The notes below the pieces were generated by a model. The model was not told the origin of the DNA. It did not search any database and worked only from the letters and a program-made list of their open reading frames with translations. A stretch of 55,704 bases of DNA, taken from positions 1 to 55,704 of the forward strand of contig JAFSRW010000082.1 in assembly GCA_017445925.1 (NCBI GenBank), given 5' to 3'. The stretch is from Bacteroidaceae bacterium. GTDB lineage: Bacteria; Bacteroidota; Bacteroidia; Bacteroidales; Bacteroidaceae. The position numbers were made by a program, and so were the translations under genes. This document shows positions 1-55,704 of this stretch, piece by piece (positions within the stretch are counted from its first letter, which is position 1; each line of letters opens with the position of its first letter).

Positions 1-1286
1 ATGAGTTCGGTTCAGAGGAGCAGCGCCAGAAGTACATCCCACGCGTTTGCGCTGGTGAGGGCATGTCAATGGACCTCACTGAGCCTGATGCCGGTTCTGA
101 CCTGCAGCGTGTTATGCTGAAGGCTACCTTCGACGAGAAGGAGAACTGCTGGCGTCTGAATGGTGTGAAGCGCTTCATCACCAATGGTGACAGCGACATC
201 CACCTCGTACTGGCTCGTTCTGAGGAAGGCACCAAAGACGGACGTGGTCTGTCGATGTTCATCTACGACAAGCGTCAGGGTGGCGTGAATGTACGTCACA
301 TCGAGCACAAATTAGGTATCCACGGTTCACCTACCTGTGAGCTGACCTACAAGAACGCTAAGGCAGAGCTCTGCGGAAGCACACGTCTGGGTCTGATCAA
401 GTACGTGATGGCGTTGATGAATGGTGCCCGTTTGGGTATCGCCGCTCAGTCTGTAGGTGTCGAGCAGGAGGCTTACAACGAGGGTCTGGCTTACGCTAAG
501 GAGCGTCAGCAGTTCGGTGACAAGATCATCAACTTCCCTGCTGTCTATGATATGCTTTCTCGCATGAAGGCTAAATTGGATGCTGGTCGTTCATTGTTAT
601 ACGAAACAGCTTGCTACGTAGATATCTACAAGGCTCTTGAGGACATCGAGCGCGACCGCAAGTTGGAGCCCGAAGAGAAGCAGGAGTTGAAGAAGTACCA
701 GCGTCTGGCTGATGCCTTCACACCACTTGCTAAGGGTATGAACTCTGAGTACGCCAACCAGAATGCCTACGATGCTATCAGCATCCACGGTGGTTCAGGC
801 TTTATCATGGAGTACAAGAGCCAGCGTTTGTTCCGCGATGCCCGTATCTTCTCTATCTACGAGGGTACCACTCAGCTGCAGGTTGTAGCTGCTATCCGCT
901 ACATTACCAACGGCACCATGCTGAATAACATCAAGGAGATGGCCGCAGCCACCACGCCCTCAAGTTCTCTTGAGGGGCTCAAGGCCCGCGTAGAGCGCCT
1001 CATCCCCGTTTACGAGGAGGCTCTGAACAACGTGAAGACCCTCGAGAATCAGGATGCTCAGGACTTCCTCGCTCGCCGTCTGTACGACATGACCGCAGAA
1101 CTCGTAATGAGCCTGCTTATCATCCGCGATGCCACCAAGGCTCCAGAACTCTTCGAGAAGTCTGCTAATGTATATGTTCGCATAACTGAGGAGGATGTTC
1201 TCGGTAAGAGCGCATACATCAAGGCATTCCAGGTAGAAGACCTCGAAAGCTTTAAGGCTGCCAAGAAAGAAGAAGCAGAAGCATAA
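1..1286 (+). CDS. acyl-CoA dehydrogenase (5' end outside window)
   Basis: Flavoenzyme that oxidises acyl-CoA to enoyl-CoA, passing electrons to ETF. The frame is open from base 3, so the N-terminus lies upstream of the window; about 427 residues are visible. Seen: the EPDAGSD motif of the FAD/substrate region near the visible start, the helical C-terminal domain with SIHGGSGF, and YEGTTQLQ, whose Glu is the catalytic base position in MCAD-type enzymes. About 130 residues follow this motif, as in the longer (about 560-600 aa) members of the family. An intrinsic terminator follows directly. Substrate chain length cannot be read from the sequence; in anaerobic Bacteroidales such genes usually sit beside etfBA, which would lie upstream and is not visible. 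Confidence 0.93.
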   Translation, partial: EFGSEEQRQKYIPRVCAGEGMSMDLTEPDAGSDLQRVMLKATFDEKENCWRLNGVKRFITNGDSDIHLVLARSEEGTKDGRGLSMFIYDKRQGGVNVRHIEHKLGIHGSPTCELTYKNAKAELCGSTRLGLIKYVMALMNGARLGIAAQSVGVEQEAYNEGLAYAKERQQFGDKIINFPAVYDMLSRMKAKLDAGRSLLYETACYVDIYKALEDIERDRKLEPEEKQELKKYQRLADAFTPLAKGMNSEYANQNAYDAISIHGGSGFIMEYKSQRLFRDARIFSIYEGTTQLQVVAAIRYITNGTMLNNIKEMAAATTPSSSLEGLKARVERLIPVYEEALNNVKTLENQDAQDFLARRLYDMTAELVMSLLIIRDATKAPELFEKSANVYVRITEEDVLGKSAYIKAFQVEDLESFKAAKKEEAEA

Positions 1287-1307
1287 GTTTTGCTTAAATA
1301 ACTGAAC

Positions 1308-1346
1308 AAAGAGAGGTTGTTCACCAACGAACAGCCTCTCTTTTTC
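1308..1346 (+). terminator. intrinsic terminator after acyl-CoA dehydrogenase
   Basis: A GAGAGG-TTGTTC arm (1311-1322) pairs with GAAC-A-GCCTCTC (1329-1340), allowing one small mismatch, and is followed directly by TTTTT. It separates the acyl-CoA dehydrogenase transcript from the bcp promoter. Confidence 0.85.
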
Positions 1347-1360
1347 ATTTTATTGTTTAG

Positions 1361-1405
1361 TTTTCTTGGTGGTTCGGATAAAAGTTGTAATTTTGTAAGC
1401 GAGAG
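1361..1405 (+). promoter_or_regulatory. bcp promoter with extended conserved sequence
   Basis: TTG at 1366-1368 and TAATTTTG at 1388-1395 are 19 bp apart, matching the Bacteroidota -33/-7 consensus. The whole block around them (TTCGGATAAAAGTTG, then the -7 box, then GTAAGCGAGA) recurs almost unchanged before the AlkD-like gene (3971-4013) and the ADP-forming acetyl-CoA synthetase (46311-46350). A GAGAGC-ACG-GCTCTC hairpin (1401-1415) lies in the leader. Confidence 0.8.
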
Positions 1406-1452
1406 CACGGCTCTCAACAAGTACACATTATTAAAACAGATAATTATTGATT

Positions 1453-1905
1453 ATGAATATTGGAGACAAGGCGCCCGAGATTCTGGGCAAGGACGAACAG
1501 GGACGGGATATCCGTCTGAGTGATTATAAGGGTCGTAAGTTGGTGCTGTACTTCTATCCGAAGGACAACACAAGCGGCTGTACGGCTGAGGCTTGCAGCT
1601 TGCGCGACCGCTACGGTGAGCTGCAAGGTGCGGGCTACGAGGTAGTGGGCGTGAGCAAAGATTCTGCCGCCTCGCACGTGAAGTTCAAGGAGAAGCACGC
1701 GCTGCCCTTCCCGCTGATTGCTGATGTGGATAAGACGCTAATGGAAGCGATGGGAGCCTGGGGCGAGAAGGTGATGTACGGCAAGAAGACCCTTGGCACC
1801 ATCCGCACCACCTTTATTATTAATGAAGAGGGTATCATCGAACAGATTTTCGCCGGCAAACAGGTGAAAACCAAAGAGCACGCCGAGCAAATTCTGAATT
1901 CATAA
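1453..1905 (+). CDS. bcp: thioredoxin-dependent thiol peroxidase (Bcp/PrxQ type)
   Basis: One-domain peroxiredoxin (150 aa) that reduces hydrogen peroxide and organic peroxides in the cytoplasm using thioredoxin. Seen: the thioredoxin-fold core YFYPKDNTSGCTAEACSL, with the peroxidatic Cys in SGCT and the resolving Cys five residues later, the Bcp/PrxQ arrangement. The ATG at 1453 (MNIGDKAPE) is preferred over an in-frame TTG at 1447. It is monocistronic behind a strong promoter and begins the block of oxygen-defence genes that runs to cytochrome bd. Confidence 0.93.
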   Translation: MNIGDKAPEILGKDEQGRDIRLSDYKGRKLVLYFYPKDNTSGCTAEACSLRDRYGELQGAGYEVVGVSKDSAASHVKFKEKHALPFPLIADVDKTLMEAMGAWGEKVMYGKKTLGTIRTTFIINEEGIIEQIFAGKQVKTKEHAEQILNS

Positions 1906-2048
1906 AGAAACAGATCCTTCCGAATGTGCTGCATCGAAGCAAAAGAATAAAGAAGAACTATTACAGAGAAAATTTGCAAATAATAGTTCTAATTAGAGCC
2001 ATTGCAAGCCTAATATTCTCCTTCGCTGTTGCGGGTTGTAGAGCGATT

Positions 2049-2375
2049 TCAAGGGGTAAGTTGGGAGAGCGGTTCCCAGAGATGGCGGGCCATATCCACA
2101 TGACCATTGGCCTTGAAGCGCACGCCTTCGTCCTCTAATAGAGGGCGCTGATGTCTCCAGCCAGGAGCTGTGCGGCCTTCCTTGTTGACAACACGATGAC
2201 AGGGAAGTAACCCGGCTCCAGGCGTATATTTCAGCGTGCGGCCCACCATACGGGCATGACTGGGCCATCCCGCCAATGTAGCAATAAGGCCGTATGTGGT
2301 CACTTTCCCGCGAGGTATCTGGCTGACGATATTCAGCACGGTATCGCGAAACGCCTGTGCTTGCTCAGGCGTCAT
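2049..2375 (-). CDS. MGMT/Ada-type DNA-binding domain protein (alkyltransferase family)
   Basis: Small (108 aa) protein equal to the C-terminal domain of O6-alkylguanine-DNA alkyltransferases. Seen: IPRGKVTTYG, SHARMVGRTL (recognition-helix region) and GLLPCHRVVNKEGR. The PCHR motif keeps the acceptor Cys that alkyltransferase-like (ATL) proteins replace with Trp, so true transferase activity is possible. The ATG at 2375 (MTPEQAQAF) is chosen because residues upstream would overlap sodB and look unrelated. The gap from sodB is 17 bp, so the two are probably cotranscribed. It could act alone or feed nucleotide-excision repair as ATL proteins do. Confidence 0.82.
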   Translation of the reverse strand: MTPEQAQAFRDTVLNIVSQIPRGKVTTYGLIATLAGWPSHARMVGRTLKYTPGAGLLPCHRVVNKEGRTAPGWRHQRPLLEDEGVRFKANGHVDMARHLWEPLSQLTP

Positions 2376-2392
2376 TTTATCAGGATAATCCC

Positions 2393-3004
2393 TCACTCGT
2401 AACGTTTTTCTATGACCTGCCAGTCCACAATCTGCCAAAGCGCAGCCAGATGGTCAGGACGGCGATTCTGATAGTCCAGATAGTACGCATGCTCCCACAC
2501 ATCGAAGGTCAGCAACGGCTTCAGACCCTTCTGCACAGGATTGGCTGCATTCGCCTCCTGCGTAATAACCAGCTTGCCATCCTTGTCAGCCGACAGCCAT
2601 ACCCAGCCAGAACCAAACAGCGTAGCCCCTGCCTTCTGGAATGCTTCCTTGAACGCCTCGAACGAACCAAAATCGCGCACGATAGCATCAGCGAGCTTTC
2701 CCGTAGGCGCATTATCAGCCTTAGGCGAAGCGAACTGTCCAAAGTACAGGTTGTGGTTCAGAATCTGTCCCGCATTGTTCAATATTGCTCCCTCACTATT
2801 AAGCACAAACTCTTTCAGCGCTTCAAATTCGCAAAAACTCCCCTCGCCCACGGGAGAGGGGTTAGGGGGTGAGGCTAACCCATTTAGGTTATTCACATAC
2901 CCCGCCAAATGTTTCCCATGATGAAACTCCAGCGTCTGCTTGCTAATCACAGGCTCCAATGCGTCAATCGCATATGGTAGCGCCATCAATTCAAACTTTC
3001 CCAT
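2393..3004 (-). CDS. sodB: Fe/Mn superoxide dismutase with repeat-encoded loop
   Basis: Cytoplasmic superoxide dismutase, 203 aa. Seen: metal-ligand region HHGKH near residue 30, NHNLYF, and DVWEHAYYLDYQN with the last Asp and His ligands. Between NNLNGL and EFEALKEF, where family members have a short loop, the protein carries about 14 extra residues (ASPPNPSPVGEGSF). These are encoded by a GC-rich palindromic repeat (2837-2875) that recurs in several other genes here. The insertion is in frame and in a loop between N-terminal helices, so the enzyme is probably still active. Rubrerythrin lies upstream across a repeat-filled gap. Confidence 0.93.
   Translation of the reverse strand: MGKFELMALPYAIDALEPVISKQTLEFHHGKHLAGYVNNLNGLASPPNPSPVGEGSFCEFEALKEFVLNSEGAILNNAGQILNHNLYFGQFASPKADNAPTGKLADAIVRDFGSFEAFKEAFQKAGATLFGSGWVWLSADKDGKLVITQEANAANPVQKGLKPLLTFDVWEHAYYLDYQNRRPDHLAALWQIVDWQVIEKRYE
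2837..2876. repeat. GC-rich palindromic repeat inside sodB
   Basis: Copy of the cccctcgcccacgggagagg-type element, read in frame as NPSPVGEG. Close copies lie at 17024-17060, 45512-45551 and 45630-45669. There is no T-run, so it is not a terminator. Confidence 0.85.
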
Positions 3005-3010
3005 AACTAT

Positions 3011-3180
3011 TTGGTTTACTATTTAATAGCTTAGTAGGTTAATAGGTTAGTAGGTTATCGTCTAGAGTCAAGAGCCGAGAGGGAAGAACTATGAACTCAG
3101 AACTAAGAGCCAATAGCCAACGGCCAATAGCCAAAGTTTTGAACCTCTTGAACCCTTGAACCTCTTGAACTCTTGACCCC
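3011..3180. repeat. composite short-tandem-repeat array, rbr-sodB gap
   Basis: Stacked modules fill the gap: an 8-bp ttagtagg-type array, a gaactcagaactaagag stretch, a 7-bp gccaata/gccaacg array, then an 8-bp ttgaaccc/ttgaactc array up to 3179. The same modules recur near 48.5, 50.1 and 55.4 kb. No gene or clear promoter is seen in it. Confidence 0.85.
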
Positions 3181-3183
3181 TGA

Positions 3184-3726
3184 TTAATAGTTTTCCGGCT
3201 TAATCTGGAAATAGCTCTGCGGATGGTCGCAAACAGGACAAACCTCAGGCGCCTTCTTACCAATCACGATATGACCACAGTTGGCGCACTGCCAAATAAC
3301 ATCACCCTCACGAGAGAATACCACAGCATCCTCGATGTTCTTCAGCAGTTTACGATAGCGCTCCTCATGATGCTTCTCAATAGCACCTACTTGCTCAAAC
3401 TTCTCGGCAATCTCGTCGAAACCCTCTTCGCGAGCCTCCTTGGCCATACGGGCATACATATCCGTCCACTCGAAGTTCTCTCCATTGGCTGCATCAGCCA
3501 AGTTTGTTTTGGTGTCACTCACGCTACCCCCATTCAGGTACTTGTACCACATTTTGGCATGCTCCTTCTCGTTGGCCGCCGTCTCCTCAAAGATAGATGC
3601 AATCTGCACATAGCCGTCTTTCTTAGCCTTACTTGCAAAATACGTGTACTTGTTCCTTGCCATACTCTCGCCAGCAAAAGCCTCCTTGAGGTTCTGCTCA
3701 GTCTTAGTTCCTTTCAAATCTTTCAT
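3184..3726 (-). CDS. rbr: rubrerythrin
   Basis: Non-haem di-iron peroxidase (180 aa) that reduces hydrogen peroxide in anaerobes. Seen: N-terminal ferritin-like four-helix domain with [23 protein letters not shown] and [10 protein letters not shown] supplying the di-iron Glu/His ligands, and a C-terminal rubredoxin-like domain with paired CxxC motifs (CANCG, CPVCDHP) for one Fe(SCys)4 centre. It lies upstream of sodB on the same strand, separated by about 180 bp of repeats. A TATATTTG box on the minus strand (3766-3773) is a possible -7 element; no good -33 was found. Confidence 0.96.
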
Positions 3727-3970
3727 AAGTCTCGTTTTTTTAATGGTTAATACATATTATGAGGGCAAATATACGAAAAAAAACAAAATCTTGCCCTTCA
3801 CACATCTTTTTTTACCATAATTTAGCTTTTTTCTCAATACAGAATGGTGGCATAAAACATTTTCGTTTTCTCCTACTTAAAAGTAGAATGTCGAATTTCA
3901 TTATGTTTTTTACCTTCGCAAACAGAATATGGTTGAAAGATGTCGGATGTTTGCAAAAAACAAATGGAGT

Positions 3971-4013
3971 TTTCTTGGTTGTTCGGATAAAAGTTGTAAT
4001 TTTGTAGGCGAGA
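3971..4013 (+). promoter_or_regulatory. AlkD-like gene promoter (extended motif copy 2)
   Basis: TTG at 3975-3977 and TAATTTTG at 3997-4004, spacing 19 bp. Across about 40 bp it is nearly identical to the bcp promoter, including the spacer and the bases after the -7 box. Confidence 0.82.
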
Positions 4014-4046
4014 ACGATATTTTCTTAACCTTATAAATTCACGACG

Positions 4047-4856
4047 ATGAGAGCTAAGGAAATTATTGTCCACATGGAGGGGCTGCGGAATGAGAAGCAG
4101 CGCGAGGTGCTCATGCGGTTCTTTAAGACGGGACCGGGTGAGTACGGGGAGGGTGATGAGTTCCTTGGCCTGAAGGTGCCGCAAACTCGTGAAGTGGTGA
4201 AGCTCGCGGGCCAGAATTTCCCCTTGAGCGAAGTGCCGGAACTGATGATGAGCCGCTGGCACGAGGTGCGTCTCTGCGGGTTGCTAATCCTTGTGGCGAA
4301 GTTTGAGAAGCTGGCAACCAAACGGCTGGAGAATGACGAGAAGGCCATTCGTGGTCGCGATGAAATCCTGACGATGTATCTGCAATATGCCGAGCAGGCA
4401 AACAACTGGGACTTGGTGGACCTGTCTGTCCATAAGATTCTGGGGCATTGGTTGTTGTTGCCCAGCAATCTGGGAACGACGGATTCACGGAATGAAGGAA
4501 TGACGGAATTGGGAAATACCACTGACAATAGGGACTATAAGATAAGAATTCTTGATGAACTGGCACAGAGCCTGTGCCTGTGGAAGCAACGTATGAGTAT
4601 GGTCTGCACTTGGAAGACATCCCAGATGGGCGACCCATCCTGGTGCTTGCGCTATGCCGAGATACATTTGCGCCATCCACACGACCTGATGCACAAGGCG
4701 GTGGGTTGGATGTTGCGCGAGATGGGCAAGCGTGTTAGTATGGATTTGCTTCGTGATTTCCTGAGTCAGCATGCCCATGAGATGCCTCGCACGATGCTCC
4801 GCTATGCCATAGAGAAGATGCCGGAGAAGGAACGAAAGGAGTGGATGAGCGTATGA
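4047..4856 (+). CDS. DNA alkylation repair protein (AlkD-like HEAT-repeat family)
   Basis: Likely DNA glycosylase of the AlkD/AlkC superfamily, which removes N3/N7-alkylated purines without base flipping. Seen: family-typical GDEFLGLKVPQTREVVK, NNWDLVDLS, and the C-terminal helices LWKQRMSMVCTW and MHKAVGWMLREMGKR. At 269 aa it is longer than the usual 230 or so because of about 25 extra residues (around 147-171) encoded by 8-bp repeats (acggaatg/aaggaatg; 4478-4520) between HWLLL and ILDELAQS. The insertion keeps the frame. It ends in an ATGA overlap with the DUF4492 gene and so may be cotranscribed with cytochrome bd. Confidence 0.9.
   Translation: MRAKEIIVHMEGLRNEKQREVLMRFFKTGPGEYGEGDEFLGLKVPQTREVVKLAGQNFPLSEVPELMMSRWHEVRLCGLLILVAKFEKLATKRLENDEKAIRGRDEILTMYLQYAEQANNWDLVDLSVHKILGHWLLLPSNLGTTDSRNEGMTELGNTTDNRDYKIRILDELAQSLCLWKQRMSMVCTWKTSQMGDPSWCLRYAEIHLRHPHDLMHKAVGWMLREMGKRVSMDLLRDFLSQHAHEMPRTMLRYAIEKMPEKERKEWMSV
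4476..4522. repeat. 8-bp tandem array inside the AlkD-like gene
   Basis: Four degenerate units, acggattc-acggaatg-aaggaatg-acggaatt, in frame and flanked by conserved protein sequence on both sides. Confidence 0.75.
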
Positions 4857-5065
4857 AGTGGGTACGGAATATATGGCATTTGTACTATGATGGGTTCCGC
4901 AGCATGACATTGGGGCGGACGCTTTGGGCAGTCATATTCATTAAGCTGTTCATTATCTTTGTTGTACTGAAGCTCTTCTTTTTCCCAAACTACATAAAGG
5001 AGCATGCTGAGGAGGGGCAGGAAGCGGAGTTTGTGTTTAGGGAATTGAACATTCATCAACGATAA
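4853..5065 (+). CDS. DUF4492 small membrane protein upstream of cydAB
   Basis: About 70 aa. An N-terminal stretch WHLYYDGFRSMTLGRTLW precedes one transmembrane helix (IFIKLFIIFVVLKLFFF), then a charged tail. It matches DUF4492, a Bacteroidota family typically coded just before cydA; a role in assembling or stabilising cytochrome bd is inferred from this position. The ATG at 4853 overlaps the stop of the preceding gene (ATGA) and is preferred over the ATG at 4841. Confidence 0.8.
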   Translation: MKWVRNIWHLYYDGFRSMTLGRTLWAVIFIKLFIIFVVLKLFFFPNYIKEHAEEGQEAEFVFRELNIHQR

Positions 5066-5112
5066 CGTTAACGTTAACGATAACCAACGGTAAACGGTAA
5101 ACAGTAAACTAA
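5058..5112. repeat. tandem arrays before cydA
   Basis: A 6-bp cgttaa-type array followed by a 7-bp ggtaaac/agtaaac array fills the gap between the DUF4492 gene and cydA. Confidence 0.75.
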
Positions 5113-5122
5113 TATTAATATC

Positions 5123-6676
5123 ATGATTCATTTATTAAACATCGATCTTGCAGCGGTGGATTGGGCAAGAGCTCAGTTCGCCCTCACAGCCATTTACCAT
5201 TGGCTGTTTGTTCCCCTGACCCTCGGCTTGGCTGTGGTCATGGGTATTATGGAGACTCAGTATTATCGTACAGGACAGGAGTTCTGGAAGCAGACCGCCA
5301 AGTTCTGGCAACGACTCTTTGGCATCAACTTTGCCATGGGTATTGCTACGGGCCTTATTCTGGAGTTTGAGTTCGGCACCAACTGGAGCAACTACAGTTA
5401 TCTGGTGGGTGACATCTTTGGCGCTCCGCTTGCGGTTGAGGGCATTGTGGCCTTCTTTATGGAGAGCACCTTTGTGGCTGTGATGTTCTTTGGTTGGAAC
5501 AAGGTCAGCAAGGGCTTCCATTTGGCTTCTACCTGGCTCACAGGCTTGGGAGCCACCATCTCAGCTTGGTGGATTCTGGTCGCTAACTCCTGGATGCAGC
5601 ACCCCGTGGGACAATCGTTCAACCCCGAAACCATGCGCAACGAGATGACCAGCTTTGCAGAAGTTGCCCTCTCGCCTGTGGCTGTGGATAAGTTTGTGCA
5701 TACCGTTCTGTCGGCTTGGGTGTTAGGAGCTGTATTCGTGGTGGGCGTCAGCAGTTGGTACTTGCTGAAGCAGCGCCACTTGGAGTTTGCCCGAAAGAGC
5801 CTTAGGATAGGTGCTGTATTCGGCCTTATCTCATCAGCCTTGATTATGCTCTCTGGCCATCATTCAGCTTATACCGTAGCCCAGACCCAACCTATGAAAC
5901 TGGCTGCTATGGAGGCACTCTACAAGGGTGGTACCGACCAGCCTTTGACCATTATTGCAGGCATCAACCCCTTTGCGCAGCCCGATTATGAGACGCAGGA
6001 TGAGGCTCCACTGAAACTGGCTGTTCCCTACGCTCTGTCGTTCCTTGCCACCAACGATATGAATGGCTATGTGCCTGGCATTCGTGACATCTTAGATGGT
6101 TATACCAAGCCCGATGGTACGCAAGAGCCCTCGTTGGATGAAAAGATAGAACGCGGACGTGCCGCCATTGCTGCACTTGCGGACTTTCGCAATGCTGGCG
6201 CGATGACTGATACAGCCACTCTAAACTCTACACTCTCAACTCTATACTCTAATATTCCTTACTTCGGCTACGGATATGTGCAGGACAGAGCTCAGGTGGT
6301 GCCTTACATCCCCGTCTGCTTCTATGCCTTCCGCGTGATGGTAGGAGGTGGATGCCTGTTTATACTGCTGTTCCTGATAGCGTCATTTAAGCCCTCCCTC
6401 CTCGGGGGGAGATGGTGGGGGAGTATGGCTATTGCCTGCATCCCCATTTCCTACATCGTCAGCGAAGCTGGTTGGTTAGTAGCCGAGTTTGGTCGTCAGC
6501 CCTGGACCATTCAGGATATGTTGCCTACATGGGTGGGTGTCAGTCAGTTGGGTTCATCGGCTGTAATGATTACCTTCTTCCTCTTCCTCATTCTCTTCAC
6601 GACTCTCTTGGCCGTTGAAATCAGCATCATGATTCGTGCCATCAAGGAAGGACCTAAAATGAGAGTTGATAGTTGA
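5123..6676 (+). CDS. cydA: cytochrome bd quinol oxidase subunit I
   Basis: Haem-bearing subunit of the high-affinity terminal oxidase in the cytoplasmic membrane; oxidises menaquinol and reduces O2 to water. 517 aa with about nine predicted helices. Seen: TAIYHWLFVPLTLGL (N-terminal haem-ligand His region), GHHSAYTVAQTQPMKLAAMEAL and GRQPWTIQDMLPT before the last helices. Two repeat insertions lie in frame: a 7-bp array giving TLNSTLSTLYSN in the long periplasmic loop (6217-6253) and a GC palindrome giving PSLLGGRWWG (6391-6423). The stop codon itself lies in the next 7-bp array. Confidence 0.96.
   Translation: MIHLLNIDLAAVDWARAQFALTAIYHWLFVPLTLGLAVVMGIMETQYYRTGQEFWKQTAKFWQRLFGINFAMGIATGLILEFEFGTNWSNYSYLVGDIFGAPLAVEGIVAFFMESTFVAVMFFGWNKVSKGFHLASTWLTGLGATISAWWILVANSWMQHPVGQSFNPETMRNEMTSFAEVALSPVAVDKFVHTVLSAWVLGAVFVVGVSSWYLLKQRHLEFARKSLRIGAVFGLISSALIMLSGHHSAYTVAQTQPMKLAAMEALYKGGTDQPLTIIAGINPFAQPDYETQDEAPLKLAVPYALSFLATNDMNGYVPGIRDILDGYTKPDGTQEPSLDEKIERGRAAIAALADFRNAGAMTDTATLNSTLSTLYSNIPYFGYGYVQDRAQVVPYIPVCFYAFRVMVGGGCLFILLFLIASFKPSLLGGRWWGSMAIACIPISYIVSEAGWLVAEFGRQPWTIQDMLPTWVGVSQLGSSAVMITFFLFLILFTTLLAVEISIMIRAIKEGPKMRVDS
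6217..6254. repeat. 7-bp tandem array inside cydA
   Basis: Five units of actctaa/actctac/actctca/actctat, read in frame as NSTLSTLYSN. Confidence 0.8.
6391..6423. repeat. GC-rich palindrome inside cydA
   Basis: gccctccctcctcgggggg followed by agatggtgggggag; same family as the DUF559-cassette ends, kept in frame. Confidence 0.75.
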
Positions 6677-6853
6677 TAGTTGACAGTTGATAGTGTAGAG
6701 TTTAGAGTCAGTTTAATAAAGTTGATAGTTGCAAGTATGAAGTGATAAACTGATTAAACTCTAAACTAAAAAACGACGGTAAACAGTAAACTGATTAAAC
6801 TCTAAACTTACTACTGACTCTAAACACTAAACTCTAATCTCTAAACTCTATAA
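6662..6853. repeat. composite tandem arrays between cydA and cydB
   Basis: About 190 bp of 7-bp arrays: gatagtt/gacagtt, then tttagag and aactcta types, then ggtaaacagtaaac, then aactcta again. The array supplies the cydA stop codon and the whole cydA-cydB gap, where related operons normally have only a few bases. Confidence 0.88.
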
Positions 6854-6855
6854 AA

Positions 6856-8022
6856 ATGACATACATTTTTCTCCAACATTATTGGTGCTTTGTAGTAGCA
6901 CTTCTGGCAGCCCTGCTTGTATTCCTGATGTTTGTGCAGGGAGCTAACACGCTTATCTTCTCGTTGGGTCGTACCCCCGATGAGCGTCGACTGATTGTAA
7001 ACTCCACGGGGCGCAAGTGGGAATTCACCTTTACCACCCTTGTCACCTTTGGCGGCGCTTTCTTCGCCTCCTATCCTCTGTTCTATTCCACCAGTTTTGG
7101 TGGCGCTTATTGGCTGTGGATGATTATCCTCTTCTCCTTTGTGCTACAAGCCGTAAGCTATGAGTTCCAGAACAAAATGGGCAACTTGCTTGGCGCCAAA
7201 ACATTCCAGTGGCTATTGGTGCTGAATGGCATTCTGGGCCCACTTTTGTTAGGTGGTGCCGTAGCCACCTTCTTTACGGGCTCGAACTTTATTGTAGAAA
7301 AAGGCAATATTGTCAACTCTCAACTGTCAACTGTCAACTGTCAACTAATTATAAGTTCTTGGGCCAACGCTTCACATGGATTGGATGCTCTGCTTAACCC
7401 ATGGAATATTGTATTGGGACTGGCTGTAGTCTTTCTGGCTCGCATCTTAGGTTGCCTGTACATCCATAAGCAGGTAGAGGATGCCCAGTTCGATGACCAT
7501 AACCGCATCCTCCGTCCCCTATGGACCAGCACCATACTGTTCCTTGGATTCTTCCTGGCTTTCTTAGGGCATATCCTTACTTGCGAGGGCTATGCTGTAG
7601 ATCCATCGACAGGTCTTGTGTTTATGGAGCCTTACAAATATCTGCATAACCTCCTAACCATGTGGCCCCTTCTAGTGGTGCTGCTCATTGGAGTGATATT
7701 CGTGCTCTTTGGCATCCTATGGTCGATAACGCATAAGGAATACAAGCGAGGCTTCTGGGTGGTAGGCTTCGGAACGGTGGTTACGGTAACCGTCCTGCTC
7801 CTGTTGACTGCTTGGAACAATACCGCCTACTATCCCTCAACTGCCGACCTGCAGTCGTCCCTGACCATGCAGAACTCCAGCAGTAGCGAGTTCACTCTGC
7901 GCACCATGTTCTACGTCAGTCTGCTCATCCCCTTCGTTCTGGCCTACATCATTTATGCTTGGCACGCTATTGACAAGAAGGAGCTGACCTTAGACGAAAT
8001 AAAATCCGACCACGCGTATTAA
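6856..8022 (+). CDS. cydB: cytochrome bd quinol oxidase subunit II
   Basis: Membrane partner of CydA. 388 aa with about eight helices; N-terminal YWCFVVALLAALLVFLMFVQGANTL and ending with helix plus AIDKKELT. A 7-bp array (7311-7350) inserts NSQLSTVNCQL in frame after the second helical pair (residues 153-165), in a loop. The stop abuts the ATG of the next gene (TAAATG). Confidence 0.95.
   Translation: MTYIFLQHYWCFVVALLAALLVFLMFVQGANTLIFSLGRTPDERRLIVNSTGRKWEFTFTTLVTFGGAFFASYPLFYSTSFGGAYWLWMIILFSFVLQAVSYEFQNKMGNLLGAKTFQWLLVLNGILGPLLLGGAVATFFTGSNFIVEKGNIVNSQLSTVNCQLIISSWANASHGLDALLNPWNIVLGLAVVFLARILGCLYIHKQVEDAQFDDHNRILRPLWTSTILFLGFFLAFLGHILTCEGYAVDPSTGLVFMEPYKYLHNLLTMWPLLVVLLIGVIFVLFGILWSITHKEYKRGFWVVGFGTVVTVTVLLLLTAWNNTAYYPSTADLQSSLTMQNSSSSEFTLRTMFYVSLLIPFVLAYIIYAWHAIDKKELTLDEIKSDHAY
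7309..7351. repeat. 7-bp tandem array inside cydB
   Basis: Five units of tcaactc/tcaactg, in frame. Confidence 0.82.
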
Positions 8023-8652
8023 ATGACCTCTTATCTGAACACAGAGAATATAGCACGCAGTAAGGATGGAGTGGAGTATCATCCGCTCCGTCCTTTCTTG
8101 CCTGAGAATGCCAAGGTGTTGTTCCTGGGCAGTTTTCCGCCTCAGCGCAAGCGTTGGTGTATGGATTTCTATTACCCCAATTTCATAAACGACCATTGGC
8201 GCATAGAGGGGCAGATATTCTTTGGCGATAAGAACCATTTTGTGGATGTTGCCAACAAGTGTTTCCGGATAGATGAGATTGTGGCGTTCTGTCGGGAGAA
8301 GGGATTGGCTTTCTTTGATACCTCCACAGCCATCCGACGTTTGCAGGATAATGCCTCAGATAAATTCCTTGAGGTAGTAGAACCAACGGACATTCATGCC
8401 CTTATTTCCCAGTTGCCCCACCTTCGTGCCATTGTTACCACAGGCGAGAAGGCCACAGAAACCATCTGCACCTACTTTGGCATTAATCATCTACCCAAAA
8501 CGAACGAGAGAATCCCAATACCTAATCCGTTTGACCAAAATTCTCAATTGCGGCAAAACCGTCAAAACTCTCAACTATCAACTATCAACTATCATTATAC
8601 CGCCTTCCCTCCTCCTCACGCGCCTACCCCTTGTCGTTCGACAAGAAGGTAG
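8023..8652 (+). CDS. uracil/deoxyinosine-DNA-glycosylase-like protein, C-terminus frameshifted by a repeat
   Basis: Member of the UDG superfamily (DNA-deoxyinosine glycosylase type). Seen: LRPFLPENAKVLFLGSFPP (active-site region), DFYYPNF, GLAFFDTSTAIRR and AIVTTGEKA. The open frame ends in TAFPPPHAPTPC, unlike the family. The conserved ending YRLPSSSRAYPLSFDKKV through KMFHLLLR is present but in another frame (8598-8690). Between the two lies a 7-bp array (8541-8596). Gain of one 7-bp unit, or loss of two, would restore the complete frame. As it stands the gene is probably inactive, or it switches by slippage. Its start touches the cydB stop, so it is cotranscribed. Confidence 0.8.
   Translation: MTSYLNTENIARSKDGVEYHPLRPFLPENAKVLFLGSFPPQRKRWCMDFYYPNFINDHWRIEGQIFFGDKNHFVDVANKCFRIDEIVAFCREKGLAFFDTSTAIRRLQDNASDKFLEVVEPTDIHALISQLPHLRAIVTTGEKATETICTYFGINHLPKTNERIPIPNPFDQNSQLRQNRQNSQLSTINYHYTAFPPPHAPTPCRSTRR
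8541..8596. repeat. 7-bp tandem array that shifts the glycosylase frame
   Basis: Degenerate part (caattgcggcaaaaccgtca) followed by caactct and three caactat units. It joins the catalytic domain to an out-of-frame conserved C-terminus. Confidence 0.85.
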
Positions 8653-8671
8653 AGGCGTATAGTAAGATGTT

Positions 8672-9775
8672 TCATCTCCTTCTGCGATAAAGGAAGCTAC
8701 CGATGGCGAGGAGGATTATAAGCAGCGTTACGATGTAAGCCCAGATGTGGGTAACACGTGATGTGGCTGTAATGGTGTAGTCCTGAGGGATAAGGCGTTC
8801 GCCCGTGAAGGGATAGAAGATGGTGCCATCGGGCTGTAGCGTTCCGTTTCCTGTATCAGTAACCTTGCCGGGCATAGTAAGCGTGTATGGCACATTAAAC
8901 CAGAAGATGTTCAGTCGGTTCATGAACTCCTTATTCAGCTCCTTGCCCAGAGGATTGTCCTCGTTGAAGAACATGGCGTAAGCATCCGAGTGGAAGAAAG
9001 AGCGCAACTTATCATCCGGTTGGGCGGTTAGGATATCCTCCTCCCCTTCCATAATATAATGTACCAAGGAATCCTGAAGTTCTACGAAGCGCTCACGACT
9101 GACGGGTGGATTGGGGATAGAATCGTAATGAGCCACGATGAAGTCGAAACCCACCTTGAACAGATTATCATTCAACCATTTGGTAACGGCAGGCTCCATA
9201 TTGCCCAACTTCTCGTATGCCTCAGCTCCGTTCAGTCCTTGCAGCAGATTAGGCTGACCTGTGAACCAATAGCTAACGGCATCCTTGTCGGCATAATCCG
9301 TTGGCGCCAGTTTGAAGGAATCACCCACACAACAGAAGGTTTCCGTATATACGTATTCGGTATAGAACCAGCGGAAGCGCTTGTCCAGATTGGCGTTCGA
9401 CCTCATTTTGGTGCCGTTAAGCAAGAGGGGAGTCTCTTCGCACATTTTCCCTACAGATTCAAAGAACTTCGAGAACGATGTTGTTACCGTATCCCCCTCA
9501 CCGATGTCTGTATGTGAATTAAAAAAGGCATCAATATTCAGGCATTCTGGCAAAGGTTGTGACCAACCGACGCTTGTTTTGCCCCAAAGCGAGTCGCGCA
9601 TCTCCTGCGACATCACGTTGCTATACATAACCTCACGTGTACAAGGCATCGAATCATCATTATGAATAATTGTATGCATCACCACCTTGGGCTGATAGCA
9701 GGAAGTAAGGAGCAGCCCCACCACCAAACCGTAAACAGTAAACCGCAAACCGTAAACTAACTTATTTGTTTTCAT
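8672..9775 (-). CDS. lipoprotein of a sigma/anti-sigma operon, unknown function
   Basis: 367 aa. The N-terminal signal peptide ends in a lipobox, LLLTSC, with the Cys at residue 26. A large, mainly polar domain follows, then one C-terminal transmembrane helix (AYIVTLLIILLAIGSFLY) and RRRR, so it may be anchored at both ends. I recognise no domain. The signal-peptide core (LVYGLRFTVYGLVVG) is encoded by a 7-bp gtttacg/gtttgcg array (9725-9760). It overlaps the anti-sigma gene by 14 bp and is third in the operon with the ECF sigma factor, suggesting an envelope-stress or surface-sensing unit. Confidence 0.75.
   Translation of the reverse strand: MKTNKLVYGLRFTVYGLVVGLLLTSCYQPKVVMHTIIHNDDSMPCTREVMYSNVMSQEMRDSLWGKTSVGWSQPLPECLNIDAFFNSHTDIGEGDTVTTSFSKFFESVGKMCEETPLLLNGTKMRSNANLDKRFRWFYTEYVYTETFCCVGDSFKLAPTDYADKDAVSYWFTGQPNLLQGLNGAEAYEKLGNMEPAVTKWLNDNLFKVGFDFIVAHYDSIPNPPVSRERFVELQDSLVHYIMEGEEDILTAQPDDKLRSFFHSDAYAMFFNEDNPLGKELNKEFMNRLNIFWFNVPYTLTMPGKVTDTGNGTLQPDGTIFYPFTGERLIPQDYTITATSRVTHIWAYIVTLLIILLAIGSFLYRRRR
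9725..9760. repeat. 7-bp tandem array forming a signal peptide
   Basis: Four to five units of cgtaaac/agtaaac/cgcaaac lie in the 5' end of the lipoprotein gene. Confidence 0.8.
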
Positions 9776-10313
9776 AAAGCATCGTTTTAAATCGGGTGTA
9801 ACTTAAGATTTTCTCCTGATGCTGACGGCTTGTGTACACATTCTTCAGGGTGCTGCCAGCAGCGAAGTTGGATGTATAATAATGAGGTACTTCATTCACA
9901 TTTCCGTTAGGCGTATGCTGATACAGGAACAAGCCTACCAGCAATACAGCAGCCATAGAGCTAATAAATCTAACAAAAAAGAAGACCTTCTCCCCTACCA
10001 GCGTCGCGAATGGGGATTCGCTCCCCTTTGTGGGGCCATAGCCACATTCAGTGGCTACTCTAAAGACCCCAGTCGCCTCTCCCTCTATAGCGAGGGGCTT
10101 ATAATGAGTCCTCCCCCTAGAGGGGGAGTTAGAGAGGGTCTTGTCATACTCTGCCTCGCCTAAGGTCAGCTCACCTAACATCAGGCGGATGGCTTGCCAT
10201 TCCTCTGGGATATCAGGGCGTTGCAGCTCCAGCGCAAGCTTCTGCTCCTCGGCTGGAGAGGTCTCGCCTTCCAGGTATTTGTTGATCAGTTGTTCTATAT
10301 CCTTGTCTTTCAT
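9762..10313 (-). CDS. anti-sigma-type membrane protein
   Basis: 183 aa. An N-terminal cytoplasmic segment (MKDKDIEQLINKYLEGETS) resembles short anti-sigma domains coded beside Bacteroidota ECF factors. One transmembrane helix (FISSMAAVLLVGLFLYQ) is followed by a periplasmic tail. About 50 residues between them (from TLSNSPSRGR to FATLVGE) come from two repeat elements and are unlikely to be ancestral. It overlaps the sigma gene by ATGA and the lipoprotein gene by 14 bp. A role in sequestering the adjacent sigma factor is inferred from the operon. Confidence 0.75.
   Translation of the reverse strand: MKDKDIEQLINKYLEGETSPAEEQKLALELQRPDIPEEWQAIRLMLGELTLGEAEYDKTLSNSPSRGRTHYKPLAIEGEATGVFRVATECGYGPTKGSESPFATLVGEKVFFFVRFISSMAAVLLVGLFLYQHTPNGNVNEVPHYYTSNFAAGSTLKNVYTSRQHQEKILSYTRFKTMLYENK
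9985..10141. repeat. multi-hairpin repeat element inside the anti-sigma gene
   Basis: Holds nested palindromes: gcgaatggggattcgc, agccacattcagtggct, and a cctccccctagagggggag element (10107-10140). The roughly 157-bp block is open in the coding frame. Confidence 0.75.
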
Positions 10314-10804
10314 TGTTTCATCCTCCTTTTAAGTTCTATGAAGACCTTCTTTCTTGCTGCAGACACCATTGCCGTGATGGAGAGTTTGGGGATTCCCGTT
10401 TCCGACGATATTTCATCTACCGATAGGCCCTCCAACTGTCGCATCTCAAAGAGTTGTCGTTCTCGAGGCTTCAGCAAGTCCAGCGCCTCCTCCAGCATTC
10501 GCTCCGTATCCTTTGCTTCCAGAATCTCCTGAGGCGTACTCTCAAGCTCCCCTCCATAGAGGGAGGGGCTGGGGGTGGGTCTATTTTTACGATATTGGCT
10601 TACGCAGCAGTTCTTCGCGACTCGGATGGCCAGCGCCTCGATGTTCCGACTGGCATCTATCTGCTCGCAGTAGCGCCACAACTGCTCTATTGTCTCCTGC
10701 GCAGCATCCTCGGCATCCTCCTGCGAGCCAAAGAACTGAAGCCCCACCTTCAGCACCTTTTGGCGCAACCTTTCGGCTATATGTTCAAATTCTGAGCGTG
10801 TCAT
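10310..10804 (-). CDS. ECF-family RNA polymerase sigma factor
   Basis: 164 aa, with sigma region 2 (GSQEDAEDAAQETIEQLWRY) and region 4 helix-turn-helix (LKPRERQLFEMRQLEGLSVDEISSETG). The linker between them contains PTPSPSLYGGELESTPQE, encoded by a GC palindrome (10545-10582); linkers tolerate length change, so function is likely kept. First gene of the operon with the anti-sigma and lipoprotein genes (ATGA overlap). Confidence 0.92.
   Translation of the reverse strand: MTRSEFEHIAERLRQKVLKVGLQFFGSQEDAEDAAQETIEQLWRYCEQIDASRNIEALAIRVAKNCCVSQYRKNRPTPSPSLYGGELESTPQEILEAKDTERMLEEALDLLKPRERQLFEMRQLEGLSVDEISSETGIPKLSITAMVSAARKKVFIELKRRMKQ
10545..10582. repeat. GC-rich palindrome inside the sigma-factor gene
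   Basis: agctcccctccatagagggaggggct and flanking G-rich half, in the region 2 to 4 linker. Confidence 0.75.
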
Positions 10805-10862
10805 ACATCTATAATACGCATCAAACAGAGAAATGTTAAGTTGAAAAAAGAAAAAAAAGTTG

Positions 10863-11582
10863 CTATCCTAAGTTCAACACCTCCTGCACCTCTGTTTTAT
10901 ACTTGCGCGAGATGGGGAGGCGAAGGTCGTTCAGGATGATGTTCTCGCCCTCGCGCCCTTGGCAGGCAGAAATTCGGACCAGATAGGAACGATGGATGCG
11001 CAGGAAATCCTTCCCCAAAAGATTGGCCCAAGCAGAAATGGGGCGCTTGTTGCGATACTTACGACCCTCAGTAGCATAAATCCACGTTTCCGTGTCGCAA
11101 CTCTCCACATAAAGAATCTCCTGGCGTTGGAGTGTAACGGGCTGGCGGTCGCTGGTGAAGGTTATCGACTCCTCTACTTCCGGCAAATGTTCTTCAATTA
11201 TCCGCCCGACAAAATAATCGCCCAAGATAATCAGCAGCAGCATAGCCAGCAGGAATACAGGGTTCAGCAACATGGGGGAGATGACCATATCGGTTTCATA
11301 CAACTGACGATGGAGTGCCAATAATAGAGTATGTGCCAGATGAACGGCCAGGAAAGCCATCGTGAGAATGAAGAGCGTTAGGAAGCATACATTACGTATT
11401 CCCTGCCATCGCGACGTAAAACGTATTTGCGCCAACAGATAGCGGAACAGTACGGCCACAGGCAAAAGCGAGCTGGCAAGGAAGAATGCATCGGACAAGG
11501 CGTAACCCGCGCTGGAAAGTACAATGGCAAACAGAATAAGTGCCACCGTCCAATAGGAAATAATAAGTGCTGTACGTTTCAT
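10863..11582 (-). CDS. membrane-bound LytTR transcriptional regulator
   Basis: About 239 aa. Four transmembrane helices (such as YWTVALILFAIVLSSAGYAL and PVFLLAMLLLIILGDYFVG) precede a C-terminal LytTR DNA-binding domain: LQRQEILYVESCDTETWIY, NLLGKDFLRIHRSYLVRI and LPISRKYKTEV. There is no receiver domain, so it probably senses through the membrane part. The ATG at 11582 (MKRTALII) gives a sensible start. A TATCTTTG box on the minus strand (11591-11598) would start transcription only a few bases before it, implying a very short leader. Confidence 0.88.
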   Translation of the reverse strand: MKRTALIISYWTVALILFAIVLSSAGYALSDAFFLASSLLPVAVLFRYLLAQIRFTSRWQGIRNVCFLTLFILTMAFLAVHLAHTLLLALHRQLYETDMVISPMLLNPVFLLAMLLLIILGDYFVGRIIEEHLPEVEESITFTSDRQPVTLQRQEILYVESCDTETWIYATEGRKYRNKRPISAWANLLGKDFLRIHRSYLVRISACQGREGENIILNDLRLPISRKYKTEVQEVLNLG

Positions 11583-11690
11583 TTCGGAAGCAAAGATAAT
11601 ACTTTTCCCCCGTTCAAAAGCCATTATAAGGCCACAAAATCCCATTATAGAGGGTTTCGGCAATCAAACGAGGGGTTTTAACGGCAAAAA

Positions 11691-11724
11691 AATTTGGTGC
11701 CCCTACCCGAATGCCGTACCTTTG
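11691..11724 (+). promoter_or_regulatory. promoter of the ExbB-like gene
   Basis: TTG at 11694-11696 and TACCTTTG at 11717-11724, 20 bp apart; start codon about 55 bp downstream. Confidence 0.75.
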
Positions 11725-11779
11725 CCATCGAATTAAAATTCAGCAGCTGCAAAAAAAATGTTTAACCAAATTAAAAGTA

Positions 11780-12157
11780 ATGATTATGAATGCAATTTCT
11801 GATTTCTTTATGATGGGCAACCCTTGGTGTATGTCCGCCCTCACCCTTCTGTTAGCCTTGGTATTCCTGGCAGCATGGAAGGCTCCCGCTTGGGTACGTA
11901 ACATAGGCGCTATCGCGTTTGTTTGTGGATTACTCTTCGGAGCGTTAGGCCTCAATCAGATGTTTGGCTACATGCAAGAACATATGCAAGAAACGCTTAA
12001 AATCATAGAAGAGTCGGGCGATGTAACCCCCACAGATGTAGACATGTCCCCCGTTATATATGGCGGATACAAGTGCGCCTTAGTTCCTGTTATCTACGGC
12101 ATCATCATCCTTCTTATCTCCTTTATCGTTCATCTCTGCCAAAAACCGAGGATATAA
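11780..12157 (+). CDS. small MotA/TolQ/ExbB-like membrane protein
   Basis: About 125 aa. Two or three hydrophobic helices (CMSALTLLLALVFLAAWKAP, IAFVCGLLFGALGLNQMFGY, and a C-terminal ALVPVIYGIIILLISFIVHL). The pattern of WKAPAWVR, gain-of-glycine second helix and final GxxxALVPxxYG helix resembles small Bacteroidota MotA/ExbB-type proteins. A proton-channel function is not shown by the sequence. The start is placed after the promoter; ATG 11780 or 11786 are both possible. Confidence 0.6.
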   Translation: MIMNAISDFFMMGNPWCMSALTLLLALVFLAAWKAPAWVRNIGAIAFVCGLLFGALGLNQMFGYMQEHMQETLKIIEESGDVTPTDVDMSPVIYGGYKCALVPVIYGIIILLISFIVHLCQKPRI

Positions 12158-12185
12158 AATAAATGTTATTTAAACTTTCAGATAT

Positions 12186-12509
12186 ATGAAGCGTTATTGT
12201 CAAACACTTACTCTGGTGGATAACCCGGAGATGATAGAGAAGTACGTAGAGGCTCATGCACATGTGTGGCCTGAGGTGATTCAAGGCCAACGAGAGGTGG
12301 GAATTGTGGATATGCAGATTTTCCGCCACGGACGTAATTTGTTTATGATTATGGATACGGTGGATGATTTCGACTTTAAACGTGATATGGCTCGCCTGGC
12401 CACACTACCGCGTCAAGCTGAATGGGAAGCCTACGTGAGTCAGTTCCAAGGTTGCTCGGCAAATGCCCGGAGCGATGAGAAGTGGCAACTGATGGAGCGC
12501 ATCTTCTAA
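12186..12509 (+). CDS. L-rhamnose/L-fucose mutarotase family protein
   Basis: 107 aa, the family's usual length (RhaM/FucU-like, DUF718). Catalyses interconversion of sugar anomers in the cytoplasm. Seen: MKRYCQTLTLVDNPEMIEKY, AHVWPEVIQG with the conserved His, IFRHGRNLFMIMDT, and the diagnostic C-terminus EKWQLMERIF. No rhamnose or fucose catabolic genes adjoin it, though GDP-fucose synthesis genes lie 40 kb away. It sits 28 bp after the ExbB-like gene. Confidence 0.88.
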   Translation: MKRYCQTLTLVDNPEMIEKYVEAHAHVWPEVIQGQREVGIVDMQIFRHGRNLFMIMDTVDDFDFKRDMARLATLPRQAEWEAYVSQFQGCSANARSDEKWQLMERIF

Positions 12510-12562
12510 GCCAAAAAAAGAGAAGTGTGCCGCGTTTTGGCTACCCTTAGTACACCTTGAAA

Positions 12563-12603
12563 AATAAAAATCCCCTGTAAATGCTTGATTTACAGAGGAT
12601 TAA
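12563..12603 (-). terminator. intrinsic terminator of tRNA-Leu
   Basis: On the minus strand AATCC-T-CTGTAAAT pairs with ATTTACAG-G-GGATT around a short loop and is followed by TTTATTTTT. Confidence 0.88.
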
Positions 12604-12616
12604 AATTTTAGCCAAG

Positions 12617-12698
12617 TACCCAGAGCCGGGGTCGAACCGGCACGGGTTGCCCCACTGGTGTTTGAGACCAGCGCGTCTACCGATTCCGCCATCTGGGC
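12617..12698 (-). tRNA. tRNA-Leu (CAA)
   Basis: About 82 nt on the minus strand. GCCCAGA/TCTGGGT acceptor arms (G-U at the first pair), class II length with a variable arm, T arm CCGGTTCGACCCCGG, and a CTGGT-CTCAAAC-ACCAG anticodon arm giving anticodon CAA (codon UUG). CCA is not encoded. It has its own promoter and terminator. Confidence 0.95.
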
Positions 12699-12709
12699 TT
12701 TTGCGGTTG

Positions 12710-12739
12710 CAAAGGTACGTCATTTCTGCGAAACTGCAA
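12710..12739 (-). promoter_or_regulatory. tRNA-Leu promoter
   Basis: On the minus strand TTG (12737-12739) and TACCTTTG (12710-12717) are separated by 19 bp; transcription would start just before the tRNA 5' end. Confidence 0.85.
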
Positions 12740-12822
12740 AACATTTGGCTTATTTTTTATTAATGTGCCTGAATTGGAGCATCTTTTTTCGCTCAATTCT
12801 GATACTTTGTTTACATAAAATA

Positions 12823-12854
12823 TTGCATTGTATTGTAGAAATTTGCTATCTTTG
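12823..12854 (+). promoter_or_regulatory. promoter of the exported phosphoesterase
   Basis: TTG at 12823-12825 and TATCTTTG at 12847-12854, spacing 21 bp; ATG at 12884. Confidence 0.75.
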
Positions 12855-12883
12855 TAGGGGAAATGTAACAAATCAATAAAATA

Positions 12884-15310
12884 ATGAACCGACGAGAATT
12901 TCTACAACGTTCTTCGGTATTAGCAGGTGCAGCCTATCTGAACGTCCCTGCTTTTGCTGAAGCCCTTCGCACTTTGGGCAATCCCAATCTGGTTATTGGC
13001 ATTGTCAGCGATATCCATATCCGTGGCACAGAGACTGCCGATACTTTTAAACATACCCTTGAATACTTCCGCAGCCTGAAGGTGGACGGTGTTATCATAG
13101 CAGGCGATATGGCTGACCAAGGGTTGGAACCCCAGCTTAAGGTGGTGGCTGATACCTGGTACAGTGTGTTCCCCAATGACGAGGGACTGGACGGCAAACA
13201 TACGGAGCGACTCTTTGTCTATGGTAATCACGACTTGGAGGGTTATACGTGGAGCAGTGTCATCAACAGTGTGGGCAGTGAGACCGCGCAGTCGCAGGGT
13301 ATAGGAAAGCGTCCTGCCGAGGTGTGGAAGAAATACTTCGGAGAGGACTATACCCCCATCTGGTTCAAGACCATAAAGGGTTACCACTTTATAGGTGCCC
13401 ATTGGCATACCAATAATATTCCGGGTCTGGAAGAGCTGATGCAGCAGCATGCCGGTGAGTTGGAGACTGAGCGTCCTTTCTTTTATATTCAGCATCCGCA
13501 TCTGAAGAACACCTGTAACGGCCCGTGGGCATGGGGTCAGGATGACGGTACCGTAACAAAGCTGATGAGCCGCTACCCTAATGCCGTGGCTTTCTCGGGT
13601 CACTCGCACTCGCCCCTTACCGACGATCGCGACCTGTGGCAGGGAGCCTTTACCAGTATTGGTACAGCATCATTACAATACTTATATCCCATGCCCGCAC
13701 GCGAGAATACCTATCAGGACGACAGTAGCCTGCGTCCTGTTTACCAGATGCCCAACATGGACTGTTCAAAAGGTCGTCAGGGTATGATAATGCGGGTTTA
13801 TGACAGTGCCATTACCTTGGAGAGAAGGGAGTTTGTCTATGACCAGCAGCTGGATGAGAACTGGCTGTTGCCCTGGCCCATCTCGTTGTCTGAACCGCTC
13901 AGTTTTGAGAACCGTAGCAAGACGGCCCCTATACCCCAGTTTGAGGCTGGTGCCATAGCTGCCGTTACCCAGGCAAAGGGTAAGAACCGTAATGGAACAG
14001 AGACAGAACAGGTGACGGTACACTTCCCCAATGTATTAAAGAAACGTACGGGCGTGAGAGCCTTCGACTTTGAGGTACAGGTAGAATGGGAGTGGCTGGA
14101 CTGCCGCTTTATCTCGGCTACCAAGCGTGTGTTCTCGCCCATGAGTCTTTTTGCAGAGGATCAGGATGAGGGTGAGGTGACCTGTGTGTTTGCCCTGAGT
14201 GAGTTGCCCAAGGACCGTGACTACCGCTTCGTTGTCCGTCCGTGTAACTGCTATAGCGGCAAAGGGGCCCCCATCTATACGGGTTGGATAAAAGGCGGAA
14301 AGATTCCCAGCAGCCTGACGGCTACGCTAAGTATGGAAAAGCAGTTTTACAAGACAAATACCGACATCGCCATCGCGTTCAAGAACGCTCCCGTAGGTAC
14401 GGAGGCCTGGGTGGGTATCTATCAAGCAGGTAAGACACCCGGCAGCAGTGACAAGGCCTATACCTATCAATACACTGATGCTAAGGATGGTACAGTCAAT
14501 GTGAAGGTGACTGCTGCGGGTGAATATTTTGCCGTGCTCTTCAAGGATGGCGGCTATACGGAATGCTCAGAGCGCGTGCCCTTCTTTGTCCTGACAAGGG
14601 ACTATGACCCGGCAACGTTTGGAATGACAACCGACAAAACGGTTTACAATCAGGGTAATCCCATCCGTGTAACCCTTGCCGGTGCTCCTGCGATAAGCAA
14701 GGACTGGATAGGAATCTATGAGGACGGTATTGTGCCTAAGGAAGCCAAGTGCCCTTGTTATGTGTACAACAGCAAGACATCGGGAACCGTCACCCTGAAT
14801 ACCAGCGGCAATAATAACTGGACGAGTGCCCTCCCAACGGGTGTGTATTTCATAGGCTATTTTATGGCAGACGGTTATACCGAGCCCTTCGAACGCAAGT
14901 ATGTGGTGGTAGGCAAGCCAGCCCTACTGCGCAGCAGCAAGTCGGAATATTCCGAGACGGATGCGGTAGTCCTCTCTTACAGTTCACTGCCAACCCAATT
15001 TGCCTGTCAGCTCTGCAGTCAGACGGAAGGAGAGACAACATGGACTCCGGTGAAAGAGCTCTCAGGAGCCAGCGGTACCATAGAACTGGGACTTTTGCAG
15101 CCAGGTACACACAAATATGCGTTGTGCATTGAGGGGACTCCGGTTTCTCAGACACTGACCTTGAATATAAAGGAAGATGGTGAGACTGCTAATGCAGCTA
15201 TCTCTGCAGCTGTCTTAGGGACAGGCGTTTACGACCTTTCCGGTCGTGCAATGAAGAGGGTTCCCGGCCATGGGATATTTGTTGAAAACGGTAAAAAAAT
15301 ATTGAAATAA
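12884..15310 (+). CDS. exported calcineurin-like metallophosphoesterase with C-terminal beta domains
   Basis: 808 aa. The N-terminus MNRREFLQRSSVLAGAA has a twin-arginine signature, so Tat export is likely. The metallophosphoesterase domain (about 35-330) shows all metal motifs: IVSDIHIRG, AGDMADQG, YGNHDLEG, and GHSHSP near residue 240. Two or three Ig-like beta domains follow (FYKTNTDIAIAF and VYNQGNPIRVTLAGAP begin similar repeats). The last 25 residues (GVYDLSGRAMK ending GIFVENGKKILK) resemble C-terminal sorting or anchoring tails common in Prevotella secreted proteins. The substrate is unknown; the gene is monocistronic. Confidence 0.88.
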   Translation: MNRREFLQRSSVLAGAAYLNVPAFAEALRTLGNPNLVIGIVSDIHIRGTETADTFKHTLEYFRSLKVDGVIIAGDMADQGLEPQLKVVADTWYSVFPNDEGLDGKHTERLFVYGNHDLEGYTWSSVINSVGSETAQSQGIGKRPAEVWKKYFGEDYTPIWFKTIKGYHFIGAHWHTNNIPGLEELMQQHAGELETERPFFYIQHPHLKNTCNGPWAWGQDDGTVTKLMSRYPNAVAFSGHSHSPLTDDRDLWQGAFTSIGTASLQYLYPMPARENTYQDDSSLRPVYQMPNMDCSKGRQGMIMRVYDSAITLERREFVYDQQLDENWLLPWPISLSEPLSFENRSKTAPIPQFEAGAIAAVTQAKGKNRNGTETEQVTVHFPNVLKKRTGVRAFDFEVQVEWEWLDCRFISATKRVFSPMSLFAEDQDEGEVTCVFALSELPKDRDYRFVVRPCNCYSGKGAPIYTGWIKGGKIPSSLTATLSMEKQFYKTNTDIAIAFKNAPVGTEAWVGIYQAGKTPGSSDKAYTYQYTDAKDGTVNVKVTAAGEYFAVLFKDGGYTECSERVPFFVLTRDYDPATFGMTTDKTVYNQGNPIRVTLAGAPAISKDWIGIYEDGIVPKEAKCPCYVYNSKTSGTVTLNTSGNNNWTSALPTGVYFIGYFMADGYTEPFERKYVVVGKPALLRSSKSEYSETDAVVLSYSSLPTQFACQLCSQTEGETTWTPVKELSGASGTIELGLLQPGTHKYALCIEGTPVSQTLTLNIKEDGETANAAISAAVLGTGVYDLSGRAMKRVPGHGIFVENGKKILK

Positions 15311-15335
15311 AATATAGAAAATAATAGGAAAAGTT

Positions 15336-15365
15336 TTGCGGTTTAATAGAAATATTGTACCTTTG
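15336..15365 (+). promoter_or_regulatory. promoter of a short transcript or leader
   Basis: TTG at 15336-15338 and TACCTTTG at 15358-15365, spacing 19 bp. It drives a region that reaches a terminator-like hairpin only about 55 bases later. Confidence 0.78.
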
Positions 15366-15371
15366 CGGTCG

Positions 15372-15425
15372 TAAAAAACCTGGGTAGCAGAAAGAATGTG
15401 TCAGCCAAAGGTTGGCACATTTTTT
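15372..15425 (+). ncRNA. candidate small RNA or attenuated leader
   Basis: About 54 nt from the predicted start after the 15358 box to the T-run at 15420-15425. It ends in a 10-bp hairpin (TGTGTCAGCC, loop AAA, GGTTGGCACA; two G-U pairs) followed by six Ts. It could be a free small RNA, or an attenuator for the gene at 15506. No open frame of note lies inside. Confidence 0.4.
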
Positions 15426-15459
15426 CTTATGTGCCTTGAAGGGTCCCCTGATTGCTATA

Positions 15460-15469
15460 GGGGGGGGGG
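15460..15469 (+). repeat. ten-G homopolymer before a gene
   Basis: G10 tract 36 bp before the ATG at 15506, between the terminator-like hairpin and the gene. Confidence 0.7.
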
Positions 15470-15505
15470 TGAGTAATATGCAGTAGTATAAGGTAAAAAG
15501 ATGTT

Positions 15506-16045
15506 ATGGAAGACTTTAATAAGTTCTTGAAAGCATTGCAGGACAAAGAAAAAGCAAAAAGAGATAAAAGAAGACAGTTTGATCCTGCAGAAAGAATTTA
15601 CCGTTTTCAGACCCTTGTGTCTGAGTTCTTCAATACGTTAGAGACAGATTGGTTCAGGGATAGCGTAGCGGAGGGGTTAATGACCATAGAACGTGAACAG
15701 ATATCAATCAGCGAAGACTCATTAGGAATATATAATACGGAAAAGTGCAGGTTGATAATGGGAGCTGAAAAAATAGAATTTATACCTATAGGAACTGTTT
15801 TGCTGGGAACGGATGGCAGAATAGATATGGTGTATAAGAGAAATGAGGTGATGTTTGTTCATGTCGGTGAGAAAGTTAAGCGTGCATCGGACCTGATGGC
15901 GGTATTGAAGAAGATTATACCGAGCAAGGACCTTGGACAGAAGGTATGGAAGTACACACCCAAGGTGACGCGCGCCCATTATATGACGGCCAATTCCCAG
16001 ACAGTAAAATCGCTGATTATGGATCTTGTTAAAGCAAAAAACTAA
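15506..16045 (+). CDS. hypothetical cytoplasmic protein
   Basis: 179 aa, no recognised domain. A charged, Lys/Arg/Glu-rich N-terminal helix (FLKALQDKEKAKRDKRRQ) precedes an alpha/beta region with short beta strands (KIEFIPIGTVLLG, GRIDMVY, VMFVHVGEKV). There is no signal peptide or membrane segment. It has its own upstream promoter, with an intervening terminator-like hairpin and G10 tract, and shares a bidirectional terminator with aqpZ. Confidence 0.7.
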   Translation: MEDFNKFLKALQDKEKAKRDKRRQFDPAERIYRFQTLVSEFFNTLETDWFRDSVAEGLMTIEREQISISEDSLGIYNTEKCRLIMGAEKIEFIPIGTVLLGTDGRIDMVYKRNEVMFVHVGEKVKRASDLMAVLKKIIPSKDLGQKVWKYTPKVTRAHYMTANSQTVKSLIMDLVKAKN

Positions 16046-16060
16046 TTGCTTTAATTGCAA

Positions 16061-16094
16061 AAAAAATAGGGCGCCGCGCGCCCTATATAATTTT
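16061..16094. terminator. bidirectional terminator between convergent genes
   Basis: ATAGGGCGC (16066-16074), loop CGC, GCGCCCTAT (16078-16086), with a run of As on the left and an AT-rich tail (ATAATTTT) on the right. It serves both the 15506 gene and aqpZ. Confidence 0.88.
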
Positions 16095-16105
16095 CATATT
16101 TTACA

Positions 16106-16771
16106 TTACTCCTTCGACTCTATTATCTTCCAGAGTCCTGCTGCTATGATAGCACCTATGAAGGGACCTACAATGAAAATCCATACGTTGGTCAGAGCTT
16201 CACCACCTGCGAAGATAGCGGGACCGATAGAACGAGCGGGGTTCACGCTGGTGCCTGTGAAGTGGATTCCTACCAAGTGGATGAGAATCAGCGACAGACC
16301 GATAGCCAAACCTGCGAAGTTGCCTGTAGCACCATTGGTCTTGTGGGTAGCACCCAGTACCACCAGCACAAAAAGGGCGGTGAGGATTGCCTCAACAATA
16401 AGGGCTGTTGCAGCACTTCCGTTGCATCCAGCTCCAATACCGTTGCTGCCTATGCCTGTACTGGCTCCGTAGATATAAGCCAGACAAGCACCTGCAATAA
16501 TGGCGCCTAGTACCTGACCAACCATATAGCCAGCACAATCTTTAACGCTAATACGACCTGTAACAAGGCAACCCAGCGTGATGGCAGGATTAATGTGGCA
16601 ACCCGAAACGCCACCGATGGTGTAAGCCATAGCTACGACTGCGAGACCAAAGGCAATGGCGGTTCCTACTACAGATGCGGCATCTGTTCCACAACTCAAA
16701 CTAACGGCTGCACCGCAGCCCAGGAATGTCAGTACAAATGTACCGATACATTCAGCAATGTACTTTTTCAT
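16106..16771 (-). CDS. aqpZ: aquaporin Z-type water channel
   Basis: MIP-family channel in the inner membrane, 221 aa, six helices. Both half-helix motifs are present: GCHINPAITLGC near residue 62 and GTSVNPARSIGPA near 176. The selectivity-filter residues implied by HLVGIHFTGTSVNPARS (His and Arg) fit a water-selective aquaporin rather than a glyceroporin. Start MKKYIAECIGTF. A 220-bp repeat-filled gap separates it from floT. Confidence 0.94.
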   Translation of the reverse strand: MKKYIAECIGTFVLTFLGCGAAVSLSCGTDAASVVGTAIAFGLAVVAMAYTIGGVSGCHINPAITLGCLVTGRISVKDCAGYMVGQVLGAIIAGACLAYIYGASTGIGSNGIGAGCNGSAATALIVEAILTALFVLVVLGATHKTNGATGNFAGLAIGLSLILIHLVGIHFTGTSVNPARSIGPAIFAGGEALTNVWIFIVGPFIGAIIAAGLWKIIESKE

Positions 16772-16784
16772 GTTCTTTTAATTT

Positions 16785-17021
16785 AGTTTACGGTTTACAG
16801 TTTATTGTTAACAGTTTATTGTTTATTTTAGTTTGGAGTTTAGAGTCAGTTTATTAAGTTTATTGGTTATAGGTTATTGACGCTAAAGTCTAAAGTCAAA
16901 TTATCAACTTACTACTATCGACTTTAAAACTGTCTTTAAACTTTAAACTATCAACTTTCAACTAACGCGAAGCGCAACTGACTCTAAACTCTACACTATC
17001 AACTATCAACTTTCTCAGAGT
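16785..17021. repeat. composite tandem arrays between floT and aqpZ
   Basis: About 235 bp with no gene: gtttacg/gtttaca units, gtttattg units, tttagagt, ggttata/ggttatt, taaagtc, then aactatc and aactcta arrays. The 7-bp period persists although the unit sequence changes block by block. Confidence 0.88.
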
Positions 17022-18402
17022 TCCCCTCGCCCTCGGGAGAGGGGTTAGGGGTGAGGCTATTCTTCTTCCCCAAGTACTCGGGAAGGGACATGCCGGCTTG
17101 CTCGAAGAGTTCGCTCAAAGGAGGAACGCTCTTCATGAGGCCAGAAACAAAGTTGGCTGTAGAGCCCTTACCATCAGCATTACCTCCGTTATCCCAAACG
17201 GTAACCTTGTCGATATTAATGCCCTTGATAGCCTCAACCTGCGTCTTAACCAATTCAGGCAACTTCTCCAAGAGCAACAAGGTGTAAGCCTTGGTAGCAT
17301 CGCCACCGGCAGCCTGAATCATCTTGTCGTAACCTTCGGCTTGCTTGGTCAGAATCTGGAACAGACCCTTAGCCTCAGCCTCCATCTTAGCATAGATAGC
17401 ATCTGCCTCACCCTTGGCGTTAACACGCTTCTGCTCGGCGGCAGCCTCAGCCTCAATAACCAAACGTTTCTTCTCAATCTCCTGCTTAACGATGACGTTG
17501 GCATTCTGGGTAGCACGCTCACGAGAAGCACGAGCCTCCTCGGCTTTCTGCTCAGCAGCATAAGATTCCTCCAAAGCATGGGCCTGAGCCACATTCTCGG
17601 CAGCAGTTGCACGACGGAGAGCCTCTGCCTCGTTCTCACGACGCACGGCATCTGAGTTGGCAATGTTAATCTTTGCCTCGTTCTCACCCTTTACAGCCTC
17701 GGCATTGGCAGCAGCAGTACGGATACGGGTTTCACGGATAGCCTCAGCCTTACCGATTTCACCAATCTTCTCCTGCTCGGCAACACGGACCTTAGCCTCG
17801 TTTATAGCCTTAGCAGCAGCCTCCTGACCGAGAGCCTCGATATAACCGCTCTCGTCCTTGATATCGGTAACGTTCACGTTGATAAGCTTCAGACCAATCT
17901 TCTTCAGCTCGACCTCAACGTTGGCTGTGATGGCCTCCAGGAACTTATCGCGGTCGGAGTTCAACTCCTCGATACTCATGGTAGCGATAACCAGACGCAA
18001 CTGACCGAAAAGGATATCGCGGGCCATTTCCTGAATCTGGTTGGCGGTCTGACCCAACAAACGCTCAGCAGCAGCATTCATATACTCAGGGTCGGTACTG
18101 ATACCTACGGTAAAACGGCAAGGTACGTCCACACGAATGTTCTGACGAGACAGGGCATTGGTAAGGTTGGCATCGATACCAATGGGAGTCAGGCTCATAT
18201 AGGCATAGTCCTGAATAACGGGCCAAACAAAGGCACCGCCACCATGAACGCAGTTAGCCGACTTCTTGCCACCATTTCCGCTACCGTAGATGACAAGAAT
18301 CTTATCGGCAGGACACTTTCTGTAACGATTGGCCAGGAAGGCCACAATTGCCACCACCAGGATGGCGCAAACCACAATTAGGGTTAATGGATCTTGTAAC
18401 AT
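16999..18402 (-). CDS. floT: flotillin-like SPFH/band 7 protein
   Basis: 467 aa. An N-terminal membrane hairpin (LTLIVVCAILVVAIVAFLAN), an SPFH domain (about 30-200) and long Ala/Glu/Lys-rich coiled coils (residues about 190-380: EKIGEIGKAEAIRETRIRT and similar). The C-terminus LPELVKTQVEAIKGINIDKV fits flotillins. Scaffolds membrane microdomains, usually with NfeD-type partners; one lies upstream here. The last residues (SLTPNPSPEGEGNSEKVDS) are encoded by a GC palindrome (17024-17060) and part of a 7-bp array, so the natural C-terminus has been replaced or extended. Confidence 0.92.
   Translation of the reverse strand: MLQDPLTLIVVCAILVVAIVAFLANRYRKCPADKILVIYGSGNGGKKSANCVHGGGAFVWPVIQDYAYMSLTPIGIDANLTNALSRQNIRVDVPCRFTVGISTDPEYMNAAAERLLGQTANQIQEMARDILFGQLRLVIATMSIEELNSDRDKFLEAITANVEVELKKIGLKLINVNVTDIKDESGYIEALGQEAAAKAINEAKVRVAEQEKIGEIGKAEAIRETRIRTAAANAEAVKGENEAKINIANSDAVRRENEAEALRRATAAENVAQAHALEESYAAEQKAEEARASRERATQNANVIVKQEIEKKRLVIEAEAAAEQKRVNAKGEADAIYAKMEAEAKGLFQILTKQAEGYDKMIQAAGGDATKAYTLLLLEKLPELVKTQVEAIKGINIDKVTVWDNGGNADGKGSTANFVSGLMKSVPPLSELFEQAGMSLPEYLGKKNSLTPNPSPEGEGNSEKVDS
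17022..17062. repeat. GC-rich palindrome at the 3' end of floT
   Basis: Near-identical to the sodB copy and read in the same orientation and frame (NPSPEGEG). Confidence 0.85.
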
Positions 18403-18423
18403 GTTTTTGATTTATTTTATTTT

Positions 18424-18454
18424 ATTGAACATTGAACATTGAGCATTGAACATT
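18424..18454 (+). repeat. left inverted repeat of the four-helix-bundle cassette
   Basis: Thirty-one bp of 9-bp units (ttgaacatt/ttgagcatt). It is the exact reverse complement of 18810-18840. Confidence 0.95.
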
Positions 18455-18818
18455 AATTATTTGCTTTTGTTGTTTTTATTATTTTTGTCAAAATTGCTGA
18501 TAGTTTGCTGCAATCATCATAAATAGACTCAAATTGGTTTTTATCAATTATATCTGACTCATAGAGTAATTCTAGCCAATATTCCGTCTCGTTAGCTTCC
18601 TTTAAGGCTATATTCATTTTATTGATAAAGTCCATTTTGCTTTGAGCATTGATACTTTCACGAACATTAGCACCTATACTTGTTCCACTTCGGAGAACTT
18701 GTTTTGATAAAACTTTTATGTTTTTTTCTTCATTTAGATACTTATAAAACCTGATTATTCGAAGCGCAAATGCTTTACTTGCTGTTTGAATCTGATTATC
18801 AGCTTTCATAATGTTCAA
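18453..18818 (-). CDS. four-helix bundle protein (S23/IVP/Avd-like)
   Basis: About 118-121 aa, all-helical. Matches the four-helix family first known from intervening sequences in 23S rRNA genes: AFALRIIRFYKYLNEEKN, QVLRSGTSIGANVRES, DFINKMNIALKEANETEYWL. Related Avd proteins bind RNA for diversity-generating reverse transcriptases. Base composition is visibly more AT-rich than the neighbours, a sign of transfer. The first codons lie in the right inverted repeat; MKADNQIQ at 18809 is an alternative start. Function here is unknown; its position suggests a role in moving the repeat. Confidence 0.85.
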   Translation of the reverse strand: MNIMKADNQIQTASKAFALRIIRFYKYLNEEKNIKVLSKQVLRSGTSIGANVRESINAQSKMDFINKMNIALKEANETEYWLELLYESDIIDKNQFESIYDDCSKLSAILTKIIKTTKANN

Positions 18819-18840
18819 TGCTCAATGTTCAATGTTCAAT
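18810..18840 (-). repeat. right inverted repeat of the four-helix-bundle cassette
   Basis: Exact reverse complement of 18424-18454. It also encodes the last residues and the stop codon of the NfeD-like gene. Confidence 0.95.
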
Positions 18841-19424
18841 GGTTCTACTTCCAATACCTTTTTCTCTATTACGCGTAGCACGCGCACCTTAGCGCCTGAG
18901 GGGATGGGGTCTCCAGAAGTGCGTGCATCCAGTTCCTGAACAGAACCGTTGAAGCTGATCTGAACCTTTCCCAAGCCTTCGTTCTGACCAGGGATGCGCA
19001 GATAGACATCGCACACCTTACCTACAGCATCGTTGACGTTGAAGGCCCCGTTGCTCTGCAACTTCATCATCTGGCGGAACAGGAAGATAAAGATAGCCAC
19101 AAAGAGGCAGCCCACCAGAATGGAGACCACACACAGGGCAATAGTATTGGGGATGGTGCTCCACAGGCTTACACCAGCCCAACCGAATCCTAACAGAAAA
19201 TAGAATATGTTACGAATGGAAAGTAAGTGCATGCTTCCTGCATTGTCCAGACTATCGGTGTCGGTACTGAAATCAACATCGGCATCACCAGAATCTATAT
19301 CACCCATGCCTGCAAAGGACATAGTCATCTGGATGATTACTACAATGGATGCAAAAATAGCGATACCCCAGTAAAAACGCAGGGTCGGATCAAGTTGGAT
19401 AAACCAATCAGAAAGGAAATTCAT
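18822..19424 (-). CDS. NfeD-like membrane protein with C-terminal OB fold
   Basis: 200 aa. Helices at about 18-38, 75-95 and 98-118 (FYWGIAIFASIVVIIQMTM, IFYFLLGFGWAGVSLW, ALCVVSILVGCLFVAIFIF), then a C-terminal beta domain (NDAVGKVCDVYLRIPGQNEG through GAKVRVLRVIEKKVLEVEP) typical of NfeD OB folds. NfeD proteins pair with SPFH proteins; floT lies downstream, now separated by the four-helix cassette. The C-terminus PLNIEH and the stop are made of the cassette's repeat. Confidence 0.82.
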   Translation of the reverse strand: MNFLSDWFIQLDPTLRFYWGIAIFASIVVIIQMTMSFAGMGDIDSGDADVDFSTDTDSLDNAGSMHLLSIRNIFYFLLGFGWAGVSLWSTIPNTIALCVVSILVGCLFVAIFIFLFRQMMKLQSNGAFNVNDAVGKVCDVYLRIPGQNEGLGKVQISFNGSVQELDARTSGDPIPSGAKVRVLRVIEKKVLEVEPLNIEH

Positions 19425-19522
19425 AAGTCTTCGTAAATTTAATGTTAGACGTGTATTTAATGTTTCTAAAAGACAAAGATACTCTTTTCTTAGTTATGAT
19501 GGCATAAAAAAACTGTTGATAG

Positions 19523-19553
19523 TTGTTAATTCTGTCACTTTTTTATAAGTTTG
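19523..19553 (+). promoter_or_regulatory. NUDIX gene promoter
   Basis: TTG at 19523-19525 and TAAGTTTG at 19546-19553, spacing 20 bp. Confidence 0.65.
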
Positions 19554-19583
19554 CAACTCGAAAATGACAAAAAACCTATAGAT

Positions 19584-20120
19584 ATGGCCCAACATCCTCT
19601 TAAAAAGTTTCATTTTTGTCCTTTATGCGGGTCGGGCAGATTTGTTGAGAACAACAATAAAAGCAAACGCTGTGAAGCCTGCGGTTTTGTGTATTACTTC
19701 AATCCCAGCGCCAGTACCGTAGCCGTGATAGTAAATGAGAAGAACGAACTGCTGGTAGTACGCAGAGCTAAGGAGCCCGCAAAGGGAACATTGGATTTGC
19801 CTGGCGGCTTTAGCGACTGCTACGAGACCAGTGAGCAGGGCGTGATACGTGAGGTGAAGGAAGAAACAGGCCTTATCGTAGAAAGTGTTAAGTTCCTGTT
19901 CAGTATTCCCAATATCTATCCGTATGGCGGTTTGGACATTCATACGATAGATATGTTCTACCTTTGCCATGTAAACAGCACAAAAAATGCTATTCCGGCT
20001 GATGATGCAGCAGAAATTATGTGGATTCCTTGGGAAGAGATAAAACCGGAAACCTTTGGTTTAACCTCAATCAGAAAGGGTGTGCAACAACTTTTAGCAA
20101 AAAAAATCCCTAATATATAA
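19584..20120 (+). CDS. NUDIX hydrolase with N-terminal zinc ribbon
   Basis: 178 aa. Zinc ribbon CPLCG-x-CEACG near residues 12-34, then a NUDIX domain with the full box GGFSDCYETSEQGVIREV followed by KEETG. Hydrolyses a nucleoside diphosphate linked to another moiety; the zinc ribbon is reminiscent of NADH pyrophosphatase, but the substrate is unknown. The ATG at 19584 (MAQHPLKKFHFCPLCG) is preferred over a TTG at 19551, which overlaps the -7 box. Confidence 0.9.
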   Translation: MAQHPLKKFHFCPLCGSGRFVENNNKSKRCEACGFVYYFNPSASTVAVIVNEKNELLVVRRAKEPAKGTLDLPGGFSDCYETSEQGVIREVKEETGLIVESVKFLFSIPNIYPYGGLDIHTIDMFYLCHVNSTKNAIPADDAAEIMWIPWEEIKPETFGLTSIRKGVQQLLAKKIPNI

Positions 20121-20142
20121 GGTGTAGAACAAAAAAATGACG

Positions 20143-20150
20143 TACCTTTG
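20143..20150 (+). promoter_or_regulatory. topA -7 element
   Basis: TACCTTTG, 29 bp before the topA ATG; no clear TTG at the expected -33 position. Confidence 0.55.
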
Positions 20151-20179
20151 CCGCCGCAATTGTAAAAAACGAAAGAAAG

Positions 20180-22504
20180 ATGAAGGATAATCTTGTAATA
20201 GTGGAGAGCCCGGCAAAGGCAAAAACTATAGAAAAATTCCTGGGAGAGGACTATAAGGTTGTTTCAAGTTACGGACATATCCGCGACCTGAAGAAAAGAA
20301 GTTTCAGTGTGGACGTTAATACGTTCGCTCCACAATATGAAGTACCCACCGACAAGAAAAGTGTTGTAGAGAATCTGAAGAAACTCTCTAAGGAGGCCAA
20401 GACCGTATGGCTGGCATCCGATGAGGACCGCGAAGGAGAAGCTATCAGCTGGCATTTGTACGAGGTTCTGGATCTGCACCCTGACAATACGCGCAGAATA
20501 GTTTTCCATGAGATTACAAAGCCTGCCATTCTGGAGGCTATAGATCATCCCCGTAAGATAGACCTGAATCTGGTAAACGCTCAGCAGGCCCGTCGTGTAC
20601 TGGACCGTATAGTAGGTTTTAAACTCAGCCCCGTGCTGTGGCGTAAGGTAAAGCCCGCTCTGAGTGCAGGTCGTGTTCAGAGTGTGGCCGTTCGTCTGAT
20701 CGTGGAACGCGAACGTGAGATTCAAAACTTCGTAGGCGATGACAATTTCCGTGTAACAGCCATCTTTACTAATGCCGAAGGTAGCGAGGTAAAGGCTGAG
20801 CTGAACCAGCGTTTTGCTACTCAGGAACAGGCTGAAGCCTTCCTGGAGAAATGTCGTTCTGTAAACTTTACCGTTCAGGATATAGCCACCAAGCCCCAGA
20901 AGCGCGTTCCTGCACCTCCCTTCACCACCAGTACCTTGCAACAGGAAGCTGCCCATAAGTTAGGCTTTACGGTTGCACAGACTATGATGGTGGCTCAGCA
21001 CCTGTACGAAAGCGGACGCATCACGTACATGCGTACGGATAGCGTGAACCTAAGTAAATTGTGCTTGGGAGCCAGCAAGCAGGTGATAACAGAGCAGATG
21101 GGTAAAGAATATGTAAAGAACCGTCAGTATCAGACTAATTCTAAGGGCGCTCAGGAAGCTCATGAGGCCATCCGCCCCACCTATATTGAACAGACTCAAA
21201 TAGAAGGTACTCAGCAGGAACGTAAGTTGTACGACCTGATCTGGAAGCGCACAATAGCCAGCCAGATGGCTGATGCTGAGATAGAAAAGACTCAGGTTAC
21301 CATCAGTATAGACGGCATGGAGGAATACTTTGTTGCCAATGGAGAGGTTGTGAAGTTCGACGGTTTCCTGCGTGTTTACAAAGAAACAGAGAACGAGGCA
21401 GAGCTGTCTGATGCAGAAGCAGAAGGTATTCTGCCCATGCTGACAGTTGGCGATTCTTTGCAGAGAAACACTATTGTTGCCACACAGCGTTTTGCACAGC
21501 GTCCCATCCGCTACAACGAAGCCAGTCTGGTACGCAAGTTGGAAGAGTTAGGTATTGGTCGACCCAGTACTTACGCTACCACTATTACCACCATTCAACA
21601 GCGCGAGTATGTTGCCAAGGGTGATAAGCCCGGCGAGGAACGTACATATCAGACGCTTACCTTGAAGGGCGATAAGATAACTAGCGCAAGTCATAAGACA
21701 ACCATTGGAGCAGAACGCGGCAAGTTGCTGCCTACCGATACGGGTATCGTAGTAAACGACTATCTGAGCGAGAACTTCCCCAGCATCATGGATTATAATT
21801 TCACAGCTGATATTGAGAAGGAATTCGATGAGATAGCAGAAGGAAAGATGGAGTGGACTGGGGTTATCAGCGACTTCTACAACGACTTCGACCCGCTGGT
21901 TGAGCGTGCCGGCAATACACATACCGAACACAAGGTTGGCGAGCGCATTCTGGGTAACGATCCCAAGACAGGTGAGCTTATTACCGTTAAGATAGGCCGA
22001 TTTGGTCCCGTGGTTCAGGTTGGTAGTTCCGATGGCGATACTAAACCCCGTTTTGCCCAGCTCAAGAAAGGTCAGACCTTAGAGACCATCACATTGGAGG
22101 AGGCATTGGAACTGTTCCGCCTGCCTCGTGAACTGGGTAAGTACTTAGGCAAGACGGTAACCATTGGAGCCGGCAAGTATGGTCCTTATGTGGTGCATAA
22201 CGGCACTTACGTTTCTATCCCCAAGGATGTTGACCCCCTGAAGATTACCTTCGAGGAGGCCGTTAAAATGATTCACAAGAAGCATGTTGAGGAAGAAGAG
22301 CGCCACTTGAAGAAGTTCGAGGGTACAGATATGGAGATTCTGAACGGCAGATATGGTCCCTACATTGTTTATAAGGGCAACAACTACCGTTTGCCAAAGA
22401 ATCTGCATGACCGCGTGAAGAACCTCACAGAGGAAGAGTGTATGCAGATAGTAAACGGACAGGCAGAGAAGTCGGGCGCTAAGACCACACGACGCAAGAA
22501 ATGA
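20180..22504 (+). CDS. topA: DNA topoisomerase I
   Basis: Type IA topoisomerase, 774 aa; relaxes negative supercoils. Toprim domain at the start (LVIVESPAKAKTIEKFLG; LASDEDREGEAISWHL), DNA gate with catalytic Tyr in ITYMRTDSVNLS near residue 290, and RPSTYATTITTIQQREYV. The C-terminus has two KYGPYVV/RYGPYIVYKG repeats, as in Bacteroidota enzymes, rather than the Cys4 zinc fingers of E. coli TopA. It ends in an ATGA overlap with aroK. Confidence 0.97.
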   Translation: MKDNLVIVESPAKAKTIEKFLGEDYKVVSSYGHIRDLKKRSFSVDVNTFAPQYEVPTDKKSVVENLKKLSKEAKTVWLASDEDREGEAISWHLYEVLDLHPDNTRRIVFHEITKPAILEAIDHPRKIDLNLVNAQQARRVLDRIVGFKLSPVLWRKVKPALSAGRVQSVAVRLIVEREREIQNFVGDDNFRVTAIFTNAEGSEVKAELNQRFATQEQAEAFLEKCRSVNFTVQDIATKPQKRVPAPPFTTSTLQQEAAHKLGFTVAQTMMVAQHLYESGRITYMRTDSVNLSKLCLGASKQVITEQMGKEYVKNRQYQTNSKGAQEAHEAIRPTYIEQTQIEGTQQERKLYDLIWKRTIASQMADAEIEKTQVTISIDGMEEYFVANGEVVKFDGFLRVYKETENEAELSDAEAEGILPMLTVGDSLQRNTIVATQRFAQRPIRYNEASLVRKLEELGIGRPSTYATTITTIQQREYVAKGDKPGEERTYQTLTLKGDKITSASHKTTIGAERGKLLPTDTGIVVNDYLSENFPSIMDYNFTADIEKEFDEIAEGKMEWTGVISDFYNDFDPLVERAGNTHTEHKVGERILGNDPKTGELITVKIGRFGPVVQVGSSDGDTKPRFAQLKKGQTLETITLEEALELFRLPRELGKYLGKTVTIGAGKYGPYVVHNGTYVSIPKDVDPLKITFEEAVKMIHKKHVEEEERHLKKFEGTDMEILNGRYGPYIVYKGNNYRLPKNLHDRVKNLTEEECMQIVNGQAEKSGAKTTRRKK

Positions 22505-23061
22505 AAAGCATTATCCTGATAGGTTACATGGGGTCGGGCAAGACCACCGTTGGCAGGCAACTGGCCCTTTCCCTTGACATTCAGTTCTACGATTTGGACT
22601 GGTACATAGAGATGCGTTACCACCGGACCGTAGCACAGATCTTTGCCGAGAAGGGTGAAGCCGGCTTTCGCGAGATAGAGCGTAACATGTTACATGAAGC
22701 AGCTGAGTTTCAGGACATCGTACTTTCCTGTGGCGGAGGAACACCCTGTTTCTTCGATAATATGGACTACATGAACTCGCTGGCAGAAACGGTCTATCTG
22801 AAAGCAACGCCTGAGGTATTGGCCATGCATCTGAAAATGGGAAAGATAGAGCGTCCTCTTATCAAGGGAAAGACTGAGGAGGAACTCTTGCAGTACATCA
22901 AGGATTCCCTAAAAGTGCGCGAACCTTTCTATGCAAAGGCCAAACACACCTTGGATGTAACCCTGCTGGACGATTCTGATAAGATAAAGACAAGCGTGCA
23001 GTTGCTCAGAGAGATATTAGCCCCCTCCCTGACCCTCCCCCGAGGAGGAGGGGAGCTTTAA
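22501..23061 (+). CDS. aroK: shikimate kinase
   Basis: 186 aa; phosphorylates shikimate with ATP in aromatic amino-acid synthesis. P-loop GYMGSGKTTVGRQLA, shikimate-binding DLDWYIE, SCGGGTPCF, and lid region ERPLIKGKTEEEL. Translationally coupled to topA by 4-bp overlap. The C-terminal PSLTLPRGGGEL is encoded by a GC palindrome (23019-23057) closely matching the ends of the DUF559 cassette. Confidence 0.93.
   Translation: MKSIILIGYMGSGKTTVGRQLALSLDIQFYDLDWYIEMRYHRTVAQIFAEKGEAGFREIERNMLHEAAEFQDIVLSCGGGTPCFFDNMDYMNSLAETVYLKATPEVLAMHLKMGKIERPLIKGKTEEELLQYIKDSLKVREPFYAKAKHTLDVTLLDDSDKIKTSVQLLREILAPSLTLPRGGGEL
23019..23057. repeat. GC-rich palindrome at the 3' end of aroK
   Basis: Solo copy of the DUF559-cassette terminal repeat (agccccctccctgaccctcc, then cccgaggaggagggga). 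It supplies the gene's last codons. Confidence 0.85.
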
Positions 23062-23235
23062 AGTTTAAAGTTGAGAGTTGAGAGTTTAGAGGCAGTGCGG
23101 GCTTTGCCCGATAGTTGAGAGTTTAAAAAGTTTATTGGTTATTGGTTATAGGTTATTGACTTTGGCTTTTGGCTGTTAGCGGTTAGCGAAAACAAAGCTT
23201 CAATGCTCAATGTTCAATGCTCAATGTTCAATGAA
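23058..23235. repeat. composite tandem arrays between aroK and speA
   Basis: 7-bp gagagtt units, ggttatt/ggttata units, ggctttt/ggctgtt units, and finally the 9-bp caatgttcaatgctcaatg array (23200-23233). A small hairpin (agtgcgggctttgcccga region) interrupts. No gene is seen. Confidence 0.85.
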
Positions 23236-23243
23236 ATAAAAAA

Positions 23244-25136
23244 ATGAAAAAATGGCGAATTGAGGACTCGGAGGAACTCTACAACATAAAGGGTTGGGGA
23301 GTTAACTACTTTGGCATCAACGATAAAGGGCATGTGTATGTGACCCCTAAGAAGAATTCGGTGCAGATAGACCTGAAAGAAGTGGTGGACCATTTGGCTT
23401 CACGCCACGTAACGGCTCCTGTACTGCTTCGTTTTCCTGATATTCTGGATAATCGTATCGAGAAGACCGATGAATGCTTCCGTAAAGCAGAAAAAGAGTA
23501 CAATTATAAAGGTGAGCACTTCATCATCTTCCCCATTAAGGTGAACCAGATGCGACCCGTTGTTGAGGAGATTATCAGTCATGGTAAACGTTACAATCTG
23601 GGTCTGGAAGCCGGCTCTAAGCCTGAGCTTCATGTGGTGTTAGCCACCAATATGGATAGCGACAGCCTGATTGTCTGCAACGGACACAAGGACCAGAACT
23701 ACATAGAGTTGGCACTCTTGGCCCAGAAGATGGGAAAGCGTGTGTTTCTGGTAATAGAGAAGTTGCCCGAACTGAAGATTATCGCCGAGACAGCAGAACG
23801 GCTTGGCGTTCGTCCTAACTTGGGTATCCGCATCAAGTTGGCCAGCAACGGCTCTGGCAAATGGAGCGAGAGTGGCGGCGATGCCAGCAAGTTTGGCCTG
23901 AACAGCTCCGAGTTGCTGATGGCGCTGAAGATGCTTGATGAGATGGGCTTGCGCGACTGCCTGAAACTGATTCACTTCCATATCGGTAGCCAGATAAATA
24001 AGATTCGCCGTATCAGCACCGCCTTGCGCGAGATGGCCCAGTATTATGTACAGTTACACCAAATGGGCTTCAATATAGAATTTGTGGACTGCGGAGGCGG
24101 TTTGGGTGTAGACTACGACGGAACCCGAAGCAGCAACAGCGAGAGCAGCGTGAACTACAGCATTCAGGAGTATGTGAACGATTGCGTTTATACGCTTGCT
24201 GAGGCTTCCAATCAGAATAACATTCCTCATCCCAATATCATTACCGAGGGCGGTCGTTCTCTGGCTGCACACCATAGTGTATTGGTGATTGATGTAATGG
24301 AAAGCGTTTCAGCTCCCCAGATGCCTGAAGATTTCGAGCCGGGTCCGGATGACCATAAGTTGGTGCATGACCTGACAGAGATTTGGGACAAACTATCTTC
24401 CCGTTCTATGCTGGAGGACTGGCACGATGCTGAGGATATCCGTGAGGAAGCGTTGGACCTTTTCCGTCATGGTATTATCGACCTCAAGACCCGTGCACAG
24501 ATTGAATCGCTGTATTGGGCTATCAGTCATGAGGTAGCAGAATTGGCACATCATCAGAAGCATGTGCCCGATGAACTCCGCAAGTTGGATAAGCAGATGG
24601 CCGACAAGTACTTCTGCAACTTCAGCCTCTTCCAAAGTATGCCTGACTCGTGGGGTATCGATCAACTCTTCCCTATTATGCCTATTGAAAGGTTGGAGGA
24701 GCAACCCAGTCGTAGCGCTACCCTACAGGATATTACCTGCGATAGCGACGGTAAGATCTCGGCTTACGTAAATGGTGGTCAGCAGACCAATTACATTCCC
24801 CTTCATCCCGTTAAGGCCGACGAACATTATTATATAGGCGTATTCCTGGTGGGAGCCTATCAGGAAATTCTGGGCAATATGCACAACCTCTTTGGCGATA
24901 CCAATGCTGTGCACATCTCTGTGGATGAGAACGGCTATAATATAGAGCAGTTCATCGATGGTGAAACAGTTGCCGATGTGCTGGAGTATGTGCAGTACGA
25001 CCCCAAGAAGTTGGTTCGCCGTCTGGAAATCTGGGTTAGCAAAGCTGTCAAGGATGGTAAGATAACAGAAAGCGAGGGCAAGGAGTTCATCAGCAACTAT
25101 CGTGCCGGCCTCTACGGATACACGTATCTTGAATAA
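23244..25136 (+). CDS. speA: biosynthetic arginine decarboxylase
   Basis: PLP-dependent enzyme, 630 aa; makes agmatine from arginine for polyamine synthesis. Fold type III features: FPIKVNQMRPVVEEI with the PLP Lys, GLEAGSKPEL, HFHIGSQI, the phosphate-binding VDCGGGLGVDYDG, and the C-terminal region with DTNAVHI. Length matches the SpeA family, which carries extra helical domains. It lies alone between repeat arrays, next to argB. Confidence 0.96.
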   Translation: MKKWRIEDSEELYNIKGWGVNYFGINDKGHVYVTPKKNSVQIDLKEVVDHLASRHVTAPVLLRFPDILDNRIEKTDECFRKAEKEYNYKGEHFIIFPIKVNQMRPVVEEIISHGKRYNLGLEAGSKPELHVVLATNMDSDSLIVCNGHKDQNYIELALLAQKMGKRVFLVIEKLPELKIIAETAERLGVRPNLGIRIKLASNGSGKWSESGGDASKFGLNSSELLMALKMLDEMGLRDCLKLIHFHIGSQINKIRRISTALREMAQYYVQLHQMGFNIEFVDCGGGLGVDYDGTRSSNSESSVNYSIQEYVNDCVYTLAEASNQNNIPHPNIITEGGRSLAAHHSVLVIDVMESVSAPQMPEDFEPGPDDHKLVHDLTEIWDKLSSRSMLEDWHDAEDIREEALDLFRHGIIDLKTRAQIESLYWAISHEVAELAHHQKHVPDELRKLDKQMADKYFCNFSLFQSMPDSWGIDQLFPIMPIERLEEQPSRSATLQDITCDSDGKISAYVNGGQQTNYIPLHPVKADEHYYIGVFLVGAYQEILGNMHNLFGDTNAVHISVDENGYNIEQFIDGETVADVLEYVQYDPKKLVRRLEIWVSKAVKDGKITESEGKEFISNYRAGLYGYTYLE

Positions 25137-25250
25137 AGGTTATAGGTTAAAGGTTATAGGTTAAAGACTTTTTTCATTGAGCATTGAACATTTCTAAACG
25201 GGAACGGGAACCCTCCCCCAAACAACTAAACGACTAAACGACCAAACGAC
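25137..25250. repeat. composite tandem arrays between speA and argB
   Basis: ggttata/ggttaaa units, then ttgagcattgaacatt, gggaac units and aactaaacgac units (7 bp) up to the argB start codon. Confidence 0.82.
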
Positions 25251-25252
25251 CA

Positions 25253-26059
25253 ATGAAACAACAATTAAACGTCATAAAAGTTGGGGGCGCTGTAGTAGAA
25301 GATGCTACATCGCTGAATAATTTGCTTACCCAGTTTGCGGAACTGCCAGGAACCAAAGTGTTGGTGCACGGAGGAGGCAGAAGCGCCACCAAGATAGCTG
25401 GCAACCTAGGCATAGAGAGCCACATGGTGGGCGGCAGGCGAATTACCGATGCCCAGATGTTGCAGGTTGTAACAATGGTTTATGCCGGCTTGGTCAACAA
25501 AAATATTGTGGCAGGCTTGCAGGCTCGTGGTATAAATGCCTTGGGGTTAACAGGAGCAGATATGGATGTGGTCCGTAGTCATAAGCGTCCGCTCAAAAAG
25601 ATGACAATGGACGACGGTACCGAGCAGATGGTGGACTTTGGCTTTGTAGGCGATGTAGATAAGGCTAATGGCGAGATGCTCTGCAAACTCATTGCCGAAG
25701 GCGTGGTGCCCGTTATGACGCCTCTTACACACGATGGAGCGGGTAATCTCTTGAACACCAACGCCGATACCATAGCCAGTAAAGTGGCTTGCGCCCTTGC
25801 ACCTTATTATGATGTTACACTTACCTTCTGCTTCGAGAAAAAAGGTGTACTTCGTGATGCCGATGATGACGAAAGTGTGATTCCCGTTATCACCGAACAG
25901 GATTTTGCCGATTATAAAGCTTCCGGCATTATCTCAGGCGGAATGCTTCCAAAACTGGAGAATGCCTTCGACGCCATCCATTTGGGTGTCCAAAAAGTAG
26001 TGATAACACGGTCCGACAGTATTAACGGCGAAGGAGGAACAACAATTAAACAATTTTAA
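25253..26059 (+). CDS. argB: acetylglutamate kinase
   Basis: Amino-acid-kinase fold, 268 aa; second step of arginine synthesis. VIKVGGAVVED, LVHGGGRSATKI, GRRITDAQMLQVV, NTNADTIASKVA and ISGGMLPKLENA are as in the family. Bacteroidales enzymes can act on N-succinylglutamate; the sequence alone does not decide. Following speA, it may link arginine supply with polyamine synthesis. Confidence 0.95.
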   Translation: MKQQLNVIKVGGAVVEDATSLNNLLTQFAELPGTKVLVHGGGRSATKIAGNLGIESHMVGGRRITDAQMLQVVTMVYAGLVNKNIVAGLQARGINALGLTGADMDVVRSHKRPLKKMTMDDGTEQMVDFGFVGDVDKANGEMLCKLIAEGVVPVMTPLTHDGAGNLLNTNADTIASKVACALAPYYDVTLTFCFEKKGVLRDADDDESVIPVITEQDFADYKASGIISGGMLPKLENAFDAIHLGVQKVVITRSDSINGEGGTTIKQF

Positions 26060-26095
26060 CAAACGGGGCTGTAACATTTACGGCCCTCGTTCGTC
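26058..26095 (+). terminator. possible terminator after argB
   Basis: AACGGGGCTGTAA and TTACGGCCCTCGTT form an imperfect stem with one bulge; the downstream T-run is weak (CGTCTTCATAA). Confidence 0.5.
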
Positions 26096-26113
26096 TTCAT
26101 AATAGACAGAGAG

Positions 26114-26644
26114 ATGAAAAAGATCAGTTTCCGAGATGATGTGTTGCCACTGAAGAACAGGCTTTACCGTCTGGCGCTGCGCATCACGCAGAACCCCGCA
26201 GAGGCGGAGGATGCAGTACAGGATTCGCTGATTAGAGTTTGGGAACACCGCGATGAGTGGGAGCAGATTGAGAGCATGGAAGCTTACGCATTGACCATCT
26301 GCCGCAACATCTCACTCGACATGGCAGGCAAAGCCGGACGTGGAAACGTACAATTAAGTGAAGAATTAAGAGTGAAGAATGAAGAATGCTCAATGTTCAA
26401 TGTTCAATGTTCAATGGAAGAAAAGTTCGACCAAACGGAGCGTCTCTCGTTAGTAAGAAAAATAATGGATACATTGCCCGAGGTGCAGCGCAGTATTATG
26501 GAACTGCGAGATATTGAAGGCAAAACATATCAAGAGATAGCAAACATACTGAAGCTGAGCGAGACGCAGGTAAAGGTTTACCTTCACAGGGCCAGAACCA
26601 GTGTTCGCCAGCAGGCAGAAAAAATAGAGAAATATGGATTATAA
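26114..26644 (+). CDS. ECF-family RNA polymerase sigma factor
   Basis: 176 aa. Region 2 (ITQNPAEAEDAVQDSLIRVW) and region 4 (LPEVQRSIMELRDIEGKTYQE, then LKLSETQVKVYLHRAR). The linker contains EELRVKNEECSMFNVQCSM, encoded by stacked gaagaat and 9-bp aatgttc arrays (26358-26416). It overlaps the anti-sigma gene by 11 bp. Confidence 0.93.
   Translation: MKKISFRDDVLPLKNRLYRLALRITQNPAEAEDAVQDSLIRVWEHRDEWEQIESMEAYALTICRNISLDMAGKAGRGNVQLSEELRVKNEECSMFNVQCSMEEKFDQTERLSLVRKIMDTLPEVQRSIMELRDIEGKTYQEIANILKLSETQVKVYLHRARTSVRQQAEKIEKYGL
26356..26417. repeat. tandem arrays inside the second sigma-factor gene
   Basis: agtgaag/aatgaag units followed by four 9-bp caatgttcaatgctc-type units, read in frame as ECSMFNVQCSM. 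Confidence 0.88.
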
Positions 26645-27134
26645 GTACATAGAACAACTTTTGGAACGCTATTGGGCGTGCGAGACTTCTCTACAGGAGG
26701 AGCAGATTCTGCGTACTTTCTTCCAGCAGGCTGAGGTTCCCGCTCATCTGATGCCCTACAAGGCCGTATTTGATGTACAGCAGGAACAGGCAGAACCCAC
26801 TCTGCGTGAGGATTTCGATGTCCGTATGTTGCAGATGGTAGACAACGATGAATGTTCAATGTTCAATGTTCAATGTTCAATGACCAAAGCACAACCTTTA
26901 ACAGGCTGGCGTCGCTCTTGGCGTCCCTTTTATCAGGCAGCAGGCTTGGTAGCATTGATTCTCACCATTGGAATGGCTGCTCAGCGTAGTTTTGATGGCT
27001 CTGAAGATCCTCAGCAGGACCAGTATGCTCAAATAGACAGTATGGAGAGTCCTGTACAGGAGGCAACGCCCTTGCCTGAACAGCAGGCTGCGCTTGCTGT
27101 TGAGCAGACCGACTCCATCAACTTAACAAGATAA
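26634..27134 (+). CDS. anti-sigma-type membrane protein
   Basis: 166 aa. N-terminal cytoplasmic helices (MDYKYIEQLLERYWACETS) similar in layout to the other anti-sigma protein in the window, one transmembrane helix (FYQAAGLVALILTIGMAA), and an acidic Gln/Pro-rich periplasmic tail. NDECSMFNVQCSM just before the membrane segment comes from the 9-bp array (26849-26882), the same peptide as in its sigma partner. Confidence 0.78.
   Translation: MDYKYIEQLLERYWACETSLQEEQILRTFFQQAEVPAHLMPYKAVFDVQQEQAEPTLREDFDVRMLQMVDNDECSMFNVQCSMTKAQPLTGWRRSWRPFYQAAGLVALILTIGMAAQRSFDGSEDPQQDQYAQIDSMESPVQEATPLPEQQAALAVEQTDSINLTR
26849..26882. repeat. 9-bp tandem array inside the second anti-sigma gene
   Basis: Four aatgttc-containing 9-bp units; frame preserved because the unit is a multiple of three. 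Confidence 0.88.
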
Positions 27135-27225
27135 CATTTTTATTGCTTTTTCTATATAAACAAGTTAGTGCTTAATTAAAACAAACAACATGGTTGCTGT
27201 GAAGCATCCAAGAAACATACTAACT

Positions 27226-27258
27226 TAAAAAAAGAGCGACCGCGAGGTTGCTCTTTTT
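27226..27258 (+). terminator. intrinsic terminator after the sigma/anti-sigma operon
   Basis: AAAAAAGAGCGACC, loop GCGA, GGTTGCTCTTTTTT. The 27135-27225 stretch before it holds an AAGTTAGT/ACTAACTT inverted pair and a 12-codon frame starting at 27190; no real gene is seen. Confidence 0.9.
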
Positions 27259-27312
27259 TGTGTACCACCATACTCCCCTTCAATAAAAAACAATAGTTTA
27301 AGCATTTTTATT

Positions 27313-27342
27313 TTGTATTCTGTTCATTTATTTGTACCTTTG
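27313..27342 (+). promoter_or_regulatory. beta-galactosidase promoter
   Basis: TTG at 27313-27315 and TACCTTTG at 27335-27342, spacing 19 bp. Confidence 0.8.
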
Positions 27343-27374
27343 AAGCCCAAACTAATACTAAAACGCTATTGAAT

Positions 27375-30300
27375 ATGACTAAACGAATGATATTTCTTCT
27401 GTTTGCTTTTGCGCTGATGGCTAAGGCAGATAATTTGCAGGGGTTCCTTTATGGCTTGCAAAGTGCTCCTGACGGAACGGAGTGGCAGAACCCCGAGTTG
27501 CTATCGCTGAACAAGGAACAGCCACGGGCCTATATGTTCTCTTACGCCTGGAAGGGACAAGCGCTGAGGGTGCTCCCCGAACATAGCACATTTTATCAGA
27601 GCCTGGACGGAATGTGGAAATTCCATTGGGTTCCCAGTCCGGAGGAACGACCCAAGGACTTCTATAAGCCCGATTTTGATGTATCGGCTTGGGACGATAT
27701 TAAGGTTCCCGGATGCTGGAATGTGCAGGGATTGCAGAAGGACGGGAGCATGAAGTACGGCGTTCCCGTCTATGTGAACCAGCCTGTGATTTTCTACCAC
27801 GAGGTGAAGGAAGGTGATTGGCGCGAAGGTGTGATGCGTAAGCCTAAGGATGAACGTTACACCACCTTCAAATACCCCAACGAGGTAGGCTCTTACCGCC
27901 GGTCTTTCGTTCTTACCACCGGATGGCATCAAAACCATACTAAGGACGTGTTCATCAACTTTGATGGTGTGGACTCTTTCTTCTACCTATGGATAAACGG
28001 AAAGTATGTGGGCTTCTCGAAGAACAGCCGAAACACAGCCAGCTTTAATATTACACCTTATCTGAATCATTCCGGCGAGAATGTGCTGGCCGTAGAGGTT
28101 TATCGCAGCAGCGACGGCTCGTTCCTGGAAGCGCAGGATATGTTCCGCTTGCCTGGTATCTTCCGCAGCGTCTATCTGACGGCTATGCCCAAGGTGCGGA
28201 TTAGCGACCTCGTTGTTCGAACTACAAAGCTCAGCAAGGATGAGGCAACTATTAGCATCGACGGAACTTTTGCTAACAAGAGCGGTAAGAAGCAAAAGGG
28301 ACTGAAGGTGTATTACAGCATCTATCCTGTAAAACTGTATTCCGACGAATGTGCCGACCCCGTGAAACAAGTAGAGGTTCCCATAGCAGACAACTGTCAA
28401 CAGACAACAGACAATGTTCAATGTTCAATGTTCAATGTTCAATGTTCAATGGAAAATCCTCGTCCTTGGAGCGCTGAGGCTCCGTATCGCTATGTGCTTG
28501 TGGCTGAGTTGAAGGATAAGAAAGGAAAACTGTTGGACTGCACCAGTACCTATTTTGGCATTCGTACCGTAGAGATAAAGGATACACCAGCCAGCGAGGA
28601 TGAATTTGGCTTGGCTGGTAGGTATTTCTATGTGAACGGAAAGCCTGTGAAGCTGAAAGGTGTGAACCGTCATGAGACCAACCCGACTCTGGGTCATGCT
28701 ATCACACGTGAACAGATGACCGAAGAGGTTATGCTGATGAAGCGAGGCAACATCAACCATGTGCGCACATCGCATTACAGCAACGATCCCTACTGGTATT
28801 ATCTCTGCGACAAATACGGTATCTATCTGGAGGATGAATGTAACATAGAGAGCCACGAATATTATTATGGTAAGGAATCGCTCTCGCATCCCAAGGAATG
28901 GAAGGCTGCTCATGTGGCCCGAAATATGGAAATGGTACATGCGCACGTGAACCATCCCAGCATTGTTATCTGGAGCTTGGGCAACGAGGCTGGACCGGGC
29001 GAGAACTTCAAGGCTGCCTACGATGCGATTAAGGCGTTCGATACCAGTCGTCCTGTTCAGTATGAGCGCAACAATGATATTGTGGATATGGGTTCCAACC
29101 AATATCCCAGCGTGGCCTGGGTACAACAGGTGGCCAAGGGAAAATCTAATGTGAAGTATCCTTACCACATCTCGGAATATGCCCACAGCATGGGTAACTC
29201 ATTAGGTAACCTGGTGGATTACTGGCAGGCAATGGAGAGTACCAACTACTTCTGCGGAGCGGCCATCTGGGACTGGGTAGATCAGGCCATTGACACTTAT
29301 ACCAAGGACGGCAGGAAGTATATGGGCTATGGCGGCGACCACGGCGACTGGCCCAACGACGGTATGTTCTGCATGAACGGCATCATGTTGCCCGACCTTA
29401 CACCCAAGCCTCAGTATTACGAGGTAAAGAAGGTGTATCAGAATGTGGGCGTAACCCTGAATGGACTCAAGGAAGGAGATAGAGGGGTGATAGCCGACTT
29501 CACCATCTTCAACAAAAACTACTTTGAGCCAATCACTTCCAGGGACTATGACATTGTGGCATATACAGTATTGGATGGAGAGAAAATGGGGGATGTACCT
29601 ATCTCTCTGCACGAAGACATTCAGCCTCGCAAGTCGGTTAGATGCTACTGCCCTGTTAATAAATACGTTGATGGGGAGGGCGAGTACTTCTTGAATGTGG
29701 AGTTCCGTTTGAAGGAGGATAAGCCTTGGGCCAAGAAGGGCTATGTGCAGATGGCAGAGCAACTGTTTATTGAGGACACACGAAAGGACGGCTCGGGTTG
29801 GCAACGTGGGGTTCTGCAATTATCGGAAGAGGGAGAAAAGACGGTGGTAAGCGGTAAGAACTTCAACGTCACCTTTGATAATACAACCGGCAGCCTTTGT
29901 GGAATACAATATGATGGTAAGATCATCCTGAAGGATTCGCCGTTGCATCTTTCTGCTTTTCGTGCTCCTGTGGATAACGACAATTGGGCAAGAAACCAAT
30001 GGTTTGAGCAAGGATTGTACGACTTGCAGCATAAGGTCATCGGAAAGCCCTATATCGAGAAGTCGCCCGAAGGTCCTGTTGGCATTGCCTATACCATTGT
30101 AAGCCAAGCCAGAGGCAGGGGCGGAGTCAAGTATCGTCCAGGCAAGGCTGGGCAACCCTACGAGAGTGTGGCAGAGGCAACAGGAGAAGGTGATCATGTT
30201 TCCTTTACTACAACGCAAACCTATATTATCTATCCCAATGGTACCGTTGTGTTGGCAAGCAGCATCGTTACCAGCAATCCGGATTTGGCGCTTCCCAGAC

Positions 30301-31436
30301 TGGGTTACGAGGTGAAGTTGCCAAGTCAGTTCAACCAATATGCCTACTATGGAAGGGGACCTTTGAACAACTATAACGACCGAAAGACCGGCTCTTTCAT
30401 TGGCCTTTATAAAAGTACGGTCCAGGAGCAGTTTGTGAACTTCCCCAAGCCCCAGAGTATGGGTAACAGAGAGGATGTACGCTGGTGTTCTCTGAGAGAT
30501 GAAGAAGGCACGGGTCTGCTGTTCGTAAGCGAACTGGGTACCATGAGCACCTCTGCACTGCCGTGGAGTGCTCTGCAAATGACGCTTGCCCAGCATCCGT
30601 ATGAGCTCCCTGAGAGCGACGGCACCTATTTGCATCTGGATTGCAAGGTGAACGGACTGGGAGGGAACAGTTGCGGACAAGGCGGCCCGTTGAAGCAAGA
30701 CAGAGTACAGGGTGCATTGCATCAAATGAAAATCTTGATTCGTCCTCTCAATGAGGATGACGAGGCTGGTTTTATCAGAAGAAGCATACTCTGCCCTGTG
30801 GCCATTTATCGTGATAAGGCGGGCAAAGTCACCATTGCCGGCGACCCTGAGTATGGATTGGAGGAATATCCCATCTACTATCGTGTCGACAAGGGTAAAA
30901 CCGAAAAATATACCGGGACCTTCAACTTCCAGAAGGGCGGCACCGTCTATGCATGGTATGAGGGCGATGAAAAGAACCCTGTTTCAGCAACCTTCGAGAG
31001 TATTGAGAAAGTGCCCCTTGACGTGGTCTATGTCAGCAGCGAGGAAGGTCCTGGCGGCGAGGTGGCGAAGAACCTTGTGGATAACGACCGCTCGACTATC
31101 TGGCACACCATGTACAGCATTACGGTACCCAAGTATCCCCACTGGATAGACTTTGACTGCAACGAGGTAAAGACTCTGAAGGGATTTACTTATCTGCCCC
31201 GTCAGGACGGAAGTCCGAACGGTAACATCAAGGGCTACAAGGTGCAGGTGAGTCAGGATGGCAAAACGTGGAGCGAAACCGTTAGTGAAGGTGAATTCGA
31301 GAATAACGCAAAGGAAAAGAAGGTGCTGTTCCAGAAGCCAATAAAAGCCCGTTACCTCAGGTTTACTGCTCTCAGCAGCCAGAATGGAGCAGACTTTGCC
31401 AGCGGAGCGGAGTTCTCGGTGTTGGTTGAAGATTAG
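27375..31436 (+). CDS. exported GH2 beta-galactosidase with C-terminal F5/8-type domain
   Basis: 1353 aa. Signal peptide MTKRMIFLLFAFALMAKA, then LacZ-like architecture: jelly-roll domain (to about 230), Ig-like domains, a TIM barrel with GVNRHETNPTLGHAI, acid/base WSLGNEAG near residue 540 and nucleophile SEYAHSMGNS near 600, and a beta-galactosidase small chain (DNDNWARNQW, YYGRGPLNNYNDRK). The last 150 residues (VAKNLVDNDRSTIWHTMYS to RYLRFTAL) look like a discoidin/F5-8C carbohydrate-binding domain. A 9-bp array inserts NVQCSMFNVQCSM near residue 345 between domains. Likely periplasmic; no SusCD pair is visible nearby. Confidence 0.95.
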   Translation: MTKRMIFLLFAFALMAKADNLQGFLYGLQSAPDGTEWQNPELLSLNKEQPRAYMFSYAWKGQALRVLPEHSTFYQSLDGMWKFHWVPSPEERPKDFYKPDFDVSAWDDIKVPGCWNVQGLQKDGSMKYGVPVYVNQPVIFYHEVKEGDWREGVMRKPKDERYTTFKYPNEVGSYRRSFVLTTGWHQNHTKDVFINFDGVDSFFYLWINGKYVGFSKNSRNTASFNITPYLNHSGENVLAVEVYRSSDGSFLEAQDMFRLPGIFRSVYLTAMPKVRISDLVVRTTKLSKDEATISIDGTFANKSGKKQKGLKVYYSIYPVKLYSDECADPVKQVEVPIADNCQQTTDNVQCSMFNVQCSMENPRPWSAEAPYRYVLVAELKDKKGKLLDCTSTYFGIRTVEIKDTPASEDEFGLAGRYFYVNGKPVKLKGVNRHETNPTLGHAITREQMTEEVMLMKRGNINHVRTSHYSNDPYWYYLCDKYGIYLEDECNIESHEYYYGKESLSHPKEWKAAHVARNMEMVHAHVNHPSIVIWSLGNEAGPGENFKAAYDAIKAFDTSRPVQYERNNDIVDMGSNQYPSVAWVQQVAKGKSNVKYPYHISEYAHSMGNSLGNLVDYWQAMESTNYFCGAAIWDWVDQAIDTYTKDGRKYMGYGGDHGDWPNDGMFCMNGIMLPDLTPKPQYYEVKKVYQNVGVTLNGLKEGDRGVIADFTIFNKNYFEPITSRDYDIVAYTVLDGEKMGDVPISLHEDIQPRKSVRCYCPVNKYVDGEGEYFLNVEFRLKEDKPWAKKGYVQMAEQLFIEDTRKDGSGWQRGVLQLSEEGEKTVVSGKNFNVTFDNTTGSLCGIQYDGKIILKDSPLHLSAFRAPVDNDNWARNQWFEQGLYDLQHKVIGKPYIEKSPEGPVGIAYTIVSQARGRGGVKYRPGKAGQPYESVAEATGEGDHVSFTTTQTYIIYPNGTVVLASSIVTSNPDLALPRLGYEVKLPSQFNQYAYYGRGPLNNYNDRKTGSFIGLYKSTVQEQFVNFPKPQSMGNREDVRWCSLRDEEGTGLLFVSELGTMSTSALPWSALQMTLAQHPYELPESDGTYLHLDCKVNGLGGNSCGQGGPLKQDRVQGALHQMKILIRPLNEDDEAGFIRRSILCPVAIYRDKAGKVTIAGDPEYGLEEYPIYYRVDKGKTEKYTGTFNFQKGGTVYAWYEGDEKNPVSATFESIEKVPLDVVYVSSEEGPGGEVAKNLVDNDRSTIWHTMYSITVPKYPHWIDFDCNEVKTLKGFTYLPRQDGSPNGNIKGYKVQVSQDGKTWSETVSEGEFENNAKEKKVLFQKPIKARYLRFTALSSQNGADFASGAEFSVLVED
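28387..28451. repeat. tandem arrays inside the beta-galactosidase gene
   Basis: Short caactgtcaacagacaacag stretch followed by four or five 9-bp aatgttc units, in frame in an interdomain linker. Confidence 0.88.
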
Positions 31437-31482
31437 TTTACCGTTTACAGTTTACGGTTTACTGTTTAGCGGTGAGCGAACT
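31436..31482. repeat. 7-bp tandem array after the beta-galactosidase gene
   Basis: gtttacc/gtttaca/gtttacg/gtttact/gtttagc units in the gap between two convergent genes. Confidence 0.8.
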
Positions 31483-31513
31483 TCAGCCGTCAGCCATCTT
31501 ACATCTTCCTTAG

Positions 31514-32194
31514 TTATCGGGTTTTCTTAAAACCGAACTTATAAGCCACACCAAACTGGGCTGTCAGTTGCCAGTCATTGTGGTTGGATAGCTTGCTGTT
31601 GTATCGGTCACCAAGGCTATTGCCGCTGATTTCCAGATTGATGCAGAGGTTTTTGGTGATATTGTAATCGACCATCAAGCCCAATCTAATATTGTGGCTA
31701 TAGTTGGTATTGTTGTATGCATAAGGTAGCACATCTTGGTGTGTACAGGCATCATCATTATCCCAGGCCATATTCAGACCAAAGCCATTAATGAAGTAAA
31801 CATTCACGGCAGAATAGTCCCTTCTTAAGATAAGGTTTACCAGGTTAACCATTATGTCGAGATTAATGGTGGTGTACTTATAATTGTACTTGAAATTGAG
31901 ATCATTCTCATCGTAACCTCCCTGATTCCAGAGTCCGTTAAAATGCAGTCTAGCACCCATATTCGGTGTAAAGAAAGCGCCAAAGCTAACGCTGGTAGTC
32001 GGAGTAATGAGCTGACTGCTGCTATAGCCTTTAGTGAAGGTAGTTTGCATACCTCCCTGTATGCCTACGAACATATAGGGATACGTGTGATGACGAGGTG
32101 ATTCTTCTGCTGTATTTTCTGCTCTAACTGATGAGCAAAAAACAAGCATAAGAAATGCTGTTATTATACGTTTGAGTTTCTTATTTTGATACAT
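31514..32194 (-). CDS. outer-membrane beta-barrel protein
   Basis: 226 aa. Signal peptide (IITAFLMLVFCSSVRA), then alternating short beta strands with aromatic girdles (MFVGIQGGMQTTF, ARLHFNGLWNQGG, NYKYTTINLDIMVNL, NLCINLEISGNSLGD), ending QLTAQFGVAYKFGFKK. Small OmpA/opacity-type barrel of eight or so strands; function unknown. A TAACTTTG box (32202-32209, minus) is a candidate -7 element. Convergent with the beta-galactosidase gene. Confidence 0.8.
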   Translation of the reverse strand: MYQNKKLKRIITAFLMLVFCSSVRAENTAEESPRHHTYPYMFVGIQGGMQTTFTKGYSSSQLITPTTSVSFGAFFTPNMGARLHFNGLWNQGGYDENDLNFKYNYKYTTINLDIMVNLVNLILRRDYSAVNVYFINGFGLNMAWDNDDACTHQDVLPYAYNNTNYSHNIRLGLMVDYNITKNLCINLEISGNSLGDRYNSKLSNHNDWQLTAQFGVAYKFGFKKTR

Positions 32195-32350
32195 TGCTTT
32201 GCAAAGTTATTTGTTTTTCAGTCAATTAGGCCGTCAAAGTGCCATTTTTTATTCTTTTAACGTTCATATTTTACATAATTTGGGGATTAAGTCCGTTGTT
32301 ATCGTTATTTTTTGTATCTTTGCCGTCAAAATATAAATCAACGTTAGTAG

Positions 32351-33502
32351 ATGTCAGATATCATCATAAGTAGCGTTAAGACCCGTAAGGAGTTGAGACA
32401 GTTTGCCAGGTTTGGCTATGAGCTATATAAGGGAAACCCTTATGCCGTACCTGATCTGCTGGAGGACACCTTGGATACTTTTGACGCTAAAAGGAATCCT
32501 GCACTTCGTTTTTGTGATGCAGAGTTGTTTGTCGCTCGCAGAAATGGAAAGATTGTGGGTCGTGTAGCTGCAATCATCAATAAACGAGCCAACGAGACAT
32601 GGAAGACAAAGCATGTTCGTTTTGGCTGGATAGACTTCATTGACGATATCGAGGTTACCCGCCTGCTGATGCAAACAGTAGAGGATTGGGGTCGACAGCG
32701 TGGCATGACGCATATTGTAGGGCCGCTTGGGTTTACCGACCTTGACCCTGAAGGAATGCTCACAGATGGATTCGATCAGTTGGGAACAGTCTTCTCTATC
32801 TATAACTATCCCTATTACCCCCAACACATGGAACAGTTAGGTTACCAGAAGGAACAGGGCTGGGTAGAGCGTAAGGTTATGGTGCCGGTAAACGGGCATG
32901 AGGCCAATATGCAGAAGTATTTTAGAATTGCCCAAATGGTGCAGGAGCGTTATGGATTCAGGCTTCGTAAGTTCAAGAGCAAGAAGGAAATTCTGAAAGA
33001 AGGCTATATAGAGAAGATTTTTGGTGTAGTTAACAAGGCTTATGCAAAGCTTTACGAATACAGCGAGCTTGATGAATACCAGATGAAGACCTTTGCCGAC
33101 AGATTCCTGCCCCTATTGGATAAGCGTTATCTGTCTGTTGTGGAGAACGCAGAAGGGGAAGTGATAGGAATGGGTGTCTGTGTTACCAGTCTTAGCCGGG
33201 CCGTGCAGAAAGCAAAATCCAAGCTTTTCCCCTTTGGATGGTATCACATAGCCAAAGCGCTTTGGTTCAACAAGCATCCCAGAATATTGGATATGCTGTT
33301 AGTAGGCGTATTGCCAGAGTATCACGATAAGGGAGCCAATGCCCTTATATTTGCTAACGTTATTCCAGAAGCTACAAAAGACGGTTACGAGTGGGCTGAG
33401 ACTCATCCTCAGTTAGAGGAGAATATTGCCAGTCAGACCCAGTGGAAGAACTTGGATTGTGCTATTCATAAGCGCAGGGCAGCTTTTGGGAAAGATTTGT
33501 AA
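32351..33502 (+). CDS. GNAT-fold acetyltransferase-like protein
   Basis: 383 aa, cytoplasmic. N-terminal part [36 protein letters not shown] and [14 protein letters not shown] match a conserved Bacteroidota family of GNAT-like proteins; the C-terminal half repeats the fold ([35 protein letters not shown]). The acceptor is unknown. A TATCTTTG box (32315-32322) lies 28 bp before the ATG. It is two bases from parE, so the two are cotranscribed. Confidence 0.8.
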
Positions 33503-33504
33503 GA

Positions 33505-35520
33505 ATGGAAGAAACAAAACAAGATAGTGTACAGGAGAAGGTGAATTACGACGAGGGTAATATCCGTCACCTCTCCGATATGGAACATATCCGCACGCGT
33601 CCAGGTATGTACATTGGGCGTCTCAGTGACGGTTCGCAAGCTGAAGATGGTATATATGTGCTCCTGAAGGAAGTCATCGACAACAGTATTGATGAGTTCA
33701 AAATGGGTGCGGGCAAACGTATTGAGGTTGATATCGAAGATAATCTGCGTGTCAGAGTTCGTGATTATGGTCGTGGTATTCCTTTGGGAAAACTCATTGA
33801 GGCCGTATCAATGTTGAATACGGGTGGTAAGTACGACAGCAAGGCGTTCCAGAAGAGTGTTGGTCTGAATGGTGTGGGTCTGAAGGCCGTTAACGCCCTG
33901 AGTGTACGGTTTGAGGTACAGAGTTTCCGTGACGGACAGGTACGAAAGGCAGTATTCTGCAAGGGTATTCTGGAAAGTGACACAACAGAAGCTACGCAGG
34001 ACGAGAACGGCACATCTGTATTCTTTGAGCCAGATGCGTCACTCTTCAAACATTATGCTTTCCGAGGTGAGTTTGTAGAGGTAATGCTTCGCAACTACAC
34101 CTACCTAAACACAGGATTGACCGTTATGTTCAACGGAAGGCGTATCCTTTCGCGCAACGGACTTAGCGACCTCCTTTCCGACCGTATGGACTACGAACCG
34201 TTGTACCCCATAGTACACCTTCGTGGCGAAGATATAGAGATTGCGTTTACTCATACCAAGCAGAATGGCGAGGAGTATTATTCTTTTGTCAACGGACAGA
34301 ATACCACATTGGGTGGAACGCATCAGGCAGCTTTTAAGAAGTATATAGCTGAGGTCATCAAGGACTATAGCGGCAAGAACTATGAGTATGCCGACATCCG
34401 AAACGGTATGGTGGCTGCCATCAGTATCAATATCCAAGAGCCCCTCTTTGAGAGCCAGACAAAGGTGAAGTTGGGTAGTACCACTACGGAACCGGAAGGC
34501 GGAATCTCCATCGATAAGTTCATTGGAGATTTCGTGAAGGAACAAGTGGACAACTATCTGCATAAGAATACCGATGTGGCAGATGTTATCTTGCAGAAGG
34601 TGGCAGAGAGTGAGAAGCTCCGCAAGGAAATGGCTGGTGTGGCCAAGAAAGCACGCGAGATGAGCAAGAAGGCCAATCTGCATAATAGGAAACTACGTGA
34701 CTGTCGTGTACATCTGACAGACTCCAAAGGTGAGTTGCAAGAAGAGAGCAGCATCTTCATTACGGAGGGTGATTCTGCCAGCGGAAGCATCACCAAGAGC
34801 AGGGATGTAAATACACAGGCAGTATTCTCGTTACGAGGAAAGCCTCTCAACTGCTACAAGCTGACCAAGAAGGTGGTCTATGAGAACGAGGAGTTCAACC
34901 TATTGCAGGCTGCCCTTAACATAGAAGACGGACTGGATGGCCTTCGTTACAATAAAGTGATTGTGGCAACCGATGCCGATGATGACGGTATGCACATCCG
35001 TCTGCTGATGTTGACCTTCTTCCTGAAATTCTTCCCGGAATTAGTGAAGAAGGGGCACGTGTTCATCTTGCAGACTCCACTTTTCCGTGTTCGTGGCAAG
35101 AAGACAAAGATAGGAAAGGCTAAGTTGAATGCCATCGAGACCGAGCTTGAAGCACGAAACAATGCCGAGGACACTTCTGCCTACAGCGATGGAAAGCGTC
35201 CCCGCCACCTCAGTCTTTCAAAGGATTTTGTTACCCAGTATTGCTATTCTGAGGAGGAGCGCTTGCAAGCTATAGATGACCTTGGGCCAGAGCCGGAGAT
35301 AACACGTTTCAAAGGTCTGGGTGAGATTAGTCCCGAGGAGTTCCGTAACTTCATTGGTCCTGATATCCGTCTTGACCAGGTGACCTTACATAAGTCCGAC
35401 CAAGTGGCAGAACTTCTGAATTTCTATATGGGCGACAATACAATGGAGCGTCAGAACTTTATCATTGACAATCTGGTGATTGAGGAAGATTTGCCAGAAG
35501 AAGATAGCCCCCTCCCCTGA
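33505..35520 (+). CDS. parE: type IIA topoisomerase B subunit (topoisomerase IV ParE type)
   Basis: 671 aa. GHKL ATPase domain ([48 protein letters not shown]), transducer domain, Toprim ([23 protein letters not shown]) and C-terminal [12 protein letters not shown]. It lacks the long insert of E. coli-type GyrB. ParE rather than GyrB is inferred from the gene order with coaD, S41 protease and ybeY known in Bacteroidales. The final residues (EEDSPLP) and stop lie in the left inverted repeat of the DUF559 cassette. Confidence 0.9.
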
Positions 35521-35544
35521 CCCCTCCCCCGGGGAGGAGGGGAA
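35506..35544 (+). repeat. left inverted repeat of the DUF559 cassette
   Basis: agccccctcccctgacccct then cccccggggaggagggga. It pairs in inverted orientation with 35961-35995: 12 outer and 17 inner bases identical with a short variable gap. Confidence 0.92.
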
Positions 35545-35557
35545 CAAATAAAGCTAT

Positions 35558-35944
35558 ATGACAACGGAAACCAATCGGTATAAATGGGCTTCTCCTGACA
35601 GATATGGACTGTTGAGAGAGTTTGCTAAAGAGAATAGAAAACACCAGACGTTAGCAGAATCTTTCCTGTGGGAATATCTGAGACAGAAACATCTGGGGGT
35701 AGAATTTAGACGGCAACATATTATCAGTGATTATATTGTTGATTTTGTCTGCCTTGATAAAAGTTTGATTATAGAAGTAGATGGTGCATATCATGCAGAA
35801 CGTGAACAGGAAGAAGATGATTTGGTGCGTACCCTACATTTGGAGCAAATAGGATTTAAGGTGTTGCGAGTTAAAAACGAAGATGTGCAATACAATGTGG
35901 AGAAAGTTTTGGAGAGTATAAATAATGAACTCAAAAAACAATAA
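35558..35944 (+). CDS. DUF559 endonuclease-domain protein
   Basis: 128 aa. Full DUF559 signature: AESFLWEYLRQKHLGVEFRRQH, YIVDFVCLDKSLIIEVDGAYH, and DDLVRTLHLEQIGFKVLRVKNEDV. The fold is related to Vsr and very-short-patch/restriction endonucleases, with the acidic residues in VDFVC and IEVDG and the Gln/His positions kept. It lies entirely inside inverted repeats with no other gene. A DNA-cleaving role in moving its flanking repeat is inference. Confidence 0.9.
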   Translation: MTTETNRYKWASPDRYGLLREFAKENRKHQTLAESFLWEYLRQKHLGVEFRRQHIISDYIVDFVCLDKSLIIEVDGAYHAEREQEEDDLVRTLHLEQIGFKVLRVKNEDVQYNVEKVLESINNELKKQ

Positions 35945-35960
35945 TGATATAGAAAAAAAC

Positions 35961-35995
35961 TCCCTCCTCCCCGGGGGAGGGATGGGGAGGGGGCT
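35961..35995 (-). repeat. right inverted repeat of the DUF559 cassette
   Basis: tccctcctccccgggggagg then gatggggagggggct. The ATG inside it (35982) appears to serve as the coaD start. Confidence 0.92.
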
Positions 35996-36452
35996 GGCGC
36001 TTTTCCCTGGTTCTTTCGACCCTTTTACAAAAGGACACGCCGACTTGGTGGAACGTGCCTTGCAACTTTTTGACCAAGTGGTTGTAGCCATTGGCTTTAA
36101 CGAGCACAAGCCCGGATGGATTCCTGTTCAAGAACGCGTTGATGCGCTGAAGGCGCTCTATGCCAATGAGCCAAGGGTAATGGTTGAAAGCTACTCGTGC
36201 CTTACTATCGACTTTGCCAAGCAATGTGGAGCAAATGCTATATTACGTGGCATCCGTTCCGTAACAGACTATGAGTATGAAATGCAACTGGCTGATGTAA
36301 ATAAACAGCTCTCGGGAATAGAAACCTTGTTGCTTTTTGCCAACCCACAGTATAGTTCACTCAGCAGCAGTATGGTGCGTGAACTGGTTCACTTTGGCAA
36401 GGATATTCAGTCTTTCCTCCCCATAGGATTACATTATTCAGACAAGAAATAA
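35982..36452 (+). CDS. coaD: phosphopantetheine adenylyltransferase
   Basis: Fourth step of CoA synthesis (4'-phosphopantetheine to dephospho-CoA). Nucleotidyltransferase motif ALFPGSFDPFTKGHADLV at the start and SSLSSSMVRELVHFG near the end, plus RGIRSVTDYEYEMQ. With the ATG at 35982 the protein is 156 aa, the family's usual length; an in-frame ATG at 35925 would add repeat-encoded residues and overlap the DUF559 gene. The chosen start codon is itself part of the cassette's inverted repeat, so insertion replaced the original start. Confidence 0.9.
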   Translation: MGRGLALFPGSFDPFTKGHADLVERALQLFDQVVVAIGFNEHKPGWIPVQERVDALKALYANEPRVMVESYSCLTIDFAKQCGANAILRGIRSVTDYEYEMQLADVNKQLSGIETLLLFANPQYSSLSSSMVRELVHFGKDIQSFLPIGLHYSDKK

Positions 36453-36471
36453 GATAGACATTAGATAAAAG

Positions 36472-38076
36472 ATGAAAAGAATGGTTTTGGGCGTAATGGC
36501 GTTCTGCATAGCACTCGCATCTTCAGCCCAGTTTTTTAGCAATAATCGTCCTGCAGAACAACAAGCACCGGCAAACGATCTGCAGCAAAATATCCAGAAA
36601 CTGGTAATGGCCAGTGTGATGATTAACAATGCATACGTGGATAGCGTAGATACCAAGAAGATGGTGGAAGACGCTATCAACGGTATTCTCTCTAAGTTGG
36701 ATCCTCACTCTGCCTATACCAATGCTTCGGAAACAAAGAAGTTTACAGAGCCTCTGGCAGGAAGCTTTGAGGGTATAGGCGTACAGTTCAATATGCTGGA
36801 TGATACACTTCTGGTTATTCAACCTGTTCCAAAAGGTCCCAGCGAGAGAGTGGGCATCCTGGCAGGCGACCGTATTGTCAGTGTAGCAGATACAGCCATT
36901 GCAGGTGTTAAGATGAGTAGGGAGGAGATTATGCGTCGTCTGCGTGGTCCTAAGGGAACCATTGCCCATTTGGGTGTAGTAAGACGGGGCATCAAGGAAA
37001 CGATGTACTTTGATGTGAAGCGCGACAAGATTCCTGTTAATTCGGTTGATGCTGCCTATATGGTAACTCCCAAGATAGGTCTGATTCGTTTCAACAACTT
37101 TGCACAGACCACGCATCAGGAGGTGGTAGAAGCCATCAAGAAGCTCAAGGAACAGGGAATGGAGAACCTTATCATCGACCTTCAGCAGAATGGTGGAGGA
37201 TTCCTTCAGGCTGCCGCTGATATAGCCAGTGAGTTCCTCCCCAAGGGTGATATGATAGTCTATACACGGGGCAGAAGCGTTCCCAGTCAGGAATTCCGTA
37301 GCACAGGTAACGGCATTTTTATGGAGGGTAAGGTGGTCTGTCTGGTAGATGAGTACAGTGCTTCTGCTTCTGAGATTCTTTCTGGTGCCCTTCAGGACCA
37401 GGACCGCGGTATTGTAGTGGGAAGACGTACTTTTGGCAAAGGCTTAGTACAGCGTCCCATAGATTTGCCTGACGGCAGTATGATTCGTCTGACAACAGCC
37501 AAGTATTACACTCCCAGCGGCAGATGTATTCAGAAACCCTACGAGAAGGGTGACAGACTGAGCTATGCCAAGGATGTTATCAATCGCTACAATAAAGGTG
37601 AACTGACAAATGCCGACAGCATTCACTTCCCCGACTCGCTGCGTTACCAGACCTTGCGTGAGAAGCGAACCGTATATGGTGGTGGCGGTATCATGCCCGA
37701 TTACTTTGTTCCCTTGGATACACTGAAGTACAGTAAGTACTACAGAGAGCTCTCGGCTAAGAATCTGATAGTGAACGCCAACCTGAAGTACATGGATAAG
37801 AACCGCAAGAAGCTTTCTAAACAATATCCCACCTTTGAGCAGTATAAGGCTACATTCCAGGTTCCCCAAGAACTTATCGACGGAATCTTTGCAGAAGGTG
37901 AGAAGGAGAAGATTGTTCCCAAGGACGATGAAGACAAGACAAAGGCAACGGAGAATATCCGGATGATACTGAAGGGATTGATTGCCCGTGACCTCTGGGA
38001 TATGAGTGAGTACTTCAGCATTATCTATGAGGATGACGAGGTGGTGAAGAAGGCGGTTGAACTGTTGGAGAAATGA
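36472..38076 (+). CDS. ctpA: S41-family C-terminal processing protease
   Basis: 534 aa. Signal peptide MKRMVLGVMAFCIALASSA, PDZ domain (LVIQPVPKGPSERVGILAGD), and peptidase domain with the catalytic Ser in DEYSASASEILSGAL and Lys in VGRRTFGKGLVQ, near residues 310-330. A helical C-terminal region follows. Acts in the periplasm on C-termini of envelope proteins. It sits 19 bp after coaD and overlaps ybeY by 4 bp. Confidence 0.94.
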   Translation: MKRMVLGVMAFCIALASSAQFFSNNRPAEQQAPANDLQQNIQKLVMASVMINNAYVDSVDTKKMVEDAINGILSKLDPHSAYTNASETKKFTEPLAGSFEGIGVQFNMLDDTLLVIQPVPKGPSERVGILAGDRIVSVADTAIAGVKMSREEIMRRLRGPKGTIAHLGVVRRGIKETMYFDVKRDKIPVNSVDAAYMVTPKIGLIRFNNFAQTTHQEVVEAIKKLKEQGMENLIIDLQQNGGGFLQAAADIASEFLPKGDMIVYTRGRSVPSQEFRSTGNGIFMEGKVVCLVDEYSASASEILSGALQDQDRGIVVGRRTFGKGLVQRPIDLPDGSMIRLTTAKYYTPSGRCIQKPYEKGDRLSYAKDVINRYNKGELTNADSIHFPDSLRYQTLREKRTVYGGGGIMPDYFVPLDTLKYSKYYRELSAKNLIVNANLKYMDKNRKKLSKQYPTFEQYKATFQVPQELIDGIFAEGEKEKIVPKDDEDKTKATENIRMILKGLIARDLWDMSEYFSIIYEDDEVVKKAVELLEK

Positions 38077-38495
38077 TATTGTACAATGTCGTAAATACCG
38101 AGATGCCGCCCATCAACCAACAGAAGGTTGCTGAATGGGTGCGTCAGGTGGCAGCAACATACCAGCGACATGTGGGGGATATCAACTTTATCTTTGTGGA
38201 TGACGAGGAGATTCTGCGTGTGAACCGTGAATTCATAGGCCATGATTATTACACAGACCACATAGGTTTCGACTATAGTCAGGGTTCTACCATATCAGGT
38301 GACATCTACATTGGAGTGGATACGGTTCGGACAAACAGTGAACAGATAGGCTGCGATTACAACGAGGAATTGCATCGGGTTATCATTCATGGTGTTCTCC
38401 ATCTTTGCGGTATAGATGACAAGGGACCTGGTGAACGTACCATTATGGAAGAGGCAGAAGACAAAGCTTTGAAACTATGGAAGATTTCGATATAA
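38073..38495 (+). CDS. ybeY: rRNA maturation endoribonuclease YbeY
   Basis: 140 aa; zinc-dependent RNase in 16S rRNA maturation and ribosome quality control. The metal motif reads [16 protein letters not shown]: the first two His are present, but the third His of the usual HGxLHLxGxDH is replaced by Asp. As I recall, Bacteroidota homologues also vary there. Overlaps both the S41 protease (ATGA) and ruvB (19 bp). Confidence 0.92.
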
Positions 38496-39511
38496 GACAA
38501 GAGGGTCGTAACAAGGAGAAGGATTTTGAGAATGCACTCCGTCCGCTCCGATTTGAGGACTTCAGCGGTCAGCAAAAGGTCGTAGAGAACCTACGCATCT
38601 TCGTGGAAGCCGCCAAGTACCGCGGAGAGCCCTTGGACCATACCCTGCTGCATGGTCCTCCAGGATTAGGAAAAACTACGCTCAGTAATATCATTGCCAA
38701 TGAGTTAGGGGTAGGCTTCAAGCTCACCAGCGGTCCCGTTTTGGATAAGCCCGGCGATTTGGCAGGTATTCTTACCAGTTTGGAAGCCAACGACGTACTC
38801 TTTATTGATGAGATTCACCGTCTGAGTCCTGTCGTTGAGGAATATCTGTATAGTGCGATGGAAGACTATCGTATAGACATTATGATAGACAAGGGTCCCA
38901 GTGCCCGTAGCATACAGATTGATTTGGCTCCTTTTACCTTGGTGGGTGCCACCACTCGTAGCGGTCTGCTTACGGCACCTTTGCGTGCCCGATTCGGTAT
39001 CAACATGCACTTAGAGTATTATGATGCCAAGACGCTGCAACGTATCATTACCCGCAGTGCCAGTATCTTGGGGCTTCCTATAGATGCAGAAGCTGCAGGG
39101 GAAATAGCCAGTCGCAGTCGCGGCACGCCACGTATTGCCAATGCCCTGTTGCGCAGAGTGCGTGATTTTGCTCAGGTGAAAGGCAATGGTCAGATTGACC
39201 TCAAGATAGCCCGTGTGGCTTTGGAGGCATTGAATATCGACCGCTATGGCCTGGATGAGATTGACAATAAGATTCTGCTTACCATCATTGATAAGTTCAA
39301 GGGCGGACCTGTGGGCATCAACACCATAGCAACGGCTATTGGTGAGGATGGCGGAACCGTTGAAGAGGTTTATGAGCCTTTCCTCATCAAGGAGGGATTC
39401 CTCAAGCGTACTCCTCGTGGTCGTGAGGTGACAGAACTTGCATATTCGCATCTCAATCGTGCAATGGGAAACCGCTATGGCAACCCATTACAGGGAGATC
39501 TTTTCGAGTAA
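38477..39511 (+). CDS. ruvB: Holliday junction branch migration helicase RuvB
   Basis: AAA+ motor, 344 aa. Walker [15 protein letters not shown], Walker [13 protein letters not shown], sensor 1 [11 protein letters not shown], sensor 2 [15 protein letters not shown], and a winged-helix C-terminus ([17 protein letters not shown]). Works with RuvA/C in recombination; those genes are not in the window. Confidence 0.97.
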
Positions 39512-39526
39512 AGAACAGTATATCTC

Positions 39527-39556
39527 ATTCTTCATTCTTCACTCTTCATTCTTCAT
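39527..39556. repeat. 7-bp tandem array between ruvB and the SpmAB gene
   Basis: cattctt/cactctt units; the same family in reverse is found inside the second sigma gene. Confidence 0.75.
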
Positions 39557-39565
39557 TTAAAAAAT

Positions 39566-40798
39566 ATGGTATTAAATTACATTTGGATAGGTTTCTTTCT
39601 CATCGCTTTCGTTATCGCGATGGTGAAGTTGTTGTTCTTTGGGGATTTCGATGTTTTCCCCGCTATGATGGATTCTACATTTGCGTCTTCCAAGACGGCT
39701 TTCGAGATATCTTTGGGTCTGACGGGCGTACTGTCCCTTTGGCTTGGCATTATGAAGATAGGCGAAAAGGGAGGAGTAGTAAATGCATTGGCAAAGTTGC
39801 TGAGTCCGATATTCGTCAAGTTGTTCCCCGAAATTCCCAAGGGCCATCCTGTAACGGGTAGCATCTTTATGAACATTGCTGCCAATATGTTGGGATTGGA
39901 CAATGCTGCCACACCGCTTGGGCTGAAAGCGATGGAGCAGTTGCAGGAGCTGAATCCCAAGAAGGATACAGCCACCAACCCCATGATTATGTTCCTGGTA
40001 TTGAATACCAGCGGACTGACGCTGATACCCATTTCTATTATGGTATATCGTGCCCAGATGGGGGCTGCCCAACCAACTGACATATTTATTCCTATCCTGT
40101 TGGCAACTTTCTTTTCCACATTGGCAGGTGTTATTATTACCAGTTTGTACCAGAAGATTAACTTACTGAACCGCACTATATTGCTGACCCTGGGCGGTGC
40201 TGCTTTGGTGGTGGCTGCTATTATCTGGGGATTTGGTCAGATGGATTCTCTGTTGATGAACAAGGTAAGCACCAGTGCTGCCAACATCATACTGATGCTG
40301 ATTATTATCGCCTTCATCTTGGCTGGTGTGCGCAAGAAAGTCAATGTTTATGATGCATTCATCGAGGGGGCCAAGGACGGCTTTACCACAGCTGTGAGGA
40401 TTATTCCCTATCTGGTGGCTATCCTTGTAGGTATTGGAGTATTCCGTGCCTCGGGAGCCATGGACATGCTGATAAACGGTATCAAATATGGTGTCGGAGC
40501 TTGTGGTGGCAATACAGATTTCGTGGCAGCCCTTCCCACAGCATTGATGAAACCCCTCTCCGGTAGTGGGGCACGGGGCATGATGGTTGATGCCATGACT
40601 ACCTACGGAGCCGATTCGTTTGTGGGTCGTCTCAGTTGTATCTTCCAAGGCTCGACTGACACCACATTCTATATTCTGGCAGTCTATTTCGGTAGTGTAG
40701 GAGTTGTCAAGATGCGTCATGCTGTGACTTGCGGACTCTTGGCTGATTTGGCTGGCATCATTGCCGCTATAGCAATAGCTTATATGTTCTTCGGGTAA
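39566..40798 (+). CDS. fused SpmA/SpmB nucleoside-recognition membrane protein
   Basis: 410 aa, about ten helices in two related halves. SpmA-like half: LLSPIFVKLFPEIPKGHPVTG and NIAANMLGLDNAATPLG; SpmB-like half: EGAKDGFTTAVRIIPYLVAI, GARGMMVDAMTTYG and LSCIFQGSTDTTFYILAVYF. Firmicutes have two separate spore-maturation genes; fusion is common in Bacteroidota, which do not sporulate. Role unknown, possibly transport. Confidence 0.9.
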   Translation: MVLNYIWIGFFLIAFVIAMVKLLFFGDFDVFPAMMDSTFASSKTAFEISLGLTGVLSLWLGIMKIGEKGGVVNALAKLLSPIFVKLFPEIPKGHPVTGSIFMNIAANMLGLDNAATPLGLKAMEQLQELNPKKDTATNPMIMFLVLNTSGLTLIPISIMVYRAQMGAAQPTDIFIPILLATFFSTLAGVIITSLYQKINLLNRTILLTLGGAALVVAAIIWGFGQMDSLLMNKVSTSAANIILMLIIIAFILAGVRKKVNVYDAFIEGAKDGFTTAVRIIPYLVAILVGIGVFRASGAMDMLINGIKYGVGACGGNTDFVAALPTALMKPLSGSGARGMMVDAMTTYGADSFVGRLSCIFQGSTDTTFYILAVYFGSVGVVKMRHAVTCGLLADLAGIIAAIAIAYMFFG

Positions 40799-40800
40799 AG

Positions 40801-40931
40801 GCCCCCTCTACCTCCCCCTTTGGGGGAGTGCTTATGACAGGCAAGTTATAATTTTGATACGGTAAGATGATAAAAAACAACAATAAAGCCCAAGGTTCCC
40901 ACTCCCCCAAAGGGGGAGCAGGAGGGGGCTT
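40801..40931. repeat. inverted pair of GC-rich palindromes around the flippase promoter
   Basis: Left copy 40802-40831, right copy 40900-40930; each is itself palindromic (tccccctttgggggag) and the two are inverted relative to one another. The 68-bp spacer holds TAATTTTG (40849-40856), a candidate -7 box, and the flippase ATG. The right copy encodes residues SHSPKGGAGGG of the flippase. Confidence 0.8.
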
Positions 40932-42366
40932 AAAATCCTTAGCAAAAGATACAGCTATTTACGGCCTTTCCAGTATAGTTGGCAGATTTCTGAACTATCT
41001 GCTCGTACCCCTCTATACCCATTATATGCCCAAGGAATCGGGCGATTATGGGGTTTCCACCAATATTTATGCATACACAGCTCTTATTCTCGTGCTGCTG
41101 ACCTTTGGTATGGAAACCACCTTATTCCGCTTTGCCAACGAGGAGAAGGAAAAGTCTGATACGGTGTTCTCTACAGGCTTTACTCTGATAGCATCGCTCA
41201 CAGCAGTGTTCCTGATTCTTGTCTTTGGCTTCATTTCCCCTATTGCCGATAAACTGGGGTATGCCGAACATCACAACTACCTATTGATGATGGCAGTCGT
41301 AGTGGCAATGGATGCCTTGCAGGCGCTCCCTTTCTCGTATCTGCGTTTCCAGAAGAGACCCATACGCTTTGCTTCGCTGAAGATGCTGTTCATCGCCCTC
41401 AATATCGGGCTGAACGTACTCTTCTTTGTGGTGCTGCATAGGACCAGCGTCTTCTACGTTTTCCTGCTCAACTTGGTATGTACCAGTGTCATATCCTTGC
41501 TCTTCCTGCCTCAGCTATTCAAGATACAATGGCACTTCGACGTGGCCTTGCTTCGGCGGATGTTTTCCTATTCATGGCCCATCCTTATCCTGGGTATTGC
41601 AGGCAACCTGAATCAGGTAGCTGATAAGATCATGTTTCCGCTTGTCTATCCTGATCAGGCTGATGCCAATGTGCAATTGGGTGTCTATGGCAGTTGTGTG
41701 AAGATAGCCATGATTATGGCCATGATAACACAGGCTTTCCGTTATGCCTATGAGCCCATCGTCTTTGCCAAAGCCAAGGATGGCGACAAGAACGAGTACT
41801 ATGCCGTGGCCATGAAGTACTTCCTGTTTTTTACTCTGCTGGCTTTCCTGTGCGTAATGGGTTACATAGATGTGTTACAGCATATCCTGGGTAAGGACTA
41901 TCGCGAGGGAATGCAGGTGGTGCCTATTGTTATGGCAGCAGAGATAATGATGGGTGTTTATTTCAATCTATCGTTCTGGTACAAGCTTATTGACAAAACC
42001 ATCTACGGAGCCTGGTTCTCACTGGCAGGCTGTGCTGTTCTGTTTGCCGTTAATTACTTTTTTATCCCAAAGTATAGCTATATGGCTTGCGCTTGGGGCG
42101 GTGTGGCAGGCTACGGAACGGCAATGGTGCTTTCCTACATTGTGGGGCAGATAAAGAATCCTATCCCCTATCCTATGAAAAGCATCATGGTTTATGTACT
42201 GATGGCAGCGTTGTTCTTTGCCGTCATGCAGGCTGTACCCCATGAGTGGCCTGTAGTGTTGCGCCTTGCCATTAATACAGCGCTGATATGCGCCTTTGTG
42301 GGGCACATCCTTTATCATGATCTGCCCCTGAAGTCGCTGCCCGTTGTGGGAAAGTATTTCCGGTAA
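40867..42366 (+). CDS. polysaccharide flippase (Wzx/MATE-like)
   Basis: 499 aa, 12-14 helices. KDTAIYGLSSIVGRFLNYLLVPLY is a typical Wzx/PST N-terminus, with YGVSTNIYAYTAL and a repeat of the pattern later (GVYGSCVKIAMIMAMITQAF). Moves lipid-linked glycan units across the inner membrane. It could serve the nucleotide-sugar genes 8-13 kb downstream, though it is not adjacent. About 12 residues before the first helix are repeat-encoded. Confidence 0.88.
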   Translation: MIKNNNKAQGSHSPKGGAGGGLKSLAKDTAIYGLSSIVGRFLNYLLVPLYTHYMPKESGDYGVSTNIYAYTALILVLLTFGMETTLFRFANEEKEKSDTVFSTGFTLIASLTAVFLILVFGFISPIADKLGYAEHHNYLLMMAVVVAMDALQALPFSYLRFQKRPIRFASLKMLFIALNIGLNVLFFVVLHRTSVFYVFLLNLVCTSVISLLFLPQLFKIQWHFDVALLRRMFSYSWPILILGIAGNLNQVADKIMFPLVYPDQADANVQLGVYGSCVKIAMIMAMITQAFRYAYEPIVFAKAKDGDKNEYYAVAMKYFLFFTLLAFLCVMGYIDVLQHILGKDYREGMQVVPIVMAAEIMMGVYFNLSFWYKLIDKTIYGAWFSLAGCAVLFAVNYFFIPKYSYMACAWGGVAGYGTAMVLSYIVGQIKNPIPYPMKSIMVYVLMAALFFAVMQAVPHEWPVVLRLAINTALICAFVGHILYHDLPLKSLPVVGKYFR

Positions 42367-42368
42367 GA

Positions 42369-43565
42369 TTATTCCTTTGCTGCGATTCTCTCTAACGTCT
42401 GATAAACTTGCATCAGGCCGCGGGGAACATGGAAGCATCCCTTCCATTTGCCGCCTTTCAGCGTGAGTAGTACCTCGCCCCTACGGTTCAGATAGCCAAA
42501 CCATTCGGGATATTCGGGATCCATGAAGTGGCTCCAAACGTATTCGTGAACCTTCATGAACCAGTCCAGACATTCCTTGTTGCCTGTCAGTTCGTATCCC
42601 TTTATCATGGTGATGAGGGTTTCTATGTGAACCCACCAGAGTTTCTGGTCCCATTCCAACTGCTGAAGGGGACGTCCCAGTCGGTCCATGAAGTAGAAGA
42701 TGCCGCCGTACTCCTTGTCCCAACCGTACTCTGCCTCACGCAGGGCAATATGGACTGCCTTGTCGATAAGGTCCTGACGACCGAGACGCTTTCCCAGATC
42801 CATGATGAACCACATAGCTTCTATGGCGTGACCGGGATTCAGGACACGACCCTCATGGCAATCCACCAGTTTGCCGTCCTTGCTCACGTTCTCCACTATC
42901 AGGTCCAATTCGGGACGATAGAACACGTCCAGCACTTCGTGAAGGCAGATGTCAATGGTCTCTTTCAGAAACTTTGGATCGAGCAAGTCCTCAATCTCCA
43001 ATGCCACGTTGCACAGAATCATGGGTAGTGCAAAGTCCTTCAGGGCCCGTGCACCAGGGGCAGCTTTATTCCACTTTCCCTTAGGATTGTTGCGCTTAGA
43101 TAAGACAATATCGAAGGTCTTCTTGGCGATGTCGGCATATTCCTCGTTACCGGTTGCCTTGTAGAGTTGACCGAAAGCGATGACGGCAAAGGTATAGGAG
43201 AATATGTTGTAAGGCTCTACCAAGGGACGACCCTGACGATCCAGAGAGAAGTACCAGTTCAGGTTCCCATCGTGCCCGAACTTCTTCAGGAACTCGGCAC
43301 CCTGAATGGCAGCATCCAACCATTCCTGGCGGACCCCCTCCAACTCCCCCTCTATGGGGAGCGTGTTATAGAGTTTGGCCAGCATCCACACCTCGCGTCC
43401 CTGTAGCCAGATGAACTTGTCGGTGTCGTACACCTCGCCGTTTCGCTCTATGCAGGTGAAATACCCGCCATATTCCTTATCTATACTGTTCTGCATCCAG
43501 AAGGGCATCACCCTATCCAGCAGTTCGCTCTTGTACTGAGCGGCAAGCTTATTAAAATCTATCAT
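42369..43565 (-). CDS. N-acylglucosamine 2-epimerase family protein
   Basis: 398 aa, (alpha/alpha)6 barrel of the AGE/RnBP family. Seen: WLQGREVWMLAKLYN, EPYNIFSYTFAVIAFGQ, VLNPGHAIEAMWF with catalytic His, and WWVHIETLITM. In Bacteroides sialic acid loci such an enzyme converts ManNAc to GlcNAc (NanE role); the upstream mutarotase-symporter gene supports that here. Cellobiose 2-epimerase is an alternative. A GC palindrome (43332-43362) contributes LPIEGELEGV in frame near residue 75. Confidence 0.87.
   Translation of the reverse strand: MIDFNKLAAQYKSELLDRVMPFWMQNSIDKEYGGYFTCIERNGEVYDTDKFIWLQGREVWMLAKLYNTLPIEGELEGVRQEWLDAAIQGAEFLKKFGHDGNLNWYFSLDRQGRPLVEPYNIFSYTFAVIAFGQLYKATGNEEYADIAKKTFDIVLSKRNNPKGKWNKAAPGARALKDFALPMILCNVALEIEDLLDPKFLKETIDICLHEVLDVFYRPELDLIVENVSKDGKLVDCHEGRVLNPGHAIEAMWFIMDLGKRLGRQDLIDKAVHIALREAEYGWDKEYGGIFYFMDRLGRPLQQLEWDQKLWWVHIETLITMIKGYELTGNKECLDWFMKVHEYVWSHFMDPEYPEWFGYLNRRGEVLLTLKGGKWKGCFHVPRGLMQVYQTLERIAAKE
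43332..43362. repeat. GC-rich palindrome inside the epimerase gene
   Basis: gaccccctccaactccccct followed by ctatggggag, in frame. Confidence 0.75.
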
Positions 43566-43582
43566 AGTTTTTTTTATTTTTG

Positions 43583-43622
43583 GGTCTTATGGGTCTTATA
43601 AGTCTTATGAGACTTATGGGCC
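43583..43622. repeat. 9-bp tandem array between symporter and epimerase
   Basis: tcttatggg-tcttataag-tcttatgag-acttatggg fills the 57-bp gap. Confidence 0.8.
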
Positions 43623-46190
43623 CTATTTCTTACTTTTGAGGCTGAAAAGCCACGCTGTGATGACGCTTACCACAATCCCGATGGCACCGAAGAGGAAGAA
43701 GCTGGCATCCGTGTACAGGTACATCAGGAAGACCACCAGTTCGCCGATGATGAAGCCTGTAAGGGCAGCCCGCCCTTTGATGCGGGGGAAGAATACGGCC
43801 ATTACGAAGAGGCCGCCCAAGCCACTGGTCAGCAAGCCAAGGATGGTATTAAAGTAATCCAGCAGCGAGGCGATGTCCCATGTGGCCATCAGCAGGGCAA
43901 TGCCTAATCCCATCAATCCACTCACGATACAGGTCCATCGAGCTACACGCAGCAGGGTTGAGTCCTTGATGTTAGGACGGAAGCGCTGAATAAAGTCCAC
44001 GCTGAACGCGGTGCTCACGCTGTTGATATTACTGGAGATAGTACTCATGGTAGCAGCAAAGATGGCTGCAATCAACAGTCCTGCCACACCTGCCGGCATT
44101 TGGCTCATCATGAAGAAGGGGAAGATGGCGTCACCCTGCTGCATGGTGATATCCAAGCTGGTCGGGTGCGTCTTGTAGAAGGTGTAGAGACCTGTTCCGA
44201 TGAAGTAGAAAGCCACAGAAATGAACACGCTCATGAAGCCATTCACCAAGATGCTTCGGCCTGCACTTTTCTCGTCCTTGGTGGTCATGTAGCGTTGGAT
44301 GACAGTCTGATCGCTGGTGTAAGAAATCAGATTGTTGGCTATGCCGCCGCCTATGATGGCTACCCAGAAGGTGACGTACCGATAGTCCCAGCTCCAGACA
44401 AAGAGGCGCAGTTTGTCGTTATCCATTGCTAATTGCCATGCTCCCGCGAAACCGCCCTCGGTATTGCTCCACAGATACAGGGCAGCAAAAATGGCGCCGC
44501 CCACTAGGATGCAGCCTTGGATGACATCGCCCCAGATAACAGCTTCCACGCCGCCCATAGTGCAGTAGATGATGGTCACCAAGCCCATTAGAATGATGCA
44601 TAGATAGATGTCGATGCCTGTTACGGCTGTCAGGGCCAACGAGGGCAGGTACATCACCAGCGCCATACGGGCAACCATAAAGATGCAGAAAAGCGTGGAT
44701 GCCATCAGTCGGGTTGCCAAATTGAACCGCTCCTCCAGTATGGCGTAGGCCGATGCTGCTTTAAGCCGACGGAAATAGGGCAGGTAATACCAGATGACGG
44801 GGAAACCGACTATAGGAATCATCCACAGCATGGGGTAGTAGGTCCAGTCTGTGGCGTATGCTTTGGCTGGAATAGCCATATAAGTAATGGCGCTCAGCAT
44901 GGTGGCGTAAATGCTGATGCCTGCCGCCCACCAGGGGATACGCCCGCCGCCTTTGAAGAAGTCGTCGGCACCGTTCTCCCTTCGCATAAAGTAGATGCCC
45001 ATACCCAACATCGCCAGCAGATAGAGCGCTAATACCGTCCAGTTGGCAAGACCGAAGTGCGTCTCGTGTCTTATCTCGATGCGGGAAATCTTATTCGACC
45101 GGATGCCCGGCATGGTCTCACCTCCGCTATAGTACCAACCGTCCTCCCATGGCGTAAGAACTGCTCCAGCTCTTGCCAGTGCGCTGTCGCCGGGGAGGAT
45201 TGCCCACGAGTCGGTAATGGTATGATACACCAGCACATCCTGCCTAAACTTGTACCAAGCGGGCTCGTGCCGCAAGTACAGGCTATCCTGCTTTCCCTGA
45301 ATAGCTGAGAGGAAGATGTCGTAGTCCACGCCACCGAAGAAGAGAATATGACTGTACCCCGATGTCGCGCAGCAGCTACCTACAAGAGCGGCCCCCTCCC
45401 CGCTCCCCCGTTGGGGGAGAGTTTTTTCGATGGCTGGGGCGGTTTCACTCCACTCCAGCGTCTTCAGGTTCAACTTTAACCCACGGGTATATACAACTCC
45501 TTTGCTTTTTAAGTTCCCCTCGCCCACGGGAGAGGGGTTAGGGGTGAGACTATATCCACCCATAATAAACAACGCTTTCCCCTCCGGCGCATTCTGCACT
45601 GCCATGCAAGGTTGTAAGCGGCCTTTAAAGTCCCCCTCGCCCACGGGAGAGGGGATAGGGGTGAGGCTGTGCCACTCTTTCCCGTCGGGCCAATCGATGG
45701 CATAGACATCGAGGTTGGGTTCGCCATTAGACTGACCGCCCGCCACAAATATTCTTCCTGCTCCGTAGCAAGCCGCGAAGTTGTCAAGGGGCTTAGGGAG
45801 AGAACAAATAGGTTCCAGACCCCCTCTAACTCCCCCTCTAAGGGGAGAACTCAAAGGGAGAAAGGAAACCTCAGAGAGACTGGTTGTCCTCCCCTTAGAG
45901 GGGGAGTTAGAGGGGGTCTCCCCCCCAATAAATACCGTTCCCTCCGGAACCGCCACACTGGCACCGTATGCTTTGGGGTAGAAAACCTTCTTCCCACCAT
46001 CGGCACATGGAACATCGGGGAAGTTACAGCCGCCCCACGTCTTCAGTTCCCCGTTCACCATGCCGGCAAAATGCCCCGAAACAGCACGTTCCATCTCTCC
46101 TGCCGGAGTCACCACCACCTGATTCTGGGCTCGGCAGGGAATCAGCGCCCAAACGATAAGGCTGCAAAGTATAATGGCTCGTTTTATCAT
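43623..46190 (-). CDS. cyclically permuted mutarotase (NanM-like) fused to a sodium:solute symporter
   Basis: About 855 aa. Signal peptide (MIKRAIILCSLIVWALIPCRA), kelch-type beta-propeller (about 25-380: YGAGRIFVAGGQSNGEPN, ILFFGGVDYDIFL, WYYSGGETMPG), then a 13-helix SSS transporter (from ANWTVLALYLLAMLGMGIYF). The transporter part shows the conserved TMLSAITYMAIPAKAY and GGVEAVIWGDVIQGC. A periplasmic propeller that equilibrates sialic acid anomers, tethered to the importer, is the natural reading, with the epimerase next in the operon. Five GC-rich repeat copies are carried in frame in the propeller. Confidence 0.88.
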   Translation of the reverse strand: MIKRAIILCSLIVWALIPCRAQNQVVVTPAGEMERAVSGHFAGMVNGELKTWGGCNFPDVPCADGGKKVFYPKAYGASVAVPEGTVFIGGETPSNSPSKGRTTSLSEVSFLPLSSPLRGGVRGGLEPICSLPKPLDNFAACYGAGRIFVAGGQSNGEPNLDVYAIDWPDGKEWHSLTPIPSPVGEGDFKGRLQPCMAVQNAPEGKALFIMGGYSLTPNPSPVGEGNLKSKGVVYTRGLKLNLKTLEWSETAPAIEKTLPQRGSGEGAALVGSCCATSGYSHILFFGGVDYDIFLSAIQGKQDSLYLRHEPAWYKFRQDVLVYHTITDSWAILPGDSALARAGAVLTPWEDGWYYSGGETMPGIRSNKISRIEIRHETHFGLANWTVLALYLLAMLGMGIYFMRRENGADDFFKGGGRIPWWAAGISIYATMLSAITYMAIPAKAYATDWTYYPMLWMIPIVGFPVIWYYLPYFRRLKAASAYAILEERFNLATRLMASTLFCIFMVARMALVMYLPSLALTAVTGIDIYLCIILMGLVTIIYCTMGGVEAVIWGDVIQGCILVGGAIFAALYLWSNTEGGFAGAWQLAMDNDKLRLFVWSWDYRYVTFWVAIIGGGIANNLISYTSDQTVIQRYMTTKDEKSAGRSILVNGFMSVFISVAFYFIGTGLYTFYKTHPTSLDITMQQGDAIFPFFMMSQMPAGVAGLLIAAIFAATMSTISSNINSVSTAFSVDFIQRFRPNIKDSTLLRVARWTCIVSGLMGLGIALLMATWDIASLLDYFNTILGLLTSGLGGLFVMAVFFPRIKGRAALTGFIIGELVVFLMYLYTDASFFLFGAIGIVVSVITAWLFSLKSKK
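45391..45421. repeat. GC-rich palindrome inside the propeller domain (copy 1)
   Basis: gccccctccccgctcccccg followed by ttgggggagag. Confidence 0.78.
45512..45551. repeat. GC-rich palindrome inside the propeller domain (copy 2)
   Basis: cccctcgcccacgggagagg type, encodes SLTPNPSPVGEG. Confidence 0.88.
45628..45669. repeat. GC-rich palindrome inside the propeller domain (copy 3)
   Basis: Same type, encodes SLTPIPSPVGEG; 116 bp from copy 2, same orientation and frame. Confidence 0.88.
45814..45920. repeat. inverted pair of GC-rich repeats inside the propeller domain (copies 4 and 5)
   Basis: Left agaccccctctaactccccc (from 45816) and right arm ending at 45918 are about 31 bp each and nearly perfect inverted copies around a 35-bp spacer: a minimal MITE-like unit. 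Encodes NSPSKGRTTS and SSPLRGGVRGGL in frame. Confidence 0.85.
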
Positions 46191-46222
46191 GATATACATT
46201 AATTCTTTTTTTCTCCTGCTTG

Positions 46223-46251
46223 CAAAGATACAAGAAAAAATCCGGAAGCAA
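46223..46251 (-). promoter_or_regulatory. promoter of the mutarotase-symporter gene
   Basis: Minus-strand TTG (46249-46251) and TATCTTTG (46223-46230), spacing 18 bp. Confidence 0.65.
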
Positions 46252-46310
46252 GCATAACTTTCGGATTTTATTTTCTGTACGTCTAAAGATGCAAAAAACA
46301 GATATTCTTT

Positions 46311-46350
46311 TCTTTGTGATTCAGATAAAAGTTGTATATTTGTGGGCGAG
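46311..46350 (+). promoter_or_regulatory. acetyl-CoA synthetase promoter (extended motif copy 3)
   Basis: TTG at 46314-46316 and TATATTTG at 46335-46342, spacing 18 bp; flanking bases match the bcp and AlkD-like promoters. Confidence 0.78.
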
Positions 46351-46388
46351 TTGCGATGAAATTTACTAACGTCGTATACATTTTCATT

Positions 46389-48467
46389 ATGATTAACCGA
46401 GAACTACTTGATCCCCAGAGCATTGTCGTTATAGGAGGCTCTAACAACGTACACAAACCCGGTGGAGCCGTGGTACGTAATATCCTGCAAGGTGGCTACC
46501 AGGGTACCCTGCGTGTGGTAAACCCCAAGGAAAACGAGGTGCAGGGCATCCGGGTGTTCCATGATGCCCGCGAGCTGCCACCCACCGAGTTAGCCATATT
46601 GGTGGTTCCTGCCAAGCTGTGCCCTGATACGGTTGACCTGCTGGCCCGCGAAAAGGGGACCAAGGCGTTCATCATCATCTCTGCCGGATTTGGCGAGGAG
46701 ACCAAGGCGGGAGCCCTGTTGGAACAGCGCATTTTGGACACCTGCGAAGAGTACGGGGCAGCACTCATCGGGCCCAACTGCATAGGACTGCTCACACGCA
46801 ACCACCACTCGGTTTTCACCCAACCCATTCCTGCACTCAACCCCAAGGGAGTGGACTTTATCAGCGGCTCGGGTGCCACAGCAGTATTCATACTGGAGAG
46901 TGCCGTTATCAAGGGGCTGCAGTTCAACAGCGTCTGGAGCATCGGCAACGGCAAGCAGATAGGCATCGAGGATGTGCTGCAGTACATGGACGAGCACTTC
47001 AACCCCGAAACCGATTCGCACGTAAAGTTACTCTATATCGAGAACATCTCCAACCCCGACAAGTTGCTCTACCACGCCAGCAACCTTATTAAGAAAGGGT
47101 GTCGCATTGCAGCTATCAAGGCTGGTTCCAGCGAGAGTGGCAGTCGGGCTGCATCCAGTCATACTGGAGCCATCGCCAGCAGCGATTCCGCAGTCGAGGC
47201 ACTGTTCCGCAAGGCCGGCATCGTACGCTGCTTCAGTCGAGAGGAACTCACCACCGCCGGCTGCATCTTTATGTGCGCAGCCTCAACTTTCAACTCTCAA
47301 CTGACTCTAAACTTTGCAATAGTTACTCACGCCGGAGGTCCGGGCGTTATGCTCACCGATGCCCTCTCGAAAGGTGGACTGAGCGTGCCTAAGATTGAGG
47401 GGCCCATGGCTGAAGAGCTGAAGGAGAAACTCTTCCCAGGCTCTTCCGTTGCCAACCCCATCGACATACTTGCTACAGGCACGCCCGAGCACTTGGGGAT
47501 TGCCATCGACTACTGCGAACAGAAGTTCGATAATATAGATGCCATTGCCGTTATTTACGGAACACCAGGCCTGACCACGCTATACGAGGCCTACGAGACG
47601 CTGCATCAGAAGATTCTCGAATGCCGAAAACCTATCTTCCCCATCCTGCCCAGTCTGCATACAGCAGGTCCCGAGGTGGCAGAATTCCTACAGAAGGGAC
47701 ATGTCAACTTCTCCGACGAGGTAACGCTGGCCACTGCCCTCTCACAGATTATGCATACCCCACAGCCTGCACCTCCCGAGGTACAACTCTACGGTATCGA
47801 CATTCTCCAACTTCATAAGATTATTTCGGGAATAACCACCAACGGTTATGTGTCACCCCAGACCGTTCGCGACATCCTCTCCTGTGCCGGCATCCCCATG
47901 GTGCCCGAGATGGTCTCGGACCAAAAGGACGCATTGATAGCCTTTGCACAGCGCATAGGTTATCCCGTAGTGGCCAAGGTAGTAGGACCCATTCACAAGA
48001 GCGATGTGGGTGGAGTCACCCTTAACATCCGCACGCCCGAACACCTTGCGTTGGAGTTCGATCGTATGATGCAAATCGATGGTGCCACAGGTGTTATGGT
48101 GCAGAAAATGCTTAAGGGAACCGAACTGTTTATCGGAGCCAAATACGAGGAACGCTTCGGACATGTGGTACTCTGCGGCCTAGGTGGCATCTTCGTCGAG
48201 GTGCTCAAGGACGTCCGTTCCGGTCTGGCTCCACTTTCTTATAGCGAGGCCTACTCCATGATACGTTCCCTCCGCGGCTATAAGATACTGAAAGGTACGC
48301 GCGGACAGCAGGGCATCAACGAACAGAAATACGCCGAGATTATCGTCCGCCTCTCTACCCTCCTCCGCTTTGCCACAGAAATCAAGGAAATGGATATCAA
48401 TCCCCTTCTGGCAGATGCCGACAACGTAGTAGCAGTAGATGCGCGAATTCTCATTGAAAGAGGTTAG
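46389..48467 (+). CDS. acetate--CoA ligase (ADP-forming), fused alpha/beta
   Basis: 692 aa. Makes ATP and acetate from acetyl-CoA, or the reverse. CoA-binding domain (PQSIVVIGGSNNVHKPGGAVV), succinyl-CoA ligase-like domains (SGSGATAVFI; the likely phospho-His in SSHTGA), and C-terminal ATP-grasp (YPVVAKVVGPIHKSDVGGV, GCLGGI-type loop VVLCGLGGIFVEVL, EIKEMDINPLL). The ATG at 46389 (MINRELLDP) matches the family; earlier in-frame starts overlap the promoter. A 7-bp array inserts STFNSQLTLN near residue 300, between domains. Confidence 0.92.
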   Translation: MINRELLDPQSIVVIGGSNNVHKPGGAVVRNILQGGYQGTLRVVNPKENEVQGIRVFHDARELPPTELAILVVPAKLCPDTVDLLAREKGTKAFIIISAGFGEETKAGALLEQRILDTCEEYGAALIGPNCIGLLTRNHHSVFTQPIPALNPKGVDFISGSGATAVFILESAVIKGLQFNSVWSIGNGKQIGIEDVLQYMDEHFNPETDSHVKLLYIENISNPDKLLYHASNLIKKGCRIAAIKAGSSESGSRAASSHTGAIASSDSAVEALFRKAGIVRCFSREELTTAGCIFMCAASTFNSQLTLNFAIVTHAGGPGVMLTDALSKGGLSVPKIEGPMAEELKEKLFPGSSVANPIDILATGTPEHLGIAIDYCEQKFDNIDAIAVIYGTPGLTTLYEAYETLHQKILECRKPIFPILPSLHTAGPEVAEFLQKGHVNFSDEVTLATALSQIMHTPQPAPPEVQLYGIDILQLHKIISGITTNGYVSPQTVRDILSCAGIPMVPEMVSDQKDALIAFAQRIGYPVVAKVVGPIHKSDVGGVTLNIRTPEHLALEFDRMMQIDGATGVMVQKMLKGTELFIGAKYEERFGHVVLCGLGGIFVEVLKDVRSGLAPLSYSEAYSMIRSLRGYKILKGTRGQQGINEQKYAEIIVRLSTLLRFATEIKEMDINPLLADADNVVAVDARILIERG
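47281..47316. repeat. 7-bp tandem array inside the acetyl-CoA synthetase gene
   Basis: caacttt-caactct-caactga-ctctaaa units, in frame. Confidence 0.75.
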
Positions 48468-48676
48468 TAGCTTAGTAGGTTAATAGGTTATCGTCGAGGG
48501 GCAAGAGGTAAGAGGTAAGAAGGAAGAGCTCAGAACTAAGAGCTCAGAGCCAATAGCCAACAGCCAATAGCCACGAGCCAAGGGCCAAGAGCCAAAGTCT
48601 TAAACTCTTGAACTTTTGAACACCTTGAACCATCGTTAAGGTTAAGGTTAGCGTTAACGTTAAGGTTAGCGTTAAA
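48464..48676. repeat. composite tandem arrays upstream of the ugd 3' end
   Basis: About 210 bp with no gene: ttagtagg (8 bp), aagaggtaag, gctcagaactaag, gccaata/gccaaca (7 bp), ttgaac (8-9 bp), and gttaag/gttagc/gttaac (6 bp) blocks in order. The same modules, partly inverted, recur at 50008-50220. Confidence 0.88.
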
Positions 48677-48677
48677 T

Positions 48678-49997
48678 CTAATCTCGCTCAAAGATGTCAC
48701 GAGTATAGACCTTCTCCTTTACATCGTGCAGACATTCATCAAATCTGTTTGCTATGATAACCCTGCTCTCAGCCTTGAACTTCTCTAAATCGTTCACCAC
48801 AAGGCTTCCGAAGAATGTATCACCATCCCTCAACGTAGGCTCGTAAACTATAACCATAGCACCCTTCGCCTTGATACGCTTCATAATGCCTTGGATGGCA
48901 CTCTGACGAAAATTGTCGCTGTTGCTCTTCATGGTCAAACGATACACGCCTATCGTTGGCACTCTTAGTTGATGATGTAGAGTTGAGAGTTTAGAGTTGT
49001 ATTCATTATTCTCAGTATAGGCATAATAGCCTGCCATTTTCAGCACTTGGTCGGCAATAAAGTCCTTTCTGGTTCTGTTACTCTCCACAATAGCGCTCAT
49101 CATATTCTGGGGTACATCAGCATAGTTAGCCAACAACTGCTTGGTATCCTTAGGTAAGCAATAACCACCGTAACCAAAACTCGGGTTATTGTAATGCGTA
49201 CCAATACGCGGATCCAATCCAACTCCTTCAATAACGGCTCGGGAATCCATACCCTTCACCTCAGCATAGGTATCCAACTCGTTAAAGAAAGAGACACGCA
49301 GTGCCAGATAAGTATTGGCAAACAATTTTACCGCCTCTGCTTCTTTCGCACCCATGAAAAGTGTGGGAATATCCTTTAGGATAGCACCTTCTACCAGCAG
49401 AGAAGCAAACACTTTAGCCATTTCTTTCATCAACTCAACATTCGTAAGTTTCTTAATGGCCTCATTCTCTTCTTCATAGCCAGGCATCATCTTGGGATAG
49501 CCTACAATAATTCGGCTTGGATAAAGGTTATCGTATAGAGCTTTACTTTCACGTAAGAACTCAGGGCTGAACAGCAGGTTAAGACTCTTTATGCCTTTTG
49601 CTGCATACTTCACGTAAAGGCTACGAGTATAACCTACCGGGATAGTGGATTTGATAACCATCACAGCCTCTGGATTCACCTTCAGCACCATATCTATCAC
49701 CTCCTCCACATGGCTCGTATCAAAGAAATTCTTCTGCGGGTCATAGTTGGTAGGTGCAGCAATCACAACAAAGTCGGCATCCCTATATGCTGCCTCACCA
49801 TCCAGCGTAGCAGTCAAATCCAATTTTCTTTCTGCCAGATACTTTTCAATATAGTCATCCTGTATTGGCGACTGTTTCTTATTTATCAGCTCCACCTTCT
49901 CAGGTATCACATCAACGGCAATCACGTGGTTGTGTTGTGCCAGCAGTGTGGCAATACTCAGACCCACATATCCGGTTCCTGCAACTGCTATATTCAT
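48678..49997 (-). CDS. ugd: UDP-glucose 6-dehydrogenase
   Basis: 439 aa; makes UDP-glucuronate for surface glycans. N-terminal Rossmann motif [38 protein letters not shown] and catalytic Cys in [14 protein letters not shown] near residue 260. A 7-bp array adds [11 protein letters not shown] (48967-49002) just before the C-terminal NAD-binding segment [19 protein letters not shown]. Last gene of the minus-strand nucleotide-sugar series. Confidence 0.93.
48967..49003. repeat. 7-bp tandem array inside ugd
   Basis: gatgatgtagagttgagagt followed by ttagagttg, in frame. Confidence 0.75.
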
Positions 49998-50004
49998 ATT
50001 TATT

Positions 50005-50220
50005 CTATTTTTAGTTTAAGAAGTTTACCGTTTACTATTTAATAGCTTAGTAGCTTAAGCACTTTGGCTATTGGCCATTGGCCGTTGGCTAACTTCTAGT
50101 TCAAGATGTTCAAGGGTTCAAGAAGTTCAAGATTTTAGCTCTTCCTTCTTACCTCTTCCTTCTTACCTCTTGGCTTCTATAACCAATAACCAATAACCCA
50201 TAACCTATAACCATTCACAA
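50005..50220. repeat. composite tandem arrays upstream of ugd
   Basis: gtttacc, ttagtagc, ggctatt/ggccatt (7 bp), gttcaaga/gttcaagg (8 bp), ttccttcttacctc and ataacca (7 bp) blocks. No gene or firm promoter is seen. Confidence 0.88.
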
Positions 50221-50221
50221 C

Positions 50222-51505
50222 CTAAAACCCTGCTCTGCGAATCGTGAGTCTAATCGCCTCAGGATGAGCAGCAACAAAGACCGGAGCATCCTCTACCACG
50301 CAGGCAAGGTAGCCACCGCCACCAGCTCCAGGCATTTTCCATGCCAATACTCCGGGCACTGCAGACCACTTATCAATATATTCTTGAACTCTTGAACCCT
50401 TGAACTCTTGAACCCTTGAACCCTTGAACCCTTGAACTTCTTGAACTCTTGAACCTTGAACCTCCTCTAAACTCTCAACTCTACACTCTAAACTCTCAGA
50501 TGGCTTTACCATCCCTGGGAACATCGCAACTTGTGCCTCGAACGAAGCCTTATACGCTTTGGCGAAAGCCTGCAGGTCTTTTGCCATGATTGCCTGCCAA
50601 CAGTCATAGGCGGCCTTTGCCAATGCTTTAACCTTAGGCTCGGTAATATCCTTTCCTTCTACCACCGAACATCCATATTTTCGTGGCTCCATGGGTATCA
50701 TAATCAAGTGGTTCTCTAACCAAGAGAGTATGCCCTCGTCATTACAAGTTTCTATCTTCTTTGGCCAAAAACTATTGTCATAATAATGGCGGCAGAGACC
50801 CGGGATGCAGATTCCTATGCTATCCTGTGCCCCGCTAATGATACCATCTGATCGTTCGGGATCGTTCTCGAAACAGAACACCAGTTTGGCCAGTGTCTCA
50901 GGATCCATATTAGGCAACTGATAAGGCCATATCTTCTTAATCATATTTCGGGTGCTGGTGCTCAGTCCGCAACGCTCCCGTATTTCAAATGTCGGTTCCA
51001 GGCTGATGGTAATAGCCCATCCCGGTGCGTAACAACTAACGTAAGGCTGGTCTATCCACGTGCCAGCTAGATCAAGACGGGTTGGAATTTGACTTTCAGT
51101 CTTTTTCAAGTCTGTACTGGAACGGGCCTTCAAACCTTTCTGAGGAACGCGCTCCAATACCACATATTCTATTCCGTGCTCCTCGCAGAACTTCCGCTTA
51201 TCTTCATTCCCGCCGTCACTATTCACCACCAAAATGTCCGGCTTCAGGGCCTCAACGGTTGGCACGAAGTCCATGATTCCACTACCGGCATTGATAAACG
51301 CGTCCTTCACGTATCGGATGCTCTTCACCATAAACAGTCGTTCCTGCTCACTGTATATCGTTTTGTGGTGCTTATAACCTTCAATGGTCTTATCACTGCC
51401 AATGCCGACATACAGGTCGCCATACTCCGCCGCCTGGCGAAAGAACTCTACATGACCTGAATGTAACAGGTCGTAGCAGCCGCTGACAAATACTTTCTTT
51501 TTCAT
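50222..51505 (-). CDS. cytidylyltransferase-like domain fused to a GHMP kinase-like domain
   Basis: 427 aa. Residues 1-135 are a nucleotidyltransferase with GCYDLLHSGHVEFF (HxGH motif) and YSEQERLFMVKSIRYV; residues 140-427 resemble a GHMP sugar kinase (PTRLDLAGTWIDQPYVSC, SIGICIPGLC, MPGAGGGGYLACVV). Such fusions would activate a sugar phosphate with a nucleotide for LPS or capsule. The sugar is unknown. Near residues 350-385 an 8-bp array encodes an 8-residue periodic peptide (GSRVQEVQ, GFKGSRVQ, EFKGSRVQ) in frame. Confidence 0.85.
   Translation of the reverse strand: MKKKVFVSGCYDLLHSGHVEFFRQAAEYGDLYVGIGSDKTIEGYKHHKTIYSEQERLFMVKSIRYVKDAFINAGSGIMDFVPTVEALKPDILVVNSDGGNEDKRKFCEEHGIEYVVLERVPQKGLKARSSTDLKKTESQIPTRLDLAGTWIDQPYVSCYAPGWAITISLEPTFEIRERCGLSTSTRNMIKKIWPYQLPNMDPETLAKLVFCFENDPERSDGIISGAQDSIGICIPGLCRHYYDNSFWPKKIETCNDEGILSWLENHLIMIPMEPRKYGCSVVEGKDITEPKVKALAKAAYDCWQAIMAKDLQAFAKAYKASFEAQVAMFPGMVKPSESLECRVESLEEVQGSRVQEVQGFKGSRVQEFKGSRVQEYIDKWSAVPGVLAWKMPGAGGGGYLACVVEDAPVFVAAHPEAIRLTIRRAGF
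50375..50502. repeat. 8-bp and 7-bp tandem arrays inside the nucleotidyltransferase-kinase gene
   Basis: About ten cttgaact/cttgaacc units, then five 7-bp aactcta/aactctc units; the longest in-gene array of the window. Confidence 0.92.
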
Positions 51506-51534
51506 ATCAAGAATTTGAGAATTTGGGAATTTAA
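51506..51534 (+). repeat. left inverted repeat of the GxxExxY cassette
   Basis: atcaagaatttgagaatttg followed by ggaatttaa; inverted match to 51937-51964, 25 of 28 bases. Confidence 0.88.
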
Positions 51535-51935
51535 CCTATGCTTGCGCATTCTCTATGATGCCACTCGTTAGGATACCATTTGTATTCCAAACTCGTGGTA
51601 CCGAAGTTCAATAATAAACCTAATTTGTGATTGCTCACATGTAGGTAATTTATTATCTGAGCTTCAAATTCCCCGATTATCTCAGACATTGCTTTTAATT
51701 CAACACCTAATTTATTTTCTATCAAAAAGTCATAAAAGAAATCGTGTTCAAGTTTTACACCATGAAACACAAGATCAATATGCTTTTCTCTTTCGTACTC
51801 AATCCCGTTTTCTTTTAGTAGCACCTCAAACGCATCTTGATAAACTTTCTCCTTGAAACCACATCCCATTTCACGATGTAATTGCATCGCTATCCCAAGG
51901 ATTCTCTTGCTTAGTTCCGGATATAAAAGTGCCAT
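51531..51935 (-). CDS. GxxExxY protein (nuclease-like family)
   Basis: 134 aa. Name-giving motif in GCGFKEKVYQDAFEVLL, followed by DFFYDFLIENKLGVELKA and ISNYLHVSNHKLGLLLNFG-type C-terminus (here INYLHVSNHKLGLLLNFG). The D-x-n-ELK pattern resembles PD-(D/E)XK nucleases. More AT-rich than its neighbours. Start and stop lie at the inner edges of the inverted repeats. Function unproven. Confidence 0.88.
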   Translation of the reverse strand: MALLYPELSKRILGIAMQLHREMGCGFKEKVYQDAFEVLLKENGIEYEREKHIDLVFHGVKLEHDFFYDFLIENKLGVELKAMSEIIGEFEAQIINYLHVSNHKLGLLLNFGTTSLEYKWYPNEWHHRECASIG

Positions 51936-51936
51936 G

Positions 51937-51964
51937 AAAATTCTCTAATTCTCTAATTCTTGAT
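51937..51964 (-). repeat. right inverted repeat of the GxxExxY cassette
   Basis: ttctctaattctctaattct followed by tgat, touching the fcl stop codon. Confidence 0.88.
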
Positions 51965-52905
51965 TATCGTTCTGCGCGCATTGGGTTATTAAGGAAATCC
52001 TGATAGGCAAGTGCTATGCCGTCCTCCAATTCAGTCTTATATTTCCAGCCCAGCTTTTCTGCCTTAGATACATCCAAGAGTTTACGGGGTGTGCCGTTAG
52101 GACGAGTGGTGTCCCATTCTATGCGACCTTTGTAACCAACTACTTTGGCCACCAGTTCCGTAAGGGCCTTAATGGTCAGTTCCTTGCCAGTACCCGCATT
52201 CACTGTTTCGTCTCCGCTGTAATTATTCATCAGGAAAACGCAGAGGTTGGCCAGGTCATCCACATAGAGGAACTCACGCAACGGACTTCCGTCGCCCCAG
52301 CAGGTCACGCTTTCTGCACCGGCCTCTTTGGCCTCATGGAATCTACGGATGAGGGCAGGAAGCACATGGCTATGCTCAGGATGATAGTTGTCGTTGGGAC
52401 CATACAGGTTCGTGGGCATCACACTGATATAGTCTGTACCATATTGCTTGTTTAGGAACTCACAATACTTTAATCCACTAATCTTGGCCAATGCGTATGC
52501 CTCGTTAGTTTTTTCCAACGCACCGGTAAGCAGACAACTCTCTGGCATGGGCTGGGGGGCCATACGGGGGTAGATGCAACTGCTACCCAGGAATTCCAGT
52601 TTTTTACAACCGTTTTTCCAGGCAGCGTGAATGACGTTCATCTCCAGAATCATGTTGTCATACATGAAATCTGCCAGAGCGCTCTGGTTGGCAACAATAC
52701 CACCCACCTTGGCGGCAGCGAGGAACACGTACTCAGGCTTCTCTTCTGCAAAGAATTGCTCCACTTGGTCTTGTCTCGTTAGATCCAATTCTCCGTGAGT
52801 CCGTAATAGCAAATTATTATAGCCTTGTCTTTGCAGCTCGCGCACGATGGCACTTCCCACCATCCCGCGATGACCCGCAATGTATATCTTTGAGTTTAAC
52901 TCCAT
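51964..52905 (-). CDS. fcl: GDP-L-fucose synthase
   Basis: SDR-family epimerase/reductase, 313 aa; second step from GDP-mannose to GDP-L-fucose. AGHRGMVGSAIVREL cofactor motif, GSSCIYPRMA, catalytic Tyr/Lys in YALAKISGLKYCE, and PTNLYGPNDNYHPEHSHV. Follows gmd with a 48-bp gap filled by a ctaaact array. Confidence 0.96.
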   Translation of the reverse strand: MELNSKIYIAGHRGMVGSAIVRELQRQGYNNLLLRTHGELDLTRQDQVEQFFAEEKPEYVFLAAAKVGGIVANQSALADFMYDNMILEMNVIHAAWKNGCKKLEFLGSSCIYPRMAPQPMPESCLLTGALEKTNEAYALAKISGLKYCEFLNKQYGTDYISVMPTNLYGPNDNYHPEHSHVLPALIRRFHEAKEAGAESVTCWGDGSPLREFLYVDDLANLCVFLMNNYSGDETVNAGTGKELTIKALTELVAKVVGYKGRIEWDTTRPNGTPRKLLDVSKAEKLGWKYKTELEDGIALAYQDFLNNPMRAER

Positions 52906-52952
52906 ACTTTAAGCTTTAATCTTTTAAACTGTCTCTAAACTCTAAACCCTAA
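52905..52952. repeat. 7-bp tandem array between gmd and fcl
   Basis: ctctaaa-ctctaaa-ccctaaa units preceded by cttttaaactgtctc. Confidence 0.75.
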
Positions 52953-52953
52953 A

Positions 52954-54036
52954 CTAATCCTCCATGTGTTCACGAATATATAGCTTCCGCACTTTCTTCA
53001 TATCATGCTGCACCATAATCTTCACCAGCTCCTCGAAGCTGGTCTTCTGCGGATTCCAGCCCAGCACACTCTTGGCCTTGGTGGGGTCGCCCAGTAGCTG
53101 CTCCACCTCAGCGGGACGGAAGTACTTGGGATCCACCTCCACCAGCACCTTACCCGTCTTCACGTCGATACCCTTTTCGTCAACGCCTTCGCCTTCCCAA
53201 CGGAGTTCAATCCCAGCCTCCTTGAAGGCCAACGTGCAGAACTCGCGCACGGTGTGATACTGGCCCGTGGCCACCACGTAGTCATCCGGTTTCTCTTGCT
53301 GGAGAATGAGCCACATACACTCCACATAGTCCTTGGCATAGCCCCAGTCGCGCAGGGCGTTCATATTACCCAGATATAACTTGTCCTGGAAGCCCTGAGC
53401 GATACGGGCTACCGCCAACGTAATCTTACGGGTCACAAACGTCTCGCCTCGGCGCTCGCTCTCATGGTTAAACAGGATACCATTGCAGCAGTACATATTG
53501 TAGCTCTCACGGTAGTTTTTCATAATCCAGAAGCCGTACATCTTGGCCACACCATACGGGCTGCGGGGGTAGAACGGAGTCGTCTCCTTCTGCGGCACTT
53601 CCTGCACCAGACCGAAAAGTTCGGAAGTGGATGCCTGATAGATGCGGCATTTGTCGGCAAGACCAACAATCCTCACGGCTTCGAGCAGTCTTAAAACACC
53701 CACGGCATCGGCTTCAGCTGTGAACTCAGGCACATCGAAGCTCACCTTCACGTGGCTCTGTGCAGCCAGGTTGTAAATCTCGTCGGGCTTTATATCGCTG
53801 ATGATACGGATCAAAGAGGAGCTGTCAGTCATGTCGCCCCAGTGGAGGTTCACGAGGCGTTTTTTCTTCATGTCGCGCACCCACTCGTCCAAGTAGAGGT
53901 GCTCAATACGACCCGTGTTGAAACTGGAGCTGCGGCGCATAATGCCATGTACTTCATACCCTTTTTCTATCAGAAACTCGGCAAGGAAACTGCCGTCCTG
54001 GCCGGTAATACCGGTAATTAATGCTGTTTTAGCCAT
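52954..54036 (-). CDS. gmd: GDP-mannose 4,6-dehydratase
   Basis: SDR-family enzyme, 360 aa; converts GDP-mannose to the 4-keto-6-deoxy intermediate. [41 protein letters not shown] region, catalytic Thr in QASTSELFG and Tyr/Lys in [12 protein letters not shown], and the C-terminal [18 protein letters not shown]. First gene of the gmd-fcl series. A TAATTTTG box (54079-54086, minus strand) is a candidate -7 element. Confidence 0.97.
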
Positions 54037-54198
54037 AAATATATAATATCGTTGTTTGTATTAGAAATTATTTCGCTGCAAAATTACTAATAATAATCCA
54101 TAAACTATCATCAAAACACATTTTTTCTATGCCATAACACATAAAAAGCAGAATGTAGCAAAAACCCGAATATCCATTATGAACAATGGAGGGTCAGT

Positions 54199-54543
54199 TC
54201 AAAAATACCCACGTATGAATAAATCTTTTGCGGTTTGTTCAAATCCGTCCTCTATCACCTGTTCTTCATCGGGATAAATCTCATGGAAATCCTGTTCCAA
54301 GAGGTCGAGTACCTGACAGATGAGTAGTAGTTTTTCCCAACGCGTTTTCTTACGCTGAAGGACAAATCTTAATACGTTGTAAAACTGCGGAAGCTTTAAA
54401 ACTTCACCATTTTAGACTCTCGCGCGTGTATTCTCACTGACATGATGCCTTTTGAGAATAGCAAAAGAGATGCCCTTCACTCCATAGCCAACAAACTGCT
54501 GAAGGAACTTCAGCGTCATTGGTGTTGAAAAGAATCGTTTCAT
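54199..54543 (-). pseudogene. small gene broken by an in-frame TAA
   Basis: One frame of 114 codons runs from ATG (54543) to TGA (54199-54201), with a single TAA at 54412-54414. First part MKRFFSTPMTLKFLQQFVGYG to NTRARV (43 aa), second part from NGEVLKLPQFYNVLRFVLQ to LFIRGYF (71 aa). The second part is rich in conserved-looking hydrophobic and acidic helices. I recognise no family. It lies just upstream of gmd on the same strand, so it may be a decayed regulator of the glycan genes, or two short frames. Confidence 0.6.
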
Positions 54544-54628
54544 AAGTCTAAAACTCTTTTTTCATTGTTAAACTTAGGGTGTGTGACTAATACCCGTTAA
54601 AAAAAGTAAAAATACTATTATTCTGTGT

Positions 54629-54694
54629 CCCCCTAGGGGAGCACAAAAGTTGTGCGAAGATACAACATTTTCCCGAACTTTGTATCGTCCGGAC
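54629..54694. promoter_or_regulatory. cluster of small palindromes
   Basis: CCCCTAGGGG (from 54630), GCACAAAAGTTGTGC (54641-54655), GATACAA/TTGTATC (54659-54686) and GTCCGGAC (54687-54694) lie one after another in the 215-bp gap between divergent genes. Operator, structured leader or recombination site; which is unclear. Confidence 0.45.
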
Positions 54695-54758
54695 AAGACA
54701 AATAATAAAGTTTAATAATTATTTTGGGAAAATAAAGAATATCTGAAAAATTTTTATT

Positions 54759-55355
54759 ATGGACACAAAAACATTAATTGAGGAGGAACTTTCCCAAGCG
54801 GGTGAAACGTTTCCCATTATTGCCCAATTGAGACGGCAAGTTTGTGAGCTGAAAGAGGAGTGCCAAAAACTTAATAGCGAACTCATGGCCTTTAAACAAG
54901 AAAAACAAAAAGAAAAACAAGATTCCCCCCACACCCCTCTTCAAATAAAAGAAAAAATAAAAGAAAAAAACCACTACAACAACTCAAAGATGGATTTCGA
55001 AAAAGAATCAGAAAACAACTCACAAAAAGGTCGTAAGGAAGCTTTCATCCCTCCTACTCTGGAGGAGGTGCGAGCCTATATGGACGAGATTGGCGAAAAC
55101 GGGTTTACGGCAGAGAGATTTTGGAACTATTACGAAGCGAAAGGATGGGTACTGGGAAAGGCAAAGATGAAGTTCTGGAAGCGGGTATTAGACAACTGGA
55201 CCAATGGGGGAAACGAAAGATCCAAAAAGTTGAAAGGGGCAAAGACTCCAGCTCAGCGGAACATAGTGACCTTTAATACCTATAAGCCGGTGGAGACCAA
55301 GGGAGCAGTAAGTTACGAGGAGTATGTACGAATGAAAAAGGAAGGACTGGTTTAA
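54759..55355 (+). CDS. coiled-coil protein with replication-accessory-like C-terminal domain
   Basis: 198 aa. N-terminal coiled coil (IIAQLRRQVCELKEECQKL), a low-complexity Lys/Gln linker (EKQKEKQ, KEKIKEKN), then PTLEEVRAYMDEIGENGF, TAERFWNYYEAKGW and KMKFWKRVLDNWTN. The last block matches C-terminal domains of Bacteroidales phage- or island-type replication/DnaD-like proteins. Located before a DUF4248 gene, as in accessory islands next to capsule loci. Specific role unknown. Confidence 0.72.
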   Translation: MDTKTLIEEELSQAGETFPIIAQLRRQVCELKEECQKLNSELMAFKQEKQKEKQDSPHTPLQIKEKIKEKNHYNNSKMDFEKESENNSQKGRKEAFIPPTLEEVRAYMDEIGENGFTAERFWNYYEAKGWVLGKAKMKFWKRVLDNWTNGGNERSKKLKGAKTPAQRNIVTFNTYKPVETKGAVSYEEYVRMKKEGLV

Positions 55356-55482
55356 GCACTTTGGCCCTTGGCTATTGGCTATTCCATTAACCTACTAAGC
55401 TATTAAGCTATTAAGCAGATAAGCTCTTGAACAGTTAAGGTTAAGGTTATGGTTATCGTACGAAGTTAACGTTAGCGTTGAA
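55350..55482. repeat. composite tandem arrays before the DUF4248 gene
   Basis: ggccctt/ggctatt (7 bp), ctattaag (8 bp), gttaag/gttatg and gttaac/gttagc (6 bp) blocks. No gene is seen between 55356 and 55540. Confidence 0.82.
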
Positions 55483-55540
55483 AAAAACAACTTAGAAAAA
55501 AAATTATTTAACTTAATTAGCAACAAAAATCAACTTGATT

Positions 55541-55704
55541 ATGTTTAAGATTCAAACTTACGGAAAATCGGAACTTGCTCTAATGTATTTTCCAAATGCT
55601 CAGACGTCAAAAGGCGCTTTAAATAATCTGAACTTATGGATTGACACCAAGCCTGGACTCCGTATGCAACTTCGTGAAATATGTATATCCAAGAAGGCTC
55701 ACCA
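55541..55704 (+). CDS. DUF4248 family protein (3' end outside window)
   Basis: The first 54 residues are visible. MFKIQTYGKSELALMYFPN followed by LNNLNLWIDTKPGLRMQL matches the small DUF4248 proteins of Bacteroidales, thought to be DNA-binding. They are commonly found with HU-like and amidase genes in accessory regions. Confidence 0.85.
   Translation, partial: MFKIQTYGKSELALMYFPNAQTSKGALNNLNLWIDTKPGLRMQLREICISKKAH

Follow-up and report, generated by a model that had tools for sequence, protein, structure and literature searches.

The window, by which we mean the whole stretch of 55,704 nucleotides that was analysed, holds three unrelated small genes, S23 (four-helix bundle), DUF559 and GxxExxY, each of which sits in a cassette of about half a kilobase with its own inverted short repeats, placed directly behind the stop codon of another gene. 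The family identity of the three genes was checked with Pfam and NCBIfam profiles. The S23 gene (18453..18809, minus strand) scores above the cut-off for PF05635 and TIGR02436, and its cassette lies between an NfeD-like gene and a flotillin gene. The two arms (18424-18455 and 18809-18840) are 32 nt long and 100% complementary; the former, the 3' arm in the gene sense, is an inverted array of ATTGAAC units, and the latter, the 5' arm, holds the stop codon (18822-18824) of the NfeD-like gene (18822-19424), whose product ends in VEPLNIEH. The ATG of the S23 gene (18809-18807) touches this 5' arm; the list of open reading frames gives 18453-18818, with a TTG start.

The DUF559 gene (35558..35944, plus strand; PF04480, PD-(D/E)XK/Vsr-like nuclease) is bounded by arms at 35510-35541 and 35962-35993, which are 32 nt long, 84% complementary and each palindromic in itself, and an additional 23-nt pair (78%) extends the unit to 35506 and 35995. 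The 5' arm (35506..35541), a C-rich head plus the palindrome, contains the stop codon (35518-35520) of a gyrB/parE-type gene, and the 3' arm (35962..35995) contains an ATG at 35982 in the reading frame of coaD. The GxxExxY gene (51531..51935, minus strand; TIGR04256 and PF13366 PDDEXK_3) has arms of 27 nt that are 89% complementary: the 5' arm (51938..51964) overlaps an epimerase stop codon by one base, and the 3' arm (51506..51532) directly adjoins the ATG (51505) of the gene that follows. The ends of all three cassettes thus touch or form the stop and start codons of their neighbours, as the first-pass annotation had claimed.

S23 proteins are related to Avd, the partner of the reverse transcriptases of diversity-generating retroelements. 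The S23 structures 2rld and 2gsc contain five chains each, and no catalytic motif is known in the protein; cutting and joining would therefore have to be done by another enzyme. The DUF559 protein matches PDB entries 3hrl (E 8.7e-17) and 3r3p, 'Mobile intron protein' (E 0.0011), and weakly matches homing-endonuclease families of PHROGs and PADLOC. Residues D43, E54 and D56 of DUF559 are invariant in 13 sequences, and D63, E73 and K75 of GxxExxY in 14; both proteins fit the conserved acidic core of the PD-(D/E)XK fold and are predicted nucleases, which agrees with their earlier description as nuclease-like. Pfam and NCBIfam gave no match to a transposase family, including the HUH Y1 tyrosine transposase, for any of the three proteins. 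GxxExxY is named once, beside a CRISPR-type reverse transcriptase, in the portion of PMC8934634 available to us.

The cassette arrangement is real and general. In the same genome, inverted-repeat cassettes enclose 8/8 strong S23/four-helix genes (a count that excludes the three weakest PF05635 matches), 3/3 DUF559 genes and at least one of three GxxExxY genes. When relatives are included, a flanking inverted repeat (IR) with a score of at least 15 is found at 60/77 S23, 23/32 DUF559 and 21/32 GxxExxY loci, counts that are not all independent because some loci are orthologues. Several of the passing GxxExxY repeats are not plain tandem units. The IR is below 12 at 6/77, 6/32 and 9/32 loci, respectively, some of which are cut by contig ends. 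Among 118 control ORFs of similar size, one reaches 12 and none reaches 15, and chance is thereby excluded for the claim that the three genes fill inverted-repeat units, each with its own repeat; other copies of these genes are mostly bounded in the same way. Furthermore, S23 arms at IR of at least 14 were found at 21 of 30 gammaproteobacterial loci (null 95%, 11), at 12 of 22 loci in Bacteroidota genomes with TAACTGA arrays, eight weak loci being left out (null 95%, 11), and at 24 of 30 loci in cyanobacteria, Chloroflexi, Verrucomicrobia and others, where the null 95% is 19 owing to shared units and 15 of the 30 exceed 19.

The arm type goes with the gene family: S23 has mostly 7-bp tandem units (period 7 in 45/62), GxxExxY mostly 9-bp units (period 9 in 11/21), and DUF559 C-rich palindromes. 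Unit similarity grows with protein identity (Mantel, 0/500), and all 13 pairs with at least 80% protein identity, several of them orthologous, have common k-mers. The upstream neighbour is co-directional with the cassette in 58/62 cases as compared with 37/55 controls (Fisher p 0.0003), and an arm lies within 25 bp of the stop codon in 52/58 S23, 15/19 GxxExxY and 12/21 DUF559 cases. Since a 7-bp unit shifts the frame from one copy to the next, the S23 5' arm frequently has stops in all three frames (38/61 in sense, 22/61 in antisense), so that the arm can replace a stop codon that is hit.

Inside the window, ATTGAAC has 20 matches, six of them in the S23 arms, where none is expected. Solo arrays, all on the minus strand, occur at 23199..23233 (ATTGAAC-type), at 26385..26416, in frame within an ECF sigma factor ORF between its region 2 and region 4 matches, at 26851..26882, in frame within the ORF next to it, and at 28412..28451, with 5.7 copies in frame within a family-2 glycoside hydrolase ORF; a partial array lies near 25176. 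At a score of at least 40, TRF gives 26 period-7 rows, which include both S23 arms and in part overlap, versus none of period 7 in five Markov shuffles. The complete DUF559 palindrome occurs once; its core, CCCTCCCC, has nine matches, five of them outside the cassette, with 1.5 expected. The GxxExxY unit has one weak additional match. Many solo copies had been reported for two of the three repeats, and within the window this is correct for S23 and incorrect for the second.

Across 34 genomes, the density of period-7/8 arrays correlates with the number of S23 genes (rho 0.59, p 0.0002), and the units of solo arrays agree with those of the S23 arms in the same genome (0/500 permutations), so that the predicted link between gene presence and cognate solo repeats exists for S23. 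Five genomes (G003, G010, G012, G029 and G033) have S23 genes but no period-7/8 arrays in the sample, and two (G468 and G469) have TAACTGA-type arrays with no S23 detected. The solo arrays have no strand bias (21/39). For DUF559, the palindromes correlate with the DUF559 gene count at rho 0.53, which we do not take as specific proof, as the S23 and GxxExxY counts give nearly equal values (0.50 and 0.43). Genome G018 has 97 palindromes and no DUF559 gene detected. Among the matches listed from three genomes, palindromes no more than 200 bp apart form 10 inverted, 3 direct and 2 ambiguous pairs, a preference that is not significant (p 0.09). The exact palindrome pattern is absent from 8/9 outgroup genomes with DUF559.

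Evidence for mobility comes from cyanobacterial plasmids, in which filled S23 sites, empty sites, one decayed copy and gene-less inverted arms are found at the same junctions. The flanks of empty and filled sites are 96-98% identical, with GTAA(T) on either side of the insert, a possible 4-5 bp target duplication (GTAA/GTAAT) from one event. Three loci (L481-L483) are clean empty sites without any array. Locus L484 retains a 5' arm together with remains of the S23 gene; it is therefore a decayed cassette and was rejected as a solo array. Loci L488 and L490 have inverted arms without a gene. In a second plasmid group (L478), the junctions are less clean than in L480. Homology between unlinked S23 copies stops at the arms. 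The empty-site alleles that the first-pass annotation had called for thus exist for S23, whose mobility is well supported by these alignments. Mobility of DUF559 cassettes may be inferred from architecture, placement and dispersed palindromes, and that of GxxExxY cassettes from architecture and placement; a search for an empty site around one DUF559 plasmid locus found none.

On the sequence evidence we read the three units, with a probability of roughly 0.7, as small mobile cassettes belonging to three families with one life style. The earlier proposal of mobile units, each a gene between inverted repeats with solo derivatives, in parallel with RAYT transposases and REP sequences, is supported by the S23 empty sites and the cognate arrays. 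Each cassette would be a gene that lacks an obvious promoter of its own, bounded by an inverted repeat that is paired with the encoded protein: a pentameric four-helix ring in S23, a putative PD-(D/E)XK nuclease in GxxExxY and a putative Vsr/homing-type nuclease in DUF559. The protein might bind or cut its own arms as a single strand or hairpin and so mobilise both arms and solo copies in the REP/RAYT manner, assisted by replication or repair enzymes of the host; in the case of S23, most simply, a ring would bind one repeat unit per subunit. Insertion would be in the sense orientation, on a stop codon or immediately after it, where transcription with the host gene is possible and little harm is done. 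Gene-less arm pairs and solo arrays could be derivatives or separate arm insertions, and would account for many dispersed heptamer repeats.

An unlikely alternative is mobility at the RNA level, in which the two arms base-pair within the transcript, RNase III releases a gene-bearing RNA as it does in 23S rRNA intervening sequences, and a reverse transcriptase acting in trans copies it back. The window S23 transcript does fold into a structure closed by a long stem between the two arms (z -7.0), the sense orientation behind a co-directional gene suits a transcript-based cycle, and the available part of PMC4990558 describes a Coxiella intervening sequence (IVS) with inverted repeats and heptamers that is cut by RNase III; but gene-less pairs and solo arrays are also widespread, and DUF559 and GxxExxY are nuclease-like. 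Quite improbable is that the arrays came first, as heptamer microsatellites grown by replication slippage, and that the small genes are homing-type invaders. Cassette junctions do hold solo arrays in other species (NfeD/flotillin; epimerase/next gene, L043/L476), and the arms of orthologous cassettes change their unit in concert (L019/L032/L027/L209), which needs slippage or template switching. However, insertion into a direct array would give direct rather than inverted flanks, the clean empty sites contain no array, and the homology between unlinked copies takes in the arms. That these are ordinary immobile small genes with arms as terminators or mRNA stabilisers, as strong stems at gene ends might suggest, is very improbable, since arm sequence differs between genes yet matches within each, solo copies are dispersed, homology of unlinked copies is confined to the cassette, and the empty alleles refute this reading for one S23 cassette.

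The mobile cassettes proposed here resemble several known systems. The 23S rRNA IVS of Leptospira and Coxiella is likewise a cassette of some 430 bp that has an S23/IVP gene and inverted repeats (PMC4990558, in part), and for Coxiella the same text mentions tandem heptamers ahead of the ORF. The window S23 shares the S23/IVP ORF and the inverted repeats that form a stem around it, but is not located in 23S rRNA; Rfam rRNA was absent from L006 and the eight other loci scanned. In these nine loci, the sole Rfam match is a tRNA in L472. Whereas the IVS is regarded as an rRNA insertion, whose function and origin are termed unclear in the part consulted (PMC4990558), the cassettes here follow the stop codons of protein-coding genes, and do so in several phyla; solo arrays, gene-less forms and empty sites go beyond the IVS as treated there. 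The IVS looks like a member of the S23 cassettes that landed in rRNA, and the statement that no such system had been described falls in part for the S23 form, which is partly in print under that name.

REP/RAYT systems (REPtron, TIRtron) likewise place a gene between inverted repeats that also occur solo or paired (PMC3733652, as far as available). Recurrence of the flanking inverted repeat elsewhere in the genome is found for S23 and DUF559; GxxExxY has the flanking part. Unlike in REP/RAYT, the arms of S23 and GxxExxY are built of tandem units and not of palindromes. In comparison with classical IS and MITE elements, S23 has inverted repeats, empty sites and, from one event, a possible 4-5 bp duplication, but no transposase family. 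DUF559 resembles Vsr-like homing endonucleases, but lies in an inverted-repeat cassette behind a stop codon, not in an intron.

Somewhat short of even odds, we would extend this to a class of mobile elements that have no recognisable recombinase and target stop codons. In it, the pentameric S23 ring would recognise its own heptamer arms, and the heptamer repeat families published from several phyla without an explanation (TAACTGA, GGGAATC and the short tandem repeats of cyanobacteria) would arise as the element moves and decays, DUF559 and GxxExxY having independently taken up the same life style with palindromic and 9-bp arms. S23 cassettes are a candidate origin of the short tandem repeats scattered through genomes of several phyla, and they place the S23 protein and the 23S rRNA IVS in a broader context; one could predict which gene made which repeat. 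Landing on a stop codon and supplying replacement stops in every frame would be a route to a near-harmless selfish element, and the recurrence of one geometry in three unrelated protein families suggests that very small mobile DNA has a general niche. A scan of viral contigs with the window S23 as query confirmed no relative, and phage records gave two S23 matches.

For TAACTGA repeats, the available text of MacGregor 2015 (PMC4679880) gives no mechanism and has no match to 's23'. TCAGTTA-related units make up S23 cassette arms in genomes that carry these repeats: a Nostocales genome, Microcystis, Chloroflexi and one Bacteroidota genome. S23 exceeds the cut-off in 13/18 Bacteroidota genomes with TAACTGA, versus 49/61 genomes (own and relatives) not chosen for the repeat; this co-occurrence was discarded as evidence, and with so high a base rate only adjacency and arm identity count. 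Among the 80 loci listed in a TCAGTTA scan, a single S23 gene (L336) occurs, flanked by an array at either end; most of the arrays in this set are therefore solo. S23 is present somewhere in 41/43 host genomes of the TCAGTTA loci, a figure given here with no matched background frequency for the phyla concerned. Locus L282 has a TAACTGA array at one side only and a different 5' flank. The GGGAATC repeats of Xanthomonas and Nostoc are intergenic 7-mers, mostly of four units, and their inverted pairs number 70 in one Xanthomonas genome and 75 in another (Rehm 2015, PMC4692102), and the portion of that text at hand contains no match to 's23'; gammaproteobacterial S23 loci bear related GGGA(A/G)T arms.

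The window is contig C41 of a 3.3-Mb genome in 100 contigs, and the three inverted-repeat cassettes that the first-pass annotation described in it are real: both the arms and the gene families were confirmed, with arms of 32 nt and 100% complementarity for the S23 (four-helix) cassette, 32 nt and 84% for DUF559, and 27 nt and 89% for GxxExxY. Stop and start codons of the neighbouring genes lie within or against the arms, again as described. Solo copies had been claimed for two of the repeats, and this holds for the S23 unit ATTGAAC, which also forms solo arrays in the window, whereas solo copies of the DUF559 and GxxExxY repeats are weak or absent there. Three solo ATTGAAC arrays (26385-26416, 26851-26882 and 28412-28451) lie in frame within three ORFs (an ECF sigma factor, the ORF next to it and a glycoside hydrolase of family 2) and add the peptide CSMFNVQCSM to these three neighbouring proteins; such in-frame heptamer insertions can make new protein linkers.

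That other copies of these families should also be flanked by inverted repeats was mostly borne out. The same genome has 11 PF05635 (S23) matches; arms occur at all eight strong ones, the three weak ones standing outside this count, and each gene has a separate unit except for two that both carry ATTGAAC. Palindromic arms are present at 3/3 DUF559 genes, and a clear arm pair within 200 bp at 1/3 GxxExxY genes; with 300-bp flanks, the GxxExxY locus L012 has a longer, less clear inverted pair. Across 61 genomes, including this one, the survey covered 77 S23 loci (37 returned by search and 40 fetched, from a longer match list), 32 DUF559 loci and 32 GxxExxY loci. Ungapped inverted-repeat (IR) scores between the two flanks were at least 15 in 60/77, 23/32 and 21/32 of these, respectively, and at least 12 in 71/77, 26/32 and 23/32, versus none and one of 118 randomly chosen ORFs (95-160 aa) in the sampled stretches. 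When 5' and 3' flanks of different S23 loci were paired, the 95% and 99% points were 12 and 18, an upper tail that is inflated because some loci have units in common. Scores of at least 14 were found at 21/30 gammaproteobacterial S23 loci, at 12/22 in Bacteroidota genomes picked for TAACTGA arrays (8 weak loci set aside) and at 24/30 in genomes reached via TCAGTTA arrays, where the 95% null specific to this set was 19, a value exceeded by 15/30. On cyanobacterial plasmids, DUF559 genes L492, L494 and L495 have palindromes of the CCCCTAAATCCCC..GGGG or CCCCTCTCC..GAGGGG type on both sides (IR scores 16, 13 and 10), and therefore the arms seem not to be confined to Bacteroidota; no such palindromic arms were seen at the Azospirillum and Sinorhizobium DUF559 loci (L491, L493). 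A GxxExxY cassette with 9-bp arms of the CACAGAGGA type also lies on a Bacteroides finegoldii plasmid (L498:1122-1593), beginning two bases past radA.

Arm type tracks protein family. The best arm period is 7 in 45/62 S23 arms and 9 in 11/21 GxxExxY arms, and the DUF559 arm consists of an outermost C-rich head and a CCCTCCC-loop-GGGAGGG-type palindrome. Within S23, higher protein identity goes with more similar units (Mantel rho 0.26, 0/500), and all 13 pairs at 80% protein identity or more, some of them orthologous, have units in common. At one orthologous S23 locus (L019, L032, L027, L209), where alignments across the locus are 77-89% identical, the unit has switched in both arms together, and the arms therefore evolve in concert.

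Placement was examined in 64 S23 cassettes with arms (IR score at least 14). The upstream neighbour is co-directional in 58 of the 62 that have one, versus 37/55 control ORFs (Fisher p 0.0003); among these 58, the arm begins within 25 bp of the upstream stop codon in 52, and the stop lies at or within the arm in 20. The same placement behind a stop is seen in 15/19 GxxExxY and 12/21 DUF559 cassettes. Every one of the three reading frames meets a stop within the S23 5' arm in 38/61 cases in sense and 22/61 in antisense. All three families can share one sugar-gene region within about 8 kb (L474, L475). In the window, a nucleotide-sugar epimerase gene adjoins the GxxExxY cassette (51506-52905), and its homologues lie near S23, DUF559 or GxxExxY genes in a number of other genomes (L043, L075, L055, L080, L082, L033, L464); this region is possibly a hotspot for cassettes. 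At the junction where the window carries the GxxExxY cassette, another locus has, between the epimerase gene and the one that follows it, a stack of seven period-7 arrays built from several units (L476:1512-1752).

The S23 cassette, together with its matching arms, inserts as one unit in sense orientation behind stop codons, and both decayed and gene-less derivatives of it exist. In five pairs of unlinked copies (L006/L227, L006/L221, L006/L241, L217/L224 and L219/L243), DNA homology ends no more than 11 bases from the ends of the arms, and it likewise ends at the arms between a Fischerella contig and Nostoc plasmids; the remaining pairs compared are orthologous, with continuing homology, or already diverge beyond alignment within the cassette. 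The anticipated empty-site alleles were found on cyanobacterial plasmids, which give the clearest test: the cassette is present in Trichormus variabilis 0441 and Scytonema sp. NIES-4073, and only 13 bp separate the genes in Aulosira laxa NIES-50, Nostoc linckia NIES-25 and Fremyella diplosiphon NIES-3275 (three of six such records), with flanks 96-98% identical. The inserted DNA begins directly after a TAA stop codon and has GTAA(T) on both sides, possibly a short target duplication, in this one event. At the same junction, Nostoc sp. C052 pC052_E retains the 5' arm and a short gene remnant but no 3' arm. A second junction is filled in Nostoc C052 pC052_D and N. edaphicum and empty in two Nostoc C057 plasmids (flanks 92 and 97%), the empty junctions being less clean than in the first group; here Nostoc ATCC 53789 has GGGAAC-type, and a third C057 plasmid AATTCAAA-type, inverted arms without the gene. 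At the window's own NfeD/flotillin site, S23 is absent in 28/28 relatives with both genes on one stretch, several of which carry other solo arrays there.

The expected correlation between S23 genes and solo repeats was recovered: when up to 40 kb was sampled from each of 34 genomes of the genus, those with more S23 genes had a higher density of period-7/8 arrays (rho 0.59, p 0.0002), with exceptions including genomes G017 and G003. Among 87 arrays from 17 genomes, solo arrays share twice as many 6-mers with S23 arms retrieved from the same genome as with those of other genomes (0/500 permutations). Besides S23 arms, same-unit array pairs are inverted in five cases (gaps 29-408 bp) versus two direct. 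The DUF559 palindrome occurs in up to about 100 copies per genome and is commoner where the gene was found (22 vs 15 genomes, p 0.0017), but this correlation is not specific. A second array class of period 22 bp, often with palindromic units, is common in the sampled stretches of the 34 genomes (55 arrays vs 69 of period 7; for example, L137:10457-10581, L158:6423-6495 and L160:4983-5106) and is not explained by the cassettes.

As to mechanism, the S23 protein would recognize its own arms. Homologue structures 2rld and 2gsc have five chains, and a toroidal homopentamer is described in Coxiella work (PMC4990558); at a guess, the four to five heptamers per arm might correspond to one per subunit. 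Nuclease-core residues are kept in the DUF559 and GxxExxY proteins, and the DUF559 protein is similar to a mobile-intron endonuclease. The main rival is an RNA route, in which RNase III excision and reverse transcription would move the cassette; in the Coxiella 23S rRNA intervening sequence (IVS), heptamers precede the S23 ORF and RNase III cuts the IVS (PMC4990558). The S23 branch is an extension of the known IVS. The wider cassette class is, to our knowledge, undescribed so far: among the open-access papers searched, judged by title, opening of the abstract or selected passages, none links S23 genes outside rRNA, DUF559 genes or GxxExxY genes to inverted arms or solo arrays.

Several published repeats bear on these cassettes. 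TAACTGA arrays are described as abundant in Beggiatoaceae, cyanobacteria and Bacteroidetes, their mechanism not being known (MacGregor 2015, PMC4679880). TCAGTTA arrays lie on both sides of a Nostocales S23 gene (L336) and form the 5' arm at L289, where the 3' side is degenerate; L282 has an array on one side only, and Microcystis and Chloroflexi loci (L427, L436, L439-L442) have TCAGTTA on one side, facing TCAGTAA, TCAGTGA or mixed units across the gene. S23 is present in 41/43 genomes reached via TCAGTTA-type arrays and was not found in a Parabeggiatoa genome and one Microcystis; the Beggiatoaceae TAACTGA case is therefore not explained by these results. By inference, the sequences termed "short tandemly repeated repetitive" in cyanobacteria may be cassette repeats of this kind too. 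Xanthomonas GGGAATC heptamers, described as mostly four units and often inverted pairs (Rehm 2015, PMC4692102), may be compared with the GGGA(A/G)T-type arms at gammaproteobacterial S23 loci L444, L447 and L468. In the gammaproteobacterial set, contig C1 of a 1.5-Mb genome (G822) carries about ten weak S23-family genes on one strand with equal or nearly equal scores, and S23 homologues also occur in two phage records from human faeces (MT835815.1 and MT835590.1).
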